From IMG/VR virus record IMGVR_UViG_3300042392_002243, positions 1 through 51,037 of that record: a DNA stretch of 51,037 bases, one strand, 5' to 3'. The translations under genes and the position numbers were made by a program. A model generated the notes under the pieces. It searched no databases. It was not told the DNA's origin and worked only from the letters and a program-made list of their open reading frames with translations. Below are positions 1 to 51,037 of this stretch, piece by piece. Numbering within the stretch: position 1 is the first letter of the stretch; each line of letters begins with the position of its first letter. Origin of the DNA: a virus.

Positions 1-6
1 AGTATC

Positions 7-588
7 TTAAGCTTTTGCTAAGTCTTTGAGATATTCGTGTGTGTATGATGTTACGGCAGGAGAAGGTGTAGCCTGAACTGATGGGAGAGTCGTGTTATAT
101 TTAGGAAGTGATCTCTCTGTATCCATGTATGTACCGGTACCTCTATCTGTTTTATTTGCCGCATTATCCATCTTCTCTAATTCTTCAGGCTTAATATTAA
201 CCTTTGATTTACGTATTGCAGCGTCAGGAATAGGAGGTAGATTTGGATAGCTTATATCAGGCTGACCCATTTCAGGTGATAGATTAATATAGTGGGTGTA
301 TCTACCACCACCATTATCAAGAGCTAGAGAAAGTTCTACATCATTTGACGATGTTTGAGGATTACCTGGGTATCTAGGTGCGCCTTTATCTCTGATACCT
401 ACTACTCTAACGTGTAATCCTGTTTCGACCATCTGATCGATCATATCTTTTACATTTTGACCTAAATTCTTGTAACATTCAAGAGTCTTAAAATTATCGT
501 TAAATTTAAACACATCACCAACGAGGAAACCACCGCGTTGAAATCTACTAAGGTATGCCTCTACCAGTGTTAGATACTTTTTAGCCAT
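7..588 (-). CDS. Conserved T4-like phage protein of unknown function
   Basis: 193-residue protein. The open frame extends to 609, but I place the start at the ATG at 588 (MAKKYLTLVEAYL...), because a perfect late promoter TATAAATA (594-601) lies inside the extended part and ends 5 nt before it, as at other late genes here. The N-terminus has an amphipathic start followed by a RGGFLVGDV stretch; the middle contains GGGRYTHYINLS; the C-terminal third is Pro/Thr-rich and probably disordered. Similar short proteins occur in marine T4-like phages as far as I recall, but I cannot assign a function. Gene 53 was considered because of the nearby gp25 but no motif supports it. It is divergent from the baseplate operon and probably late-expressed. 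Confidence 0.7.
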   Translation of the reverse strand: MAKKYLTLVEAYLSRFQRGGFLVGDVFKFNDNFKTLECYKNLGQNVKDMIDQMVETGLHVRVVGIRDKGAPRYPGNPQTSSNDVELSLALDNGGGRYTHYINLSPEMGQPDISYPNLPPIPDAAIRKSKVNIKPEELEKMDNAANKTDRGTGTYMDTERSLPKYNTTLPSVQATPSPAVTSYTHEYLKDLAKA

Positions 589-593
589 ACTAT

Positions 594-601
594 TATTTAT
601 A
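594..601 (-). promoter_or_regulatory. Late promoter TATAAATA
   Basis: Perfect T4-type late -10 element on the minus strand, ending 5 nt before the ATG at 588. It lies back to back with the late element at 607-614 on the other strand. Confidence 0.75.
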
Positions 602-606
602 CCTAA

Positions 607-614
607 CATAAATA
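607..614 (+). promoter_or_regulatory. Late promoter CATAAATA
   Basis: Seven of eight positions match TATAAATA; it ends 5 nt before the ATG at 620. It is the predicted promoter of the baseplate operon 620-9224. Confidence 0.7.
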
Positions 615-619
615 ATTAT

Positions 620-889
620 ATGGAATTTGACCAGTTAGTAGAAGAAATTCTTTTAGAAAAATCTGCAAGATGTACCAAAGTAACTGGTCAGCAGTCTTCT
701 ACTAGGTCAGACAAGAAGTATATGCGCTGCGTAAAGACGAAAACAGGCTATAAAAGAGTCCACTATGGTGATCCTAATTTACGCATAAAGAAATCTAATC
801 CAAAACGTCGTAAGTCCTTTAGAGCTAGACATAAGTGCTCTACTGCTAAACCTGGAACAGCTCGTTATTTTTCATGTAAAAACTGGTAA
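620..889 (+). CDS. Small basic Cys-containing late protein, conserved in T4-like marine phages
   Basis: 89 residues, very basic in the C-terminal half (KKSNPKRRKSFRARHKC around 57-73), with cysteines at 18, 37, 73 and 86 that could form a metal site or disulfides. The first 13 residues (MEFDQLVEEILLE) form a short acidic amphipathic helix ending in L-L-E, which matches the L/I-x-E cleavage rule of the T4 prohead protease gp21. The C-terminal KSNPKRRKSFRARH...CKNW block is, from memory, recurrent in marine T4-like phages, without known function. First gene of the late baseplate operon. Basic composition fits DNA or capsid binding; that is inference. Confidence 0.75.
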   Translation: MEFDQLVEEILLEKSARCTKVTGQQSSTRSDKKYMRCVKTKTGYKRVHYGDPNLRIKKSNPKRRKSFRARHKCSTAKPGTARYFSCKNW

Positions 890-891
890 TT

Positions 892-1059
892 ATGCCCTAT
901 ATAATAAAAGGTAAATGTGTATACAGAAAAGATACTGGTAAAAAGGTAGGTTGTTCTAAAAACGCAGGTAAAGCTAAAAAATACCTCAAAAAACTTTATA
1001 TGGTAGAGAGTAATTTCGATAAAACCTTTAATTTAATAGTTAATCAATATGGCAATTAA
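892..1059 (+). CDS. Small basic protein (55 aa), unknown function
   Basis: Starts with ATG two nt after the stop at 889 and ends in TAA at 1057-1059, overlapping the gp25 start by 11 nt, so it looks translationally coupled on both sides. The sequence begins MPYIIKGKCVYRKDTGKK and continues with a KVGCSKNAGKAKKYLKKLY block. Small phage proteins with a similar V-Y-x-K-x-x-G...KKYLxxLY layout exist in marine T4-like phages as far as I recall; function unknown. Without it the 889-1049 interval would be an unexplained gap in a tightly packed operon. Confidence 0.7.
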   Translation: MPYIIKGKCVYRKDTGKKVGCSKNAGKAKKYLKKLYMVESNFDKTFNLIVNQYGN

Positions 1060-1534
1060 TTTAAATATAGCAAAACCTAATAAAGAAATAGAAAACTCTA
1101 CTAAAAGAGGTTATATATACAAGGATGTAAATTTAGATTTAGTGTATGGTTATACAACTAATGGTGAACTCTTCTCATCAAACGAAAAAAAAGACCTTAA
1201 AGCCATATACGACGAGGCTGCAATTTTAAACTCTCTAAAAAATATATTAACTACTTCACCAGGTGAAAAACTTCTTAATCCTCTATTTGGTTTAGATTTA
1301 AGAGACTATCTCTTTGAATCTGTTACTGAAACTAAAGGTTACTTTTTAGCAGATGAAATATTAACCGGATTACCACTACAAGAAGAGCGAATAGTAGTTA
1401 ATTTTGTTGATGTTGTTGTTAATCCTGATGATCAAGAATATATTATAAATTTAGATATAGGAATTCCTACTCTTAATATACCAAGTATATCTTTGAGAGG
1501 TGTATTAAATAATGATGGATACATATTTACATAA
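1049..1534 (+). CDS. 25: Baseplate wedge protein gp25
   Basis: 161 residues. Matches the gpW/gp25 lysozyme-like baseplate family: a central A-x-x-x-SLKNILTTSPGEKLLNPLFG block at about residues 58-81 followed by the L-R-D-Y-L-F-E segment (84-90). In T4, gp25 is a sheath-initiator-like wedge component that contacts gp6, gp53 and the first sheath ring. It is slightly longer than T4 gp25 because of an N-terminal extension. The stop codon overlaps the start of gene 6 by one base (TAATG), so the two are probably translated together. Confidence 0.9.
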   Translation: MAINLNIAKPNKEIENSTKRGYIYKDVNLDLVYGYTTNGELFSSNEKKDLKAIYDEAAILNSLKNILTTSPGEKLLNPLFGLDLRDYLFESVTETKGYFLADEILTGLPLQEERIVVNFVDVVVNPDDQEYIINLDIGIPTLNIPSISLRGVLNNDGYIFT

Positions 1535-3345
1535 TGAACGCTAAAAATTTTACAGAATACAACTTACCTTTAAATGCTTATGTAACCTTTGATGCTACAA
1601 CATTAAAGGATCTAATCATTAATAGACTAAACGAAAGCGAAGTTTTTAAAGATCAAGTTTATGAAGGTTCAAACATTAACGCTTTTATTGATGTTGTAGC
1701 ATACATGTATCATGTACTATTATTTTATTTGAATAACACCTCTTCAGAGTCCACTTTCACTACAGCTACTTTATATGAAAATATGAATAAGCTTGTTAGT
1801 AATTTAGGTTATAAGCCTACAGGTAAGCAGACATCTATGGGTGTTTTATCTCTATCAGGTGGGACTACTCTACCTACAGGTGTGTTAACACTTAAGAGAT
1901 TTTCAACTTTATTTGCTAACGGACAACCATTTACTATTACGAGAGATATAAGCTTTGATAAGCCGCAAGCCGGTGCAGTAGAAAAAGTATATCCTGATAA
2001 TAGCTTTATATATCAAGGGTCAATAACAGAACATCCTCAATATACAGCAACAGGAGAAGAATTTGAGATAGTTACTATAGTTGACTCTTCACCAATAGAT
2101 AATAGTCAAACATTTATTGCTGATAATACGTTTTCTATTTTTGTATATGATAATACAAATCGTATATGGTCGGAATGGCAAGAGACATCATCACTATTTT
2201 TAGAGGATAGTGTTGCAAAGAAGTATGAAAAAAAATTAAACGAGAATGGTAACTATGAGTTTAAGTTTGGAAACAATATCAATGGACTTAAATTAAGAGC
2301 AGGGGACTTAATACAAATCTACTATGTAGTTTCAAATGGAACAAACGGCGTGGTGGGACCTAATGTGTTGTTTGGTAATCAGTTTACTCTATATAATTCT
2401 CCTGCTTTTACAGGCATTTCAAATAACATATACGATACTGACTTTAACTTCATAACTCCTTCGTTACTCCCGAGTGTAATAGTTACTAATCCAAACGCTT
2501 CAACTCCTATAGGTGAGGGCGAGACTGTAGAGGAGATAAGAAAGAATGCGCCTAAATTCTTTGCATCACAGAATAGACTTGTAACGAGAGATGATTATAC
2601 GAACTTTATCGATAAAAATTACAACTTGGTTGTAAAAAGTGTAAAAGTACTGGATAATACTACATATACATCAAGATTTCTTAAATATTTTTATACTATA
2701 GGATTAAACAAGCCTAATGACGATACTAGAGTTCTATTTAACCAGGTGGCTTTTTCAAATTCTACATCATTTAACAATGTATATTTGTTCTGTGTACCTA
2801 AAAACGCTACTATAATTAACGAAACTCTTCCGAACTACTTAAATTTTGCACAAAAACAGGTTATTATAAATGCTTGTAACAATAGCAAGGATATAACACA
2901 CAATGTCGTATGCGTCGATCCTATTTATAAGGCTTTTGATATAGGGTTAAGGTTGTCAGGTGAAGATAACTGTATTGATTTTAGAGATTCAACAGCGTTA
3001 GTGATTAAGAAGTTTTCTAATTCAAATATAAGTGATTATAAAATAATCGATAGAGTATCTAAAGTAATAACAGATTATTTTAATAATATTGAGTTAGGTC
3101 AAGTAATAAATTTAGGTGATTTATCAAATAATATAAAAAATCTCGATGGAGTTAAAGATGTTCTCACTAGACGAACAGATACAAACTACGAAGTTCCAAA
3201 AATAAACGTTGTAGCATGGAATCCTATTTATGAAGAAGATGATGTTGTATATACATCTCAAAACTACACCCTTGAGGATTTTCAATACGCATTCTTCTAC
3301 GAGATAAGTAATCTTAAACAAAAAATAATAGTAGAAAATGAGTAA
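1534..3345 (+). CDS. 6: Baseplate wedge protein gp6 (baseplate J-like)
   Basis: 603 residues, close to T4 gp6 (660). The N-terminus has the conserved R-L-N-E-S-E-V-F-K-D pattern followed by an INAFIDVVAYMYHVLLFYLNN helix (residues 48-68) typical of gp6/gpJ wedge proteins; the middle contains GEGETVEEIRKNAPKFFASQNRLVTRDDY (about 327-355), a hallmark of the baseplate J family. In T4, gp6 dimers build the inner ring that holds the wedges together and triggers dome-to-star opening. Follows gp25 and overlaps the next gene by 8 nt. Confidence 0.92.
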   Translation: MNAKNFTEYNLPLNAYVTFDATTLKDLIINRLNESEVFKDQVYEGSNINAFIDVVAYMYHVLLFYLNNTSSESTFTTATLYENMNKLVSNLGYKPTGKQTSMGVLSLSGGTTLPTGVLTLKRFSTLFANGQPFTITRDISFDKPQAGAVEKVYPDNSFIYQGSITEHPQYTATGEEFEIVTIVDSSPIDNSQTFIADNTFSIFVYDNTNRIWSEWQETSSLFLEDSVAKKYEKKLNENGNYEFKFGNNINGLKLRAGDLIQIYYVVSNGTNGVVGPNVLFGNQFTLYNSPAFTGISNNIYDTDFNFITPSLLPSVIVTNPNASTPIGEGETVEEIRKNAPKFFASQNRLVTRDDYTNFIDKNYNLVVKSVKVLDNTTYTSRFLKYFYTIGLNKPNDDTRVLFNQVAFSNSTSFNNVYLFCVPKNATIINETLPNYLNFAQKQVIINACNNSKDITHNVVCVDPIYKAFDIGLRLSGEDNCIDFRDSTALVIKKFSNSNISDYKIIDRVSKVITDYFNNIELGQVINLGDLSNNIKNLDGVKDVLTRRTDTNYEVPKINVVAWNPIYEEDDVVYTSQNYTLEDFQYAFFYEISNLKQKIIVENE

Positions 3346-5563
3346 TATAGATACTGTATTTAGTTACTTCGACGTACGTGATTACACTAACAGGCTTACC
3401 GTTAGTAGCTACGCGTTACCATTTACTCCCCTTACATTTTTACCTAGACTTGATAAACTAGCAGATTTCGACACGGGTACAGGCATCACTAAGGTAGGTG
3501 TAGGTGTTCTTTCTCGCAAAAGAATGATTTGGGATTTCGGCGACGGTACTAATATAGAGGCAGTTACAGCTAGACATTATTTTAAAGAGCCGGGTAGATA
3601 TAAAGTAACTTGCTACTTATATGATAAAATTGGTGGCAGTTATTACGATATATACAGTCAAACGGTTAATATTTACAATTATATTCCCGACTCTATAATA
3701 CTTAAAGCCGCTAACACTACTAATACATTTCTAACAGCTGGCGTCTACACCAGTCCAATTAATGTTATTAGATCTACTTCATGGCAGTATTACGAAATAC
3801 CTTATGTAGAGCCGGTAGATGATAGTAATTTCTTTCAACCTCCTTCAAAAGCTCCAAAGCTACCCATACAAGAACCTTCACATAGACAATTTAATTTAGA
3901 CAAGCTAATAAATATAATGACATATATTTCCGGAGCTAGTGCTAGTGGATATTTTGATAATAATCTCAATAGCACACACTACGGTCATTTATATCCTTAT
4001 TCTTCAATTTTTATAAAGTCTAGTAGCATCGATAACTTAACAGAATATATAGAAGTATCCTCCTTCACTACTACATCAACTCCAATATACATTAAGTTAT
4101 CCGGAACTAAAATAGTAAATGGTAAAAGCGACGATATAGATTCTTTCTTTTGCGGAACCACAGGATCGCAGTTAATATACTACAAAGATGATTTTCCTTC
4201 CATTAGAACCGATATTCTATTAGGAGTAGAAGCTGACACCTTAAAGCCTTATAGTAATACTAGTACAGTAGGCTTTAAAACCACTACTGCTAAGAATAAA
4301 AACTACAGTCAATTATCTATTACCTCAAACGGCTTAGACAGTGAAGGTACTATACAAGGACCAACAAAAAAGAAGCTACCTCTATTGTTTCCTATAGATC
4401 AAAATAAATTCTCTAATAGTAAGATTGGAATAGTTATAAAAGTAAAAGATTCTAATAACTTCACGATTAAAGACATACCGCTTATAAATTACCCGTCTAG
4501 CTTTACATCCTTTAAATTGTATAATTCTGGTGGAAGTTATAATTTTGATATAGTTTCAGATTTTGGCTCCCTCTCTTCTCTTACAAAGGGTGGATTCTGG
4601 AAAGGATATATTATTCCTTATACAAAAACGCCTCTGCTCAATGTAACACTTTCTGCTACAGTAGTAGTTGAGGGCGTATCAGTACAAGGAGCATCAAATA
4701 CATTTAATATATACCCATCAGGCGGAATATATGGAATTGCAAAAAGAGGAGAAGATATAGACTTTAAGCAAACCTTTGAAGATATAGCAATACAGCCTTT
4801 GTTCTTAGATAAAACGATACTATTTAATGAATTTTTAGGGACCGTTTTTGGTGATATAGACTCTATACAGGACAGTATAGGTAAGGTAACTTACGAAAAA
4901 ATTAAAAACTTTGTTGATAATAATGCTACGCTAGATTATAGCAATATTGATCAACTTATTTCTATCTTAGAGACCATAAATCAGAACGAGCAAGTCTTTA
5001 GCAGTACTAACTTTAACGTACCTAAAGAGTTAAAGAGATTAGTAGACTTGCTATCAATAAATCATTCACGATTATTCGGCGCAACTAATAAGTTTTCTAA
5101 AAACTTTGATAGATTTGGTTATTTTGACAATGAACTTTACGGAAAAAATTTAGGTGAGCCAGTATCTATAAGCTATACAGTTACTGCAGGTAGACATCTA
5201 GTAGCATATGAAAAATTCAGTGAAGTTTACACATATTTAAATACGTATATACCGCTTTGCGCTTCAAATATATCAGTAGGATCAAATAACACATTTAGTT
5301 TATCTTCTTATAACGATACATGGGGGTGGGGATTAATTTTACCATCTGATGGGTACGGTACAAATCTACCAGTATTCTATAACTTTTACACATATAACCC
5401 GGAAGTAGACGGTACCATAGAGGAAAGCGTAATAAACTTTTCGGATAAGAACACGACCTTAGCTTTTAGTAATTCTTCCTATACCGAGTGGTCGAAGGAA
5501 AGCGGGATAATATCTAATATAGTTTCACAAAAGCTATATGATAAGCTAGATTTATTTGTGTGA
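3338..5563 (+). CDS. Baseplate structural protein with PKD domain
   Basis: 741 residues. Residues about 60-115 form a PKD-like beta-sandwich with the signature WDFGDGT followed by H-Y-F-K-E-P-G-R-Y-K-V. The central region is Ser/Thr-rich beta structure; the C-terminal region (about 470-740) is more alpha-helical, with a Y-x-T-V-T-A-G-R-H segment. Position directly after gp25 and gp6 is that of T4 gene 7/8-type wedge genes, but there is no clear T4 homologue by eye. PKD domains usually mediate protein or carbohydrate contacts, so it may present peripheral adhesins. Its ATG overlaps the end of gene 6. Confidence 0.7.
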   Translation: MSNIDTVFSYFDVRDYTNRLTVSSYALPFTPLTFLPRLDKLADFDTGTGITKVGVGVLSRKRMIWDFGDGTNIEAVTARHYFKEPGRYKVTCYLYDKIGGSYYDIYSQTVNIYNYIPDSIILKAANTTNTFLTAGVYTSPINVIRSTSWQYYEIPYVEPVDDSNFFQPPSKAPKLPIQEPSHRQFNLDKLINIMTYISGASASGYFDNNLNSTHYGHLYPYSSIFIKSSSIDNLTEYIEVSSFTTTSTPIYIKLSGTKIVNGKSDDIDSFFCGTTGSQLIYYKDDFPSIRTDILLGVEADTLKPYSNTSTVGFKTTTAKNKNYSQLSITSNGLDSEGTIQGPTKKKLPLLFPIDQNKFSNSKIGIVIKVKDSNNFTIKDIPLINYPSSFTSFKLYNSGGSYNFDIVSDFGSLSSLTKGGFWKGYIIPYTKTPLLNVTLSATVVVEGVSVQGASNTFNIYPSGGIYGIAKRGEDIDFKQTFEDIAIQPLFLDKTILFNEFLGTVFGDIDSIQDSIGKVTYEKIKNFVDNNATLDYSNIDQLISILETINQNEQVFSSTNFNVPKELKRLVDLLSINHSRLFGATNKFSKNFDRFGYFDNELYGKNLGEPVSISYTVTAGRHLVAYEKFSEVYTYLNTYIPLCASNISVGSNNTFSLSSYNDTWGWGLILPSDGYGTNLPVFYNFYTYNPEVDGTIEESVINFSDKNTTLAFSNSSYTEWSKESGIISNIVSQKLYDKLDLFV

Positions 5564-5575
5564 TTAGTCCTAGCA

Positions 5576-5583
5576 AATAAATA
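5576..5583 (+). promoter_or_regulatory. Late promoter AATAAATA
   Basis: Late-type -10 element ending 6 nt before the ATG at 5590, in the 26-nt gap after the preceding gene. The GG immediately before the ATG is too close to act as a normal ribosome site. Confidence 0.65.
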
Positions 5584-5589
5584 TATAGG

Positions 5590-8517
5590 ATGAGTAGTGT
5601 GATTATCTTTAATGATATAGAAGTAAAGGACTCTGTAATAAGTAGCGGTGAGACCACTACTACAAAAGATAATACCGCACCCTTCAGCTTTCTTGAGTTT
5701 ATAACTAATACCGGTGTAGATTATTCTCCAGAGCAATACAATAAATTCTATTTATACTATTTAGAAAAATGGGCTGATTATAAAAACTCTTCAGCTACTA
5801 ACGACACTATAAAGTTTACAGATCTATATATCGACTTCTTAAAAGAATTAACGTTAACGTATTCAACTCAACAAGAACAAAGATTCCTCTCTACTTTAGA
5901 CTATACAAATCCAGTAGATTTAGATGTTGCGATACCGTTTTATGTTGAAAAAATAAGACAAGTTATTTTGTTTTATAAGGAAAAGCGTGATACAGCAAAG
6001 TTTGTAATAGAAAGAAACAAAATAAAGGGTACTTCTTTATCAGTAGAAAGAGCCTTATATGAAAAAATTTACGATTACGTATTTGCATCACAAAATAATC
6101 CTTTATATAGCACTGTTGATTTTTCTCTATCTGGATTACAAAGCTCTCTTAAAATTGATCTTCAGGAATTTGTAGATGTATACTCAGAATATTTTGACCT
6201 ACCAGTAGGAACTGATCCCTTCACTGCGGTGAATAGAGAGGATATAAATGTAAATTTATTTTTCGATGATCCGTTTGCTGTATTTAGAAATGAAATATTT
6301 TTAAGTGAAATACCTCTCGCTGTAAACGCGTCTATTAGCTTTAACGAGGCTTGCGATCCTACGAATCCGGTTACTCTATTAAAAAATGAATGTGAGAATA
6401 AATCAGGATTTACAGATGATGAAAAGACAGCATTAAAAATAAAATATCTCGAGAAGTATATGGGTGTCGATTTACACTATATCGACACTACTGCAACTCC
6501 ACCAGTATCAGGTGTTTTATTTAGAGCTGAAACCCCCACCAACAATATTCAGAATTTACAAAACGTATATACACCTACAGCTGAATCAAATCAAATAAAA
6601 CTCTTAAGAGATATAGGACTCTTTTTCAAGCCTGACAAAACTGGTATATTTCAATTAAATTCTAATAGTTATACCTATGCTATAGATCCTAATAAAATAG
6701 AGAGTGGTAAAATTTATATATACCCTGATCCTAGCATTTACGGTAACGTAACTATAAACAAACAAACAGAATATCCTTTAATATTCACTTATGACAATCG
6801 TGTAGATATTAAAAATGTCTCATCATCCTTCTCTTCAGGTGACCCTGATATATCTAACACCGATCAAACCTTTTCACCGTATTACTCTCGCGAGCAATCA
6901 ACACTAAGAACACAGGCTAAAGATACAGAGTATAGCTTAAACTTTAACGACCTGTATAATAAAGGGTATATTACTAAGTATCAAACAGATATTTACGGCA
7001 ACGAGTACGCATTATTTAAAGACAACTTCGGACAGACCTTTAAAGATATTGAGGAATATGAAACTCAGCCAGTATTAAATCTTTTATTAAACGGACATGC
7101 ATTTTATGATAGAAAAGAAGGGTTTGAGTTTGATTATTCTATTTCATCTAGAGAAGGCAATACTGTTAGATCAGGTTTATCTACATTAACAGTAAATTAT
7201 CCGTTTTCGCCGAGCTCCCCAACCTTAACACCGAGCTTTATATTAAGTGGATCACCTTGGTTTTTATATTTTAGAGAATTTTTACCTTATCAAGAGCTAA
7301 ACTACTCGGATGGGTTTATAGAGTCAGTTCCATATACGAAAAATTACATAGGTGCGTTTAGAGACGGCGGTGGATTTACCTTTGTCGATGGAACGAAGCT
7401 GCCAGATCCTATGTCATCTGATGCTCCAGGGTTTCCAGGCTCTAATAGTGATGTATTCTATTATCAACTTCTTGTAAATGCAACAGGATCTAAACCAACA
7501 GACGCAGTAATTGTAACACAAGCATCAGTTAATATAACAGACCAGAGTGGGTTAGATTTACAAACAGAACCTATTTACGATTATGATTGCGGCTACTTTA
7601 CCGATGTAATAAAATTAGATAATGACTACAATTATGGTAGCTCATACAACTATTACGATAATATATTTGATAACTCTAAAACTATTATTAGTTCGATCAC
7701 AGGTAATGATACCTATCGCGCCATGACTTATAAACAAGAGCTTGAAGGTAAGTTGTTTGTTAAGAATGCTACAAAGGCATACTCACAACCTGTTTCAGCG
7801 GCTCTTAATGCTATTTTTGGTAAGTATTCAAGCAATATAACAAGCGAAGTCTACGAGGCGCCAAAAAATATAGAGATATTTAATGATAGTATATGTATCG
7901 AGACTACTAATTTTTTAGTAATAGATAAAATTAAATACGAAGAGGGTGAGTTTATAACCGAATCAACAAAAAATAACGCATTTACGTTAAGTAGTAAGGA
8001 TCTTAGTGTTTTCTCAAATCGATTCTATAAAGAGAAAGACAATACTCTAATCTTTTGCACAATCCAGCAAACTGAAACTTTATCTGCTCGTAATAGTAAA
8101 GGTATATACCCAAAAATATATCAGTTTGATTTAAATACGAATACAACCAAGACTCTATACCCTAAAACTACAGATCTAACAACCTTATCAAGCGTGTTTA
8201 ACTTAAGCTCTGTTTTTACTGGTGACTTTAATATTAATATTGTAAGCGTTGAGCGACCCGTCTTAACTTATAACACCTTCAACGATGTATATAAGCTAAC
8301 ATACATAGCAGTAGACAATAATAATTACTTCCACATATTTGATATTGAATTTGACATTATTAACGACGAGGTGAAATTCTTAGGAACTAGATTTTACAAA
8401 GCTGATAAAAAATATCTAACAACTAGCTTTACTAACAGCAATACTATATTTACTAATATTAATGCAATTTCAGGTAGTTACACTCTAAATACTAACTCTG
8501 GAGTACTCTCTCTATGA
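5590..8517 (+). CDS. Large baseplate wedge-type protein (gp7-like position)
   Basis: 975 residues. Residues 30-165 form a mainly helical module (FYLYYLEKWADYKN, DLDVAIPFYVEKIRQV, FVIERNKIKGTSLSVERAL) whose K-G-T-x-x-S-V-E segment resembles the K-G-T helical element seen in T4 gp7 and P2 gpI-type baseplate proteins. The rest is beta-rich with many Tyr, Asn and Ser. T4 gp7 is 1032 residues and also lies near gp6, so this is the best gp7 candidate, but only one module supports it. It has its own late promoter and its last codons overlap the next ATG (ATGA). Confidence 0.6.
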   Translation: MSSVIIFNDIEVKDSVISSGETTTTKDNTAPFSFLEFITNTGVDYSPEQYNKFYLYYLEKWADYKNSSATNDTIKFTDLYIDFLKELTLTYSTQQEQRFLSTLDYTNPVDLDVAIPFYVEKIRQVILFYKEKRDTAKFVIERNKIKGTSLSVERALYEKIYDYVFASQNNPLYSTVDFSLSGLQSSLKIDLQEFVDVYSEYFDLPVGTDPFTAVNREDINVNLFFDDPFAVFRNEIFLSEIPLAVNASISFNEACDPTNPVTLLKNECENKSGFTDDEKTALKIKYLEKYMGVDLHYIDTTATPPVSGVLFRAETPTNNIQNLQNVYTPTAESNQIKLLRDIGLFFKPDKTGIFQLNSNSYTYAIDPNKIESGKIYIYPDPSIYGNVTINKQTEYPLIFTYDNRVDIKNVSSSFSSGDPDISNTDQTFSPYYSREQSTLRTQAKDTEYSLNFNDLYNKGYITKYQTDIYGNEYALFKDNFGQTFKDIEEYETQPVLNLLLNGHAFYDRKEGFEFDYSISSREGNTVRSGLSTLTVNYPFSPSSPTLTPSFILSGSPWFLYFREFLPYQELNYSDGFIESVPYTKNYIGAFRDGGGFTFVDGTKLPDPMSSDAPGFPGSNSDVFYYQLLVNATGSKPTDAVIVTQASVNITDQSGLDLQTEPIYDYDCGYFTDVIKLDNDYNYGSSYNYYDNIFDNSKTIISSITGNDTYRAMTYKQELEGKLFVKNATKAYSQPVSAALNAIFGKYSSNITSEVYEAPKNIEIFNDSICIETTNFLVIDKIKYEEGEFITESTKNNAFTLSSKDLSVFSNRFYKEKDNTLIFCTIQQTETLSARNSKGIYPKIYQFDLNTNTTKTLYPKTTDLTTLSSVFNLSSVFTGDFNINIVSVERPVLTYNTFNDVYKLTYIAVDNNNYFHIFDIEFDIINDEVKFLGTRFYKADKKYLTTSFTNSNTIFTNINAISGSYTLNTNSGVLSL

Positions 8518-9224
8518 ACACTATTACATTAAATTACGATTTAAACTCCTTTTTCAGTAATATTACTATACAGCCAAAACCAGTAATATTAAAAGGAGCT
8601 ACTACAGTTAATATATCACTAACAGGAGTAAGCGAAGAAAAGAATACAGTTGATGTAATTACAATAGACTGGGGTGATGGTGATAGAGAAGTCAAAAAAC
8701 GTGATTTATTTTTTAATTATAGAACACAATCAATATTTAATGAAGTTTTGTATGGAAAAACGAACGGTACAGCGCTAGGTGTTTTTAGTCACGATTATGT
8801 AAATAGATATGATAGTTATGAGGTCGACTATGTAATAAGTGTAGTTTTATTAAAGAATAGTGGGCAGTATATTTATATTAAACAGCCAGTAAGATGTTTC
8901 TGGGGGTCATTTTATGACAATATGGAGAGAGTAACGGCGTTAAACTCTCAACTACTACCTCTCAACACAAACGATACTCTATTAAATCTTGAAAGTAAAG
9001 ACGGTGGTATTATTACAGCGAGTCTTAGAAACACTGGTACGCCTTTACTCAGCGGAGTATTTGAAGATATAGGACCTATAGATACTTTCGGATTTATGGA
9101 GCCTGGATATCTTGCTACTTCAAATAGTACGGATATTGAAATAACATTAGATACTAACGAAGCGTATTTAGTAGATATTACTTTAGGATTCGATACATTC
9201 GATCCTTATGCTGCTGGATTTTAA
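8514..9224 (+). CDS. PKD-like structural protein, end of baseplate operon
   Basis: 236 residues. Residues about 28-125 are PKD-like: a VNISLTGVS strand, then I-D-W-G-D-G-D (51-57), then F-S-H-D-Y-V and Y-E-V-D-Y-V-I-S-V strands, the same layout as the domain in the 741-residue protein upstream. The remainder is a small beta domain with no recognised motif. Starts in an ATGA overlap with the preceding gene and ends 9 nt from the convergent fibre unit, so it is the last gene of the operon. A virion role is inferred from context. Confidence 0.65.
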   Translation: MNTITLNYDLNSFFSNITIQPKPVILKGATTVNISLTGVSEEKNTVDVITIDWGDGDREVKKRDLFFNYRTQSIFNEVLYGKTNGTALGVFSHDYVNRYDSYEVDYVISVVLLKNSGQYIYIKQPVRCFWGSFYDNMERVTALNSQLLPLNTNDTLLNLESKDGGIITASLRNTGTPLLSGVFEDIGPIDTFGFMEPGYLATSNSTDIEITLDTNEAYLVDITLGFDTFDPYAAGF

Positions 9225-9233
9225 AATTAATAC

Positions 9234-9890
9234 TTAAGACCGCTCGTTAATAGATGTAAATCTTACAGTAAAAACAGCAGTTGCTTTGTTAAAGGCTTTA
9301 GTGTTGCTTGCTAAAGCGTAGGTTCCTAAATTACTTTGTGTGCTATTACCTATGGTAAACACCGCAGTTGTAAGTCCATTAATATTGCTACCGGTGTAAA
9401 AGGACTTACCTATACCGTATGTGTTAAACAGTGTTCCGTTAGTATTGTAAAAATCTATAGTATCTAGATAGAGTGTCGGAGTACCTGTATCGACTTCAAA
9501 GATCTTTCTGTAGTTACTAGCTGCATCAGCAGGGTTAAAGTTTGTAGACCTATTGCCATTACGTCTGTAATTTATCCTGCATGAAAGACTTAATGGACCG
9601 CTTATATAAACTTCCCAGACGTCACCGCTACTTTGAACTACAGTAAAGTTTAATGTGAGATCAAAGGGATTATAACCCTTACGCATAAAAAGCTCTTTTA
9701 AGTCAGTGCTAGCAGCTACAAACCCTGTATCAAACGATATTTTACTATTCGCAGTAGTTCCAGCAGGTTCATATCTATTTGATATATCTGATCCTGCTAC
9801 CTGAAACCCCACATCAGCTCTCTTAGTTGAGGTCCTGCCTTTAAAAATATCATCTAGGTCAGATCCGTTTACAGTAATACCTGCTGGCAT
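9234..9890 (-). CDS. Tail fibre-associated protein, unknown family
   Basis: 218 residues. Starts two nt after the stop of the S74-domain fibre gene, so it is cotranscribed with it. The N-terminus has a MPAGITVNGSDLDDIFKGR segment and a GF-x-x-A-G-S-D-I-S-N-R-Y motif that recur in phage virion proteins as short repeated contacts; the rest is predicted beta-rich. It may be a fibre tip, chaperone or accessory protein; the sequence does not decide. No signal peptide or membrane segment. Confidence 0.6.
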   Translation of the reverse strand: MPAGITVNGSDLDDIFKGRTSTKRADVGFQVAGSDISNRYEPAGTTANSKISFDTGFVAASTDLKELFMRKGYNPFDLTLNFTVVQSSGDVWEVYISGPLSLSCRINYRRNGNRSTNFNPADAASNYRKIFEVDTGTPTLYLDTIDFYNTNGTLFNTYGIGKSFYTGSNINGLTTAVFTIGNSTQSNLGTYALASNTKAFNKATAVFTVRFTSINERS

Positions 9891-9892
9891 AA

Positions 9893-11611
9893 TTATTTAA
9901 CCTTTCTTTCTAATTCTTCTATTTTTTGTGTTAATTCTTTAACAGTTTCTATAAGAACAGCAGTAAGCTTACCATAATCTATACCCTCTGGTACCCCATC
10001 ATCATCCTTCTTAACTATTTCAGGATAAACTTCATTTACTTCTTCAGCTATTAGGCCAATGTCTGCCTTTTCTGTCTCTTTCCAATTATATCTAACACCG
10101 CGGAGCTTTTGAATATTAGCTAGCGAGTCTTTTAATGGCTCAATATCTTTTTTAAATCTTACGGAAGATGAAGAGTTGAAAGTTATACCAGCGACTGTAC
10201 CAGCACTATTTAAATATGCTCTCGGATTAGAACCGGCCGGCCCTGCTCCTATCGCACTTGTAGCCCAAACATCCCATGTTGATACACCACCACCCCAGCC
10301 AGGCGGTCTAGCTACCATAGCCTCTGTAAATCCATCAAGTAAGAATGAAGTATTACCAGTCGCTCCGATAACCATTCTCGTTTTATCAGTTAAATCATTC
10401 CAATGATTTGCAATTTTAAACTTATCACCATCTGAGTTATCTATACCAGCCGACCAACCAATTACACCAGCTATATCCCATGATACCTTAGGATCACCAC
10501 TATTAGCGCCATTGGTACTAATACCTACTATAGCATCATCTGTAGCGGTAGTTTTTACATTCTCTAAACGTATACCGTTTGCAACTGGATTTCCAGTATC
10601 TGCTCTAACATGTAGCGGGGCTGTTGGAGTTCTAAATCCAGCTCCTATTCCTATAGCGCCGTTAGCGCTATCGCTAAGAAATAGTGTTGAGTCTCCATTT
10701 GTACCATTGGCGAGATATTTCCAAAACGCTAATCCGTTAGCGTATTGACCTGTCATATTCCATATAGCCCAATCTGCAACACCCGAACCAGTCTTAATAG
10801 TGTTACCTACTACTAGTCTTCCACCTTCATTTGATGCTGCAGTAGCTCTTATTGCGCCCTGTACGTCTAGGTTGAAGATATCTGCAGAGCGACCAATACC
10901 AACCGGAACATTAAAGTTAAATGAAGAGGTGTTGCTGCGTTGAATTATACTATAAACTGCTCTATTTCCGCCTGTTGAATTAGTTCCATAAAAAACAAAG
11001 TTATTATCACTTTGCATTGCCAGTTGAGGAAAAGTACCACTCGTATCAGTAAATCTTAAAGAGTTGCTATTTTGGCTTAAAGTGATAGTGCCGCTTACAT
11101 CTAAACTAGAACTAGGATTTGTTGTTCCAATACCAACTCGACCTGTACCGGATTGAACATAAAACCTAGTTGTATTAGAAGGTTCTCTCTCATATATAAA
11201 AAAGTCTTTAGTTCCATTACCGTTGGCGTCTTGACCTAACGTCCAGCCGTCAAGAGTTATGCCCGCTCTTTTAGTAGGAGATAGCGTATTAGGTTTTATA
11301 TTTAACCCTGAATTATAAAGAGTGTTAGTACCTTCCACCGTTAATCTATTGCTTGGTAAGTTTGTACCTATACCTATAAAATTATCTACAATTAAATTGT
11401 TTGTAGCTGACAATACTCCGCTAGAAGTCCATTTTAGAGGACAGCTTGATAATGCTCTAAACGGGATAGCGTTATTATAAAAGAAATTCTTAATAGGAGT
11501 CTTATATGTATAGTAATTACCTCCAAGTTGCTGCACTACTGGTACTGTCTCATTACCAGTAACGCTGCCTGCTGCTAGATCTGTTATATTTTGAATTGGA
11601 ATACTCGGCAT
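9893..11611 (-). CDS. Tail fibre with C-terminal peptidase S74 chaperone domain
   Basis: 572 residues. The C-terminal 92 residues (from 481) form an intramolecular chaperone/peptidase S74 domain: S-S-V-R-F-K-K-D-I at the self-cleavage Ser region, then L-R-G-V-R-Y-N-W-K, G-L-I-A-E-E-V-N-E-V-Y-P and a terminal coiled coil (KELTQKIEELERKVK). In endosialidase-type fibres this domain drives trimer folding and then cuts itself off. The N-terminal 60 residues probably anchor the trimer; the middle has repeated G-I-G-T-x-x-P-x-x-x-L-x-V units of a beta-helix shaft (for example GIGTTNPSSSLDVSG). It lies opposite to all neighbouring fibre genes. Confidence 0.88.
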   Translation of the reverse strand: MPSIPIQNITDLAAGSVTGNETVPVVQQLGGNYYTYKTPIKNFFYNNAIPFRALSSCPLKWTSSGVLSATNNLIVDNFIGIGTNLPSNRLTVEGTNTLYNSGLNIKPNTLSPTKRAGITLDGWTLGQDANGNGTKDFFIYEREPSNTTRFYVQSGTGRVGIGTTNPSSSLDVSGTITLSQNSNSLRFTDTSGTFPQLAMQSDNNFVFYGTNSTGGNRAVYSIIQRSNTSSFNFNVPVGIGRSADIFNLDVQGAIRATAASNEGGRLVVGNTIKTGSGVADWAIWNMTGQYANGLAFWKYLANGTNGDSTLFLSDSANGAIGIGAGFRTPTAPLHVRADTGNPVANGIRLENVKTTATDDAIVGISTNGANSGDPKVSWDIAGVIGWSAGIDNSDGDKFKIANHWNDLTDKTRMVIGATGNTSFLLDGFTEAMVARPPGWGGGVSTWDVWATSAIGAGPAGSNPRAYLNSAGTVAGITFNSSSSVRFKKDIEPLKDSLANIQKLRGVRYNWKETEKADIGLIAEEVNEVYPEIVKKDDDGVPEGIDYGKLTAVLIETVKELTQKIEELERKVK

Positions 11612-11617
11612 ATTATA

Positions 11618-11625
11618 TATTTATG
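11618..11625 (-). promoter_or_regulatory. Late promoter CATAAATA
   Basis: Minus-strand late element ending 6 nt before the ATG at 11611; it drives the inverted two-gene fibre unit. Confidence 0.7.
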
Positions 11626-11659
11626 TCTGTAATTTTTTTTACTAGTAACTGTATCTGCA

Positions 11660-11667
11660 AATAAATA
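11660..11667 (+). promoter_or_regulatory. Late promoter AATAAATA
   Basis: Plus-strand late element ending 7 nt before the GTG start at 11675; divergent from the element at 11618-11625. Confidence 0.65.
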
Positions 11668-11674
11668 TATTAAA

Positions 11675-14600
11675 GTGATAAATTTACAAGTATATAGCGT
11701 ATCTGCAATTAATACTCTAAGCGCGAGTTATTATGATCCGTTCTATCAGTTTAAACAGTATAGAGAGGGATACGAGCAGGGCTTTTCGTTAAACAAAATA
11801 AACGCTCTTACTAACACTATAGATAATACTATTAACAATCACTCTATTCAGTTTTTAACTTCTAAAAAAAGCATAGGTGATATATTTAATGTAAATTTTA
11901 ATGATCAGAAAGTAAAAACCTTATCAACACAGTTAATTTTTAATACTTTTAGAGACCCTTCACAGCCAAAATATCTTTATATCTATAAAGATACAGTAGG
12001 TCAAAATCCAAACACTACTACATGTAGAGTTATCTTATCTACATTTACAGGATTTAAAAATAATACTTTCTTTGAACTAGAGATAATTGATGATGTGTTT
12101 TTAAGGTTAAAACATAACAACGGAAAATATGATTACTATTTAAATTATTTTCCAGGCCTTGATAGTCCCTTCTTTTTAAAATATTATTCCGATGTTAACA
12201 CTTTAACGGCTGAACGCAATGACATGTTTAGATATATTCTAGATACCGACGGGTACCTACAATTATTTAAAAATACCGTTTATGGTAATAAAATATTAAC
12301 TCTATCCGGTACTAGCGATCCTAATGCGGGTAAATTGGTTTTTGCTGATGTACCAGAATCCTCTAACCTTTTAAGATCTCCAAACAATATAATACAAATT
12401 AACTATAGCGTTAAGGATCTTTCTCCAAAACAATACTCTTCCTGGGTCAGTTATGATGTAAATAAACAAAACGATTTAACTATTAACGAAGATAAGAGTA
12501 TTTTTGATAGAAAAGATCAGTACTTACTACACGCTAATGTAAATGAGTCCCTTAATGACTTAAAGTTAAATTATGTTACGCTGAATAACATTAGATCGGA
12601 GAAAAATTATATAAAGAGAGGTACAAATATGATAGACTCGACTCCATATGTACCAGGAGTTGAGTTTAGAGATTACGTATCATTACAGACAGGTAATAGT
12701 CAGGAATTAGGTACTGATAATATTGCTCTAACTTATGTTTGGTATGACAAAGATATATTAGTCAGGAATGGAACGGATACAGTTTTTACAGCTCCGTCAT
12801 CTCTTTACCCTTACGAGAAACTCAATATAAATGATACAAAGTTTGTCGAAAATGGTAGCTTAGCCGGATTAACTCCCAAACTAGCCGATAATATTTACCA
12901 GTTGAGAAAAAATAACACTCTCTTTAACAATGGAAGATATTTAGTTACGTGGCTCTCCGGTGGTACAAATACACCAGGCTTGTGGGTAGATAGATACTAC
13001 TACCCAGACTATGTATCTAAACAGGAAGCTATGGGATCATTTCCAGTGTTTCAACCCTCTTTTAATGATCCAATAGATAGCTTAGTGTTTAATAACGAGT
13101 CAAGTGTTGCAGCAGCAGCCTTCTTTGATAAAAGAAGCGATTTATGTATTGAACCTAATAATGTCTATAAGTACTCAAGAGTAGGAGTAGATGACATTAA
13201 CGAGTTCGTGACCTCGACTAGCCCTACTGCAAGCGGATTTACTAGCTATTACGATATTAATAATGTAGAGGTTGCTTATAATTCTAGTGAGATTTATTAC
13301 GATGGTTCCAAATACAATAAATTTAAAGTGTCAGAGCAGGTTAATAATAGCAACTCCTTTACAATGTCTTTTGATATTTACATTGACCCAGAAGCTAGTT
13401 ATGGGTATCAAGTTATAGGCAACATAACCAACAGAGGGTTTGGAGTTATAAATGATACAAAAATAACTCCCTTTATCTTTTCTTATGGAAACAGAATATT
13501 AAAGGTTTATAACACAGATTTAATGTTACTACATACAACAGAATTTGATACAAAAATTCTTGACGTTATTAAAGGTGACGGGTTAGATGATTACTATGTC
13601 TCTTGCAACGGTGGTAATATATATAAAGTTAATACCCTCGGTGTAAAGATGAAAATGGAGAATGTTTCAAGCATTGTAGGTTATGTTAATTACTTCTACG
13701 ACGGTGATTTCCTATATTTTGCCCTAGGAGGAACTACTAATGATGTAGTAAAGGTAAATAAGAATACCTTAGAGGTTGTAGAAATATTAACATCAAAGAA
13801 ATATCGAAGTTATGATAAGTATGGATCTTATTCTTCTTATGATATTAAAAATAGCATAATAGTTTTTGATGATAATGTGTATCAACTACCAGGTAGAGAG
13901 GTGAAATATTATTCTCCTGATGTAGTTTATTATACTGTAAATGGTACTATTCTAGTAAGGCATGATATAAAAATAGATGACATTACGTTTATTGTACAGA
14001 GCTCAAGCAAAATCGTGGATTTTGCGGTAGATGATAGTTTCATATATATACTTCACGGCTCTAATGAGCTTTCTATTTATACAACATCATTAGAAAAAGT
14101 TCTTACACAAAATCTAAGCGCTGCAATAACAGATCTCAGCAAGGTAATAAGTATTGACCTAATTAAACAATATGCAGGGATTAGCTCTTTAAAGCCTAAT
14201 AAAGATATAGTTATTACATACTTAAACACTAAGAGCAAATTAGGAATATATGTAGGATCTTCCGGTACAGTAGACACCGATTTAGTAGGCGTTCTGGTTG
14301 ACGAAAATAGTAACTCTCGAGTAGCAAAAGGTTATGTTGCTACCAACTATAGCTATTTAAATCAAAAATATAAAGATAAAAATTTAAATTTTAACCTAAC
14401 ACTTACTAATTATCTATCAACAGAAGACATATTACAAAAAAATATATCTTTTGATTATACTACTTTAGATAGAGGCTATCACACATTTACATACAGGTTT
14501 GATTCCATTCAAGGAAACGTATCTTTATTTGTAGATGGAGCGCTTAACACAAACCTAAACATACAACCGGGTAAGTATGCAATCCAAAATCTATTAAATG

Positions 14601-15013
14601 ATGATATATATGCTGGTACAGCAGGATTTTATAACAACACAGATCTCGCCTCTTACTTAAGGCAGCCTGGTTATTATTACTTAAGCAACACAAGGCTTAA
14701 AAACTTCTTTATATATGACAGGCCTCTTGACAATGATGAGATTTTAGCATTAAATATATACGATACTAAAATTAATGATCTGGTTCTCTCTATACCAGCA
14801 GGTCAAAGAAACAATATAGAAGAGATAGAGAGATACTTCAAATATAAAGTAAAAGACAGCTCATCTAAAAAGATTAATATATATGTTAAAAATATGGGTA
14901 TAGATAATATTGATATGAAAAATAATATTAAGAAATTAATTCTAGATGAAACCAAGGCCATACTACCTATAGGTGTAAATATTAATGATATACAATTTAT
15001 CGACTTTAAATGA
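11675..15013 (+). CDS. Large tail protein with C-terminal LamG-like domain
   Basis: 1112 residues with a GTG start placed by the late promoter 7 nt upstream. The C-terminal region (about 915-1040) is a LamG/concanavalin-like sandwich: LDRGYHTFTYRFDS, then G-N-V-S-L-F-V-D-G-A, then I-Y-A-G-T-A-G-F and L-K-N-F-F-I-Y-D-R-P-L-D-N-D-E-I. Residues about 640-820 hold beta-propeller-like repeats with N-x-x-Y-K-V-N-T units. The last 70 residues are a small alpha/beta extension. Probably an elongated host-contact protein of the tail periphery; LamG domains usually bind glycans. It overlaps the next gene by 4 nt (ATGA). Confidence 0.7.
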   Translation: MINLQVYSVSAINTLSASYYDPFYQFKQYREGYEQGFSLNKINALTNTIDNTINNHSIQFLTSKKSIGDIFNVNFNDQKVKTLSTQLIFNTFRDPSQPKYLYIYKDTVGQNPNTTTCRVILSTFTGFKNNTFFELEIIDDVFLRLKHNNGKYDYYLNYFPGLDSPFFLKYYSDVNTLTAERNDMFRYILDTDGYLQLFKNTVYGNKILTLSGTSDPNAGKLVFADVPESSNLLRSPNNIIQINYSVKDLSPKQYSSWVSYDVNKQNDLTINEDKSIFDRKDQYLLHANVNESLNDLKLNYVTLNNIRSEKNYIKRGTNMIDSTPYVPGVEFRDYVSLQTGNSQELGTDNIALTYVWYDKDILVRNGTDTVFTAPSSLYPYEKLNINDTKFVENGSLAGLTPKLADNIYQLRKNNTLFNNGRYLVTWLSGGTNTPGLWVDRYYYPDYVSKQEAMGSFPVFQPSFNDPIDSLVFNNESSVAAAAFFDKRSDLCIEPNNVYKYSRVGVDDINEFVTSTSPTASGFTSYYDINNVEVAYNSSEIYYDGSKYNKFKVSEQVNNSNSFTMSFDIYIDPEASYGYQVIGNITNRGFGVINDTKITPFIFSYGNRILKVYNTDLMLLHTTEFDTKILDVIKGDGLDDYYVSCNGGNIYKVNTLGVKMKMENVSSIVGYVNYFYDGDFLYFALGGTTNDVVKVNKNTLEVVEILTSKKYRSYDKYGSYSSYDIKNSIIVFDDNVYQLPGREVKYYSPDVVYYTVNGTILVRHDIKIDDITFIVQSSSKIVDFAVDDSFIYILHGSNELSIYTTSLEKVLTQNLSAAITDLSKVISIDLIKQYAGISSLKPNKDIVITYLNTKSKLGIYVGSSGTVDTDLVGVLVDENSNSRVAKGYVATNYSYLNQKYKDKNLNFNLTLTNYLSTEDILQKNISFDYTTLDRGYHTFTYRFDSIQGNVSLFVDGALNTNLNIQPGKYAIQNLLNDDIYAGTAGFYNNTDLASYLRQPGYYYLSNTRLKNFFIYDRPLDNDEILALNIYDTKINDLVLSIPAGQRNNIEEIERYFKYKVKDSSSKKINIYVKNMGIDNIDMKNNIKKLILDETKAILPIGVNINDIQFIDFK

Positions 15014-17022
15014 TTGACTATACAAATAAAAAAAGATTCTTCACTTCCGGAAACGATTTCTTTACGCTTTCCGGAAGTAGATATACAGGATATGTATTTT
15101 GTTTAAGCGGCGCTGCTTATATTGATAAGACCAATATACCACTACTACCTCAATCCACCTTCGAAAGTAATTTGTATATTTCTAGTTATCTTAAAAATAG
15201 AGATACAATTGAGACGCTTACCCTACCTTATACGGATACTGATGTTCTATTTGACGCTAATGACTTTTTAACCAGGGAGTTATTTCTAGATAGGCTAGGA
15301 AAATTACACGATAATAACACATTCGTTTATTCTAAGCTATTCATGGCTAATAATGATTTACCTGCTCTAGCAACTCCAGGTACAGAGATAGATAATTATT
15401 CTTATGCTTGTTTAATTGATAGTAACAGCACTTCATTAAAGTGTGTTAGCGGTACTATTCAAAGTATACCTTTCGGTGGCAGTAATAAGACGGAGTTCAG
15501 AGAACTAGGCAACATTAGACGATTTACCTCAAAGCTAAAAGACGACATACAGTCCGACTATACTATTTTTGCAATTACTAGCAGTGGCTTTACTACGCTA
15601 TCTGGCAGTAGCAAAGAATGTAAGGTAATAGAACCCCATTCAACATATATCGAGAGTGTAGAAAATTCTTTAACGTTTGGGTCTCTATTTGATATTACCC
15701 TATCAAGAAACTTTATCTTTATAACCGACGAGAAAAATAGCGTAATATATAAGTACGATATAGGTGGTTATTACAATGGAGATCTAGCACTAGCCAATAA
15801 AAGAAATCTTCTCGAAATATTAGGCGGTGATGGTCCGAAGGAGGCTAAAAACTTATTTAGAGCGCCTAAACATATCACTTCAAATGACGATATAATAGTC
15901 ATTAACGATTCTGGAAATAGAGTTATAAAGATTTTTGATTTAGATTTTAACTTTATTACACGTATAGGTAGTATACCTCAATTTCGCGAACCTATTGCAG
16001 CTTTAAAAATTAATGAATTTTTTAATACTCTTTACGTATTTACGAAATCTACCAATGTGTTAAATAGGTTAAGCCTATACATATTTGATTTGGATTGTTA
16101 TAGATTAGTAGAAACCTATAAAGATATAGATGTACCTCTTCAACCTACAGAAGTGGTTTTAAATATAGAATTTAGTAAAAATAGCAGTGATTATTATTAT
16201 GTGTGTACTGATAGGCAAGTTTATAAATTATTTGTAAGTAAGCCCAATGTATTAATTGGTAGATATCAAGAGCTAAATCTTGATTACATAACCGGAACAC
16301 AGGTCGTTAAGCCTATTGATAATACAAATACTTCCACTTCAACAACTACACCATCTAATCAATGGTATGTAGTTAATAAATTTTTTAAAGATAGTACATG
16401 GAGTTGGGGAGCTACCACGCCAGGAACCACTACAACTACTACGACTACTACAACCACTGTTACAACTGAAGAACGACCCAATATATCGGTATTCAATGAT
16501 GTGTATAAAGGACTAGCTCTATTACCAACCTCTAATAATTATGACTCAGTTGTTTTTATTACAGATGGTAGAATATATTTCTTCAACGAACCTAATACAT
16601 ATAAACAGGTTATAAAAACAACAGAGTTATTTAAATTCGGAAAAGCTAATATGACTCTCTCTTCAGAAGAGTATATACAAGCATCTACTATAAATAAAGA
16701 AATTTATAAGGTTGCAAGAGATATATTATTAATAAAGAATAACTTATTGGGTAGATTTACAGGGGTATATGATGTGAGTAATATCTTTACTCTTACAGAT
16801 TATAATTATAATGTTGACTTTAACGCCTTCTCACTTCTTCAGCCGGAAGATTACTATGTGCACGAGAATGAGAAGTCTATGGTCTCTGTATTAAATAGAG
16901 CATTTAAAAATATTCTCGATCTGCAACTAAAATTAATCGACTTAACGGCTATAGATAAATCTCTCACTGTTAAAAGGGAGCTGGTTATTGCTCCAAATGT
17001 CGGTACGTTGCAAATTAGCTAA
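15010..17022 (+). CDS. Tail protein with NHL/beta-propeller repeats and a Thr-rich hinge
   Basis: 670 residues. Residues about 215-345 contain NHL-like propeller blades (L-F-R-A-P-K-H-I-T, then I-V-I-N-D-S-G-N-R-V-I-K-I-F-D-L). At about 472-487 there is an almost pure threonine run (11 Thr, Val, 2 Thr) that looks like a flexible hinge. The C-terminal 90 residues are helical, with an E-N-E-K-S-M-V-S-V-L-N-R-A-F block. Coupled to the 1112-residue gene by an ATGA overlap, so the two products probably form one appendage. Exact T4 equivalent unknown. Confidence 0.68.
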   Translation: MIDYTNKKRFFTSGNDFFTLSGSRYTGYVFCLSGAAYIDKTNIPLLPQSTFESNLYISSYLKNRDTIETLTLPYTDTDVLFDANDFLTRELFLDRLGKLHDNNTFVYSKLFMANNDLPALATPGTEIDNYSYACLIDSNSTSLKCVSGTIQSIPFGGSNKTEFRELGNIRRFTSKLKDDIQSDYTIFAITSSGFTTLSGSSKECKVIEPHSTYIESVENSLTFGSLFDITLSRNFIFITDEKNSVIYKYDIGGYYNGDLALANKRNLLEILGGDGPKEAKNLFRAPKHITSNDDIIVINDSGNRVIKIFDLDFNFITRIGSIPQFREPIAALKINEFFNTLYVFTKSTNVLNRLSLYIFDLDCYRLVETYKDIDVPLQPTEVVLNIEFSKNSSDYYYVCTDRQVYKLFVSKPNVLIGRYQELNLDYITGTQVVKPIDNTNTSTSTTTPSNQWYVVNKFFKDSTWSWGATTPGTTTTTTTTTTTVTTEERPNISVFNDVYKGLALLPTSNNYDSVVFITDGRIYFFNEPNTYKQVIKTTELFKFGKANMTLSSEEYIQASTINKEIYKVARDILLIKNNLLGRFTGVYDVSNIFTLTDYNYNVDFNAFSLLQPEDYYVHENEKSMVSVLNRAFKNILDLQLKLIDLTAIDKSLTVKRELVIAPNVGTLQIS

Positions 17023-17026
17023 CTAC

Positions 17027-17034
17027 TATAAATA
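17027..17034 (+). promoter_or_regulatory. Late promoter TATAAATA
   Basis: Perfect late element in the 19-nt gap between genes; ends 7 nt before the ATG at 17042. Confidence 0.75.
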
Positions 17035-17041
17035 TATATAA

Positions 17042-17746
17042 ATGCCAGCGACGCCAGCTACAAATTTAGAAACAGTAAATATAAGTGATACTTATTATAG
17101 TTTATTGCATTCTGGTGGTGTGCCTATACCAGCAACAGGACAACCTCTAATAAGAGATGGTAGTGGAACGCCGACAGCTTTAAAATTAGGAGCTAATTGT
17201 AACGGTGCTACTATTTGCGGCACTCTTTCTGCTACAACCTTAGCAGGCGGGAGTTTAAATCTAGATTCTAAAATAACTCCTACCCAACTTAACTTACTTG
17301 AATTAGTTAAGGCTCTATACCCTTTAAATGCAGTAATTTATACGACAGATAGCATAAACCCTGGTACTAGATCAGGCTGGGTTGGTACAACTTGGACGCA
17401 AATAGCACAAGGTAGGTTTATTGTAGGTGTAGGTACGGGTATTGATAGTAGAGGAGAATCTAAACCAATTACACCCGGTAATAACGCCGGTGAATATAAT
17501 CACATTCTAACAGAAGCGGAAATGCCATCGCATACTCATAGCCTTATGGTCGGTACTGAGCAGTTCTATATTACAAACGACAAGAACGATAAAAATCCAA
17601 CATCCCTTGGACGATTTCGGAGCGATGGCCCCTCGGGTGACAAGGATGGTAGATATTGTTCTATCTTACCATCCGCAGGTGGTAGCTCTCCTCACAACAA
17701 TGTACCTCCAGGGTTTGGCTTGTATGTATGGCAAAGAACAGCCTAA
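17042..17746 (+). CDS. Tail fibre tip protein (collar/baseplate-type C-terminal domain)
   Basis: 234 residues. The N-terminal half is a short fibre segment (repeated Ala/Thr/Leu, ATLAGGSLNLDSKITPTQLN). Residues about 95-234 match a widespread phage fibre tip module: Y-P-L-N-A-V-I-Y, N-P-G-T, G-T-T-W-T-Q-I-A-Q-G-R-F-I-V-G-V-G-T-G, the metal-site-like L-T-E-A-E-M-P-S-H-T-H, and the terminal H-N-N-V-P-P-G-F-G-L-Y-V-W-Q-R-T-A. The HTH pair in such tips resembles the iron-coordinating histidines of T4 gp37-type fibres. Likely receptor-contacting. Confidence 0.8.
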   Translation: MPATPATNLETVNISDTYYSLLHSGGVPIPATGQPLIRDGSGTPTALKLGANCNGATICGTLSATTLAGGSLNLDSKITPTQLNLLELVKALYPLNAVIYTTDSINPGTRSGWVGTTWTQIAQGRFIVGVGTGIDSRGESKPITPGNNAGEYNHILTEAEMPSHTHSLMVGTEQFYITNDKNDKNPTSLGRFRSDGPSGDKDGRYCSILPSAGGSSPHNNVPPGFGLYVWQRTA

Positions 17747-17749
17747 AAT

Positions 17750-17757
17750 ACTAAATA
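17750..17757 (+). promoter_or_regulatory. Weak late promoter ACTAAATA
   Basis: Imperfect late-type element (six of eight) 11 nt before the ATG at 17769, further than the usual 5-7 nt. A real but weak late promoter or chance. Confidence 0.3.
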
Positions 17758-17768
17758 TTTAAAATTAT

Positions 17769-18845
17769 ATGCCCGATATCACCATAGTAAAGCTTAAAAT
17801 TAGAAGAGGTAGTGACGCTCAGCGTAAATCCGTTGTTCTCGAGCAGGGGGAATTGGGATATACTACTGATACAGGTAGGGTGTTTATAGGTAATGGTGTT
17901 AAGTTCGGTGGAAATATAGTGGGTAACATAATTCACAATCCAACATCAATTGCTAATAATAGAGTCAATCAAGCCAATGCTGTGCAGGGTGATATTATAT
18001 ATGATAATTCACTTTTATGGCAGCTTACAGGAACCGATATAACATCACCAGTAAGTTGGAGTAATATAAGCACGAGATGTGATAATTCTCTAGTTACTTA
18101 CAATGGAAGCAACAGGCTTACCTTGGTTAATAATAGTATTGGTCCGGCTATATTAAACAATACTATTGTAAACTCTCAAGGCGCTCTAAACTTTAATAAT
18201 AGTACCGGTCTTTCTGCAAATGTTGATGGTACTTATGTTACTATAACATCAAATAGGCTTACGATTAATCCTATAGATGAGAGTAAAATTAAATCTACTG
18301 CTCTTAGTAGAGGATTACAGGGTGGAGATGGAACAAAATTATCTCTAAAGGTAGATGATAGTATTTTTGGCTTTAATACGAATACTTTAACTATTACCGC
18401 TTTACCTAGTGATGTAGTTACAGTTGATTCGCTGAGCTCCACGTTTGTTGGTGCAGGACTACAGGTGCAAGGAGGTGGAATTTCAACTATAGTACAAAGC
18501 TACGATTCTAGTTCGTTTGATGTTGATATCAACACCTTAAGACTTAAGTCTATAATAACTCCTGCCACGACAACGTTTGAGAATATAACATATAATAGCT
18601 TTGGTCAAGTAACAGGCACTTCATCTACAATTGCTACTACTTTTTCAGGATTTAACTCTGGTACTAACGGATTATTTAATGGAAGATGGAATCAAACTAC
18701 TTTTAGTAATCAGACCTTATTAACTGCTATATCATCTAACCCCGCAGGAACATCTACAGCTAGAATAGCGCTTTCATCAGCTGGATTTATTGCAATCAAC
18801 ACTAAACTCGGAGATCGATTTGCTATTCCGGTATTTAGGTATTAA
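17769..18845 (+). CDS. Tail fibre with Mtd-N-like head domain (paralogue 1)
   Basis: 358 residues. Residues about 8-50 match the N-terminal domain of the Bordetella phage major tropism determinant and many fibres: K-L-K-I-R-R-G-S-D, V-V-L-E-Q-G-E-L-G-Y-T-T-D-T, then G-N-G-V-K-F-G-G. The rest is low-complexity beta structure rich in Asn, Ser and Thr, with no catalytic motif. The next gene carries the same N-terminal domain, so the two are tandem paralogues diverged in their distal parts. Likely a trimeric host-recognition fibre. No variable repeat or reverse transcriptase is nearby. Confidence 0.75.
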   Translation: MPDITIVKLKIRRGSDAQRKSVVLEQGELGYTTDTGRVFIGNGVKFGGNIVGNIIHNPTSIANNRVNQANAVQGDIIYDNSLLWQLTGTDITSPVSWSNISTRCDNSLVTYNGSNRLTLVNNSIGPAILNNTIVNSQGALNFNNSTGLSANVDGTYVTITSNRLTINPIDESKIKSTALSRGLQGGDGTKLSLKVDDSIFGFNTNTLTITALPSDVVTVDSLSSTFVGAGLQVQGGGISTIVQSYDSSSFDVDINTLRLKSIITPATTTFENITYNSFGQVTGTSSTIATTFSGFNSGTNGLFNGRWNQTTFSNQTLLTAISSNPAGTSTARIALSSAGFIAINTKLGDRFAIPVFRY

Positions 18846-18858
18846 ACACTATTAATAT

Positions 18859-20547
18859 ATGGCTAATAAAATAGAAATATTCGAAAATACACTTCTTAAA
18901 CTACTAGTTAGAAGAGGTATGGATGCTGATAGACAAAAAATTGTTCTTTCAGAGGGTGAGTTGGGTTATACAACAGATACAAATAGGTTATATGTAGGTG
19001 ATGGTCAGACAACAGGAGGTATATTAGTAGGTGGAAATAAATTTTTAGGATCTGTAGTTAATGTAACTACTTTAGCTGGAGCAGCTGTAAATGATATTGC
19101 TTATTCATCTAATACAGATAAACTTTATTACTTTAAAGGAGGCGATTATACTGATATAAGTAACTGGGAGGTTGTGGGAGGTACGTACGAGCCTGGTAAC
19201 AACACTATTACCATAGGATCTACTAATGATATTACTGTTGGTACTATTTCTGCTACAAATATAACTCGTGATTTAGTATCGGATAATATAGTACTAAACA
19301 CAACAAATAGAATATCTCTATCTTCTAACATTCAAATTGATAGTATACGAGGTTTAAATAGCAGCTCTATAGAATTACCAGTTAATCTTAGAATAGGCGA
19401 TATAAGTTATCAGTGGCCTAGCGGTGGCGTACCTAACAATAGCTATTTAAAATCTGATATATCAGGTAATCTTTCTTGGAATAATTACATTGACGTAGAG
19501 ACCACCAATTTTGTATATAATTCAGCAGGAATTATACCTGTTGGTTCTATAATGCCGTTTATTTCCTCAGCTAATGCCCCTACAGGGTGGTTATTGTGCA
19601 ATGGTCAAAGTGTTTTAGGAACGGCTTATAGTGAGTTATCAGCAGTTATTGGAACTTCTTTTGGTGGTGACGGTACAAGTTTTAATGTACCGAATTTAAT
19701 TAACAAGACCCTCTACGGAGTAAATAATTTACCAGGGTCATCCACTCTCTATGGTGTCTCATCCGGTACTAATTCTTTATTAAGTGCGACAGGCGCTCTT
19801 TATATAATAAAAGCTAAACCTGACGGAGTTGCAAGAGTTAGCATGTCGGTGAGCAGTCCACTATGTGCATCAGTCAATGGTACACAGCAAGGTGGTAGCT
19901 TTAATCCACTATCAGGAATTGTAAGCATAGGCCTAACTACAACATCTCTTACAGCAGATACTACTATTTTAGGAGGATTTGTAGCTGATAGATACGGTAG
20001 AGTTTTAAGAACAGTGGATGATCCTTCACCGCCTCCGTTTGATCCAGGCCCTGGAACAAGACCAACATATAACGGTGGTATTTCACCTATAGCGTTTTTT
20101 AGAACACCAGCTTATATTTTATACCAAGGTTATACAACTGCTTCAACTAGTTACAGATTTACTATGTCTGCATATCCTTTTATCACAGATAATACTGGTG
20201 TAAGAGTTGGCAGCGGAACTTTTTACAGTGTACCGCCTACTGCAAAAAATCTTATAGTTGATACTAGTATATACAAGCGTGGTCCTGATGCTGGTAATAT
20301 AGAACGAATTCTTGCATCTGCTCCAAACATCTCACTTGTAGAGGATGTAAGCTTAAGAACATTAGGCAATAATGAGTTTCTTATTGGAGTTAACAGAGCA
20401 GACGGCGCTGGTGATTCGGTTCAAAACTCCACACAGTGTATTATTCCTCTATCTGCTACTCCAACCGGCCATCTAGTAGCTGCTTTTAGAGCATCAGCAT
20501 CAGTCAACGATGCTTATTGGATAAGAGTGGTAGGTTATACACTTTAA
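18859..20547 (+). CDS. Tail fibre with Mtd-N-like and collar domains (paralogue 2)
   Basis: 562 residues. Residues about 12-55 repeat the Mtd-N-like module of the upstream gene (L-L-V-R-R-G-M-D, I-V-L-S-E-G-E-L-G-Y-T-T-D-T-N-R-L-Y-V-G-D-G). Residues about 225-285 are a phage tail collar domain: I-P-V-G-S-I-M-P-F, A-P-T-G-W-L-L-C-N-G-Q-S, F-G-G-D-G-T-S-F-N-V-P-N-L. The C-terminal 270 residues are beta-rich and unrecognised. No good late promoter precedes it (13-nt gap only), so it is probably cotranscribed with paralogue 1. Confidence 0.8.
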   Translation: MANKIEIFENTLLKLLVRRGMDADRQKIVLSEGELGYTTDTNRLYVGDGQTTGGILVGGNKFLGSVVNVTTLAGAAVNDIAYSSNTDKLYYFKGGDYTDISNWEVVGGTYEPGNNTITIGSTNDITVGTISATNITRDLVSDNIVLNTTNRISLSSNIQIDSIRGLNSSSIELPVNLRIGDISYQWPSGGVPNNSYLKSDISGNLSWNNYIDVETTNFVYNSAGIIPVGSIMPFISSANAPTGWLLCNGQSVLGTAYSELSAVIGTSFGGDGTSFNVPNLINKTLYGVNNLPGSSTLYGVSSGTNSLLSATGALYIIKAKPDGVARVSMSVSSPLCASVNGTQQGGSFNPLSGIVSIGLTTTSLTADTTILGGFVADRYGRVLRTVDDPSPPPFDPGPGTRPTYNGGISPIAFFRTPAYILYQGYTTASTSYRFTMSAYPFITDNTGVRVGSGTFYSVPPTAKNLIVDTSIYKRGPDAGNIERILASAPNISLVEDVSLRTLGNNEFLIGVNRADGAGDSVQNSTQCIIPLSATPTGHLVAAFRASASVNDAYWIRVVGYTL

Positions 20548-20552
20548 TAATT

Positions 20553-20714
20553 ATGAATGAAGTAATAGTTGAAGGTCTAGAACCGAACGACTTTGTAGTT
20601 CTTGAGAAAATTCTTAAAACATATAAGGTTTCTCTAGAAAGCGATGTGTCGTTTGACGATATATTAAATCTACACAATAAGGTACGACAGGTAATAGATT
20701 ATCTAGAGGAATAA
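20553..20714 (+). CDS. Small acidic protein, unknown function
   Basis: 53 residues from the ATG at 20553, chosen over an in-frame TTG at 20517 that would overlap the fibre gene by 31 nt. Predicted fully helical with Leu/Val heptad-like spacing (NDFVVLEKILKTYKV, LNLHNKVRQVIDYLE), consistent with a small coiled-coil. It sits among fibre genes, where small helical proteins are sometimes fibre chaperones or anchors; that is guesswork. Confidence 0.6.
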   Translation: MNEVIVEGLEPNDFVVLEKILKTYKVSLESDVSFDDILNLHNKVRQVIDYLEE

Positions 20715-20717
20715 ATA
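20710..20717 (+). promoter_or_regulatory. Late promoter AATAAATA
   Basis: Overlaps the stop codon of the preceding small gene and ends 6 nt before the GTG at 20724, which decides the start of the next gene. Confidence 0.6.
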
Positions 20718-20723
20718 TTGTAT

Positions 20724-20936
20724 GTGGGTAGCATACGAGAATATACACTAGGTGAAGAGTTTTCAGACTTTGTATTAGTAGATGAAAAGCGTAATAGTGT
20801 CATTATTAATATAGAAACAGAATATTTTAAAACCGTGTTTAAAGAATATAAACGATTAGGTTTTAAGCTAATACATGTTACGAGATTTAGTGATGAAGAG
20901 AAAGGTATGACTTGTGTCTTTGTAAAGGAGCCATAA
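20724..20936 (+). CDS. Small protein of unknown function (70 aa)
   Basis: GTG start at 20724, preferred over a TTG at 20718 because the late element 20710-20717 ends exactly 6 nt upstream. The predicted fold is alpha/beta: a DFVLVDEKRNSVIINIETEY strand-rich part, then a helix (Y-F-K-T-V-F-K-E-Y-K-R-L-G) and a strand ending T-C-V-F-V-K. The D-E-K/I-E-T pattern suggests a small ferredoxin-like fold, but no family is recognised. It lies between fibre and lectin-like genes and is probably late. Confidence 0.55.
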   Translation: MGSIREYTLGEEFSDFVLVDEKRNSVIINIETEYFKTVFKEYKRLGFKLIHVTRFSDEEKGMTCVFVKEP

Positions 20937-20944
20937 GATAAATA
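20937..20944 (+). promoter_or_regulatory. Late promoter GATAAATA
   Basis: Ends 6 nt before the ATG at 20951; overlaps the end of the preceding gene. Confidence 0.65.
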
Positions 20945-20950
20945 TATAAT

Positions 20951-21799
20951 ATGCAGTATCCGGTATTGAATAGTGACTCTAAGGCTATAAACCTAGCTTC
21001 AAAGGACAGCTATTCCTGTCTATATGATTTGGTATGGTCCTTTGATTACGCTATAAGTGGCAATCCTAGTACTGAAGCAGGATTCACTGTATTCTTAACA
21101 ACGTCAAGCTCTAAACTATCCGGAGGTAGTGCTGGCATAGACTTAGGCTACTCTGGAGTGCAGTCTTTTGGATTACCATATAGCGTAAAACCAGGTGTTT
21201 CTGGTGCTGCAATAGGTATCGGATTCGATACTACAGGGTTGTTTGCTGCTTCTGCTACATCAGGGGCTTTTGTACGAGATGGCATTGATTATAGAAAGGT
21301 AAAGAAAAACTCAATTTCTATAAGAGGTAAGGCTCCTGACTTCAGTTACAATAATTACTCTTACAATGTAGCTATTTCTTCTCTTAATTCTACTTTTTCA
21401 ATAGTAGAGAGCGCAGTTAACTTTAAAACTGTAAGAGTGAGATTAGGTAATGTAGGGCGTACAATATATATCGACTATAGAAATAACCCTAAAGAGCAAT
21501 TTCAGCGTATACTAGAAAAAGATGTAAGTTTAGGTTTACCTATAACAGCTTTCTTACATGCAGGCGTTTCTTTTGTAACTCCTATTTCATCTAGTCAGTC
21601 AAAAGCTATTGGAAATATATTTATAAGAAATTTTCATGTAGAAGGATCCACGAAACCTAACCTTAATAAATCGGTTATTTCTGATCCTACTACTATACCA
21701 TCCTATACAGGTACTATGGAGTACGCTAAGGGTATTGTTACGCTTGTAAACTACGATCAGATACGCACCATGAATGGATCGGATATGTTTCCGTTTTAA
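20951..21799 (+). CDS. L-type lectin-like (concanavalin-fold) virion protein
   Basis: 282 residues. Residues about 25-130 resemble bacterial/legume L-type lectins: W-S-F-D-Y-A-I, S-T-E-A-G-F-T-V-F-L-T-T, G-I-D-L-G-Y-S-G, then A-A-I-G-I-G-F-D-T-T-G-L-F and K-N-S-I-S-I-R-G. The I-G-F-D-T strand carries the Asp expected near the carbohydrate/metal site. A later F-K-T-V-R-V-R-L strand and I-Y-I-D-Y fit the same sandwich. Likely a glycan-binding decoration or adhesin of the tail. Fold assignment is by motif only. Confidence 0.7.
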   Translation: MQYPVLNSDSKAINLASKDSYSCLYDLVWSFDYAISGNPSTEAGFTVFLTTSSSKLSGGSAGIDLGYSGVQSFGLPYSVKPGVSGAAIGIGFDTTGLFAASATSGAFVRDGIDYRKVKKNSISIRGKAPDFSYNNYSYNVAISSLNSTFSIVESAVNFKTVRVRLGNVGRTIYIDYRNNPKEQFQRILEKDVSLGLPITAFLHAGVSFVTPISSSQSKAIGNIFIRNFHVEGSTKPNLNKSVISDPTTIPSYTGTMEYAKGIVTLVNYDQIRTMNGSDMFPF

Positions 21800-21806
21800 A
21801 TAAATA
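21799..21806 (+). promoter_or_regulatory. Late promoter AATAAATA
   Basis: Immediately follows the stop of the lectin-like gene and ends 7 nt before the ATG at 21814. Confidence 0.65.
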
Positions 21807-21813
21807 ATATTAT

Positions 21814-22596
21814 ATGCCTACCAACTTTAACGACTTTACACAAGGTACTACTCTATCTGAAACAGATCAGATAGTAGGGTTTACAAATACTAACGCTGGA
21901 GGCGAGCGTAAGTGGTTACTGGGAAATTTAAGAAACTCATTAATAACTGGTGCAGCAACAACAATAGATACTGAGAACTTAGCAGCAAATAAAGCGCTAG
22001 TATCGGACGCTAGTGGTAAAGTTGGCGCTTCATCTGTTACTTCTACAGAGATCGGATATCTAGGAGGTGTTACCACAAACGTACAACAAAGTCTAGTTCC
22101 AGCAGGAGCTGTTATGTCTTTCGCTATGTCAGCAGCGCCAACTGGATGGCTTGAATGTAACGGCCAAGCAGTTAATCGTTCAGGTCCTAGTGGTTATCCA
22201 GCTTTATTTGCTGCAATTGGTACTACTTACGGTGTAGGTGATAATAGCACAACATTTAACTTACCAGATTTAAGAGGTGAGTTTATAAGAGGTTGGGATA
22301 ATAGTAGAGGTGTAGACACGGGTCGCACGTTCGGTTCGAGTCAAAAAGGTACTATTACTATAGTTGATCCAAGTAATACTTCTAATAACGTAGCAGGAAT
22401 TTATGCACAGTCAGATTATAATACAACTACCTTTGCACCAATTGCTGGGTATGATATAATTAATATTGCAAATTATGCAGGGGTGTATCGATCTAGTATT
22501 GTGGGTATGGGAGCTGGGGCACTTGAGACAAATGGTTTCGGTCAAGGTGCAACAAGACCTCGCAACATCGCGATGTTTTATTGCATTAAATTCTAA
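21814..22596 (+). CDS. Short tail fibre with phage collar domain
   Basis: 260 residues. The N-terminal 90 residues hold a D-F-T-Q-G-T-x-L-S-E-T-D-Q-I-V-G attachment motif and a spacer. Residues about 94-150 are a tail collar domain: V-P-A-G-A-V-M-S-F, A-P-T-G-W-L-E-C-N-G-Q-A-V, G-D-N-S-T-T-F-N-L-P-D-L-R-G-E-F-I-R-G-W-D. It ends in the classic T-R-P-R-N-I-A-M-F-Y-C-I-K-F terminus of collar-type fibres (T4 gp12-like). Probable receptor-binding short fibre; complete by family standards. Confidence 0.85.
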   Translation: MPTNFNDFTQGTTLSETDQIVGFTNTNAGGERKWLLGNLRNSLITGAATTIDTENLAANKALVSDASGKVGASSVTSTEIGYLGGVTTNVQQSLVPAGAVMSFAMSAAPTGWLECNGQAVNRSGPSGYPALFAAIGTTYGVGDNSTTFNLPDLRGEFIRGWDNSRGVDTGRTFGSSQKGTITIVDPSNTSNNVAGIYAQSDYNTTTFAPIAGYDIINIANYAGVYRSSIVGMGAGALETNGFGQGATRPRNIAMFYCIKF

Positions 22597-22709
22597 TTTA
22601 ATTAGTAACGTATAATCTACTAAATAGGAGAGATAACGGATTGGCGAATAAATATAAAAAGCCAAATGAATCTGATTCTCTCACTATTAAAAAGTAAATT
22701 ATACGAAAG
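22597..22709 (+). other. 113-nt intergenic region with mixed promoter-like signals
   Basis: Contains a TATAAT (22611-22616), an AGGAG-like purine run (22626-22632) that is rare in this genome, a late-type AATAAATA (22647-22654), and two possible micro-ORFs: TTG 22641-22697 (18 codons) and ATG 22666-22716 (16 codons), the second overlapping the ATG at 22710. None is convincing as a gene. The late element is the likely promoter of 22710-26163, though its spacing to the start (55 nt) is unlike the others. Confidence 0.4.
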
Positions 22710-23183
22710 ATGCTGATTAGACCATTAGATGAGAATAATTTATTACCTTCAGTAACTGATGAGCCAGAAATATATCAGTTGCAGGAGCCTTATGTATCTC
22801 TCCCACCGAAAATAAACAATTTTTTTCCTATTAGATTACAGGGAGAGGATTCTTCCTTTATAAATATAACCCTAGTCGGGGGAGGTGTTGCAGGGGTTAA
22901 TAATATAGGTACTATTAACTGTGAAAATATAGCCGTTTTAGACGATTTGTGCAATTTCGGATATAAAGTAAAAATACAAGAAACAGGCGAAACTCTAAGT
23001 AGAATAAGTCGCACTACGTTTACTAATGAGGTCAGCTCGTTAGTTCTTAGCTTGGTAAGTTATGATTTAGGATGGCAGCTGACAACAGCAGACCCATACA
23101 ATATCTATTATAACAATAGACTTACACCTATAGGTTTATTTACAGGTACACAAAATTTAAGCGTAATATATACAAATGAGTGA
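22710..23183 (+). CDS. Virion-associated protein of unknown function
   Basis: 157 residues, beginning MLIRPLDENNLLPSV. Predicted beta-rich, with a Gly-rich turn (LVGGGVAGVNNIG) near residue 55 and two further hydrophobic strands. Its last 8 bases overlap the start of the giant repeat fibre gene downstream, suggesting coupled translation and a shared structure, for example as the fibre's attachment protein. No family recognised. Confidence 0.6.
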   Translation: MLIRPLDENNLLPSVTDEPEIYQLQEPYVSLPPKINNFFPIRLQGEDSSFINITLVGGGVAGVNNIGTINCENIAVLDDLCNFGYKVKIQETGETLSRISRTTFTNEVSSLVLSLVSYDLGWQLTTADPYNIYYNNRLTPIGLFTGTQNLSVIYTNE

Positions 23184-26163
23184 GATTAATTATAATATAG
23201 GATTATGCGGAGAGTTTAGATTGACTGTTCTAGATAATAAAACAGTTATTAGCGATACAGGATGGTGTAAGAATACTATATTATCTGGTGGTCTAGCGTA
23301 CCTCGCTGATAACTCTCTTCTTCAAAGCTTAAATTATATTGAATTTGGTACCGACGGATCTAATGTAGGAGATTATACACTAGCAGGAGTAATGTCACCC
23401 TGTTTAAATACAGAGTTAGCTAATATCTCGAGTAACAATATTCAATATTACCCCGTTAATAAAAGCACGCAGGTATATTACTCTACTTACAGTTCGTCTT
23501 ATGTAACAGCGAGAGATGAAGTAATAAGTGAGTTCTGCATTAAAACAATAGATAAGACTGGGTTCTCTAGAGCAGTTTTACCTATACCTGTTACAGTAAG
23601 CGTAGGTCAAAATGTAAATTTCGAATATAGAGTATCAGTCGATTATAACAACGAGAACATCTCTAATGTAGAGTTTGTGACATATGATGGTAGTAGCTTC
23701 TTTATTCCGGTAACCTCCAAGGTATTTAACTTACCTAACTTTGATAATGATTTAAATAAAGCTGGAAGATTAATAGATGATTATCCAATGGTATTGTTGC
23801 AAAACAATGAGGATCTACCTTCGTTCGGTGATACGTATCCAGCTACTGAGATATATGCTATCAACAACTCACAACAACAATCAACGTTTGCTCCATCTAT
23901 CGTATATAGTGATATTGATTATAATTCAAGAAGTTATTCTGTAATTACAGAATATATGAATTTATCAGCTCCGCCAAACTCAGGGATATTTGAAAACATC
24001 AATACAGCATTACTTAAGTATAAAAATGATGGTGTTATACTTTCTAGATTTCAATATCCACTAGCTCTATATAGCACAAGCCTATATTACAATCCATCAG
24101 TCATTAATAGCAGCAATCTTATCTCTCTATACTATAAGTACACTTGGAGCGAAACCCTTACATCAACGTTTCAGACTCCAACTACATTTACCCTGTCTGC
24201 GCCTCAATTAATACCTTGCAATATTAACCTATTTGTTGATTTATTTCCTAATAGCTTTTTAACTATTCACAGTAATAATTTAACCGCTCCTAATGCACCA
24301 GGTAATACCTCAATAATTAGAGTATCTTTACTAAGCTCATATTTATATAATATAAATATTGACTATTTTTCTCCGGATATAGATTCATCTGCTTATCAGT
24401 ACGGACCTTCACCATACAAGATTATCGTTTTCGATAATAATAACGACCCTATATCTAATACCGGATATGTCTTCCCGGATGTATCAAAATCTTGGTCATA
24501 TAATACTGCACCTTTCGACTCTCTTAATTATTACAATGATAAATTAAGAAGGTTGTCGAACGAGACTATAAGTGGATCTATCTCCGGTACAACTCTATTA
24601 ACTAATATATCAGTAGGTAGTGACAGGAGCTATATAGACGTATTAGTGAATTCACCCTTTGTAGGAACTTCTTGGACTATAGTCTTAGATACTATGGTTA
24701 GAGAGTCAACACCTCTACCACTTCCAGAAGAGATTACACTAATAGATACTATAAGTGGCATAGCTATAATAGAAGATGGTACATTTGAATCTATAATAAC
24801 AAACTGCAACCAGGTATTTAGTTCAGGTGGTCAGGGAGTACAAATTATACCTATTGAGTTTGGTACCTATACCGGCTGGTTTGGTATATCGTATAATGCA
24901 TATACTGTACCTGATAAGTTTGATATTTCATGGAACGGTAATATGTATACATCAAAATATGTAGGAGAGGATGGATATAATAACGAGTTAATAGAAGCAG
25001 GAGTACCACTATCAAGTATTAATACTGCTAGCCCTGGCAACGGAACAGGCACTCTGTATATTTACAAACCACTACCGACTCCTTCGCAAGGTGTAGTAAC
25101 TGTAACTGGGCCTCTAGCAGGAACAGCATGGCAGGTAGGAGCTATCTGTCCAGGTACAAGTGACCCTACAAGTACGCTTAATCTTAAGACACCGCAATAT
25201 GATTTCGGCCCAGGAATACCTCTAAGTGCTGGACCTGTTATAACAGACATATTAGGTATATGGGCAAGAGAAGGATGGGTGAATGATAAGCCTTATTATA
25301 CTAACTATAATGCTAATGGAAGCTTAATATGGTCAGTATCGTCCTGGAAAATAACCATAGGCAACAATATCGTATTCATCTCTGAAGAAGATACGGAAGA
25401 TATAACCACTATTAGTCTATGGGAAAATGAAGGTAATCCTTACACTATTAATATAGATGGATTGCAGCTTATTACAACTACCATGCTTATCGATAATATA
25501 GCGAATATAGATAACGGTACGTTAAGCCCTGTAGCTGGTATACTGACTGTCACAGGTGGTATTATAAGCATAGGAAGCTTTAATGATGGTGCGTTAATTT
25601 CTAAAGGTTTAACAGTAATAACAAACAGCACTATCGATAATATAGGCAATATAGCAGATGGGTCTTTTGCATCGAGCGTGATATCAACTACCGGAACAAT
25701 AAATGGTAACATAGCGATTATTGAAAATGGAGCTATGGATTCGCCTGATAAAATATTCTTAACGTCTTTTATTAATTATATTTCACAAGCCGATGACGGT
25801 TCATTGGAGTCTGACGTTCTTATAACTCTTGAAAACGTAATAAGTTATATTTCTACTATTGATAATGGTTCATTAGGATCTACCAGCATACAGCTCATAA
25901 CAGATCTAATTACAAACTTAGCTACTATAGATGATAGTAGTTTAATATCTAACCGTCTAATGAGTATCATTAACAGCTCTATTATTAATATTGGTAATAT
26001 AGGTGACGGTAGTTTAATATCTAACCGTCTAATGAGTATCATTAATAGCTCTATTATTAATATAGGTACTATAGATGATAGTAGTTTAATATCTAACCGT
26101 CTAATGAGTATTATCGATATTATTAATTACATTACAAGTTTAGATGATGGCACCTTTGGGTAA
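23176..26163 (+). CDS. Large tail fibre with C-terminal 23-24 residue tandem repeats
   Basis: 995 residues. The N-terminus (G-L-C-G-E-F-R-L-T-V, then T-G-W-C-K-N-T-I-L-S-G-G-L-A-Y-L) is a common phage tail-protein head in which a fibre attaches and a G-W-x-x-N-x-I-L-x-x-G-L segment recurs. Residues about 130-765 are beta-rich. From about 778 to the end the chain consists of 23-24 residue repeats with the core I-D-D-G-S-L, followed by an Ile-rich strand pair. The last three copies are nearly identical at the DNA level. Regular Ile spacing suggests a beta-solenoid or fibrous shaft. Ends abruptly in D-D-G-T-F-G. Confidence 0.75.
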   Translation: MSEINYNIGLCGEFRLTVLDNKTVISDTGWCKNTILSGGLAYLADNSLLQSLNYIEFGTDGSNVGDYTLAGVMSPCLNTELANISSNNIQYYPVNKSTQVYYSTYSSSYVTARDEVISEFCIKTIDKTGFSRAVLPIPVTVSVGQNVNFEYRVSVDYNNENISNVEFVTYDGSSFFIPVTSKVFNLPNFDNDLNKAGRLIDDYPMVLLQNNEDLPSFGDTYPATEIYAINNSQQQSTFAPSIVYSDIDYNSRSYSVITEYMNLSAPPNSGIFENINTALLKYKNDGVILSRFQYPLALYSTSLYYNPSVINSSNLISLYYKYTWSETLTSTFQTPTTFTLSAPQLIPCNINLFVDLFPNSFLTIHSNNLTAPNAPGNTSIIRVSLLSSYLYNINIDYFSPDIDSSAYQYGPSPYKIIVFDNNNDPISNTGYVFPDVSKSWSYNTAPFDSLNYYNDKLRRLSNETISGSISGTTLLTNISVGSDRSYIDVLVNSPFVGTSWTIVLDTMVRESTPLPLPEEITLIDTISGIAIIEDGTFESIITNCNQVFSSGGQGVQIIPIEFGTYTGWFGISYNAYTVPDKFDISWNGNMYTSKYVGEDGYNNELIEAGVPLSSINTASPGNGTGTLYIYKPLPTPSQGVVTVTGPLAGTAWQVGAICPGTSDPTSTLNLKTPQYDFGPGIPLSAGPVITDILGIWAREGWVNDKPYYTNYNANGSLIWSVSSWKITIGNNIVFISEEDTEDITTISLWENEGNPYTINIDGLQLITTTMLIDNIANIDNGTLSPVAGILTVTGGIISIGSFNDGALISKGLTVITNSTIDNIGNIADGSFASSVISTTGTINGNIAIIENGAMDSPDKIFLTSFINYISQADDGSLESDVLITLENVISYISTIDNGSLGSTSIQLITDLITNLATIDDSSLISNRLMSIINSSIINIGNIGDGSLISNRLMSIINSSIINIGTIDDSSLISNRLMSIIDIINYITSLDDGTFG
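25924..26139 (+). repeat. Three tandem 72-bp repeats inside the large fibre gene
   Basis: Copies at 25924-25995, 25996-26067 and 26068-26139. Most of the sequence around TTTAATATCTAACCGTCTAA is identical in all three, and the phase is exactly 24 codons. Upstream degenerate protein repeats of the same motif (period 23-24 residues) begin near 25500. Confidence 0.9.
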
Positions 26164-26199
26164 TATTTTTTATAAAGTTGAGTTATTTTAATAAAAGAC

Positions 26200-26207
26200 A
26201 ATAAATA
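26200..26207 (+). promoter_or_regulatory. Late promoter AATAAATA
   Basis: Ends 5 nt before the ATG at 26213 in the 49-nt gap after the repeat fibre gene. Confidence 0.65.
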
Positions 26208-26212
26208 TAAAC

Positions 26213-27040
26213 ATGAATATTAATTTATCAACGATAAATGGAATCTTAAGCGGGAATATAAACCTTGCTTCTGCTACCGTAAAATCGCTTTTAACTCTTG
26301 AAGACAACTCCCCGGTTAAGAATTACCTCTCTGACTTTGCGAGCGGTACGATCAACTATATAAGTCAACCATTTATTACAGCTGTTAGCGCTAGTGGTGG
26401 TACTTATGGCTCTACTAAAGGCGCTTATTTATCAGCTAACTCTTGCTTATTTACAAATATAACCTCTGACTATACTAGTCAGACTGTTTATCTATATAAT
26501 TTCATTGACACTGGAGATCCTGCAACCAGTAATATTATATCTTGGCAAAACTTTTACAGTCCTACAATTATTGGAGCTACCACATTTAAAATAAACGATG
26601 ATAAGCTATTTAATTTAGTAGATGGAAGCTATTCCTACAAGACACTTTATAGAGATTTCCGCTTAAATCTCATTAACAACAACATCGGCAATTTACAAAA
26701 TTTAAACATAGGCTGCGCTCTATTATCCTCATCCTACACACCTGATGTTCAACATGCATCCTTCGGTACTATATCTTCACATATTATTTCACAAGTAACA
26801 GTACCAGGAACTTATGTTATTGATGGTGGTTTAAAATCTACACAAAACTATATTGAGTTTCCTGCAGGTACTGGTGTTATTAGTTCTGTAGTATTCTATG
26901 TTAGTAGTACAACTCCCGAAAACATTAAATTAATGGGGTACTATAATACAAGTAGCACTCTTTCACCTGCTACACTTACAGCTACAGGAAACGCATTATA
27001 TGTCAAGCTATATCAAAATACTATTTTTGACTTAGCGTAA
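26213..27040 (+). CDS. Tail fibre-like protein, last gene of the fibre cluster
   Basis: 275 residues, Ser/Thr/Asn/Ile-rich and predicted almost entirely beta. The N-terminus (N-I-N-L-S-T-I-N-G-I-L-S-G-N-I-N-L) has the alternating pattern of fibre attachment segments; V-S-A-S-G-G-T-Y-G-S-T-K-G-A-Y-L appears at about residue 58. No enzymatic motif, Cys pair or transmembrane segment. A virion role is inferred from composition, late promoter and position. It ends 3 nt from a convergent minus-strand gene. Confidence 0.6.
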   Translation: MNINLSTINGILSGNINLASATVKSLLTLEDNSPVKNYLSDFASGTINYISQPFITAVSASGGTYGSTKGAYLSANSCLFTNITSDYTSQTVYLYNFIDTGDPATSNIISWQNFYSPTIIGATTFKINDDKLFNLVDGSYSYKTLYRDFRLNLINNNIGNLQNLNIGCALLSSSYTPDVQHASFGTISSHIISQVTVPGTYVIDGGLKSTQNYIEFPAGTGVISSVVFYVSSTTPENIKLMGYYNTSSTLSPATLTATGNALYVKLYQNTIFDLA

Positions 27041-27043
27041 CAA

Positions 27044-27286
27044 TTAAATTCTACCAAGTACTGCCTCAACGGTGAGATCATGCTTCATTGAGTGAAATCT
27101 CTCTTCTATGTATTTTTGAAACGCTAGAGGCTTGACCCAATCGTCTGTCTCCATACTTTCACCGAGCTCTTCATACTTTTTTGATACTTGCTCGATACCC
27201 TCTATGAGACAAGCCCATCTAGTAAGCTCATCAATACCCATCTCTTTTACTTGTCCGTTTTTTAGTTCAAATTTGAATTTGTTCAT
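27044..27286 (-). CDS. Small protein of unknown function
   Basis: 80 residues, helical and moderately acidic (MNKFKFELKNGQVKEMGID, then a long helical region with WACLIEGIEQVSKKYEELG). An F-E-L-K-N-G-Q-V-K-E-M opening resembles small phage regulatory or tail-assembly proteins, but no family is recognised. Starts in an ATGA overlap with the membrane/zinc protein gene upstream, so it is the last gene of that unit. Confidence 0.6.
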   Translation of the reverse strand: MNKFKFELKNGQVKEMGIDELTRWACLIEGIEQVSKKYEELGESMETDDWVKPLAFQKYIEERFHSMKHDLTVEAVLGRI

Positions 27287-27696
27287 GCCTTATTATCCGA
27301 AAGTTCCTTTTCCTTTAATTGATTAAAGACATTGGCAATGTTTAACGGTTCAGTGAGGAGAACAGTCTCGTAATTGAGTTCAACTTTAAATTGACTGCCG
27401 CACTTTTCACACAAAAACGAATTTTCAGTATTATAAAATACTGGAGCAGTAAATGTATTTTTACCGCAGGGACAGGAAATAGGTATGGTCTGTAAGTTTA
27501 TTATTTCTTCACTAAGATTTGTCTCTTGTTCTTTTGATTCGTTTTTCTTGAGAGATAAAAAATAAAATCCTAAAAATTGTGCAATTACTGCACCAACAAA
27601 TCCCTGCCAAAAACCTATAACATCTTTCAATACAAACCCTATTCCAGAGCTAATTAATAAAGTAATACCTAACGAGAATGTTAATAACCTAAGCAT
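27283..27696 (-). CDS. Small membrane protein with a C-terminal zinc-ribbon-like domain
   Basis: 137 residues. Two hydrophobic segments at about 3-23 and 26-48 form a probable membrane hairpin, followed by a Lys/Glu linker. Residues 73-105 carry a C-x-C (75, 77) and C-x-x-C (96, 99) set in a zinc-ribbon context (S-C-P-C-G-K and L-C-E-K-C-G-S-Q-F). This would place a metal-binding domain in the cytoplasm at the membrane. Function unknown; candidates are a superinfection-exclusion or lysis-timing protein. Preceded by an early-type promoter at 27704-27729. Confidence 0.65.
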   Translation of the reverse strand: MLRLLTFSLGITLLISSGIGFVLKDVIGFWQGFVGAVIAQFLGFYFLSLKKNESKEQETNLSEEIINLQTIPISCPCGKNTFTAPVFYNTENSFLCEKCGSQFKVELNYETVLLTEPLNIANVFNQLKEKELSDNKA

Positions 27697-27703
27697 ACTT
27701 TAT

Positions 27704-27729
27704 TTTATATTACAAATAAAGTTTATCAA
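27704..27729 (-). promoter_or_regulatory. Early sigma70-type promoter
   Basis: Minus strand: TTGATA (27724-27729), 14-nt spacer, TATAAA (27704-27709), then 7 nt to the ATG at 27696. The spacer is short, so strength is uncertain. It overlaps the end of the upstream gene. Confidence 0.45.
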
Positions 27730-28039
27730 TACAATTAGATAAATCCATAGTTATTTTTTGCCCTATTTCGTCAATAATTTTTAACGAATCCTTAATAGCT
27801 TGCTTATTTCTTTTTGGCTCCTTTTCAGTTAAATTTAAACTTTTTTTAATTTCAAGTAACGATATATACATATCGCTTAAGTGCTCTTTTAGACTTTCGC
27901 TAGTAAAGGGAAGAGTTTTAGATGCTTTTTGATCTTGTTCCTCTTTTTGATGTACTTTGAATTGATTAGATATATCCATATTTAAATTAGGAGCAGCGTT
28001 AGATGCGTGGGTGGAGTATGGATTTGTTGTACTATTCAT
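27710..28039 (-). CDS. Small Asn/Ser-rich N-term, helical C-term protein, unknown function
   Basis: 109 residues. The first 30 residues are Asn/Ser/Thr/Ala-rich and likely disordered; residues 40-109 are a charged helical region (SLKEHLSDMYISLLEIKKSL, then DSLKIIDEIGQKITMDL) with coiled-coil character. It has a late promoter 6 nt upstream, unlike the two genes that follow it, and its start region is divergent from a late head-type gene. Probably a minor virion or assembly protein; not recognised. Confidence 0.6.
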   Translation of the reverse strand: MNSTTNPYSTHASNAAPNLNMDISNQFKVHQKEEQDQKASKTLPFTSESLKEHLSDMYISLLEIKKSLNLTEKEPKRNKQAIKDSLKIIDEIGQKITMDLSNCIDKLYL

Positions 28040-28045
28040 TGTAAA

Positions 28046-28053
28046 TATTTATG
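28046..28053 (-). promoter_or_regulatory. Late promoter CATAAATA
   Basis: Minus-strand late element ending 6 nt before the ATG at 28039; only 6 nt from the plus-strand late element at 28060. Confidence 0.7.
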
Positions 28054-28059
28054 CAATTG

Positions 28060-28067
28060 AATAAATA
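28060..28067 (+). promoter_or_regulatory. Late promoter AATAAATA
   Basis: Plus-strand late element ending 5 nt before the ATG at 28073; back to back with 28046-28053. Confidence 0.65.
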
Positions 28068-28072
28068 ATTGT

Positions 28073-28498
28073 ATGAGTAAGTTTGAAAATAGATTCTTTA
28101 AAGTGTTAAATGAACAAGATGAAGATAGAGCGGCAATGCTCTCTACATTAGATAGAGATACAAATCCGGAAGATTTTGACACAGAGACTAATACACCTAC
28201 CGATATTAACGATCCAAATTCAGCAGTATCCAGAGCTTTATCAGAAAGAGAAGCAGCTATGGTTTCGCAGGTTCGCGAATGGGTTACAAGTATGGAGGAG
28301 TTTCTAGAGAACTTAAACGGTACAGAAAATTCTATTCAAACTGCACTAGCTAATGCTGAAGCAGATACACTATTAGATAAAATGAAGCAATCTGAGCAAA
28401 GAAAAATTGCGAGAGTTGCAACAGAACTAGCAGCTCTAGCTGAATCCTTTAAAGGCTTCTTAGCGCAGTCAAATAACTCGTCTTTAAAATACGTCTAA
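28073..28498 (+). CDS. Probable internal head/core protein with capsid-targeting-like N-terminus
   Basis: 141 residues, acidic, helical. The first 14 residues (MSKFENRFFKVLNE) form a short amphipathic helix ending in L-N-E, a match to the L/I-x-E prohead protease site of T4-like phages, and are comparable with the T4 capsid-targeting sequence MKTYQEFIAE. A low-complexity acidic segment (20-50) follows, then two long helices (SEREAAMVSQVREWVTSMEE and the C-terminal region). A single late gene flanked by its own promoter and a strong terminator at 28529-28559. A head-internal role is inference. Confidence 0.6.
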   Translation: MSKFENRFFKVLNEQDEDRAAMLSTLDRDTNPEDFDTETNTPTDINDPNSAVSRALSEREAAMVSQVREWVTSMEEFLENLNGTENSIQTALANAEADTLLDKMKQSEQRKIARVATELAALAESFKGFLAQSNNSSLKYV

Positions 28499-29538
28499 CG
28501 TTTATTTTTAATATTTGCAAGTCTAATAATACCTTCGAGATTCTCGAAGGTATTTTTTTCTATAAATTCATGCCCCACTTCATTAATCTTACATGCAATG
28601 CATATATCATTAAAGTCTTTAAACTTTCTACCAAATTTCTCAGGCCATATAAAAACCTTTTCGCCATTCTTGAGTAATATTTCGCTCTTATTTAAAGAAG
28701 CGTCATCTATCCATTGACTATCAAGTACCCATATTTTATCATACCACCTCAAAACTGTGTCTATTTGTTGTTGTTGTCTTTTAGTAAATGTAGCACTACC
28801 TCTATCAGTAATACCGGCGACCGCTACACTATTTTTAGTAAAGAAAGCATTTAAAGGTCCCTCAAATATAAAGACACTCTTATAGCTTTCACTTATTCTA
28901 TCTATATTAAATAGTGTTTTTTCAGCTCCTATCCTGGAGATATATTTTGGTCTTGATTTGTTATCACTTTGAACTACTGTTCTTGATTGATAAAACTCAA
29001 TATCTTTATTTTCATTTATAAAAGGGATTATTAATCTATTTTTATGCACTCTATCAACAAGCGATACATATAGCGAATCAGGTCTATTAACAGCCGTATT
29101 AAGTCTTCTAGATTCAATTAATTTAATACAAGCATTTACTATAGAATTAGTCTTATAAAACTCCACTTGAGTGAGATCACTTAAATTAATGGAGTCTTTC
29201 GGAAGGGTTTCAGTTTTAATTTTAACTATTTCCTGCTCAGAAACCTCTATAACATCCTGTTCGTCTACATACTGCTTAATTTCATCTATAATTTCTGCAT
29301 CAGTCTTTCCTGATACTTCCTTTACCCACTTTATGGGTTTACTAGACCATCCGCAGTTATGACAGAAAATATTATCATTTTTGGGTATATAATAACATCT
29401 ACGCTTTTTACCTAAAGAGCCACCCTCTCTACATATGCAACAACCTCCCTGATATGTATTATTAAATTTATTGAATCTGGGTTGATATATATATTGAAAG
29501 AACTTACTAACTGTATACTCTTCAGGAATATTAATCAT
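28495..29538 (-). CDS. 61: DNA primase (gp61-like)
   Basis: 347 residues, close to T4 gp61 (342). Makes RNA primers for lagging-strand synthesis with helicase gp41. An N-terminal zinc-binding domain has cysteines at 33, 34, 36, 48, 59 and 62 (G-G-C-C-I-C-R-E-G-G and F-C-H-N-C-G-W). The middle has a toprim-like core: V-F-I-F-E-G-P-L-N-A (catalytic Glu) and W-V-L-D-S-Q-W-I-D (acidic metal site in a D-S-Q form). ATGA overlap with RNase H upstream. Its last codons overlap the 3' end of the convergent head-type gene and include that gene's terminator. Confidence 0.88.
   Translation of the reverse strand: MINIPEEYTVSKFFQYIYQPRFNKFNNTYQGGCCICREGGSLGKKRRCYYIPKNDNIFCHNCGWSSKPIKWVKEVSGKTDAEIIDEIKQYVDEQDVIEVSEQEIVKIKTETLPKDSINLSDLTQVEFYKTNSIVNACIKLIESRRLNTAVNRPDSLYVSLVDRVHKNRLIIPFINENKDIEFYQSRTVVQSDNKSRPKYISRIGAEKTLFNIDRISESYKSVFIFEGPLNAFFTKNSVAVAGITDRGSATFTKRQQQQIDTVLRWYDKIWVLDSQWIDDASLNKSEILLKNGEKVFIWPEKFGRKFKDFNDICIACKINEVGHEFIEKNTFENLEGIIRLANIKNKR
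28529..28559 (+). terminator. Rho-independent terminator
   Basis: Perfect 11-bp stem (ATACCTTCGAG / CTCGAAGGTAT), 3-nt loop ATT, followed by a T run. It lies 30 nt after the stop of 28073-28498 and inside the 3' end of the primase coding sequence, so it must also encode protein on the other strand. Confidence 0.88.
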
Positions 29539-30407
29539 GTAAAAAGAGATTGTAGTTTATTTCTCAAGAAAAACAACGAATACCACGACTCCTTCTTTTT
29601 TAAAATTGCGTTAAAATTACGCATATTACACTCATCAATAAATGCTGACCAATTAGCTTCAACGGGAGTATCTAATTGTTCTTGATAATACTTACATTCA
29701 TCATCCATAGTCATAACTTTACCTAAGTTAAATAAACTAAAGTTCCTATCATAGATAGCCATTTGCTCCTCGTTTAAAAGAATCTCACCGTCAATCCATT
29801 TTTTAATTTTTGCTTTACCAAATTTTTCAATACCTGGTACGTTATCTGATTTATCACCCGTACAGCACTTAGCAGTCATCCAGTCACCTACATTAGGCCA
29901 GCCCGTCTCTTCTTCGAAATTTACTACTGTATATTCCTTTTTACGGATAGGGTCGTAAAGTGTAGTATCTTGCTGCACGAGCTGCAGAAAGTCTCTATCA
30001 ACAGATACAATTACTTTCTGACCTTGAGATTTATTACAGATATAAGAAATAATATCGTCTGCTTCAAGCTCTCTAGGAAAAATAGATGGAATTCCAAGAT
30101 GACGAAGTATCAGCTTGATAGCATTATTGTTTTGATGCGGTGTAATATCAGAGGATCTATTACCTTTATACTCACTAAATTGTGTCTTTCGCTCGTTTAC
30201 TTGGTAGTCCGGTTTCTCATCCCAGACGAAAATAGTATTATCAGAGTTAAATTTTGTAACGTATGAAAATACAGCGTTTAAAGTAAAATAAATGTGAAAG
30301 TTACTAACTTGATCGGGCGTATCGGTATTAGTGCGCTTCGATTGACTCTTCGCCGTCCAGAACGTTCGATGTATGAGGTTGTTCCCGTCTATTAATAGTT
30401 TTTTCAT
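29535..30407 (-). CDS. rnh: RNase H / 5'-3' FEN-type exonuclease
   Basis: 290 residues (T4 RNase H is 305). Removes RNA primers and flaps during lagging-strand maturation. FEN-family metal ligands are visible: D7 (L-L-I-D-G-N-N), D63 in V-W-D-E-K-P-D, E115, D117 and D118 in E-L-E-A-D-D-I-I, D137 and D139 in S-V-D-R-D-F, and D185 and D188 in T-G-D-K-S-D-N-V-P-G. A helix-hairpin-helix follows (GIEKFGKAKI). The C-terminal KLQSLFT is a possible clamp-binding tail. The first 80 nt overlap the end of the preceding gene in another frame. Confidence 0.92.
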   Translation of the reverse strand: MKKLLIDGNNLIHRTFWTAKSQSKRTNTDTPDQVSNFHIYFTLNAVFSYVTKFNSDNTIFVWDEKPDYQVNERKTQFSEYKGNRSSDITPHQNNNAIKLILRHLGIPSIFPRELEADDIISYICNKSQGQKVIVSVDRDFLQLVQQDTTLYDPIRKKEYTVVNFEEETGWPNVGDWMTAKCCTGDKSDNVPGIEKFGKAKIKKWIDGEILLNEEQMAIYDRNFSLFNLGKVMTMDDECKYYQEQLDTPVEANWSAFIDECNMRNFNAILKKKESWYSLFFLRNKLQSLFT

Positions 30408-30651
30408 TTTTTGCGTATTGGGCTGTGGATGTCTTTAAAACGTAACTTGGAGCTCGCTCTACATATCTGAGTATATTATTGTTCCTTCCATGATCAAATA
30501 TAATTTTAGGAACAACCCTATTTACCATTTTAGGAATAGATAAAAAACAATAATCAACCGCTTCACTTTTAATATATATTAACATCTCACCAGCGTAAGT
30601 ACCGGTATGAACTGCATATATATCTCCTAGAGTTAGTTTTTTACTGGCCAT
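30328..30651 (-). CDS. Conserved phage protein of unknown function
   Basis: 107 residues. The N-terminal 70 residues look like a small beta-barrel (L-T-L-G-D-I-Y-A-V-H-T-G-T-Y-A-G-E-M-L-I-Y-I), with a later L-S-I-P-K-M-V-N-R-V-V-P segment; the last 35 residues are polar and lie over the start of rnh in a different frame (80-nt overlap). The beta pattern resembles small SH3/KOW-type domains, but no family is certain. Overlaps the preceding gene by 11 nt, so it belongs to the replication operon. Confidence 0.6.
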   Translation of the reverse strand: MASKKLTLGDIYAVHTGTYAGEMLIYIKSEAVDYCFLSIPKMVNRVVPKIIFDHGRNNNILRYVERAPSYVLKTSTAQYAKNEKTINRREQPHTSNVLDGEESIEAH

Positions 30652-30928
30652 TTTCGTACATTAAATACGATATATATTTTATTGCAAGAGAAGAGAGAGC
30701 ATCTTTTTCCATTGGAGTTTTAGCATGCTTTAAAATAATAGGCTTACCGTTAAGATCATAACCTATGACTACAAAATTTGTAAGAAACTCTTTTAATGTT
30801 GAAGCAAGAGCGTTTTCTAATTGTATTTTTTTATTATATTTTTTCTTCCCCTCGTAATTATTTTTAAGCGCATCCTTAATAAGATCTTTTATATCCTCTT
30901 CAGAGAACATATTATCATCAGAGCTCAT
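30641..30928 (-). CDS. Small helical protein in the replication operon
   Basis: 95 residues from the ATG at 30928, which overlaps the upstream stop by 11 nt; a GTG at 30946 would give 101 residues. The first 20 residues are acidic (MSSDDNMFSEEDIKDLIKDA); the rest is helical with an F-V-V-I-G-Y-D-L-N-G-K-P-I-I-L hairpin at about 57-70. Small accessory proteins in this place occur in marine T4-like phages. Function not recognised. Confidence 0.6.
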   Translation of the reverse strand: MSSDDNMFSEEDIKDLIKDALKNNYEGKKKYNKKIQLENALASTLKEFLTNFVVIGYDLNGKPIILKHAKTPMEKDALSSLAIKYISYLMYENGQ

Positions 30929-31256
30929 AATTATATTTAGTACCACTATCTATTTGTGGAATACCTCTTTCAATAAGAGTTGTAACTACTACTTCAATAG
31001 AGGTAGTTTTAAGAGAAAAGTTTTTTGGGAATAATCTTCCACCATCGCTAAATTCAAACATTTTCTCACTCTTAAAATCTCTGTTTTCATAACATGTAAC
31101 AAAAACTGAAGTATTACCTGGATCGATCATTACGGTCCATTTACGTGGATCAGACTGAGCATAATTATTACAAATCTTCCATACATTAAATCCGCTATCT
31201 TTAAGACGCTTTACAAAGTACGAAAGAGTGGTAATTTTATTTTTATTAATATTCAT
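30918..31256 (-). CDS. Conserved phage protein next to the sliding clamp
   Basis: 112 residues, alpha/beta. Opens with a helix (T-L-S-Y-F-V-K-R-L-K-D-S-G-F), then strand pairs containing D-P-R-K-W-T-V-M-I-D-P-G-N-T-S-V-F-V-T-C-Y and a C-terminal helix (TTSIEVVVTTLIERGI). I recall similar small proteins beside gene 45 in marine T4-like phages but cannot name a function. Its ATG overlaps the clamp stop (ATGA). Confidence 0.62.
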   Translation of the reverse strand: MNINKNKITTLSYFVKRLKDSGFNVWKICNNYAQSDPRKWTVMIDPGNTSVFVTCYENRDFKSEKMFEFSDGGRLFPKNFSLKTTSIEVVVTTLIERGIPQIDSGTKYNYEL

Positions 31257-31987
31257 TGTGTGAGAGATGTTATAATATATTTTAATTTAATACTATTATT
31301 TAAGATATCAATAACGGTTACACCGTATTCTGTGTTAATACCGAAATTTATATCTTCATTAATAAAAGACAATAATTTAATATTATCAAAGTTTAGAGGT
31401 AGAGGAGATAGTTCAAAATTCACCTCTCCTAGATCAATAGCAAAAACATCAGTATTATGTCTTGCTCTATCTGTTAATTCACCCTTTAACCTACCACTTT
31501 CGGTATAGAGATATAGCTTGTTAGTCTCTGACGCAAAAGTACTACCTTTAATAATTGAGTTAATTGTATCTTTCTTAAGAGTAAACTTAACGTTGTAGTT
31601 AAAGCTTTTAATCTTATCTATATTGATAGACGGCTTAGTTAAAAAGCCATCTTCATAAAGATGATATTTAAACTTTAGTGATTTACCTTTATATTCTATA
31701 TTGTTAGAGTTAACAAACAGGCTAACGTCCTTTGTATCAATCGAATCTACAACTCTAGTAAGTTTCTTAATATCAGGAATATTAATACTACCATTATAGT
31801 TTACGTCTATATTTGACAGTTCGCTATATAATATAAGAGTATTATCTGCTGAAGATATTAGTGAGGATATTAAACCAAGATCTTGATTTGCGTTTAATAT
31901 AGTCGACTCGTTTATTTTCGAGATCGCCTCTAGGTACTTGATGCAGTCAATCCGATTTGGAAGCTTTAGTTCTCTTTGGTTTGCCAT
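31253..31987 (-). CDS. 45: Sliding clamp (gp45)
   Basis: 244 residues; T4 gp45 is 228. Trimeric ring that tethers DNA polymerase and also activates late transcription with gp55 and gp33. Evidence is the PCNA-like alternating strand pattern, the L-K-G-E-L-T-D-R-A-R-H-N-T-D-V segment at about 168-182, close to the T4 clamp signature, and the operon position between SSB and RNase H genes. The start overlaps the upstream gene by 41 nt; no later start fits as well. No clamp loader (gp44/gp62) is seen in this window. Confidence 0.85.
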   Translation of the reverse strand: MANQRELKLPNRIDCIKYLEAISKINESTILNANQDLGLISSLISSADNTLILYSELSNIDVNYNGSINIPDIKKLTRVVDSIDTKDVSLFVNSNNIEYKGKSLKFKYHLYEDGFLTKPSINIDKIKSFNYNVKFTLKKDTINSIIKGSTFASETNKLYLYTESGRLKGELTDRARHNTDVFAIDLGEVNFELSPLPLNFDNIKLLSFINEDINFGINTEYGVTVIDILNNSIKLKYIITSLTQ

Positions 31988-32375
31988 TCTGTTTTTCTAG
32001 TATATCACCTATTCTAGCTAAGTTCAAGTTAATTTCTTTTAGAATATCAACTATATCATTATTATGAGGTGCTGGTTTAAATTCCTCTACTGGTGTTACA
32101 TGTGATTGTTCCACTACAGCAGGTTCCTGAATGGGTTGAACAGGCTCTATAACAGGCTGTATAGGAGGTTCAATATATTGCTGTGGTGGAGCTTGTTGCA
32201 TCTCAGCCTGTACAGGAATACGCAAAGCCTGTTCAAACTGATGCTGTATGTTAGGACTTACCGGTTTAACAAATTGCGAGCTACCCACAATCATCTGATC
32301 GGTTTGTTTAGCTTGCGCGTGTACAGTTCCGAAAAACTGTACTAACGCGCGCTGTTCATCTGGAGTCATGTTCAT
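31947..32375 (-). CDS. Pro/Gln-rich protein between SSB and clamp genes
   Basis: 142 residues. The N-terminal 55 residues are helical and begin MNMTPDEQRALVQFFGTVHA; residues 58-105 are a disordered Pro/Gln/Glu/Val segment with repeated P-P-x-Q-P-V-x-E-P units; residues 108-128 form a helix (NDIVDILKEINLNLARIGDI) followed by a Lys-rich tail. Overlaps the SSB stop by 4 nt (ATGA). The layout, two helical ends on a flexible linker, would suit a tether between replisome proteins; that is inference. Confidence 0.6.
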   Translation of the reverse strand: MNMTPDEQRALVQFFGTVHAQAKQTDQMIVGSSQFVKPVSPNIQHQFEQALRIPVQAEMQQAPPQQYIEPPIQPVIEPVQPIQEPAVVEQSHVTPVEEFKPAPHNNDIVDILKEINLNLARIGDILEKQNGKPKRTKASKSD

Positions 32376-33217
32376 AGATCCTTAAGAAGCTCGTCAATAT
32401 CATCATCAATAGAACTCTCTACCTGTACAGAATCAGTCTGTTTTGTAAAGGTTGGAATTGGTGCACTATCGTAAGAGTCATGCTTCACTTCCGTTTCAGA
32501 TTTAGTATTCTTGACATAGAAGTGCTCATCAAGCATCTGCTTCAATTCGTCATAAGACTTAAGAGTATAGACTTTAGCAAGATCGAAGACACTATCGTAA
32601 ATCTTCTTTTGTTCATCATCGCTAAGATTCAACTTACCAGCAGAGGTAAAGCGTGAAGAGACATAGGTAGGATATTCGCCTTGATTCTCACACTTAATTT
32701 TAAAATTAACTCCATTAGCTCCAAGATCAAAAATTCGTGGACCGAACTCTTCAGCATCCTCACCTTCAATAGCCTCCATAATAATTTTATGAACTTGTTT
32801 ACCGTAACGAAGCATCTTAACCTTGCCGTTATTATCAGGATTGGTTGGATCGTCAATTACATATACATTAACGAGATACTTCTCGAGTCGCTTAATAGCT
32901 TTAACCTTCTCCTTTTCATCTTCAGTACCTGTACGAAGAATGCGGAATCTCTCCTCAGCGATTGGATCTCTTTCACCGAAGGTCATAGGAGATAGAGACT
33001 GAACGTACTGTCCTGTCGCGAAGGATACCCATCCATGGTTGAAGTAGTGGAAGAATGTATTCTTAGGATCTTTTGCAAATGGTAGCAATCTCACAGTGTA
33101 GGTATTACCAGGAGTAGTTTTTAGGATTTCAGTATAAGTTGCAGTATTGTTTTCGCTATCGTTTTTTGATAGTGCATCTTTAATGGATTGAAACATTGAC
33201 GTGTTAAATGTACTCAT
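32372..33217 (-). CDS. 32: Single-stranded DNA-binding protein (gp32)
   Basis: 281 residues (T4 gp32 is 301). Coats ssDNA in replication, recombination and repair. Visible: a T-P-G-N-T-Y-T-V-R-L-L-P segment starting the OB-fold at about 35-46, the H-G-W-V-S-F-A-T-G-Q-Y region (61-71), a long helical arm (EERFRILRTGTEDEKEKVKA), and an acidic C-terminal tail (SSIDDDIDELLKDL) of the sort that recruits partner proteins. The Cys ligands of the T4 zinc ribbon are absent: only one Cys occurs in the protein. Confidence 0.9.
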   Translation of the reverse strand: MSTFNTSMFQSIKDALSKNDSENNTATYTEILKTTPGNTYTVRLLPFAKDPKNTFFHYFNHGWVSFATGQYVQSLSPMTFGERDPIAEERFRILRTGTEDEKEKVKAIKRLEKYLVNVYVIDDPTNPDNNGKVKMLRYGKQVHKIIMEAIEGEDAEEFGPRIFDLGANGVNFKIKCENQGEYPTYVSSRFTSAGKLNLSDDEQKKIYDSVFDLAKVYTLKSYDELKQMLDEHFYVKNTKSETEVKHDSYDSAPIPTFTKQTDSVQVESSIDDDIDELLKDL

Positions 33218-33240
33218 AATTTTATTGTTTGTTATATGTT

Positions 33241-33906
33241 CTATTTTAGGCTCGTTATTTTACTTTTCAACAATTGTTTTTCGATTATTGAAAACGCTTC
33301 TCTTATTACATTTTTCAACCGAGTTGATCGTTGAAAATTAACTCTAGTCTCATTTAGTAAATTTTGAAAGTTTGACACAAAAAAATCTAATAATTCTGCT
33401 TCTACCTGTCTAATGGTTTTGTCGCATTGCAGGCCGTGAATTATATAGAAGTTAATTTTATGCTCTCTTAAGTGCTGAACTACTATAGGTGTTGTACCGT
33501 TAATATTTGTCTTATATTCTTGAAGAGTTAGATTATTTTCTCTACAATATCTATATATAAACGAACAGCACTCTTTACATCTATTAATGGTATTCTCACT
33601 ATCTGGATCTTGCGTTTCCCTTTTCTTTTGATATAAGGAATAACACTTTAAAGCTTTCGATGTGAGATAGTAATGTAAATCAAAGTAATTTTCCGTTCCG
33701 TAATAATCATAAGGAGCTGTAAAGAAGTCTATCTGCCTTATATTATTGTTTTTCTCAAAAAAGATGCTTAGTTTTTTAAGTGTGGTGTAGGATTGATCAT
33801 CGAGAGAGCTAAAGTCTTGTCTTAGTTTAAACGGCTTGTTTTTTATTGTTCTGCCTGCGATAAGGTATGAGTTATAAATAGCTTTCTCTTTTTCTGTTAA
33901 AGGCAT
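33241..33906 (-). CDS. Conserved protein upstream of gp32, function unknown
   Basis: 221 residues, helical, with a C-x-x-C-C cluster and a further Cys (N-R-C-K-E-C-C-S-F-I-Y-R-Y-C at about 108-121). In T4 this place is held by gene 59 (helicase loader, 217 residues), so size and position fit gp59, but I see no sequence match, and the Cys cluster is not a gp59 feature. It begins with an overlap with the upstream small gene (10 nt) and lies 23 nt before the SSB start. Confidence 0.5.
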   Translation of the reverse strand: MPLTEKEKAIYNSYLIAGRTIKNKPFKLRQDFSSLDDQSYTTLKKLSIFFEKNNNIRQIDFFTAPYDYYGTENYFDLHYYLTSKALKCYSLYQKKRETQDPDSENTINRCKECCSFIYRYCRENNLTLQEYKTNINGTTPIVVQHLREHKINFYIIHGLQCDKTIRQVEAELLDFFVSNFQNLLNETRVNFQRSTRLKNVIREAFSIIEKQLLKSKITSLK

Positions 33907-34193
33907 CTTCGTTTATTACTATTAATATATTTCGTTATATATTTGCTTTTAGTTATGGTAGGATCATACTCTAAAAATATTTTAACTATTTCATAGTTAG
34001 AATCAACTCCTAAAAGATCTTTTAATATAACGCGCAGTTTTTCATCTTGTAAAATTAAAATAAAAACATTCTGCAATGATAGTTTCTTACCCTTTAGTAG
34101 TGTACAGAAAGAGCAAAAAGATAATAGTATATGCTCACTTTCTCTATCTATTATATCTTGCGACGGATTAATTGTAGTGGTTTTTATGAACAT
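33897..34193 (-). CDS. Small protein of unknown function
   Basis: 98 residues. Hydrophobic helical core (HILLSFCSFCTLLKGK, then LSLQNVFILILQDEKLRVIL) and a basic C-terminus (KYITKYINSNKRRC). It overlaps both neighbours by 10 nt, so it is translated as part of the unit 33241-34627 that starts from a late-type promoter. T4 gene 33 (late coactivator) lies in this neighbourhood in T4, but the sequence lacks the typical clamp-binding C-terminus, so I do not assign it. Confidence 0.55.
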   Translation of the reverse strand: MFIKTTTINPSQDIIDRESEHILLSFCSFCTLLKGKKLSLQNVFILILQDEKLRVILKDLLGVDSNYEIVKIFLEYDPTITKSKYITKYINSNKRRCL

Positions 34194-34627
34194 TTGATGA
34201 ATTTCTTTGTTAGGTTAATAAAACTATCTGTTAGCTTTCCTGCTGCAAGAACATCTGTCGATTCATCGCACTCCCCGTCGCTTAAAATTTGTGCAAGCTT
34301 GCATAGATCAATTTTACATGTTATATTATTTTTCTTAAAAATAATTCTTCGCTCTGTTAGTATTACAATTATTGCGATATCAGCGCCGTAATTGTTAATC
34401 ATCCTCGAATGAAGTTCTTCATAAAATCCTTCCGCGAAACAGCTTACTACCTTATATTCTTTTATAGTACCGGCAAAGAAATTAGTATTATCAATTACAT
34501 CTTTATATTTAGAAATATAAAGTTTTATTTCATTGAGCTCTTCAACACTAAAATCACGCTTACCAGAACGGTAATCTTTAATATTAGACTTTAATTTATT
34601 ATTCGTATAATAATCAAAAATTTTCAC
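34184..34627 (-). CDS. Stand-alone DHHA1-like domain, degenerate (DHH phosphoesterase C-terminal part)
   Basis: 147 residues with a GTG start fixed by the late element 34634-34641, which ends 6 nt upstream. The layout matches the C-terminal half of DHH/DHHA1 phosphoesterases: F-F-A-G-T-I-K-E-Y-K-V (50-60), G-A-D-I-A-I-I-V (81-88), then C-K-I-D-L-C-K-L-A-Q (104-113) and L-A-A-G-K-L (127-132). The usual GGGH loop that binds substrate is replaced by D-G-E-C-D-E-S-T-D-V. The catalytic DHH half is missing, so it is unlikely to be an enzyme by itself; it may bind nucleic acid or be a remnant. Confidence 0.6.
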   Translation of the reverse strand: MKIFDYYTNNKLKSNIKDYRSGKRDFSVEELNEIKLYISKYKDVIDNTNFFAGTIKEYKVVSCFAEGFYEELHSRMINNYGADIAIIVILTERRIIFKKNNITCKIDLCKLAQILSDGECDESTDVLAAGKLTDSFINLTKKFIKCS

Positions 34628-34633
34628 TGCATC

Positions 34634-34641
34634 TATTTATT
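34634..34641 (-). promoter_or_regulatory. Late promoter AATAAATA
   Basis: Minus-strand late element ending 6 nt before the GTG at 34627, in the 30-nt gap after helicase gp41. It implies a late input into the DHHA1-like/SSB/clamp/primase stretch. Confidence 0.6.
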
Positions 34642-34657
34642 AGTGAAGGGAACTTTA

Positions 34658-35974
34658 TCAACCTGATAATAATTGTAACGTATTGAACGTTTCATCCTCA
34701 CTGCTAATAGAATCTCCCTCAGCCTGTGTAATAGTGAGAGTTGAATAATCAATTCTCATAGGCTGTGTATGGCCTCTTGGACCATATCTATTCTTCATCA
34801 TACCCAATCTAATGATACCTAAATCTCTGTCTTCTTCGTTTTGAAAGATTGAAACAATTACATCTGCTGTAGCGGCTAGACCAACTGATTCTGAGATTGT
34901 TGCAAGGTCGGGATTGTCTGTATTAAATCCTGAACGATTTAATTGAGTTGCAGAAATTATAGGACAATTAAAAATATAAGACATTGCTCTAACCTGCTCT
35001 GTTACATTTTTTATTCTTTCATAAGAGTTGGTACCAACAGACGAGTGCAACAAGTTAAGATAGTCGAGAACTATAGCGTGAATTGGTACGCCAGTATCTG
35101 TAAGCTTTTTAACAAAAGCCTTAAGCTGATTGGGTGTAATGGTTGAAGGTGGAAACTCCTTAATAAAGATTCTACCTTTATCCGCTTCTTTTTGATCTTT
35201 AATTGCCTGTCTAAGAGAATGTGTGTTAGTAGCAAGATCTTTAAGAGGTATCTTACTTACGTTAGTACATATACGGCGCGCGTATAGCAGCTCTGACATC
35301 TCTAAGGTAATTAACAAAACGTTCTTACCCTGATTAGCTATATTGGCAGCAATATTACCGAGAAAGATAGACTTACCAATATTTGTCTCACCGGCAAATA
35401 CATACAATGATCTACCATTTTCAAGAAAGCCTCCATTTAAGGCATCATCCAACCACTCCCACTTGCTTGGAATAGCTTTTTGTACGTTACAAAGATCATC
35501 AATAAGAACTTCAATGTTATTATACAAATCAAATCCTGTATCTGTAACAAGATTAATATTACACGACTTCTCAATCTTATCTAAAATCTGTGATGTATCG
35601 ATATTACCCTTAGATATATCACCGGCTACATCTAGCATCGTATTGTATACGGCCTTCTCTTTAAGAAATTGCTCTGTATTATCATAGAGTTCGTCTTTGT
35701 CGATATTTTTATCAATATCTTTTAACGACTCTACGAGATTTTTAAAAGACGTCCTTAGGTCATCCGTAGTTAGGTATGATTTTACCTCAGTAAGTGTTGG
35801 GAGCTTGCTACGCTTCTCATAAAACTCTGAAATAATACTAAAGACACTAGCAATATTTTTATCTTTAAAATATTTAGGCTTAACATAGTCAGCAATAGAT
35901 GCAAGATATGTAGAATCAAAAAGTGCTTTATAGCAAAGCACTTTTTCAAAATAATCATTATCTAGTTTACTCAC
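34658..35974 (-). CDS. 41: Replicative DNA helicase (gp41, DnaB-like)
   Basis: 438 residues from a GTG at 35974. An open frame reaches 36028, but TATAAT (35981-35986) ends 6 nt before this GTG and the longer form would overlap the upstream gene. Hexameric 5'-3' helicase that pairs with primase gp61. Walker A is F-A-G-E-T-N-I-G-K-S (about 193-202), Walker B-like H-A-I-V-L-D-Y-L-N-L-L (around 300), the Q-L-N-R motif (S-A-T-Q-L-N-R-S) and an R-x-G-x-x-K-N-R-x-G motif near the end. T4 gp41 is 475 residues. Confidence 0.92.
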   Translation of the reverse strand: MSKLDNDYFEKVLCYKALFDSTYLASIADYVKPKYFKDKNIASVFSIISEFYEKRSKLPTLTEVKSYLTTDDLRTSFKNLVESLKDIDKNIDKDELYDNTEQFLKEKAVYNTMLDVAGDISKGNIDTSQILDKIEKSCNINLVTDTGFDLYNNIEVLIDDLCNVQKAIPSKWEWLDDALNGGFLENGRSLYVFAGETNIGKSIFLGNIAANIANQGKNVLLITLEMSELLYARRICTNVSKIPLKDLATNTHSLRQAIKDQKEADKGRIFIKEFPPSTITPNQLKAFVKKLTDTGVPIHAIVLDYLNLLHSSVGTNSYERIKNVTEQVRAMSYIFNCPIISATQLNRSGFNTDNPDLATISESVGLAATADVIVSIFQNEEDRDLGIIRLGMMKNRYGPRGHTQPMRIDYSTLTITQAEGDSISSEDETFNTLQLLSG

Positions 35975-35980
35975 AATTGT

Positions 35981-36007
35981 ATTATAACTTACCTTTCCAT
36001 TTTTCAA
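35981..36007 (-). promoter_or_regulatory. Early sigma70-type promoter of gp41
   Basis: TTGAAA (36002-36007), 15-nt spacer, TATAAT (35981-35986), 6 nt to the GTG at 35974. The predicted transcript starts at the start codon. Confidence 0.65.
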
Positions 36008-36638
36008 GGAACCACCTTTGACCCTCATTAAACTCCTCTGTAAACTCTTTCAATCCTGGAGAAGCATGAGTGATCATAATATCTGAAACGCCTAGTTTTA
36101 AACCTTCTTTATGGCATGAAAGACTGTAATCTAAATCATAAAAGTGAAATCCTGCAGGATTGGTTTCGTCGAATCTTACCTTTGTAAAAGCTGTTTTATT
36201 AATACAAAGAAAAACTCCATCTAGTAGCAAGACCCTTTTAGGATAAGAGCCGAAAAACGTCATAGATTTATTTTTTTCATCTCCATGTGCTACTGCCCCA
36301 TGGAGCTTACCAGAACCGAATCCTCCCCCCATAATGTGCCATAGTGCAGGTTCCTGTAATTTACATTCCGTACTACCTGCAACTCCAATTACATCAAAAG
36401 ATTCCATAATAGAAGGTAATCTATACGCTAGATCTGATTCTATAATTACATCGTCATGACACAGGACGATAGCGTCAAAATTCTCCTCAATAGCAAAATC
36501 AATAGCCTTGTTATATACCTTAGGTAGAGATTCAGTGTTATTTTCCTTAAAAATAAAGCTATTATAAGCAGAGTGATTTTTATTTAGTAGGGTGTTCTTC
36601 CTACTACCTTTAGTTGCAGAAAAATAAAATATATTCAT
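35982..36638 (-). CDS. Glycosyltransferase, GT2-like
   Basis: 218 residues from the ATG at 36638, which overlaps the upstream amidotransferase stop (ATGA); the longer frame to 36686 is not used. The GT-A layout is visible: N-T-E-S-L-P-K-V-Y-N-K-A-I-D-F-A, then I-V-L-C-H-D-D-V-I-I (the H-D-D replaces the D-x-D), G-V-A-G-S-T, and F-H-F-Y-D-L-D-Y-S-L-S-C-H before a C-terminal R-W-F-L-E-K-W. Acceptor unknown: modified phage DNA, a virion protein or host surface glycan. Translationally coupled to the glutamine amidotransferase. Confidence 0.75.
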   Translation of the reverse strand: MNIFYFSATKGSRKNTLLNKNHSAYNSFIFKENNTESLPKVYNKAIDFAIEENFDAIVLCHDDVIIESDLAYRLPSIMESFDVIGVAGSTECKLQEPALWHIMGGGFGSGKLHGAVAHGDEKNKSMTFFGSYPKRVLLLDGVFLCINKTAFTKVRFDETNPAGFHFYDLDYSLSCHKEGLKLGVSDIMITHASPGLKEFTEEFNEGQRWFLEKWKGKL

Positions 36639-37300
36639 AAAAATAAAAATGGTGATTTTGTTTCGAAATGATTTACTACCTCCCAAGATTTGTAGTCCTT
36701 AAGCATTAAAATCGTACCCTCTGGAACCAGTTTAAATCCCTCACCTCCTAAGGTTGAAAAGTCGCCGTTATCGTTATAATGCAAGATGGAGCCCTGTCTT
36801 GCAATATAAACATCATTAGAGTCAGTATCAATCATACATAACGCAAAAGTACCTTCAAGTAAGCTTAACACTCTTTTAATTGTTTCGTGAGCAGGGCACT
36901 CGCCACTACACTCCTCTGTAAAGTGCTGTAGTAAATTTGGAATAACAGCTGTATCAACAGGATTAACATCCCAATCGATATGTTTAGCTCTTATTTCTTT
37001 ATAATTTGTTAATACTCCGTTATGAACTACGGACCAGGATAGAGATTCGAAAGGATGCGAGGTATCATAAGACCAGGTTCGTTTCGCAGACGTAGGTGCT
37101 TGAACGTGTCCAATAAAATAATTGTTTATATCGTCCAATTGAACATGATCAAAGTCAATAGTACCCTTCTTTTTAAGAACCATTTGATCACCACCACTAT
37201 TAAGACCTATCAACCCTGATGCAAAGTTACCTCTAGGTAGATTTGCTTGATATAGTACCTCAAACTTAGACGAATTATTAGCTCCAACTATAGCACACAT
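36635..37300 (-). CDS. Class II glutamine amidotransferase (Ntn-type), stand-alone
   Basis: 221 residues. Starts with M-C-A-I-V-G; after Met removal Cys2 is the nucleophile that releases ammonia from glutamine. Further family motifs: N-Y-F-I-G-H-V-Q-A-P-T-S (substrate loop), V-V-H-N-G-V-L-T-N-Y (oxyanion HNG), and D-x-x-x-V-D-T-A-V-I. This is only the glutaminase part: no sugar isomerase or synthetase domain follows, so the acceptor enzyme must be another protein. QueC, 1.8 kb away, is a candidate partner (Gat-QueC). Its ATG overlaps the stop of the HhH gene (TAATG). Confidence 0.85.
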   Translation of the reverse strand: MCAIVGANNSSKFEVLYQANLPRGNFASGLIGLNSGGDQMVLKKKGTIDFDHVQLDDINNYFIGHVQAPTSAKRTWSYDTSHPFESLSWSVVHNGVLTNYKEIRAKHIDWDVNPVDTAVIPNLLQHFTEECSGECPAHETIKRVLSLLEGTFALCMIDTDSNDVYIARQGSILHYNDNGDFSTLGGEGFKLVPEGTILMLKDYKSWEVVNHFETKSPFLFL

Positions 37301-37623
37301 TACTTTACAAGATATTCTCGCTTATCTTTTGGAATTCTCCAGAAAAAATCAATTTTTCCCGTAAGAATGTTTTTAGCAAGTGAAAAATCTGGGTATTCTA
37401 TACCATCTTCCATAAGATACCATGATTTTCTCTCCTTTTTAATCTTCTCAATACCTAGATTCTTAAGAGTCTTACTACCCAAGCCTTTAATCTTAAATAA
37501 ATCGTTGTTAGATCTGAAAGGTCTATTAGCTATAATACGTTCAGCTGCTTTTTTACCTATTCCAGGAAGCTTGCAGATGCTATTAAATGACATTTCGTTA
37601 AAATCTCGCCAATTTAAGTTCAT
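37300..37623 (-). CDS. Helix-hairpin-helix DNA-binding protein
   Basis: 107 residues. Residues about 13-58 carry two tandem HhH motifs of the ComEA type: I-C-K-L-P-G-I-G-K-K-A-A-E-R-I-I and D-L-F-K-I-K-G-L-G-S-K-T-L-K-N-L-G. The C-terminal 45 residues form a small charged domain (W-Y-L-M-E-D-G-I-E-Y-P-D-F-S-L-A). HhH proteins bind DNA backbone without sequence preference. First gene of the minus-strand unit running towards gp41; a weak early-type promoter (TTTGTA, 15 nt, TATATT) overlaps the divergent late element at 37628. Confidence 0.75.
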   Translation of the reverse strand: MNLNWRDFNEMSFNSICKLPGIGKKAAERIIANRPFRSNNDLFKIKGLGSKTLKNLGIEKIKKERKSWYLMEDGIEYPDFSLAKNILTGKIDFFWRIPKDKREYLVK

Positions 37624-37627
37624 ATTG

Positions 37628-37635
37628 TATAAATA
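37628..37635 (+). promoter_or_regulatory. Late promoter TATAAATA
   Basis: Perfect late element ending 6 nt before the ATG at 37642. It overlaps the probable minus-strand -10 TATATT (37632-37637) of the HhH gene. Confidence 0.78.
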
Positions 37636-37641
37636 TAGTAT

Positions 37642-39126
37642 ATGAGTTCCTTTACAAAGCTACTATCTAGACTCACTTCTTTAAATGAAGCAAAAACTTC
37701 ACCAATGGAGAAAATAATGCCCGGGTTTCAATCACAGGCTCGTGCTCTTGCTAAATCAAGAGGTGCGTCGTCTGGTACGAGAGAGGGTCGCCTAGCTATG
37801 TTGGGTATTTTGTTTGATTTGGATATAATCGACGATTCAATAGTTAGAATGTTTAAAAATGACCCTTCAGTAAGTAGAATGGTGGAGTATTTTGAAGCTA
37901 ACGGTATTGCTTCGAAGATCAAAGCAAAGCGTGATGAAATTCAAGCTCACATTAAAGATCAACTAGAAAATAAAGTAAGTTTCACTACAGGTAATAGAAC
38001 TGATTCGGCTCAACAGCGATATGAAGTCAATAAGCTTAATGATGAACTTAAAGCGGCGAAGAAGGTAGCAAGATTAGAGCGTAAAAAAGAAACAGCAGGA
38101 GCAATGTCATCTATGAGTCAAACAGTAGATATGTATGATGATCTTATTGGATCTCTTGAATCTTCTTATAGTAGCGAGTATATGTTGGAAATAGTTGCAG
38201 ATAGAGATAGTGATCTAAACGATATAACACAAATTGTAAAATATTTATCAAAGTTCGTAAATGCTGAAGATATAGAGGTTGAAGGAAGAAGCGTTGATGT
38301 AGTATTTGGTGCTTCTAGCAAGCTTGGTAAGATAATATCTAAAATGGGTATAGAGAAAATCGAAAGACAGATAGCTGATGATCTTAAGCCATATGGCGGG
38401 GCTGGTGTTATAATACACGAACCAGATATTGATAAGAAAGACATGATTGGTAATATCAAGCCAGCTTCAATAGAGGATGAAGAATACTCTAGCGAGGAAG
38501 AAGATCAATTAGAAGGTAATGATTATGAAGAATTAGCTCAAGATTATAGTTCTGGTATAAATCCTGAAGTATTAAAAGCGCAAAAACAAGCTCTTCGCTC
38601 TATCTCCGAGTCTACCGAAGTAACAGGTACCGCTGCTTACATAAACGAAAGTTTTGGTAAAACCCTAGCAGGGGTAGCGACTGCTGGAGCTATTGGTCTT
38701 GGTGGTTTAGGAGTAATGAAAGGTGTTAATAAAGCAACAGAATATATACAAAAAGCTTTTCCTAGCGATAAACAGCAATTTTTATCCAAAATTACTGATG
38801 AGGCAGATCGTAAGAAGATAATCGACGGACTACAGGCTCTTAGAGATGCTGGTACTGACGCTCAACTATCAGGAAAATCTGATACAGTTGTGCGTATGAG
38901 ACATAAATTTAGCGAAGTTGAAAGAGAAATGCGTAAAAAATACGATATACCTAACAACATTTACTTAAGTGAAAGTCAAGAGCCTACCACATCAACCTAT
39001 CTTACTGAACAAGTAAAGAGTGATAGTGTTAGAAGATCACAACCTCAACAAAATTTATTATTTAAAGATAAGTACAAACCTAAAACCTCTTGGCAATTAG
39101 AAGAGCTTAGAAAATACGGATTATAA
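37642..39126 (+). CDS. Probable internal head protein with several prohead-protease-like sites
   Basis: 494 residues. An N-terminal amphipathic helix ending in L-N-E (14-16) matches the T4-like prohead protease rule (L/I-x-E), and I-N-E (334-336), L-S-E (442-444) and L-T-E (454-456) are further possible sites. Residues 90-155 are basic and helical; 276-298 are very acidic; 339-361 form a Gly/Ala-rich hydrophobic segment (TLAGVATAGAIGLGGLGVMK) that could insert into membrane. The C-terminus is charged. Single-gene late unit inside the early region. Head localisation is inference. Confidence 0.6.
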   Translation: MSSFTKLLSRLTSLNEAKTSPMEKIMPGFQSQARALAKSRGASSGTREGRLAMLGILFDLDIIDDSIVRMFKNDPSVSRMVEYFEANGIASKIKAKRDEIQAHIKDQLENKVSFTTGNRTDSAQQRYEVNKLNDELKAAKKVARLERKKETAGAMSSMSQTVDMYDDLIGSLESSYSSEYMLEIVADRDSDLNDITQIVKYLSKFVNAEDIEVEGRSVDVVFGASSKLGKIISKMGIEKIERQIADDLKPYGGAGVIIHEPDIDKKDMIGNIKPASIEDEEYSSEEEDQLEGNDYEELAQDYSSGINPEVLKAQKQALRSISESTEVTGTAAYINESFGKTLAGVATAGAIGLGGLGVMKGVNKATEYIQKAFPSDKQQFLSKITDEADRKKIIDGLQALRDAGTDAQLSGKSDTVVRMRHKFSEVEREMRKKYDIPNNIYLSESQEPTTSTYLTEQVKSDSVRRSQPQQNLLFKDKYKPKTSWQLEELRKYGL

Positions 39127-39870
39127 TTCTTTACAATTATTCTGTTCATATATCCCATCAAGCTTATCCTGTTGAAGATACTTGATGGGATCTCTATACC
39201 CAGCACTAATAAATCCTTGAACGCGCATGCTACTTGAAGGTGTAGTTGCATCAGCAAGACCATCCTCACGATTACTATAGCATGTCCATGTGTTCTCGAA
39301 CTGTACACCTAATTTCACACCTTCCTGTACTATTTCTGCTTTCGACAAGGAGAGCAATGGAGCTTCAATGAGGATCCTATGTTGTCTGTTAAGAGCTGTT
39401 AGCTGATTTATACTATCAACAAACTCTTGGCTTCCATCCCAGTAACCAGCTAGTGAGTCTACTTGCGCAGCACCGTACCAAACCGAGTCTGCACCGAGAC
39501 TTTCCGCGTAAGCGCAGCAAATTGTAATAAACATTTGATTACGAAACGGAACATATGAAACAGGTTGTGCATCACCAGCAATTTTACTTATATCAGGATT
39601 ATCTATATCTAAGTTAGTAAGTGAAGACGTAGGAGAAATATCCTTAAGGTATCTTACATCCAATACCTTATTTGTAAATTTAACATTAGGAAATTTCTCT
39701 TCAAGATCCCATTTCTGAAGCGGTACACACTGCATTTCGCGACGATGCCTCTGACCGTAATCAAAAGTAACGGTATGAATTTCTTCATAACCTCTCTCTG
39801 CTGCCATAAAAAGAAGTACAGAACTATCCATACCTCCAGAAAACGCTAATACAAGTTTTTTATGCTTCAT
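39121..39870 (-). CDS. queC: QueC-like 7-cyano-7-deazaguanine (preQ0) synthase, zinc site lost
   Basis: 249 residues. PP-loop ATPase that in bacteria converts 7-carboxy-7-deazaguanine to preQ0. Motifs: L-A-F-S-G-G-M-D-S-S (8-16), Y-V-P-F-R-N-Q-M-F, W-Y-G-A-A-Q-V-D-x-x-x-G-Y-W-D, and T-W-T-C-Y (194-198). The C-terminal C-G-x-C-x-x-C cluster that binds zinc is replaced by a D-A-T-T-P-S-S-S-M-R sequence; only Cys197 remains. In phages this pathway supplies deazaguanine for DNA modification. Starts inside the end of uvsX (11-nt overlap). Confidence 0.85.
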   Translation of the reverse strand: MKHKKLVLAFSGGMDSSVLLFMAAERGYEEIHTVTFDYGQRHRREMQCVPLQKWDLEEKFPNVKFTNKVLDVRYLKDISPTSSLTNLDIDNPDISKIAGDAQPVSYVPFRNQMFITICCAYAESLGADSVWYGAAQVDSLAGYWDGSQEFVDSINQLTALNRQHRILIEAPLLSLSKAEIVQEGVKLGVQFENTWTCYSNREDGLADATTPSSSMRVQGFISAGYRDPIKYLQQDKLDGIYEQNNCKEL

Positions 39871-40954
39871 CGTTTATTTCTTCTGGTGTTTCTTCTTCAA
39901 GGTTACTATATGACCATTCTTTCTTGATTCTCTCTTCTAGTTTAGGTAGGATGGTTTCTTCCCAAAGCTTACTATCTTTCCGCCACGATTTGTAATACCC
40001 TAATTTAGTGCCGTCTTCAAGAGCATATGTCGATCCGTTCTGAATAACTACTCCAAGACCGACCGCAAGATCAAGCATGCCGTAATACCTGTCCAATCCG
40101 TTAGCAAAGGATAAGTACATCTCACCTTCAAGATACTGTTTAATAAACCTGTTTTTACGTGTAAGAGCTCTAATAATAATTCCTGCATAAGATTTTTGAC
40201 CTACGGCGAGTTCACCGTCTGTTGTTTTACCATCATCCGACTTCATAGGCTTGCGTGCAAGCTGTACTGTAACTGATGGAAGATAGACGCACGCCTTACC
40301 ACCCGGCATATGTTTCTCAATTGACGGAAACATTGCTGCGGGATCATCGTAAACATGATTAGTACAAAGAATAGTAGTCTGAGTAACAGCACCGAGGTTA
40401 GTACAAGTCTGCATTAGCGATTTCATAGCACGAGCTTTTGTACCCATATCTGCAGAAGTACTATCTTTACCCATTCGAGCTAGCTCAAGTTCTGATTGAA
40501 GATTACCTAAAGAGTCGATCGCAACAATAAACTTACCCTCAAGTTTCTTTTCTTTAACAGATGTAAGAAATTTAAAGAGAGCGTTACGTGTTTGTTCGAT
40601 ACTGATACACGGTACATACTTTACCTTACTAATATCTAGACCTAGTCGTTGGGCTCCTTCAGGATCAATAGCATTTTCAGTATCAAAAATTACTGGTATA
40701 AGACCTTCTTGTTGAGCCTTAGCGAGAATCTTTTGTACAAATAATGATTTACCTGTCATAGATTCACCAGCGAGCATAGTAACTCGACCCTTAGGAATAC
40801 CACCATGAATAGAACCAGAAATGATAGCATTAAGAACATAGCTACCTGTATCAACCCAACCACCGACACGGCTTAATGTACTATCACTTAGATAAGTAGC
40901 AAAAGGATTTACATCATCGATCTCATTTAAAGCGCTTAAAATATCTTTATCCAT
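39860..40954 (-). CDS. uvsX: UvsX/RecA-type recombinase
   Basis: 364 residues from the ATG at 40954 (MDKDILSALNEIDDVNP), placed by TATAAT ending 6 nt upstream; the frame extends to 41002 but into the promoter. Strand-exchange protein for recombination-dependent replication. Walker A is A-G-E-S-M-T-G-K-S (62-70); Walker B-like F-I-V-A-I-D-S-L-G-N-L at about 150; a DNA-loop region with M-P-G-G-K-A follows. The C-terminus is acidic (NLEEETPEEINDEA). T4 UvsX is 391 residues. Confidence 0.92.
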   Translation of the reverse strand: MDKDILSALNEIDDVNPFATYLSDSTLSRVGGWVDTGSYVLNAIISGSIHGGIPKGRVTMLAGESMTGKSLFVQKILAKAQQEGLIPVIFDTENAIDPEGAQRLGLDISKVKYVPCISIEQTRNALFKFLTSVKEKKLEGKFIVAIDSLGNLQSELELARMGKDSTSADMGTKARAMKSLMQTCTNLGAVTQTTILCTNHVYDDPAAMFPSIEKHMPGGKACVYLPSVTVQLARKPMKSDDGKTTDGELAVGQKSYAGIIIRALTRKNRFIKQYLEGEMYLSFANGLDRYYGMLDLAVGLGVVIQNGSTYALEDGTKLGYYKSWRKDSKLWEETILPKLEERIKKEWSYSNLEEETPEEINDEA

Positions 40955-40960
40955 AAAAAA

Positions 40961-40987
40961 ATTATATACTATATTTTTATTAATCAA
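40961..40987 (-). promoter_or_regulatory. Early sigma70-type promoter of uvsX
   Basis: TTGATT (40982-40987, overlapping the FeoA-like stop), 15-nt spacer, TATAAT (40961-40966), 6 nt to the ATG at 40954. Confidence 0.7.
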
Positions 40988-41195
40988 GAGTTTGATCTTC
41001 AACTATAACGTGTTGAGCTAAATCTTTACTAATAGCAACCTTAGCTCCACACAACATACAAATTATATTTTTACCACCCTGTAGCTTTGTAACGTTGAGC
41101 TTTTCGCAAAAACCTAAATCTCTTAAATTATTACAACCACCACTTAAAGAGGTAATAATTACACGATCGTTATTTTTAACATCGTTAAGATTCAT
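40980..41195 (-). CDS. FeoA-like small protein
   Basis: 71 residues, the length of a stand-alone FeoA. The pattern fits the FeoA SH3-like barrel: L-N-D-V-K-N-N-D-R-V-I-I-T-S-L-S-G-G, L-R-D-L-G-F-C-E, L-N-V-T-K-L, a G-A-K-V-A-I-S-K-D-L-A-Q-H-V-I-V-E end matching g-x-x-i-A-L-x-x-x-x-A-x-x-I-x-V. Four Cys, including C-M-L-C, are unusual for FeoA. In bacteria FeoA supports the FeoB iron transporter or acts as a DtxR-like domain; its role in a phage is unknown. Its start lies just after a terminator. Confidence 0.7.
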   Translation of the reverse strand: MNLNDVKNNDRVIITSLSGGCNNLRDLGFCEKLNVTKLQGGKNIICMLCGAKVAISKDLAQHVIVEDQTLD

Positions 41196-41238
41196 AAAAA
41201 AATACCTCTCGTATTATACTAAGAAAATACGAGAGGTA
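41196..41238 (-). terminator. Rho-independent terminator upstream of the FeoA-like gene
   Basis: Minus strand: a 13-bp perfect stem (41226-41238 with 41203-41215), loop 41216-41225, then seven T (41202-41196) running directly into the ATG at 41195. It ends the transcript from 41264-41608. A TATAAT at 41213-41218 lies within the stem and loop but has no -35. Confidence 0.85.
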
Positions 41239-41263
41239 AGTTGGAATTAAATTTATTTAAATA

Positions 41264-41608
41264 TTAATCTTCAAACAACCGGATTACTTCTGGCTCACCT
41301 TGTGGTGGTTGAGGTGGGGGAGTGTTAATATTGTTATATTGAGCAATAATTTTAGTATCCAGCTCAACTTCTGAAAGTACAATATGTGATTTATTAAAAG
41401 TCCAGTTATTCTTATCACGAGATTCGGTGCTCAAGAACTCCATAAAAATATACGGAAAGGACTGAACCTGAAGCTGACCGTTTTGAGGGTTAGGCTGAAC
41501 ATGAATAATAACTGGGTTATTCAAGGTAATAGTTTTATCATCTTGACTAACCTCAGTACCGATAACCGTTCTACCGATGTGATCTACAATTGTTTTAATT
41601 TTACTCAT
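41264..41608 (-). CDS. Small Sm-like-barrel candidate with clamp-binding-like C-terminus
   Basis: 114 residues. The first 60 residues look like a small beta-barrel (IVDHIGRTVIGTEVS, K-T-I-T-L-N-N-P-V-I-I-H-V), similar in layout to LSm proteins; a long Pro-rich linker (PPPQPPQGEP) precedes the terminal V-I-R-L-F-E-D, which resembles the C-terminal hydrophobic/acidic peptides that T4 proteins use to bind the sliding clamp. No family is certain. A gp33-like coactivator role is possible but unproven. Followed by a strong terminator at 41196-41238. Confidence 0.6.
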   Translation of the reverse strand: MSKIKTIVDHIGRTVIGTEVSQDDKTITLNNPVIIHVQPNPQNGQLQVQSFPYIFMEFLSTESRDKNNWTFNKSHIVLSEVELDTKIIAQYNNINTPPPQPPQGEPEVIRLFED

Positions 41609-41622
41609 ATAGTTATATTAAT

Positions 41623-41865
41623 TTAGTTTTTGTTTTTTTCAACTTTTTTATCTAATACCTGATTAATTTCGTCACGCCATACTAAGAGAGCTCGTCTCAT
41701 TTGCTCAATACCAGGGTGATTGTTAGCTCCAGTACCATTATCAAGACCCATCATAATGTCTGAGACGATCTTTAAAACAGAATTAATTCCTGAAACCTTA
41801 CCTCTAAAATAAGCAGGGTGAGCTTTAGGCGTATCATCAAGTGCGGGTCTATCTAAGTATTCCAT
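41623..41865 (-). CDS. Small conserved protein, unknown function
   Basis: 80 residues, helical. Contains P-A-Y-F-R-G-K-V-S-G-I-N-S-V-L-K-I-V-S-D-I-M-M-G, a G-T-G-A-N-N-H-P-G-I turn and a closing helix (EQMRRALLVWRDEINQVLDK). Its ATG is preceded 7 nt upstream by TATAAT, so it is probably early. It lies between polymerase and the Sm-like-barrel candidate; no enzyme motif. Confidence 0.6.
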   Translation of the reverse strand: MEYLDRPALDDTPKAHPAYFRGKVSGINSVLKIVSDIMMGLDNGTGANNHPGIEQMRRALLVWRDEINQVLDKKVEKNKN

Positions 41866-41872
41866 ATGTTTA

Positions 41873-41898
41873 ATTATAAGATATTATTTTTAAATCAA
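41873..41898 (-). promoter_or_regulatory. Early sigma70-type promoter
   Basis: TTGATT (41893-41898), 14-nt spacer, TATAAT (41873-41878), 7 nt to the ATG at 41865. The -35 overlaps the polymerase stop codon. The spacer is short. Confidence 0.6.
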
Positions 41899-44462
41899 CT
41901 AAAAAGATCGAACAGTTCTGTTTGTACATTATCTGTAGGTTTTCTAATTTGCCATTTTACATTATCGTAAAATCTCTCAATAGAATTGTAAAGAATCTTT
42001 TCGAACATCTTTTCATAATCAACTTTAAAAATATCATCATACTCTACCGGTCTATTGTATTTAAAACCTACAACATCAATACCATACTTGTTAGGTTGAA
42101 GTGTGTAATAGAATCTGATCTTATCTCCAGATGAAATTTCTTCGTATTTTTTATCTATGCTTAGTCTCTTATTAATAAAGTTATGAAGATAAGCAGCCTT
42201 AACATGAACAGGTGTTCCTTTCGCTATATTAAACTCCCTACACTTAGTAGCATATTTTTCATAACCCTTCACACCCATAACAAATGCAATATCTTCGATA
42301 GGTAGAGTCTTAAACACTTCATATGTTTCCTTCAATATATTATTAGTTTGATGATGAGACTGTGTGAGAAGCATTGTCTCTATTATCTTCTTTGCGTAAG
42401 GCTTGACTGCGTTAGGCATAGAGGTTCTAACAACTTCCACACCAGTATATTTAAATTTATCTACTTTAATGCCCTCATCGTCAAGTATGTGCATTACATA
42501 TCGCTTTTTCTGTAAGAACAGACCAACATCCGCTATACATTCACGCTTGAAGACGAACCTACTATCTTTTGTTAATAGAGTTTTTTCAGCCCATGATGTA
42601 ATATTATTGTTGAGATAATCTTCAACGTCTTGAACGACGTTATAAAACTCAGGATTAATATCGGTACCTTTTTTAATAGGTACACGATCCTCTATACAAT
42701 CTAAAGAGAAGTAGCATGAATCTGTATCAGAATACACCCAGCTCTCTTCAAGAGTATTTTTATCTGTAATATTGAATTTGGTGGTAAGATAGTCCTGAAG
42801 AAATTTACCGGCTTGTTTAATAATAGCTTGACCTGTTAGAGTCACCGACGAAGCAATATCGTCGTCCCCGATGGGCGCTTGTTTGTTGCCCATGTATCCG
42901 TATGCAGAGTTAATAAGAATTTTAATAACCATTTGTTTAGTGTTAAGTCTCTCTACTTCATACTTTAATGAAGTATACTCCTCATCACTAGATTTAAGCT
43001 TTGCAAGCTGCTGCTTCGTTTCAAATAAGTCCTTCTTAATTTTTACTCGCTCATTGTAATAATAATCAAGAAACTCAGGTATAATACCTTTCTTCTTCTG
43101 AGTAAAAAGAAAACCTGCTTTTGTTAGGGAGCATTCTTCTGACTTAATAAATGTACTGAATTTATCCGGAGCTAACTCTATACATCTCCCTGAAACGTGA
43201 TAGATGTTAATATTACCATTACTGTTTTTCTCTATTCTACCTATTTTCGTTTCAGGAGATAAATTTAAGGAGATCATAACGTTTGGATATAGAGAGTTAG
43301 CATCAAACGACACGACGTTATTTTTAAAGCCGCTTTTAGGCTCAGCCACATACGCTCCTGGATTTTTACCAGCTCCCTGATTTCTAATAAAGGTAGATAG
43401 TACCTCTTTACGCTTTCTCGCTCGAATGGTTAGTGCCCCGTTAATCACTGATATAGTTCCCATCGCTCCTTCGAGTGTTGTTAGACCTACATAAGCTAAC
43501 ATTCGTAATAATACCACATACTGGAGCTTGTCTTCTAGGCGAACAAGAAGATTAACGTCTTGAATGTTATAGTCTACAAAGGTAGTCCAGTCTGTATCCG
43601 CTAGAGTAGATAGGTTCATGTCACCGTAGTCAACCTTTCTCTCACCTAGTTCTATCTCACCAATTGCATCAAGCTTGTATGACTCTCTCAGCTTAAGGCA
43701 GAACCTTCTATAGATATCGAGATAGTCAATACACGATATACCTTCAATATAATATCGTTTTTGTTGCCTACCGAATTTACCCATAACTTCACGATGGTAA
43801 ATATTACCTGTGGGTGATAAGCGATTTACATACTCTTGTCCAAGAATTCTCTCACATCTGTTAATAATATAGGGAATATCGAAGAACTCTGAGTTCCACC
43901 CACTTAACACATCTGGATAATCACTTTCAATATATTCAATAAACTTAATAAAAAGGTCTCTCTCATTTCTACAGTGAGTATATTTTACTTGTTTGTTATT
44001 TCCTGTGTAAGGCTTTAAACCAAAAGTGTGAAACTTTTTACTAAAGTTATCGTAACATGTTATTACATTGACAGTATGCTGCGGATCATCTACATCGGGA
44101 AATGAATCAACAGAATATGTCTCAATATCTATAAATGTTATTTTAAGATCATTCTTAGTAAATTCTGGCTTTTCATTTTCCGTCCAAAATGTATCAAGCA
44201 GATATTGCTGCACTACTGGTAAGTTTTCATAAACTCGCTTAATACCAGAGTCTTGAATAAATTTATTACGTTCGTAACTGTTATTGAAAACTTTCTTTTT
44301 GGCCTTTGTACCAAAAATTGTTTTTTTATCACCATTGTTATCTTCAATATAAAGATACGGCGAGACTGATACATCGTAAAGAACGCGCTTACCTTCTGTA
44401 TCCCAAGTAAATAGCCGAACTGACTGAGTTCGGCTACTATACACACAGTTTCTATAAGACAT
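41895..44462 (-). CDS. 43: DNA polymerase (gp43, family B)
   Basis: 855 residues (T4 gp43 is 898). Exo motifs: F-I-D-I-E-T-Y-S (D112, E114), D-V-L-S-G-W-N-S-E-F-F-D-I-P-Y-I; the polymerase motifs are S-F-D-A-N-S-L-Y-P-N-V-M (about 386), K-I-L-I-N-S-A-Y-G-Y-M-G-N and Y-S-D-T-D-S-C-Y-F (about 585). All catalytic aspartates are present, so both polymerase and proofreading activities are expected. The last residues (E-L-F-D-L-F-S) match the clamp-binding tail of T4 gp43. Own early promoter, embedded in a palindrome. Confidence 0.96.
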   Translation of the reverse strand: MSYRNCVYSSRTQSVRLFTWDTEGKRVLYDVSVSPYLYIEDNNGDKKTIFGTKAKKKVFNNSYERNKFIQDSGIKRVYENLPVVQQYLLDTFWTENEKPEFTKNDLKITFIDIETYSVDSFPDVDDPQHTVNVITCYDNFSKKFHTFGLKPYTGNNKQVKYTHCRNERDLFIKFIEYIESDYPDVLSGWNSEFFDIPYIINRCERILGQEYVNRLSPTGNIYHREVMGKFGRQQKRYYIEGISCIDYLDIYRRFCLKLRESYKLDAIGEIELGERKVDYGDMNLSTLADTDWTTFVDYNIQDVNLLVRLEDKLQYVVLLRMLAYVGLTTLEGAMGTISVINGALTIRARKRKEVLSTFIRNQGAGKNPGAYVAEPKSGFKNNVVSFDANSLYPNVMISLNLSPETKIGRIEKNSNGNINIYHVSGRCIELAPDKFSTFIKSEECSLTKAGFLFTQKKKGIIPEFLDYYYNERVKIKKDLFETKQQLAKLKSSDEEYTSLKYEVERLNTKQMVIKILINSAYGYMGNKQAPIGDDDIASSVTLTGQAIIKQAGKFLQDYLTTKFNITDKNTLEESWVYSDTDSCYFSLDCIEDRVPIKKGTDINPEFYNVVQDVEDYLNNNITSWAEKTLLTKDSRFVFKRECIADVGLFLQKKRYVMHILDDEGIKVDKFKYTGVEVVRTSMPNAVKPYAKKIIETMLLTQSHHQTNNILKETYEVFKTLPIEDIAFVMGVKGYEKYATKCREFNIAKGTPVHVKAAYLHNFINKRLSIDKKYEEISSGDKIRFYYTLQPNKYGIDVVGFKYNRPVEYDDIFKVDYEKMFEKILYNSIERFYDNVKWQIRKPTDNVQTELFDLFS

Positions 44463-44464
44463 AT

Positions 44465-44498
44465 AAAGCTATTATAGCTTTACATATTATTAATTCAA
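44465..44498 (-). promoter_or_regulatory. Early promoter of DNA polymerase with palindromic -10
   Basis: TTGAAT (44493-44498), 16-nt spacer, TATAAT (44471-44476), 8 nt to the ATG at 44462. The -10 is the centre of a 17-nt perfect palindrome AAAGCTATTATAGCTTT (44465-44481), which could be an operator. T4 gp43 represses its own mRNA through a hairpin; this one would lie at the transcription start. Confidence 0.65.
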
Positions 44499-45709
44499 CT
44501 ATTCCATCTCTTGAGATATTTTCTCTCCGAAGAACCATAAGGAGTATTAAGAGCTTCAAGGTGGCATCCTATATTTTCTGGCAACTCTAAAAATCTTTGA
44601 GATCCTATGTGTCTAAACATCTCAACATTACTATAATATTTTGGCTTATTTTTGAGCACCGCTTCAAGCTTTTGTTCCAAGTCATCACCGGTCTTAAACT
44701 TAAGAAACTCTGGAGCATTTTTATAGGTCTCCATGTCCTGGACCAAGCAGGGTAATCCCATAACGCACGATTCAATAAATTTAATATCAGACTTAGATCT
44801 GTTAAAGCTATTATCTAATAGAGGAGCTATCATAACCTGAGCGTTCAAATTAGCTATAAATCTTGGATAGTCTGCTAATGTCTGCCAGGGATGGAATTCT
44901 ATTTTACGCTGTTGAACATATTTTAGTAGAGGTGGTGGAAATGCTCCTACAAATACCCACTGATATTTATCAATAGTCTTTTCTACTAATTTTAATACAT
45001 GTGAAAAATCATCTACACCTCCGTTTTTATTTTCAACATCATAATGAGCACCTGAGCCTGTATATAACACACGAGGTTTTTTCTTATTTTTATCATAGGT
45101 GTCGTAAATACGCCTTTTATCATATACGTGGCCCATCCAAGAGTACGGTACAAAGTTAGGAATTACAGTTATTTCTTTTTTACCGGTGCGTTCTTGATAT
45201 AGCTTCTTCATGTAATCACAGGTAACTGTAACCTCGTCACACATATTGATAATCTCAATACAGTTATTGCGAATTTCATCATTATCAAAAGCGAATTTAA
45301 ATTTATTATAGTCAGGAATATCCTCTCTGAATACAACGTCGTCAACTTCGTAAATTAACTTAAATTGATGATCTTGCTGTACTTGTTTAAGGTATTTAAT
45401 AAATTCTTTTTGATCAGTAGAGGCTTGCCTCTGTACCTTAACTGATTTTACTCCTGTATACCATCTTGGATCAAACACCATGGCGGTAAGAGACGTAGAA
45501 CAACCTACTCCGGTTTCGTTTATATGTTTTTCAGGCCATAGAATTCTCCAAAAACCACAGCCAGAATAATCTGCAAGATAATTAACATAGCGTGGCAATG
45601 AAAGCTCTCTAGGCTGCTCCGGAGCTACTATTTTCTGCGGTGAAGCTTGTACACCGAAGGGATTTACGAAAGGAACGGCAAAAGGATTAGCAAAAGGCTG
45701 CGCAAACAT
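44495..45709 (-). CDS. Glycosyltransferase, GT4-like, with N-terminal NPF repeats
   Basis: 404 residues from the ATG at 45709; the frame to 45745 would overlap gene 46. The first 20 residues are a repeated N-P-F/V-P-F stretch (FANPFAVPFVNPFGV), then a GT-B fold: L-I-Y-E-V-D-D-V-V-F, C-D-E-V-T-V-T-C-D-Y-M, I-T-V-I-P-N-F-V-P, and P-R-V-L-Y-T-G-S-G-A-H-Y. The donor-binding half contains W-V-F-V-G-A-F-P-P and I-A-P-L-L-D-N-S-F-N-R-S-K-S-D-I-K-F-I-E, a GT4-type E motif. Target glycan or DNA base unknown. Confidence 0.78.
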   Translation of the reverse strand: MFAQPFANPFAVPFVNPFGVQASPQKIVAPEQPRELSLPRYVNYLADYSGCGFWRILWPEKHINETGVGCSTSLTAMVFDPRWYTGVKSVKVQRQASTDQKEFIKYLKQVQQDHQFKLIYEVDDVVFREDIPDYNKFKFAFDNDEIRNNCIEIINMCDEVTVTCDYMKKLYQERTGKKEITVIPNFVPYSWMGHVYDKRRIYDTYDKNKKKPRVLYTGSGAHYDVENKNGGVDDFSHVLKLVEKTIDKYQWVFVGAFPPPLLKYVQQRKIEFHPWQTLADYPRFIANLNAQVMIAPLLDNSFNRSKSDIKFIESCVMGLPCLVQDMETYKNAPEFLKFKTGDDLEQKLEAVLKNKPKYYSNVEMFRHIGSQRFLELPENIGCHLEALNTPYGSSERKYLKRWNS

Positions 45710-45725
45710 ATGTGTTATATTTACA

Positions 45726-47534
45726 TTAGTAATCCAAATAGTCAATACGCCTCGTTATACCATTTTGCTTTTCTAGGAAAATAACATCTCCAGTAACCGC
45801 TTTAACGGACTCCTTTCTGTGCGATATAACAATAGAACATTCATCTAAGGTACTAACCCTTTCCTTGAGTATCTCAGTAATTAAGTCAATGCCCTTCTCA
45901 TCAAAAGACGAATCAAATAATTCATCGTATATCGCTATATTGTAACTCACACCTCCTTGCATTCTTCTAATATCAGAAAATGCGAATAAACAAGCAAGAT
46001 CTATAGATTTACGCTCTGCACCTGAGAAATTAAAATAAGAGCATATTTTATTTTTATCATTAACAATCTGCTCTTCAAAATATTCATCAAATACGCATAC
46101 AGAATTTGAATCTAACTTTTTAAGATAGTAATACAACTTACTATTGAGAAGTTCTAGAAGTTTGTTTACTATATAAGATTTAACACCCTCTTCACTGATA
46201 ACAAACTTTACTATATCTAGAGTGCTTAGCTGTTTAGATATAGTTGAAACTATATCATTTACTTGATTAAGTCTGCTTTGTGTCTCATCAATTAAATCAT
46301 CAAACTCTGTCTTACTTTCATTTAGAGTTTCTATATCTTGTATAAGCTCATCTTGCCACTTTGTCAACTGAGTGATACGATTTGTAATATTTTCGTTATA
46401 TTGAATCTTTAAGCTAGTCTCATTTATTAATTTGTTTTTTTCCTGAATAGCTTTTTTAATTTTTAATTTTTGACTCTCTACTTCTTGTATCTTTACGCTA
46501 ATTTCTTCTACTTCTTTTGCTATAAGAATCATTTCATCTTTAAGCAATAGCTTTTCTTTATGAATATTCTCTTTATCGTGTTCTTGAATTGGTCTCAAAC
46601 AAACTGGACAACTATCACTATCTGTTCCAATCTTCTTATAAATTTCTTTCTTGTGTATAATAGTAGCTTTTTTATTAGAAGTGTCTCCTACTAATAAATT
46701 TTTTAAATCATCATTTTCGATAAGTTTATCCTCTAGTTTATCTATTGTGAGTTGAATATCATCAATGTTTTGAATATCTGAACTCTCTTGTAGCTCTTTA
46801 TTTAGCTTTTCTAGTTCAAGAGCGTTAGAGGATTGTCTTTCCAAATATAACTTACGCTTGTCTTCCTTTCTTTCAATTAATTTTTGCTTTTGATTATTAT
46901 AATTTTGAAGTGTTTTATTAATTTCATCTAACTTTGCATAATTAATATCATATTCTCTTTTAATATCATTATATTCCTGTCTCAGTGTCGAAATCATCTT
47001 ACTAAAGACCTCCATTCCGAAGATATCTTCAATAAACTTACGTTTCTCGACTTTATTTTTTGCCATAAACGGAATAGTATTATTAACCGTCATGATAACA
47101 CAGTTTTGAAAAATAGCAGGTGACGCACTCAGAACATCACATATGTATTTGGTGGTATTAGCTATGCTGTCGCGTGTTTTATCTACTCCGTCTTTATAAA
47201 CACTTACTTTAGTAGGTGTAAGTGTACGTACAATATGAAATTTATTTTTACCTTTAGGTGAATCTATATTAAATTCTAATTCTACTTGTGTTTTTCCACC
47301 TGTTATATTATTTGTAATAAGATCTTTTTTAATTTCTCTTAAAGTCTCGCCAAAAATAGCAAAGTATATAGCATCAGCCACAGTAGATTTACCTACTGCG
47401 TTCTGTCTATCGGGTTTATCTTTATTATTACCTGTTATAAGGTGTAATCCCTTTCGAAAATCAACCGAAACAACCTCATTACCAACCGATAGAAAGTTTT
47501 GAATTGTTATTTTAGTAAATGTTACCTTTTTCAT
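45726..47534 (-). CDS. 46: Recombination endonuclease subunit gp46 (Rad50/SbcC-like)
   Basis: 602 residues from the ATG at 47534, which overlaps the gp47 stop (ATGA). With gp47 it forms the Mre11/Rad50-type nuclease that resects DNA ends and supplies ssDNA for UvsX. Walker A is D-R-Q-N-A-V-G-K-S-T (about 46-55); a coiled coil at about 180-450 has its zinc hook D-S-C-P-V-C-L-R-P (about 310); the C-terminal half has the signature and D-loop (N-F-S-G-A-E-R-K-S, Y-D-E-L-F-D-S-S-F-D-E-K-G). Length is close to T4 gp46 (560). Confidence 0.94.
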   Translation of the reverse strand: MKKVTFTKITIQNFLSVGNEVVSVDFRKGLHLITGNNKDKPDRQNAVGKSTVADAIYFAIFGETLREIKKDLITNNITGGKTQVELEFNIDSPKGKNKFHIVRTLTPTKVSVYKDGVDKTRDSIANTTKYICDVLSASPAIFQNCVIMTVNNTIPFMAKNKVEKRKFIEDIFGMEVFSKMISTLRQEYNDIKREYDINYAKLDEINKTLQNYNNQKQKLIERKEDKRKLYLERQSSNALELEKLNKELQESSDIQNIDDIQLTIDKLEDKLIENDDLKNLLVGDTSNKKATIIHKKEIYKKIGTDSDSCPVCLRPIQEHDKENIHKEKLLLKDEMILIAKEVEEISVKIQEVESQKLKIKKAIQEKNKLINETSLKIQYNENITNRITQLTKWQDELIQDIETLNESKTEFDDLIDETQSRLNQVNDIVSTISKQLSTLDIVKFVISEEGVKSYIVNKLLELLNSKLYYYLKKLDSNSVCVFDEYFEEQIVNDKNKICSYFNFSGAERKSIDLACLFAFSDIRRMQGGVSYNIAIYDELFDSSFDEKGIDLITEILKERVSTLDECSIVISHRKESVKAVTGDVIFLEKQNGITRRIDYLDY

Positions 47535-48580
47535 ACAGTACACTTATTATAAAGATCTAGCGTATAGTTAAGTATATCATTTTTATCTTCTATGTCAAGA
47601 AGATTTATAAATTCCTCAATAGCGCACGTAATATCAATTCCAGATAGATCTTTATCATTGTTATCATTACTAATTTTATTATAACTCAAATCATATTCTA
47701 TTTGTAGAGCTTCAGGCTTTAGTAAATTTAACTTTGATGTAAGAATAGCTAAATCTTCTTGCGATATATTTCTGTCTACTTTAAATTTAACTATATTATT
47801 GAGAAATAATGTTTTTATTTCCGATGTAATAGTTGTAGCCTCTACAAGATCACTCAAATTAATTTTCTTATAGTGAGGTGATATAGTATTTTCAATAAAC
47901 TCATATTCTTGCGTATCAATATCAAGTATGTGATAGCCTTTAGTATTATCACAATCGCCGAAATCCATTTGAAACGGATTACCTACATACAAAATGGTGC
48001 CTGAGCCGTATTTTTTTTCATGTCTAAAGTGAAAGTGACCTGAAATAATTAAAGAACTCTTACTTAATAACTCCTTAACACTTAGACCGTCTTCACAATC
48101 CTTATATGAATTCATCTTGAACGTTTCAATTTCAAAATGACCAAAAATAATATCACTTTTTTCTATTTGTTTAGTAGAGGTACCCCACGGACACAATGTT
48201 ATTGTTTTATCAAATACACTTAATGTAGTAACCTTATCTATTACTGAGATATTCCTACTATTTTTAAAGAGAGAAAGAGAGTTAACATCAGTTCTATGTT
48301 TATAGTATATGTCATGATTACCAACTAAAGCAATAACATTAAAGTCTTCAAAAATTTTTAATATATCTGCAGATACTTGAAGTGTATTAACTGATATCTC
48401 ACTTCTATTATGATACCAGTCGCCACAGAATATAATATCCTTTATATTCTGTTTTTTGAGCTCTCTGCAAAGCCAGTTAGCCCAATTCAAAGCAATTTCA
48501 TGCCATTGAGTGCTATTAGTATGTACACCTAAGTGTAGGTCAGATATAATAGCAACTCTAGGCTTATTAATCTTGATCAT
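47531..48580 (-). CDS. 47: Recombination endonuclease subunit gp47 (Mre11/SbcD-like)
   Basis: 349 residues from the ATG at 48580 (MIKINKPRVAIISDLHLG); earlier in-frame Met codons would overlap gp55 by more than 30 nt. Phosphoesterase motifs: I-S-D-L-H-L-G (motif I), F-C-G-D-W-Y-H-N-R-S (II), L-V-G-N-H-D-I-Y-Y (III), I-I-S-G-H-F-H-F-R-H (IV) and Y-V-G-N-P-F-Q. All manganese ligands are visible. T4 gp47 is 339 residues. The 3' end couples to gene 46. Confidence 0.94.
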   Translation of the reverse strand: MIKINKPRVAIISDLHLGVHTNSTQWHEIALNWANWLCRELKKQNIKDIIFCGDWYHNRSEISVNTLQVSADILKIFEDFNVIALVGNHDIYYKHRTDVNSLSLFKNSRNISVIDKVTTLSVFDKTITLCPWGTSTKQIEKSDIIFGHFEIETFKMNSYKDCEDGLSVKELLSKSSLIISGHFHFRHEKKYGSGTILYVGNPFQMDFGDCDNTKGYHILDIDTQEYEFIENTISPHYKKINLSDLVEATTITSEIKTLFLNNIVKFKVDRNISQEDLAILTSKLNLLKPEALQIEYDLSYNKISNDNNDKDLSGIDITCAIEEFINLLDIEDKNDILNYTLDLYNKCTV

Positions 48581-49004
48581 AGAAGTCGTCATCACCATCA
48601 CCTACAGGTTTAACATAAACGAGATTGTTACATGTTTTAGGATCATTCATAATATCCTCATATACTTTCTCTCTATAGTTTTTTTCTGCTTCATGATGCC
48701 TTTTTTCCTTTTTAATACGATTAACGAACGCATTAAATGCAATCGTTGTAAAATATGAGAAAGGGTTTGACTCAGCAGCAAATTTATATTTTTTACCCTT
48801 AAGTGCTGAGTACATTTTAATAAGAGAGTCTCCTATCATGTCGTCTTTGTAAGTATAATTAATAAACGAGCTATTATAGCTTAGACCATAAGCAATTTTT
48901 TTAATATTCTCAGCAAGGTCATCAGTCAAAATATCAGATTCATAGTACTTACGTAAAGATTCTTTAAATTCGACAGGATTTACGTAGTAATTTTCTTTAG
49001 ACAT
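48567..49004 (-). CDS. 55: Late-promoter sigma factor gp55
   Basis: 145 residues. Divergent sigma70-family protein that directs host RNA polymerase to TATAAATA-type late promoters, which are abundant here. Visible: D-D-M-I-G-D-S-L-I-K-M-Y-S-A-L-K (helical region 2 type), N-P-F-S-Y-F-T-T-I-A-F-N-A-F-V-N-R-I-K-K-E-K (the region 2.4-like W-free helix). The acidic C-terminus D-D-D-F-Y-D-Q-D is a possible clamp contact, as the T4 C-terminus is. T4 gp55 is 185 residues. It has an excellent early promoter. Confidence 0.88.
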   Translation of the reverse strand: MSKENYYVNPVEFKESLRKYYESDILTDDLAENIKKIAYGLSYNSSFINYTYKDDMIGDSLIKMYSALKGKKYKFAAESNPFSYFTTIAFNAFVNRIKKEKRHHEAEKNYREKVYEDIMNDPKTCNNLVYVKPVGDGDDDFYDQD

Positions 49005-49010
49005 AACTAA

Positions 49011-49038
49011 ATTATATACTAATGTTAATTTATATCAA
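49011..49038 (-). promoter_or_regulatory. Early sigma70-type promoter of gp55
   Basis: TTGATA (49033-49038), 16-nt spacer, TATAAT (49011-49016), 6 nt to the ATG at 49004. The -10 region (TAGTATATAATTT) is identical to that of uvsX. Confidence 0.75.
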
Positions 49039-50476
49039 TATCTTTTTCGGTATATAGTATTTTTTCCGCATTATAAATTTGTTTTCTTTTTTCTGAATGC
49101 TTCATACCATAATTTAAACTATCACACAGGTCAATAATGAGGAGCTTTTTTTTATTTTTATGTAATCTCAATCCTCTACCTATCGACTGTACAGTTCTAA
49201 TAAAAGATTTACCTCCAGATACGAATAAAATATTATGAAGGTTTTTAATATTAACACCGGTAGAGAATATAGCACTTATTGCAATGCAAATTATATCATC
49301 ACTACTCTCCATGAGTTTTTTTATTTTTTCCCGCTCTTCAATTTCCACATCCCCTCTAATAAAGAAGACTCTCTTACTGGAGCATGTGTTTTTTATTACT
49401 TCAAACAAGTTTTCACCGTGTATAATATGATTAACAAGAATTAATGTATTATTAGTAAGCTTATTGCTTAATTGACCTATAAATTTGTTGCGTTTTTCGT
49501 GTGTATATATGAAACTAAGCTCATTTCTATACTCGCTGTCTGTAGTATTTGGAATAATAGGAGATACATAATTAAGATTAATTATTTTAACCTCTACATT
49601 TGTAAGATAACTCTCTAGACGAAGGTCGTGACTGTTTTTTTCATATAGAACTGGTCCAAGCTTACCTATAATAAACCATCTAGCTAGTTTATCCTCAGGT
49701 AGTGTACCTGTAAATCCGTATCTATTACTTGTTTTAATATTAGATATAATTTTACTAATCTCATTTGATGATTTTACCTTATGACACTCATCAACTACTA
49801 GCAAATCTACATATTTAACCCATTCGTTATCTTTGAACTGCGAAAGAAGTATCTGAATGTTGCATATAATGACGTTACTCGTGAAGTCTGGCTTGTTATT
49901 ACCAGTCCATTTTGTTACTTTAAATGTAGTACCGCTAGCTATAAACTCATCATACGTTTGTTGTACTAGTCCTAAATCCGGTACTATCATTATACACTTA
50001 AAAGTAGTAGCGTTGGGCGAATTTCTATAATAATTTTCAATTAGAGCAGCAGTAGTTAGCGTTTTACCGGCTCCTGTACCTAAAACACACGTACCCCAAC
50101 CGTTTTTTATAGCCTTTTCTATTACCTCTTCTTGATAGTCTCTTAATTTAAGTGAAAAATCTTTAAAAATTGGATTGGATGATCCGCAGTTAAGCGCTTC
50201 TTTAAATTTTTCAGTTAAAGTTATGTTATCTGTTATTTGATTGGATATTAAGTACTTTTTTATCTCCCAAAATAGACCTAAATCACAAAGGCCTGTAGGA
50301 GTAATAGCATATTTTCGTGTTGGTAATTTAATTCTTCTTGAACTAAATCTTTTTTGTACAAAAACAGCATTTTTATCTTCTACACTAAAATGCTCTCGAA
50401 GATTTTCATAAATATCTCTATTATCACACTTAATTATTAACTTACGATTTGTTTTAGTGTAATCAAAAGTAATCAT
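49025..50476 (-). CDS. uvsW: DNA/RNA helicase UvsW
   Basis: 483 residues (T4 UvsW is 587 with an extra N-terminal part). SF2 helicase that unwinds R-loops and branched DNA and helps to switch origin use. Walker A is L-G-T-G-A-G-K-T (132-139), with a preceding Q-like L-R-D-Y-Q; D-E-C-H (V-V-D-E-C-H-K, about 225); motif III T-G-T-L-P; motif V A-I-F-S-T-G-V-N; motif VI Q-S-I-G-R-G-L-R. ATGA overlap with uvsY, the same gene pair as in T4. Confidence 0.93.
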   Translation of the reverse strand: MITFDYTKTNRKLIIKCDNRDIYENLREHFSVEDKNAVFVQKRFSSRRIKLPTRKYAITPTGLCDLGLFWEIKKYLISNQITDNITLTEKFKEALNCGSSNPIFKDFSLKLRDYQEEVIEKAIKNGWGTCVLGTGAGKTLTTAALIENYYRNSPNATTFKCIMIVPDLGLVQQTYDEFIASGTTFKVTKWTGNNKPDFTSNVIICNIQILLSQFKDNEWVKYVDLLVVDECHKVKSSNEISKIISNIKTSNRYGFTGTLPEDKLARWFIIGKLGPVLYEKNSHDLRLESYLTNVEVKIINLNYVSPIIPNTTDSEYRNELSFIYTHEKRNKFIGQLSNKLTNNTLILVNHIIHGENLFEVIKNTCSSKRVFFIRGDVEIEEREKIKKLMESSDDIICIAISAIFSTGVNIKNLHNILFVSGGKSFIRTVQSIGRGLRLHKNKKKLLIIDLCDSLNYGMKHSEKRKQIYNAEKILYTEKDIDIN

Positions 50477-50868
50477 AACTGCTCAAGCTTTTGTATTTCA
50501 ATAATATTTTTAATATCATACCCCATACCTGACATAATTTTTTCAACTTTTTCGAGATACTCTACAATAAATTCATACTCTTTTATAGAATCAGCAATAG
50601 ATGTTAACTCTTCTGTAGCTTCTGCAGCTATTTCTGCTGTCTGTTGAGTTAGTTTAACTGGAGCTTCAGCTATAATTTTTGTTACAAGTACTTTTTTAAG
50701 GTTTTTCTTTTTTTTATGTAAAGATTGTAGAGTTATTTTTGCATCAATTAATCTAGCCGCCCAAAAATGCTTACGTGAAGGTAACTTAAGTTGTATTTCT
50801 TTAATATTAAAATCAGTAATTAAAAGATCACCATTAATTTCTTCTTTATATCTTTTTAGCAATTCCAC
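50473..50868 (-). CDS. uvsY: UvsY-like recombination mediator
   Basis: 131 residues with GTG start; T4 UvsY is 137. It loads UvsX onto gp32-coated ssDNA. Evidence is position next to uvsW, size, a central basic segment (K-K-K-K-N-L-K-K-V) and the C-terminal helix Y-D-I-K-N-I-I-E-I-Q-K-L comparable to the F-A-I-K-H-I-Q-D of T4 UvsY. Ends ATGA-coupled to uvsW. The early promoter is 6 nt upstream. Confidence 0.72.
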   Translation of the reverse strand: MELLKRYKEEINGDLLITDFNIKEIQLKLPSRKHFWAARLIDAKITLQSLHKKKKNLKKVLVTKIIAEAPVKLTQQTAEIAAEATEELTSIADSIKEYEFIVEYLEKVEKIMSGMGYDIKNIIEIQKLEQL

Positions 50869-50874
50869 AGAATT

Positions 50875-50903
50875 ATTATAAATACTTTAGTAAGTGAAAT
50901 CAA
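50875..50903 (-). promoter_or_regulatory. Early sigma70-type promoter of uvsY
   Basis: TTGATT (50898-50903), 17-nt spacer, TATAAT (50875-50880), 6 nt to the GTG at 50868. The -10 overlaps the plus-strand late element at 50877-50884. Confidence 0.72.
50877..50884 (+). promoter_or_regulatory. Late promoter TATAAATA
   Basis: Perfect plus-strand late element, overlapping the minus-strand -10 of uvsY. It ends 9 nt before the GTG at 50894. Confidence 0.7.
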
Positions 50904-51037
50904 CTGTAACATTTAAACAATTTTTCTACGAGAATATGACGTCATCGGGAGCTCTAGGTGGATCGAGCGGGGGATTCTCACCAGATAGTATATCTGGTTC
51001 AGATTTTTATGCTCCCGGCGATGCAAGAATAGCGAAA
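50894..51037 (+). CDS. Late structural protein, N-terminal part (runs off window)
   Basis: 48 codons, open at the window end. I choose the GTG at 50894 because the late element ends 9 nt before it and the frame continues into the ATG at 50936 (alternative start). The N-terminus (MKSTVTFKQFFYEN) resembles the T4 capsid-targeting peptide MKTYQEFIAE; a Gly/Ser-rich stretch and S-D-F-Y-A-P-G-D-A-R-I follow. Which head or tail protein this is cannot be decided from this part. Confidence 0.6.
   Translation, partial: MKSTVTFKQFFYENMTSSGALGGSSGGFSPDSISGSDFYAPGDARIAK

Follow-up and report, generated by a model that had tools for sequence, protein, structure and literature searches.

Promoter boxes set at the start codon point to leaderless early and late mRNAs in a deep, uncultured lineage of the T4 superfamily

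The textbook example of regulated transcription in a phage is T4, whose late mRNAs carry leaders. The T4 late box, which spans positions -13 to -6 (PMC1524935; PMC2988020), has the form TATAAATA and is served by gp55. It is found 14–40 nt before the gene in 27 of 30 cases, in line with the preliminary description of the present DNA, which had stated that T4 uses leaders with ribosome sites. KVP40, the cyanophages and the Sinorhizobium phages are leadered as well.

Leaderless genes are known from another phage and from several bacterial phyla. In phage lambda a single gene, cI, is leaderless, and the arrangement is not the rule of the genome. It was in lambda that leaderless initiation, with the mRNA starting at the AUG, was first found (PMC3160421). 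In Actinobacteria, Deinococcus-Thermus and Aquificae, TA-led leaderless genes account on average for 19–39% of genes; their -10 box precedes the start codon by about 12 bp and is read in silico as leaderless (PMC3160421). These bacterial genes depend on cellular sigma factors, whereas the phage lineage described here uses this geometry with sigma-70 and with a late sigma factor of its own.

The DNA analysed here, called the window, is a stretch of 51,037 nt with a GC content of 30–37%, and it lies within a longer contig, of 110 kb, from the same phage. Homologues of the gp43 polymerase, gp41/gp61, gp32, gp46/47, UvsX/Y, gp20, gp17, gp18 and gp21 place the phage in the T4 superfamily. In the polB tree it is one member of a deep, uncultured clade, which forms a separate, long and strongly supported branch; a further polB scan that took the most distant member as query returned nothing but the query itself. 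The clade data set comprised nine genomes and some 160 fragments.

A 145-aa homologue of the late sigma factor gp55 is encoded at 48567..49004 (-) (PHROG 234, E=4.6e-23; also recovered by tblastn to the gp55 of HTVC008M), and gp55 was found in the window and in six long clade contigs. It presumably reads the late boxes. The gp44 clamp loader was found, while tblastn did not find the gp45 sliding clamp.

The late genes of the clade are preceded by a NATAAATA box, with CTAAATA and related variants. As in T4, the box is of 7–8 bp, has no -35 element and is followed by an AT-rich spacer, a gp55 homologue is present and late structural genes occur on both strands. The difference lies in the distance, which is 5–7 nt in the clade phage. 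The preliminary description had listed 14 ATAAATA elements ending 5–7 nt before start codons on either strand, and all are present at the distances given. Four lie at 5 nt, namely 594..600 (-) before the start codon 588(-), 608..614 (+) before ATG 620(+), 26201..26207 (+) before ATG 26213(+), and 28061..28067 (+) before ATG 28073(+), the last being kept upstream of the orthologues in relatives. At 6 nt are the boxes at 5577..5583 (+) before ATG 5590(+) of a 975-aa protein, in whose family relatives also have late boxes at 6 nt; 11618..11624 (-) before ATG 11611(-) of an S74-chaperone tail protein; 20711..20717 (+) before GTG 20724(+), whose family has late boxes at 5–8 nt in 5 of 7 members; 20938..20944 (+) before ATG 20951(+); 28046..28052 (-) before ATG 28039(-); 34634..34640 (-) before GTG 34627(-); and 37629..37635 (+) before ATG 37642(+). 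The remaining three, at 7 nt, are 11661..11667 (+) before GTG 11675(+) of a 1112-aa protein, 17028..17034 (+) before ATG 17042(+) of a Gp10_C baseplate protein, and 21800..21806 (+) before ATG 21814(+) of a tail collar fibre protein. A weaker case is the variant CTAAATA at 30934..30940 (-), 5 nt before ATG 30928(-), in a family with two late calls.

Two pairs of these boxes are divergent, 594..600 with 608..614 and 28046..28052 with 28061..28067. The start codons 588(-) and 620(+) have 31 nt between them and those at 28039(-) and 28073(+) are 33 nt apart, which leaves no space for two T4-type leaders.

The site at 50877-50884 (+), which closed the range of the preliminary description, does not fit and was rejected as a leaderless promoter, the next plausible start codon being about 50 nt downstream. 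It coincides in part with the early -10 box of gene 50868(-), on the opposite strand, and is probably fortuitous.

The sharp peak that had been predicted for a plot of box-to-start distances was seen in the 110-kb contig and in eight further clade genomes. Across the clade, ATAAATA (n=362) lies at 4, 5, 6 and 7 nt in 1, 146, 64 and 23 cases, and CTAAATA (n=128) in 0, 48, 25 and 2 cases, so that the peak stands exactly at 5 nt and 4 nt is nearly empty. With a box at -13 to -6, as in T4, a distance of 5 nt places +1 at the A of the ATG, and the counts form a cliff from 5 to 4 nt, just where a T4-type +1 would move past the A of the AUG. The late sites at 5 nt have T (83%) or C (12%) at position -1 and A (94%) at position 0. 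Sites at 6–7 nt would, by the same analogy, give leaders of 0–2 nt. A minority of clade boxes lie 8–13 nt from the start codon, and these would give short leaders. The layout upstream of gp21 is kept in seven genomes, while the surrounding sequence has diverged.

The early genes show a second layout of the same kind, in which TTG, about 17 nt, TATAAT and 6 nt are followed by the start codon (DNA polymerase, primase, gp55, UvsX, UvsY). At the early sites TTG occupies -34 to -32 and TATAAT or TATACT occupies -12 to -7, and the TTG emerged though the -10 box alone had been the selection criterion. The -10 element is about 10–12 nt upstream of the start codon, the spacing of a leaderless mRNA; at a distance of 6 nt, position -1 is T in 72% and position 0 is A in 62% or G in 35%. 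In the window TATAAT is found at 49011..49016 (-), 6 nt before the ATG of the gp55 gene (-35 TTGATA, 16 nt upstream), with a similar layout in most aligned relatives; at 44471..44476 (-), 8 nt before the ATG of the DNA polymerase gp43 gene (-35 TTGAAT, 16 nt upstream), a layout kept in 8 of 8 aligned clade genomes with diverged flanking sequence; at 50875..50880 (-), 6 nt before the GTG of a UvsY-like gene (-35 TTGATT, 17 nt upstream); at 41873..41878 (-), 7 nt before ATG 41865(-); and at 40961..40966 (-), 6 nt before ATG 40954 of the UvsX-like recombinase gene, a start that is in frame and downstream of the first TTG of the ORF. Weaker cases are TATAAT at 35981..35986 (-), 6 nt before GTG 35974, an alternative start of the gp41-like helicase gene, and a probable TAATAT at 41615..41620 (-), 6 nt before ATG 41608(-) with -35 TTGAAA. 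The two classes do not mix: 29 gene families have a late box, including the prohead protease, tail sheath and fibres, 18 have an early box, including polB, primase, UvsX and UvsY, and none has both.

The genes with late boxes in the window had been described as free of Shine-Dalgarno sequences, which is correct; the AGG before gene 5590 abuts the ATG and is too close to it to be functional. In eight clade genomes Shine-Dalgarno sequences precede 4–9% of genes against 3–11% in a control window, and the same comparison gives 51% of genes in T4 and 48% in HTVC008M. The basal member G015 has some (17% against 6%), but nearly all clade genomes are at background and lack the leader-plus-Shine-Dalgarno organization of T4. 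In internal genes G is under-represented at positions -8 to -12, and initiation of the Bacteroidota type (A at -3/-6/-12) was not seen. The start codon is ATG in 67 of 79 cases in five relatives and in 22 of 25 in the clade genome G001, a strong preference of the kind that marks leaderless mRNA.

The arrangement is not unique to the clade, as shown by the Pelagibacter phage HTVC008M, a cultured pelagiphage that groups with the cyanophages in the polB tree. HTVC008M and its IMG/VR relative G018 have 7–8 late boxes of the TATAAATAGTNNNATG type at exactly 5 nt. HTVC008M differs from the clade in being mixed, as its other late boxes are followed by leaders of 18–36 nt, mostly with AGGAG, and about half of its detected late promoters look leaderless. 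In KC465899 the late genes at 7562, 31132, 49760 and 142360 are examples of the leaderless-looking set, and those at 46310, 51699, 69453 and 72211 of the leadered one.

Chance in an AT-rich genome is the least probable explanation, to the point of being negligible. The low GC content of the window speaks for it, as does the total of 32 ATAAATA sites, which does not exceed the 43.9 expected; yet 14 of them stand at fixed distances, and it is their placement, not their abundance, that is special. The element is found at 5–7 nt before 14 of the 53 called genes, while dinucleotide-shuffled upstream regions give a mean of 0.21 genes and a maximum of 3 (1,000 shuffles), and a box at this distance precedes just 1 of about 2,212 other ATG/GTG triplets (Fisher p ~3e-23). 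Permutations of A5T2 reach at most 4 each, against 13 for the true motif by the same counting rule, and among the ATAAATA sites within 60 nt upstream of a window gene none lies at the T4-like distance of 14–36 nt. The ORF caller takes the next in-frame start and is slightly biased to short distances, but this does not create the peak, since the same method gives none on T4 and others. The clade data also refute chance, and the pattern is not seen in the equally AT-rich T4 and P-SSM2.

A real signal could still be something other than a T4-type promoter at the start codon. AT-rich upstream regions help initiation where no Shine-Dalgarno sequence is present, and the closeness of the element to the start codon would suit a translation-initiation signal, acting as unstructured or Kozak-like context. 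This is very improbable, as the element is the exact gp55 box of T4 in a phage that encodes gp55, early and late boxes differ, with a -35 element in the early ones only and no mixing of families, and most permuted AT motifs show much weaker enrichment. Moreover, HTVC008M uses the same box either at 5 nt or with long, Shine-Dalgarno-bearing leaders, so the box is not itself a translation signal. A little less improbable, but still unlikely, is that the late promoters are real and initiation differs from that of T4, with +1 a few nucleotides downstream, upstream promoters that yield leaders, or another start codon. The boxes at 8–13 nt would agree with this. The starts themselves are conserved at the protein level (MALK/MSLK in gp21, MSK in gp55), the cliff at 4 nt and the pyrimidine at -1 fit a +1 at the A, and an mRNA that began further downstream would lack an intact start codon.

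The preferred reading, to which we assign a probability of about 0.86, is that the phage is lytic and belongs to a deep, uncultured lineage of the T4 superfamily in which leaderless mRNAs would be the standard for promoter-proximal genes. If +1 lies where it is known to lie in T4 and E. coli, both classes of promoter would start transcription on the first base of the start codon or no more than 2 nt from it, and from these promoter positions we strongly infer leaderless transcription in the clade. The genome-wide leaderless reading of the preliminary description is supported by the distance peak, and is to be widened to the whole clade and to the sigma-70 early promoters, with Shine-Dalgarno sequences at background. 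In the proposed mechanism, host RNA polymerase, with sigma-70 early and bound to gp55 late, would begin transcription on the start codon's A (or G), and the mRNAs, beginning with 5'-AUG or sometimes GUG, would be read by the leaderless route, in which a 70S ribosome or 30S/IF2 recognizes the 5'-terminal AUG without Shine-Dalgarno pairing. Downstream cistrons without promoters would probably depend on translational coupling or another Shine-Dalgarno-independent route.

No phage-encoded translation factor explains the arrangement, as the clade yielded no bS21 above the cut-off (one sub-threshold match, in G012), no IF3 and no S1 domain. The phage most likely copies a host where leaderless, Shine-Dalgarno-poor initiation is normal. 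A polB clade profile found no match in GTDB genomes, the aldehyde dehydrogenase of G015 gave only 25–38% identities spread over many phyla, and WhiB was not found, which leaves an actinobacterial host without support.

The placement helps to call gene starts more accurately in these genomes (588, 20724, 40954), and the leaderless geometry is a hint about hosts that can be read from sequence. In pelagimyophages standard late-promoter searches failed, according to their authors (PMC7029224), and leaderless placement may explain why late promoters were missed in such phages. The mixture of leadered and leaderless promoters in HTVC008M makes the idea testable, and this phage with Candidatus Pelagibacter is a cultured system suited to the direct study of leaderless late transcription. 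A broader and more tentative proposal, held at slightly under even odds, is that a whole T4-superfamily lineage dropped leaders and Shine-Dalgarno sequences in all temporal classes, with +1 staying on the start codon when sigma-70 gives way to gp55, that its host is an abundant aquatic group with ribosomes that mostly initiate on leaderless mRNA, and that in the pelagiphages the mixed late programme may keep two translational classes apart during a single infection. A deep relative of T4 that apparently starts both early and late mRNAs at the AUG would mean that the T4 programme can run on another initiation regime.

The preliminary description located a T4-type late promoter box, ATAAATA, 5–7 nt ahead of 14 start codons in the window, and all 14 are found there. 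Shuffled upstream regions give a chance expectation of 0.2 such boxes with a maximum of 3, and the same arrangement occurs at just 1 of about 2,212 other ATG/GTG triplets. Since the window contains no overall excess of ATAAATA, it is placement, not abundance, that holds the signal.

The 51-kb IMG/VR fragment is contained in a longer, 110.6-kb contig of this phage (G001, about positions 20,787–71,823) and encodes a T4-superfamily replication and recombination set: a gp43-type polymerase, gp41-like helicase, primase, gp32-like SSB, SbcC/gp46, gp47, UvsX, UvsY and a UvsW-like helicase. It also carries the late sigma factor gp55 (48567–49004) and virion genes for baseplate wedge, Gp10_C and tail collar fibres; a 741-aa protein of the tail/baseplate region (3338–5563, + strand) contains a PKD domain. 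The closest annotated phage polymerases share only about 33% identity with that of the window, and in the polB tree its clade forms a long, fully supported branch separate from T4/KVP40, cyanophages, pelagiphages and C48C1. Relatives are present on more than 300 viral contigs, and a search of GTDB genomes with the polB profile found no clade relative.

The distance d between box and start codon was plotted for nine long clade contigs (G001, G004, G007, G010, G012, G015, G019, G020 and G021) and for 80 polB-centred and 80 portal-centred loci, and the sharp peak anticipated in the preliminary description is seen at d=5. Pooling the portal set with the nine contigs (n=362) gives 9, 1, 146, 64, 23 and 21 ATAAATA boxes at d=3, 4, 5, 6, 7 and 8, respectively, and just 38 at 16–40 nt. 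The variants CTAAATA, TTAAATA and GTAAATA likewise peak at d=5, with zero at d=4. The T4 late box occupies positions –13 to –6, counted from the RNA start (PMC1524935; PMC2988020 is consistent). With d=5, +1 would thus coincide with the A of ATG; at d=4, the near-empty class, the transcript would lose this A.

Besides the late box, de novo counting of words in the regions upstream of clade genes returns TATAAT/TATACT at d=6, together with TTGA-type words at 29–31 nt. Selecting solely for the –10 box at d=6 reveals TTG at positions –34 to –32, numbered from the start codon, which points to a predicted sigma-70 promoter of the early genes with +1 likewise on the start codon; late sites have no –35 box. 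Early promoters of the window precede the genes for gp55, DNA polymerase, UvsY, UvsX and others, and the layout upstream of polB is conserved in eight genomes despite diverged flanking sequence. T is strongly favoured at –1, in 83% of late and 72% of early sites, matching the pyrimidine/purine step of the usual transcription initiator.

A late box is found at least once in 29 gene families, among them prohead protease (7/7 genomes), tail sheath, fibres and other virion-region genes, and an early box at least once in 18, including polymerase, primase, UvsX, UvsY and FolE, with no overlap. The predicted promoters are sorted by expression class, as expected of promoters, and not by a general need of translation. 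The lack of Shine-Dalgarno (SD) sequences reported for the 14 genes extends to eight clade genomes, where SD-like words precede 4–9% of genes versus 3–11% in a control window, i.e., at background; in the clade contig G015 they reach 17% versus 6%. Promoter-less genes show a depletion of G from –8 to –12, and downstream cistrons, too, must therefore be read without SD. Starts within –30 to +5 of an upstream stop, found for 372 of the 960 genes without a late box, are compatible with translational coupling. The Bacteroidota-type A-3/A-6 pattern is absent, and searches for phage bS21, IF3 and S1 protein gave nothing above the cut-off. At codon 2 of late clade genes with d=5, G occupies the first position in 43% and C the second in 62% (GCN/CCN/TCN type), a bias possibly due to removal of Met or to a signal for leaderless initiation located downstream.

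Comparator phages were run through the same code. T4 has 27 of 30 boxes at 14–40 nt and SD-like words at 51% of genes, bearing out the leaders ascribed to it earlier. A leadered or nearly leadered layout is likewise seen in KVP40, S-PM2, P-SSM2, C48C1, the intermediate metagenomic phage G016, phiM12, phiM9 and Syn9, the last three of which have very few boxes. The cultured Pelagibacter phage HTVC008M (KC465899; SD-like words 48%) and its IMG/VR relative G018 have both leaderless-looking and leadered late boxes. About seven boxes of HTVC008M (TATAAATAGTNNNATG type) lie exactly 5 nt before an ATG, e.g., the ATGs at 7562, 31132, 49760 and 142360, and others have 18–36-nt leaders, most with AGGAG; the ATGs at 49760 and 75559, each exactly 5 nt past a box, are annotated gene starts. 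The predicted late programme of this phage is thus a mixed one. According to one paper, late promoters of pelagimyophages could not be satisfactorily identified (PMC7029224).

Several other features were observed on the longer contig and its relatives (L-numbered stretches). QueC-like, glutamine-amidotransferase-like, FolE (GTP cyclohydrolase), QueD and 4Fe-4S proteins are all encoded in one phage (window 39121–39870 and 36635–37300, both – strand; L092:18963–19700; L093:1493–2128 and 2940–3701), which suggests a 7-deazaguanine DNA-modification pathway. The polB match extends over 3.6–3.8 kb in some relatives (L041:7860–11639, L042:1440–5219, L087:3542–7106) versus 2.6 kb, indicating an in-gene insertion of about 1–1.2 kb, perhaps an intein or intron, and the large terminase match of contig G007 is split into three separated pieces (L102:16117–19967), suggesting inserted elements. 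In G015, an aldehyde dehydrogenase gene adjoins a saccharopine-dehydrogenase-like gene (L122:7692–9230 and 6041–7132, both – strand), a pair that would appear to serve lysine-type metabolism as auxiliary metabolic genes, and a tmRNA with an unusual tag called there by ARAGORN (L119:5–397, – strand) may be false.

Most likely, the host polymerase, with sigma-70 first and the phage gp55 later, begins transcripts of both promoter classes on base 1 of the start codon, and the 5'-AUG is where host ribosomes load. Box positions, promoter classes, their conservation, SD absence and gp55 are established from the sequence; from these we infer that RNA 5' ends coincide with the start codon, that initiation follows the leaderless route and that this would be the normal mode in the host. 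An equivalent in silico signal is accepted in bacteria as a mark of leaderless genes (PMC3160421). No report of leaderless late mRNAs in a T4-superfamily phage was found in the open literature, subscription journals being mostly outside the scope. Taken separately, leaderless mRNAs and gp55 promoters are familiar; new is their predicted combination as a genome-wide rule of a phage lineage.
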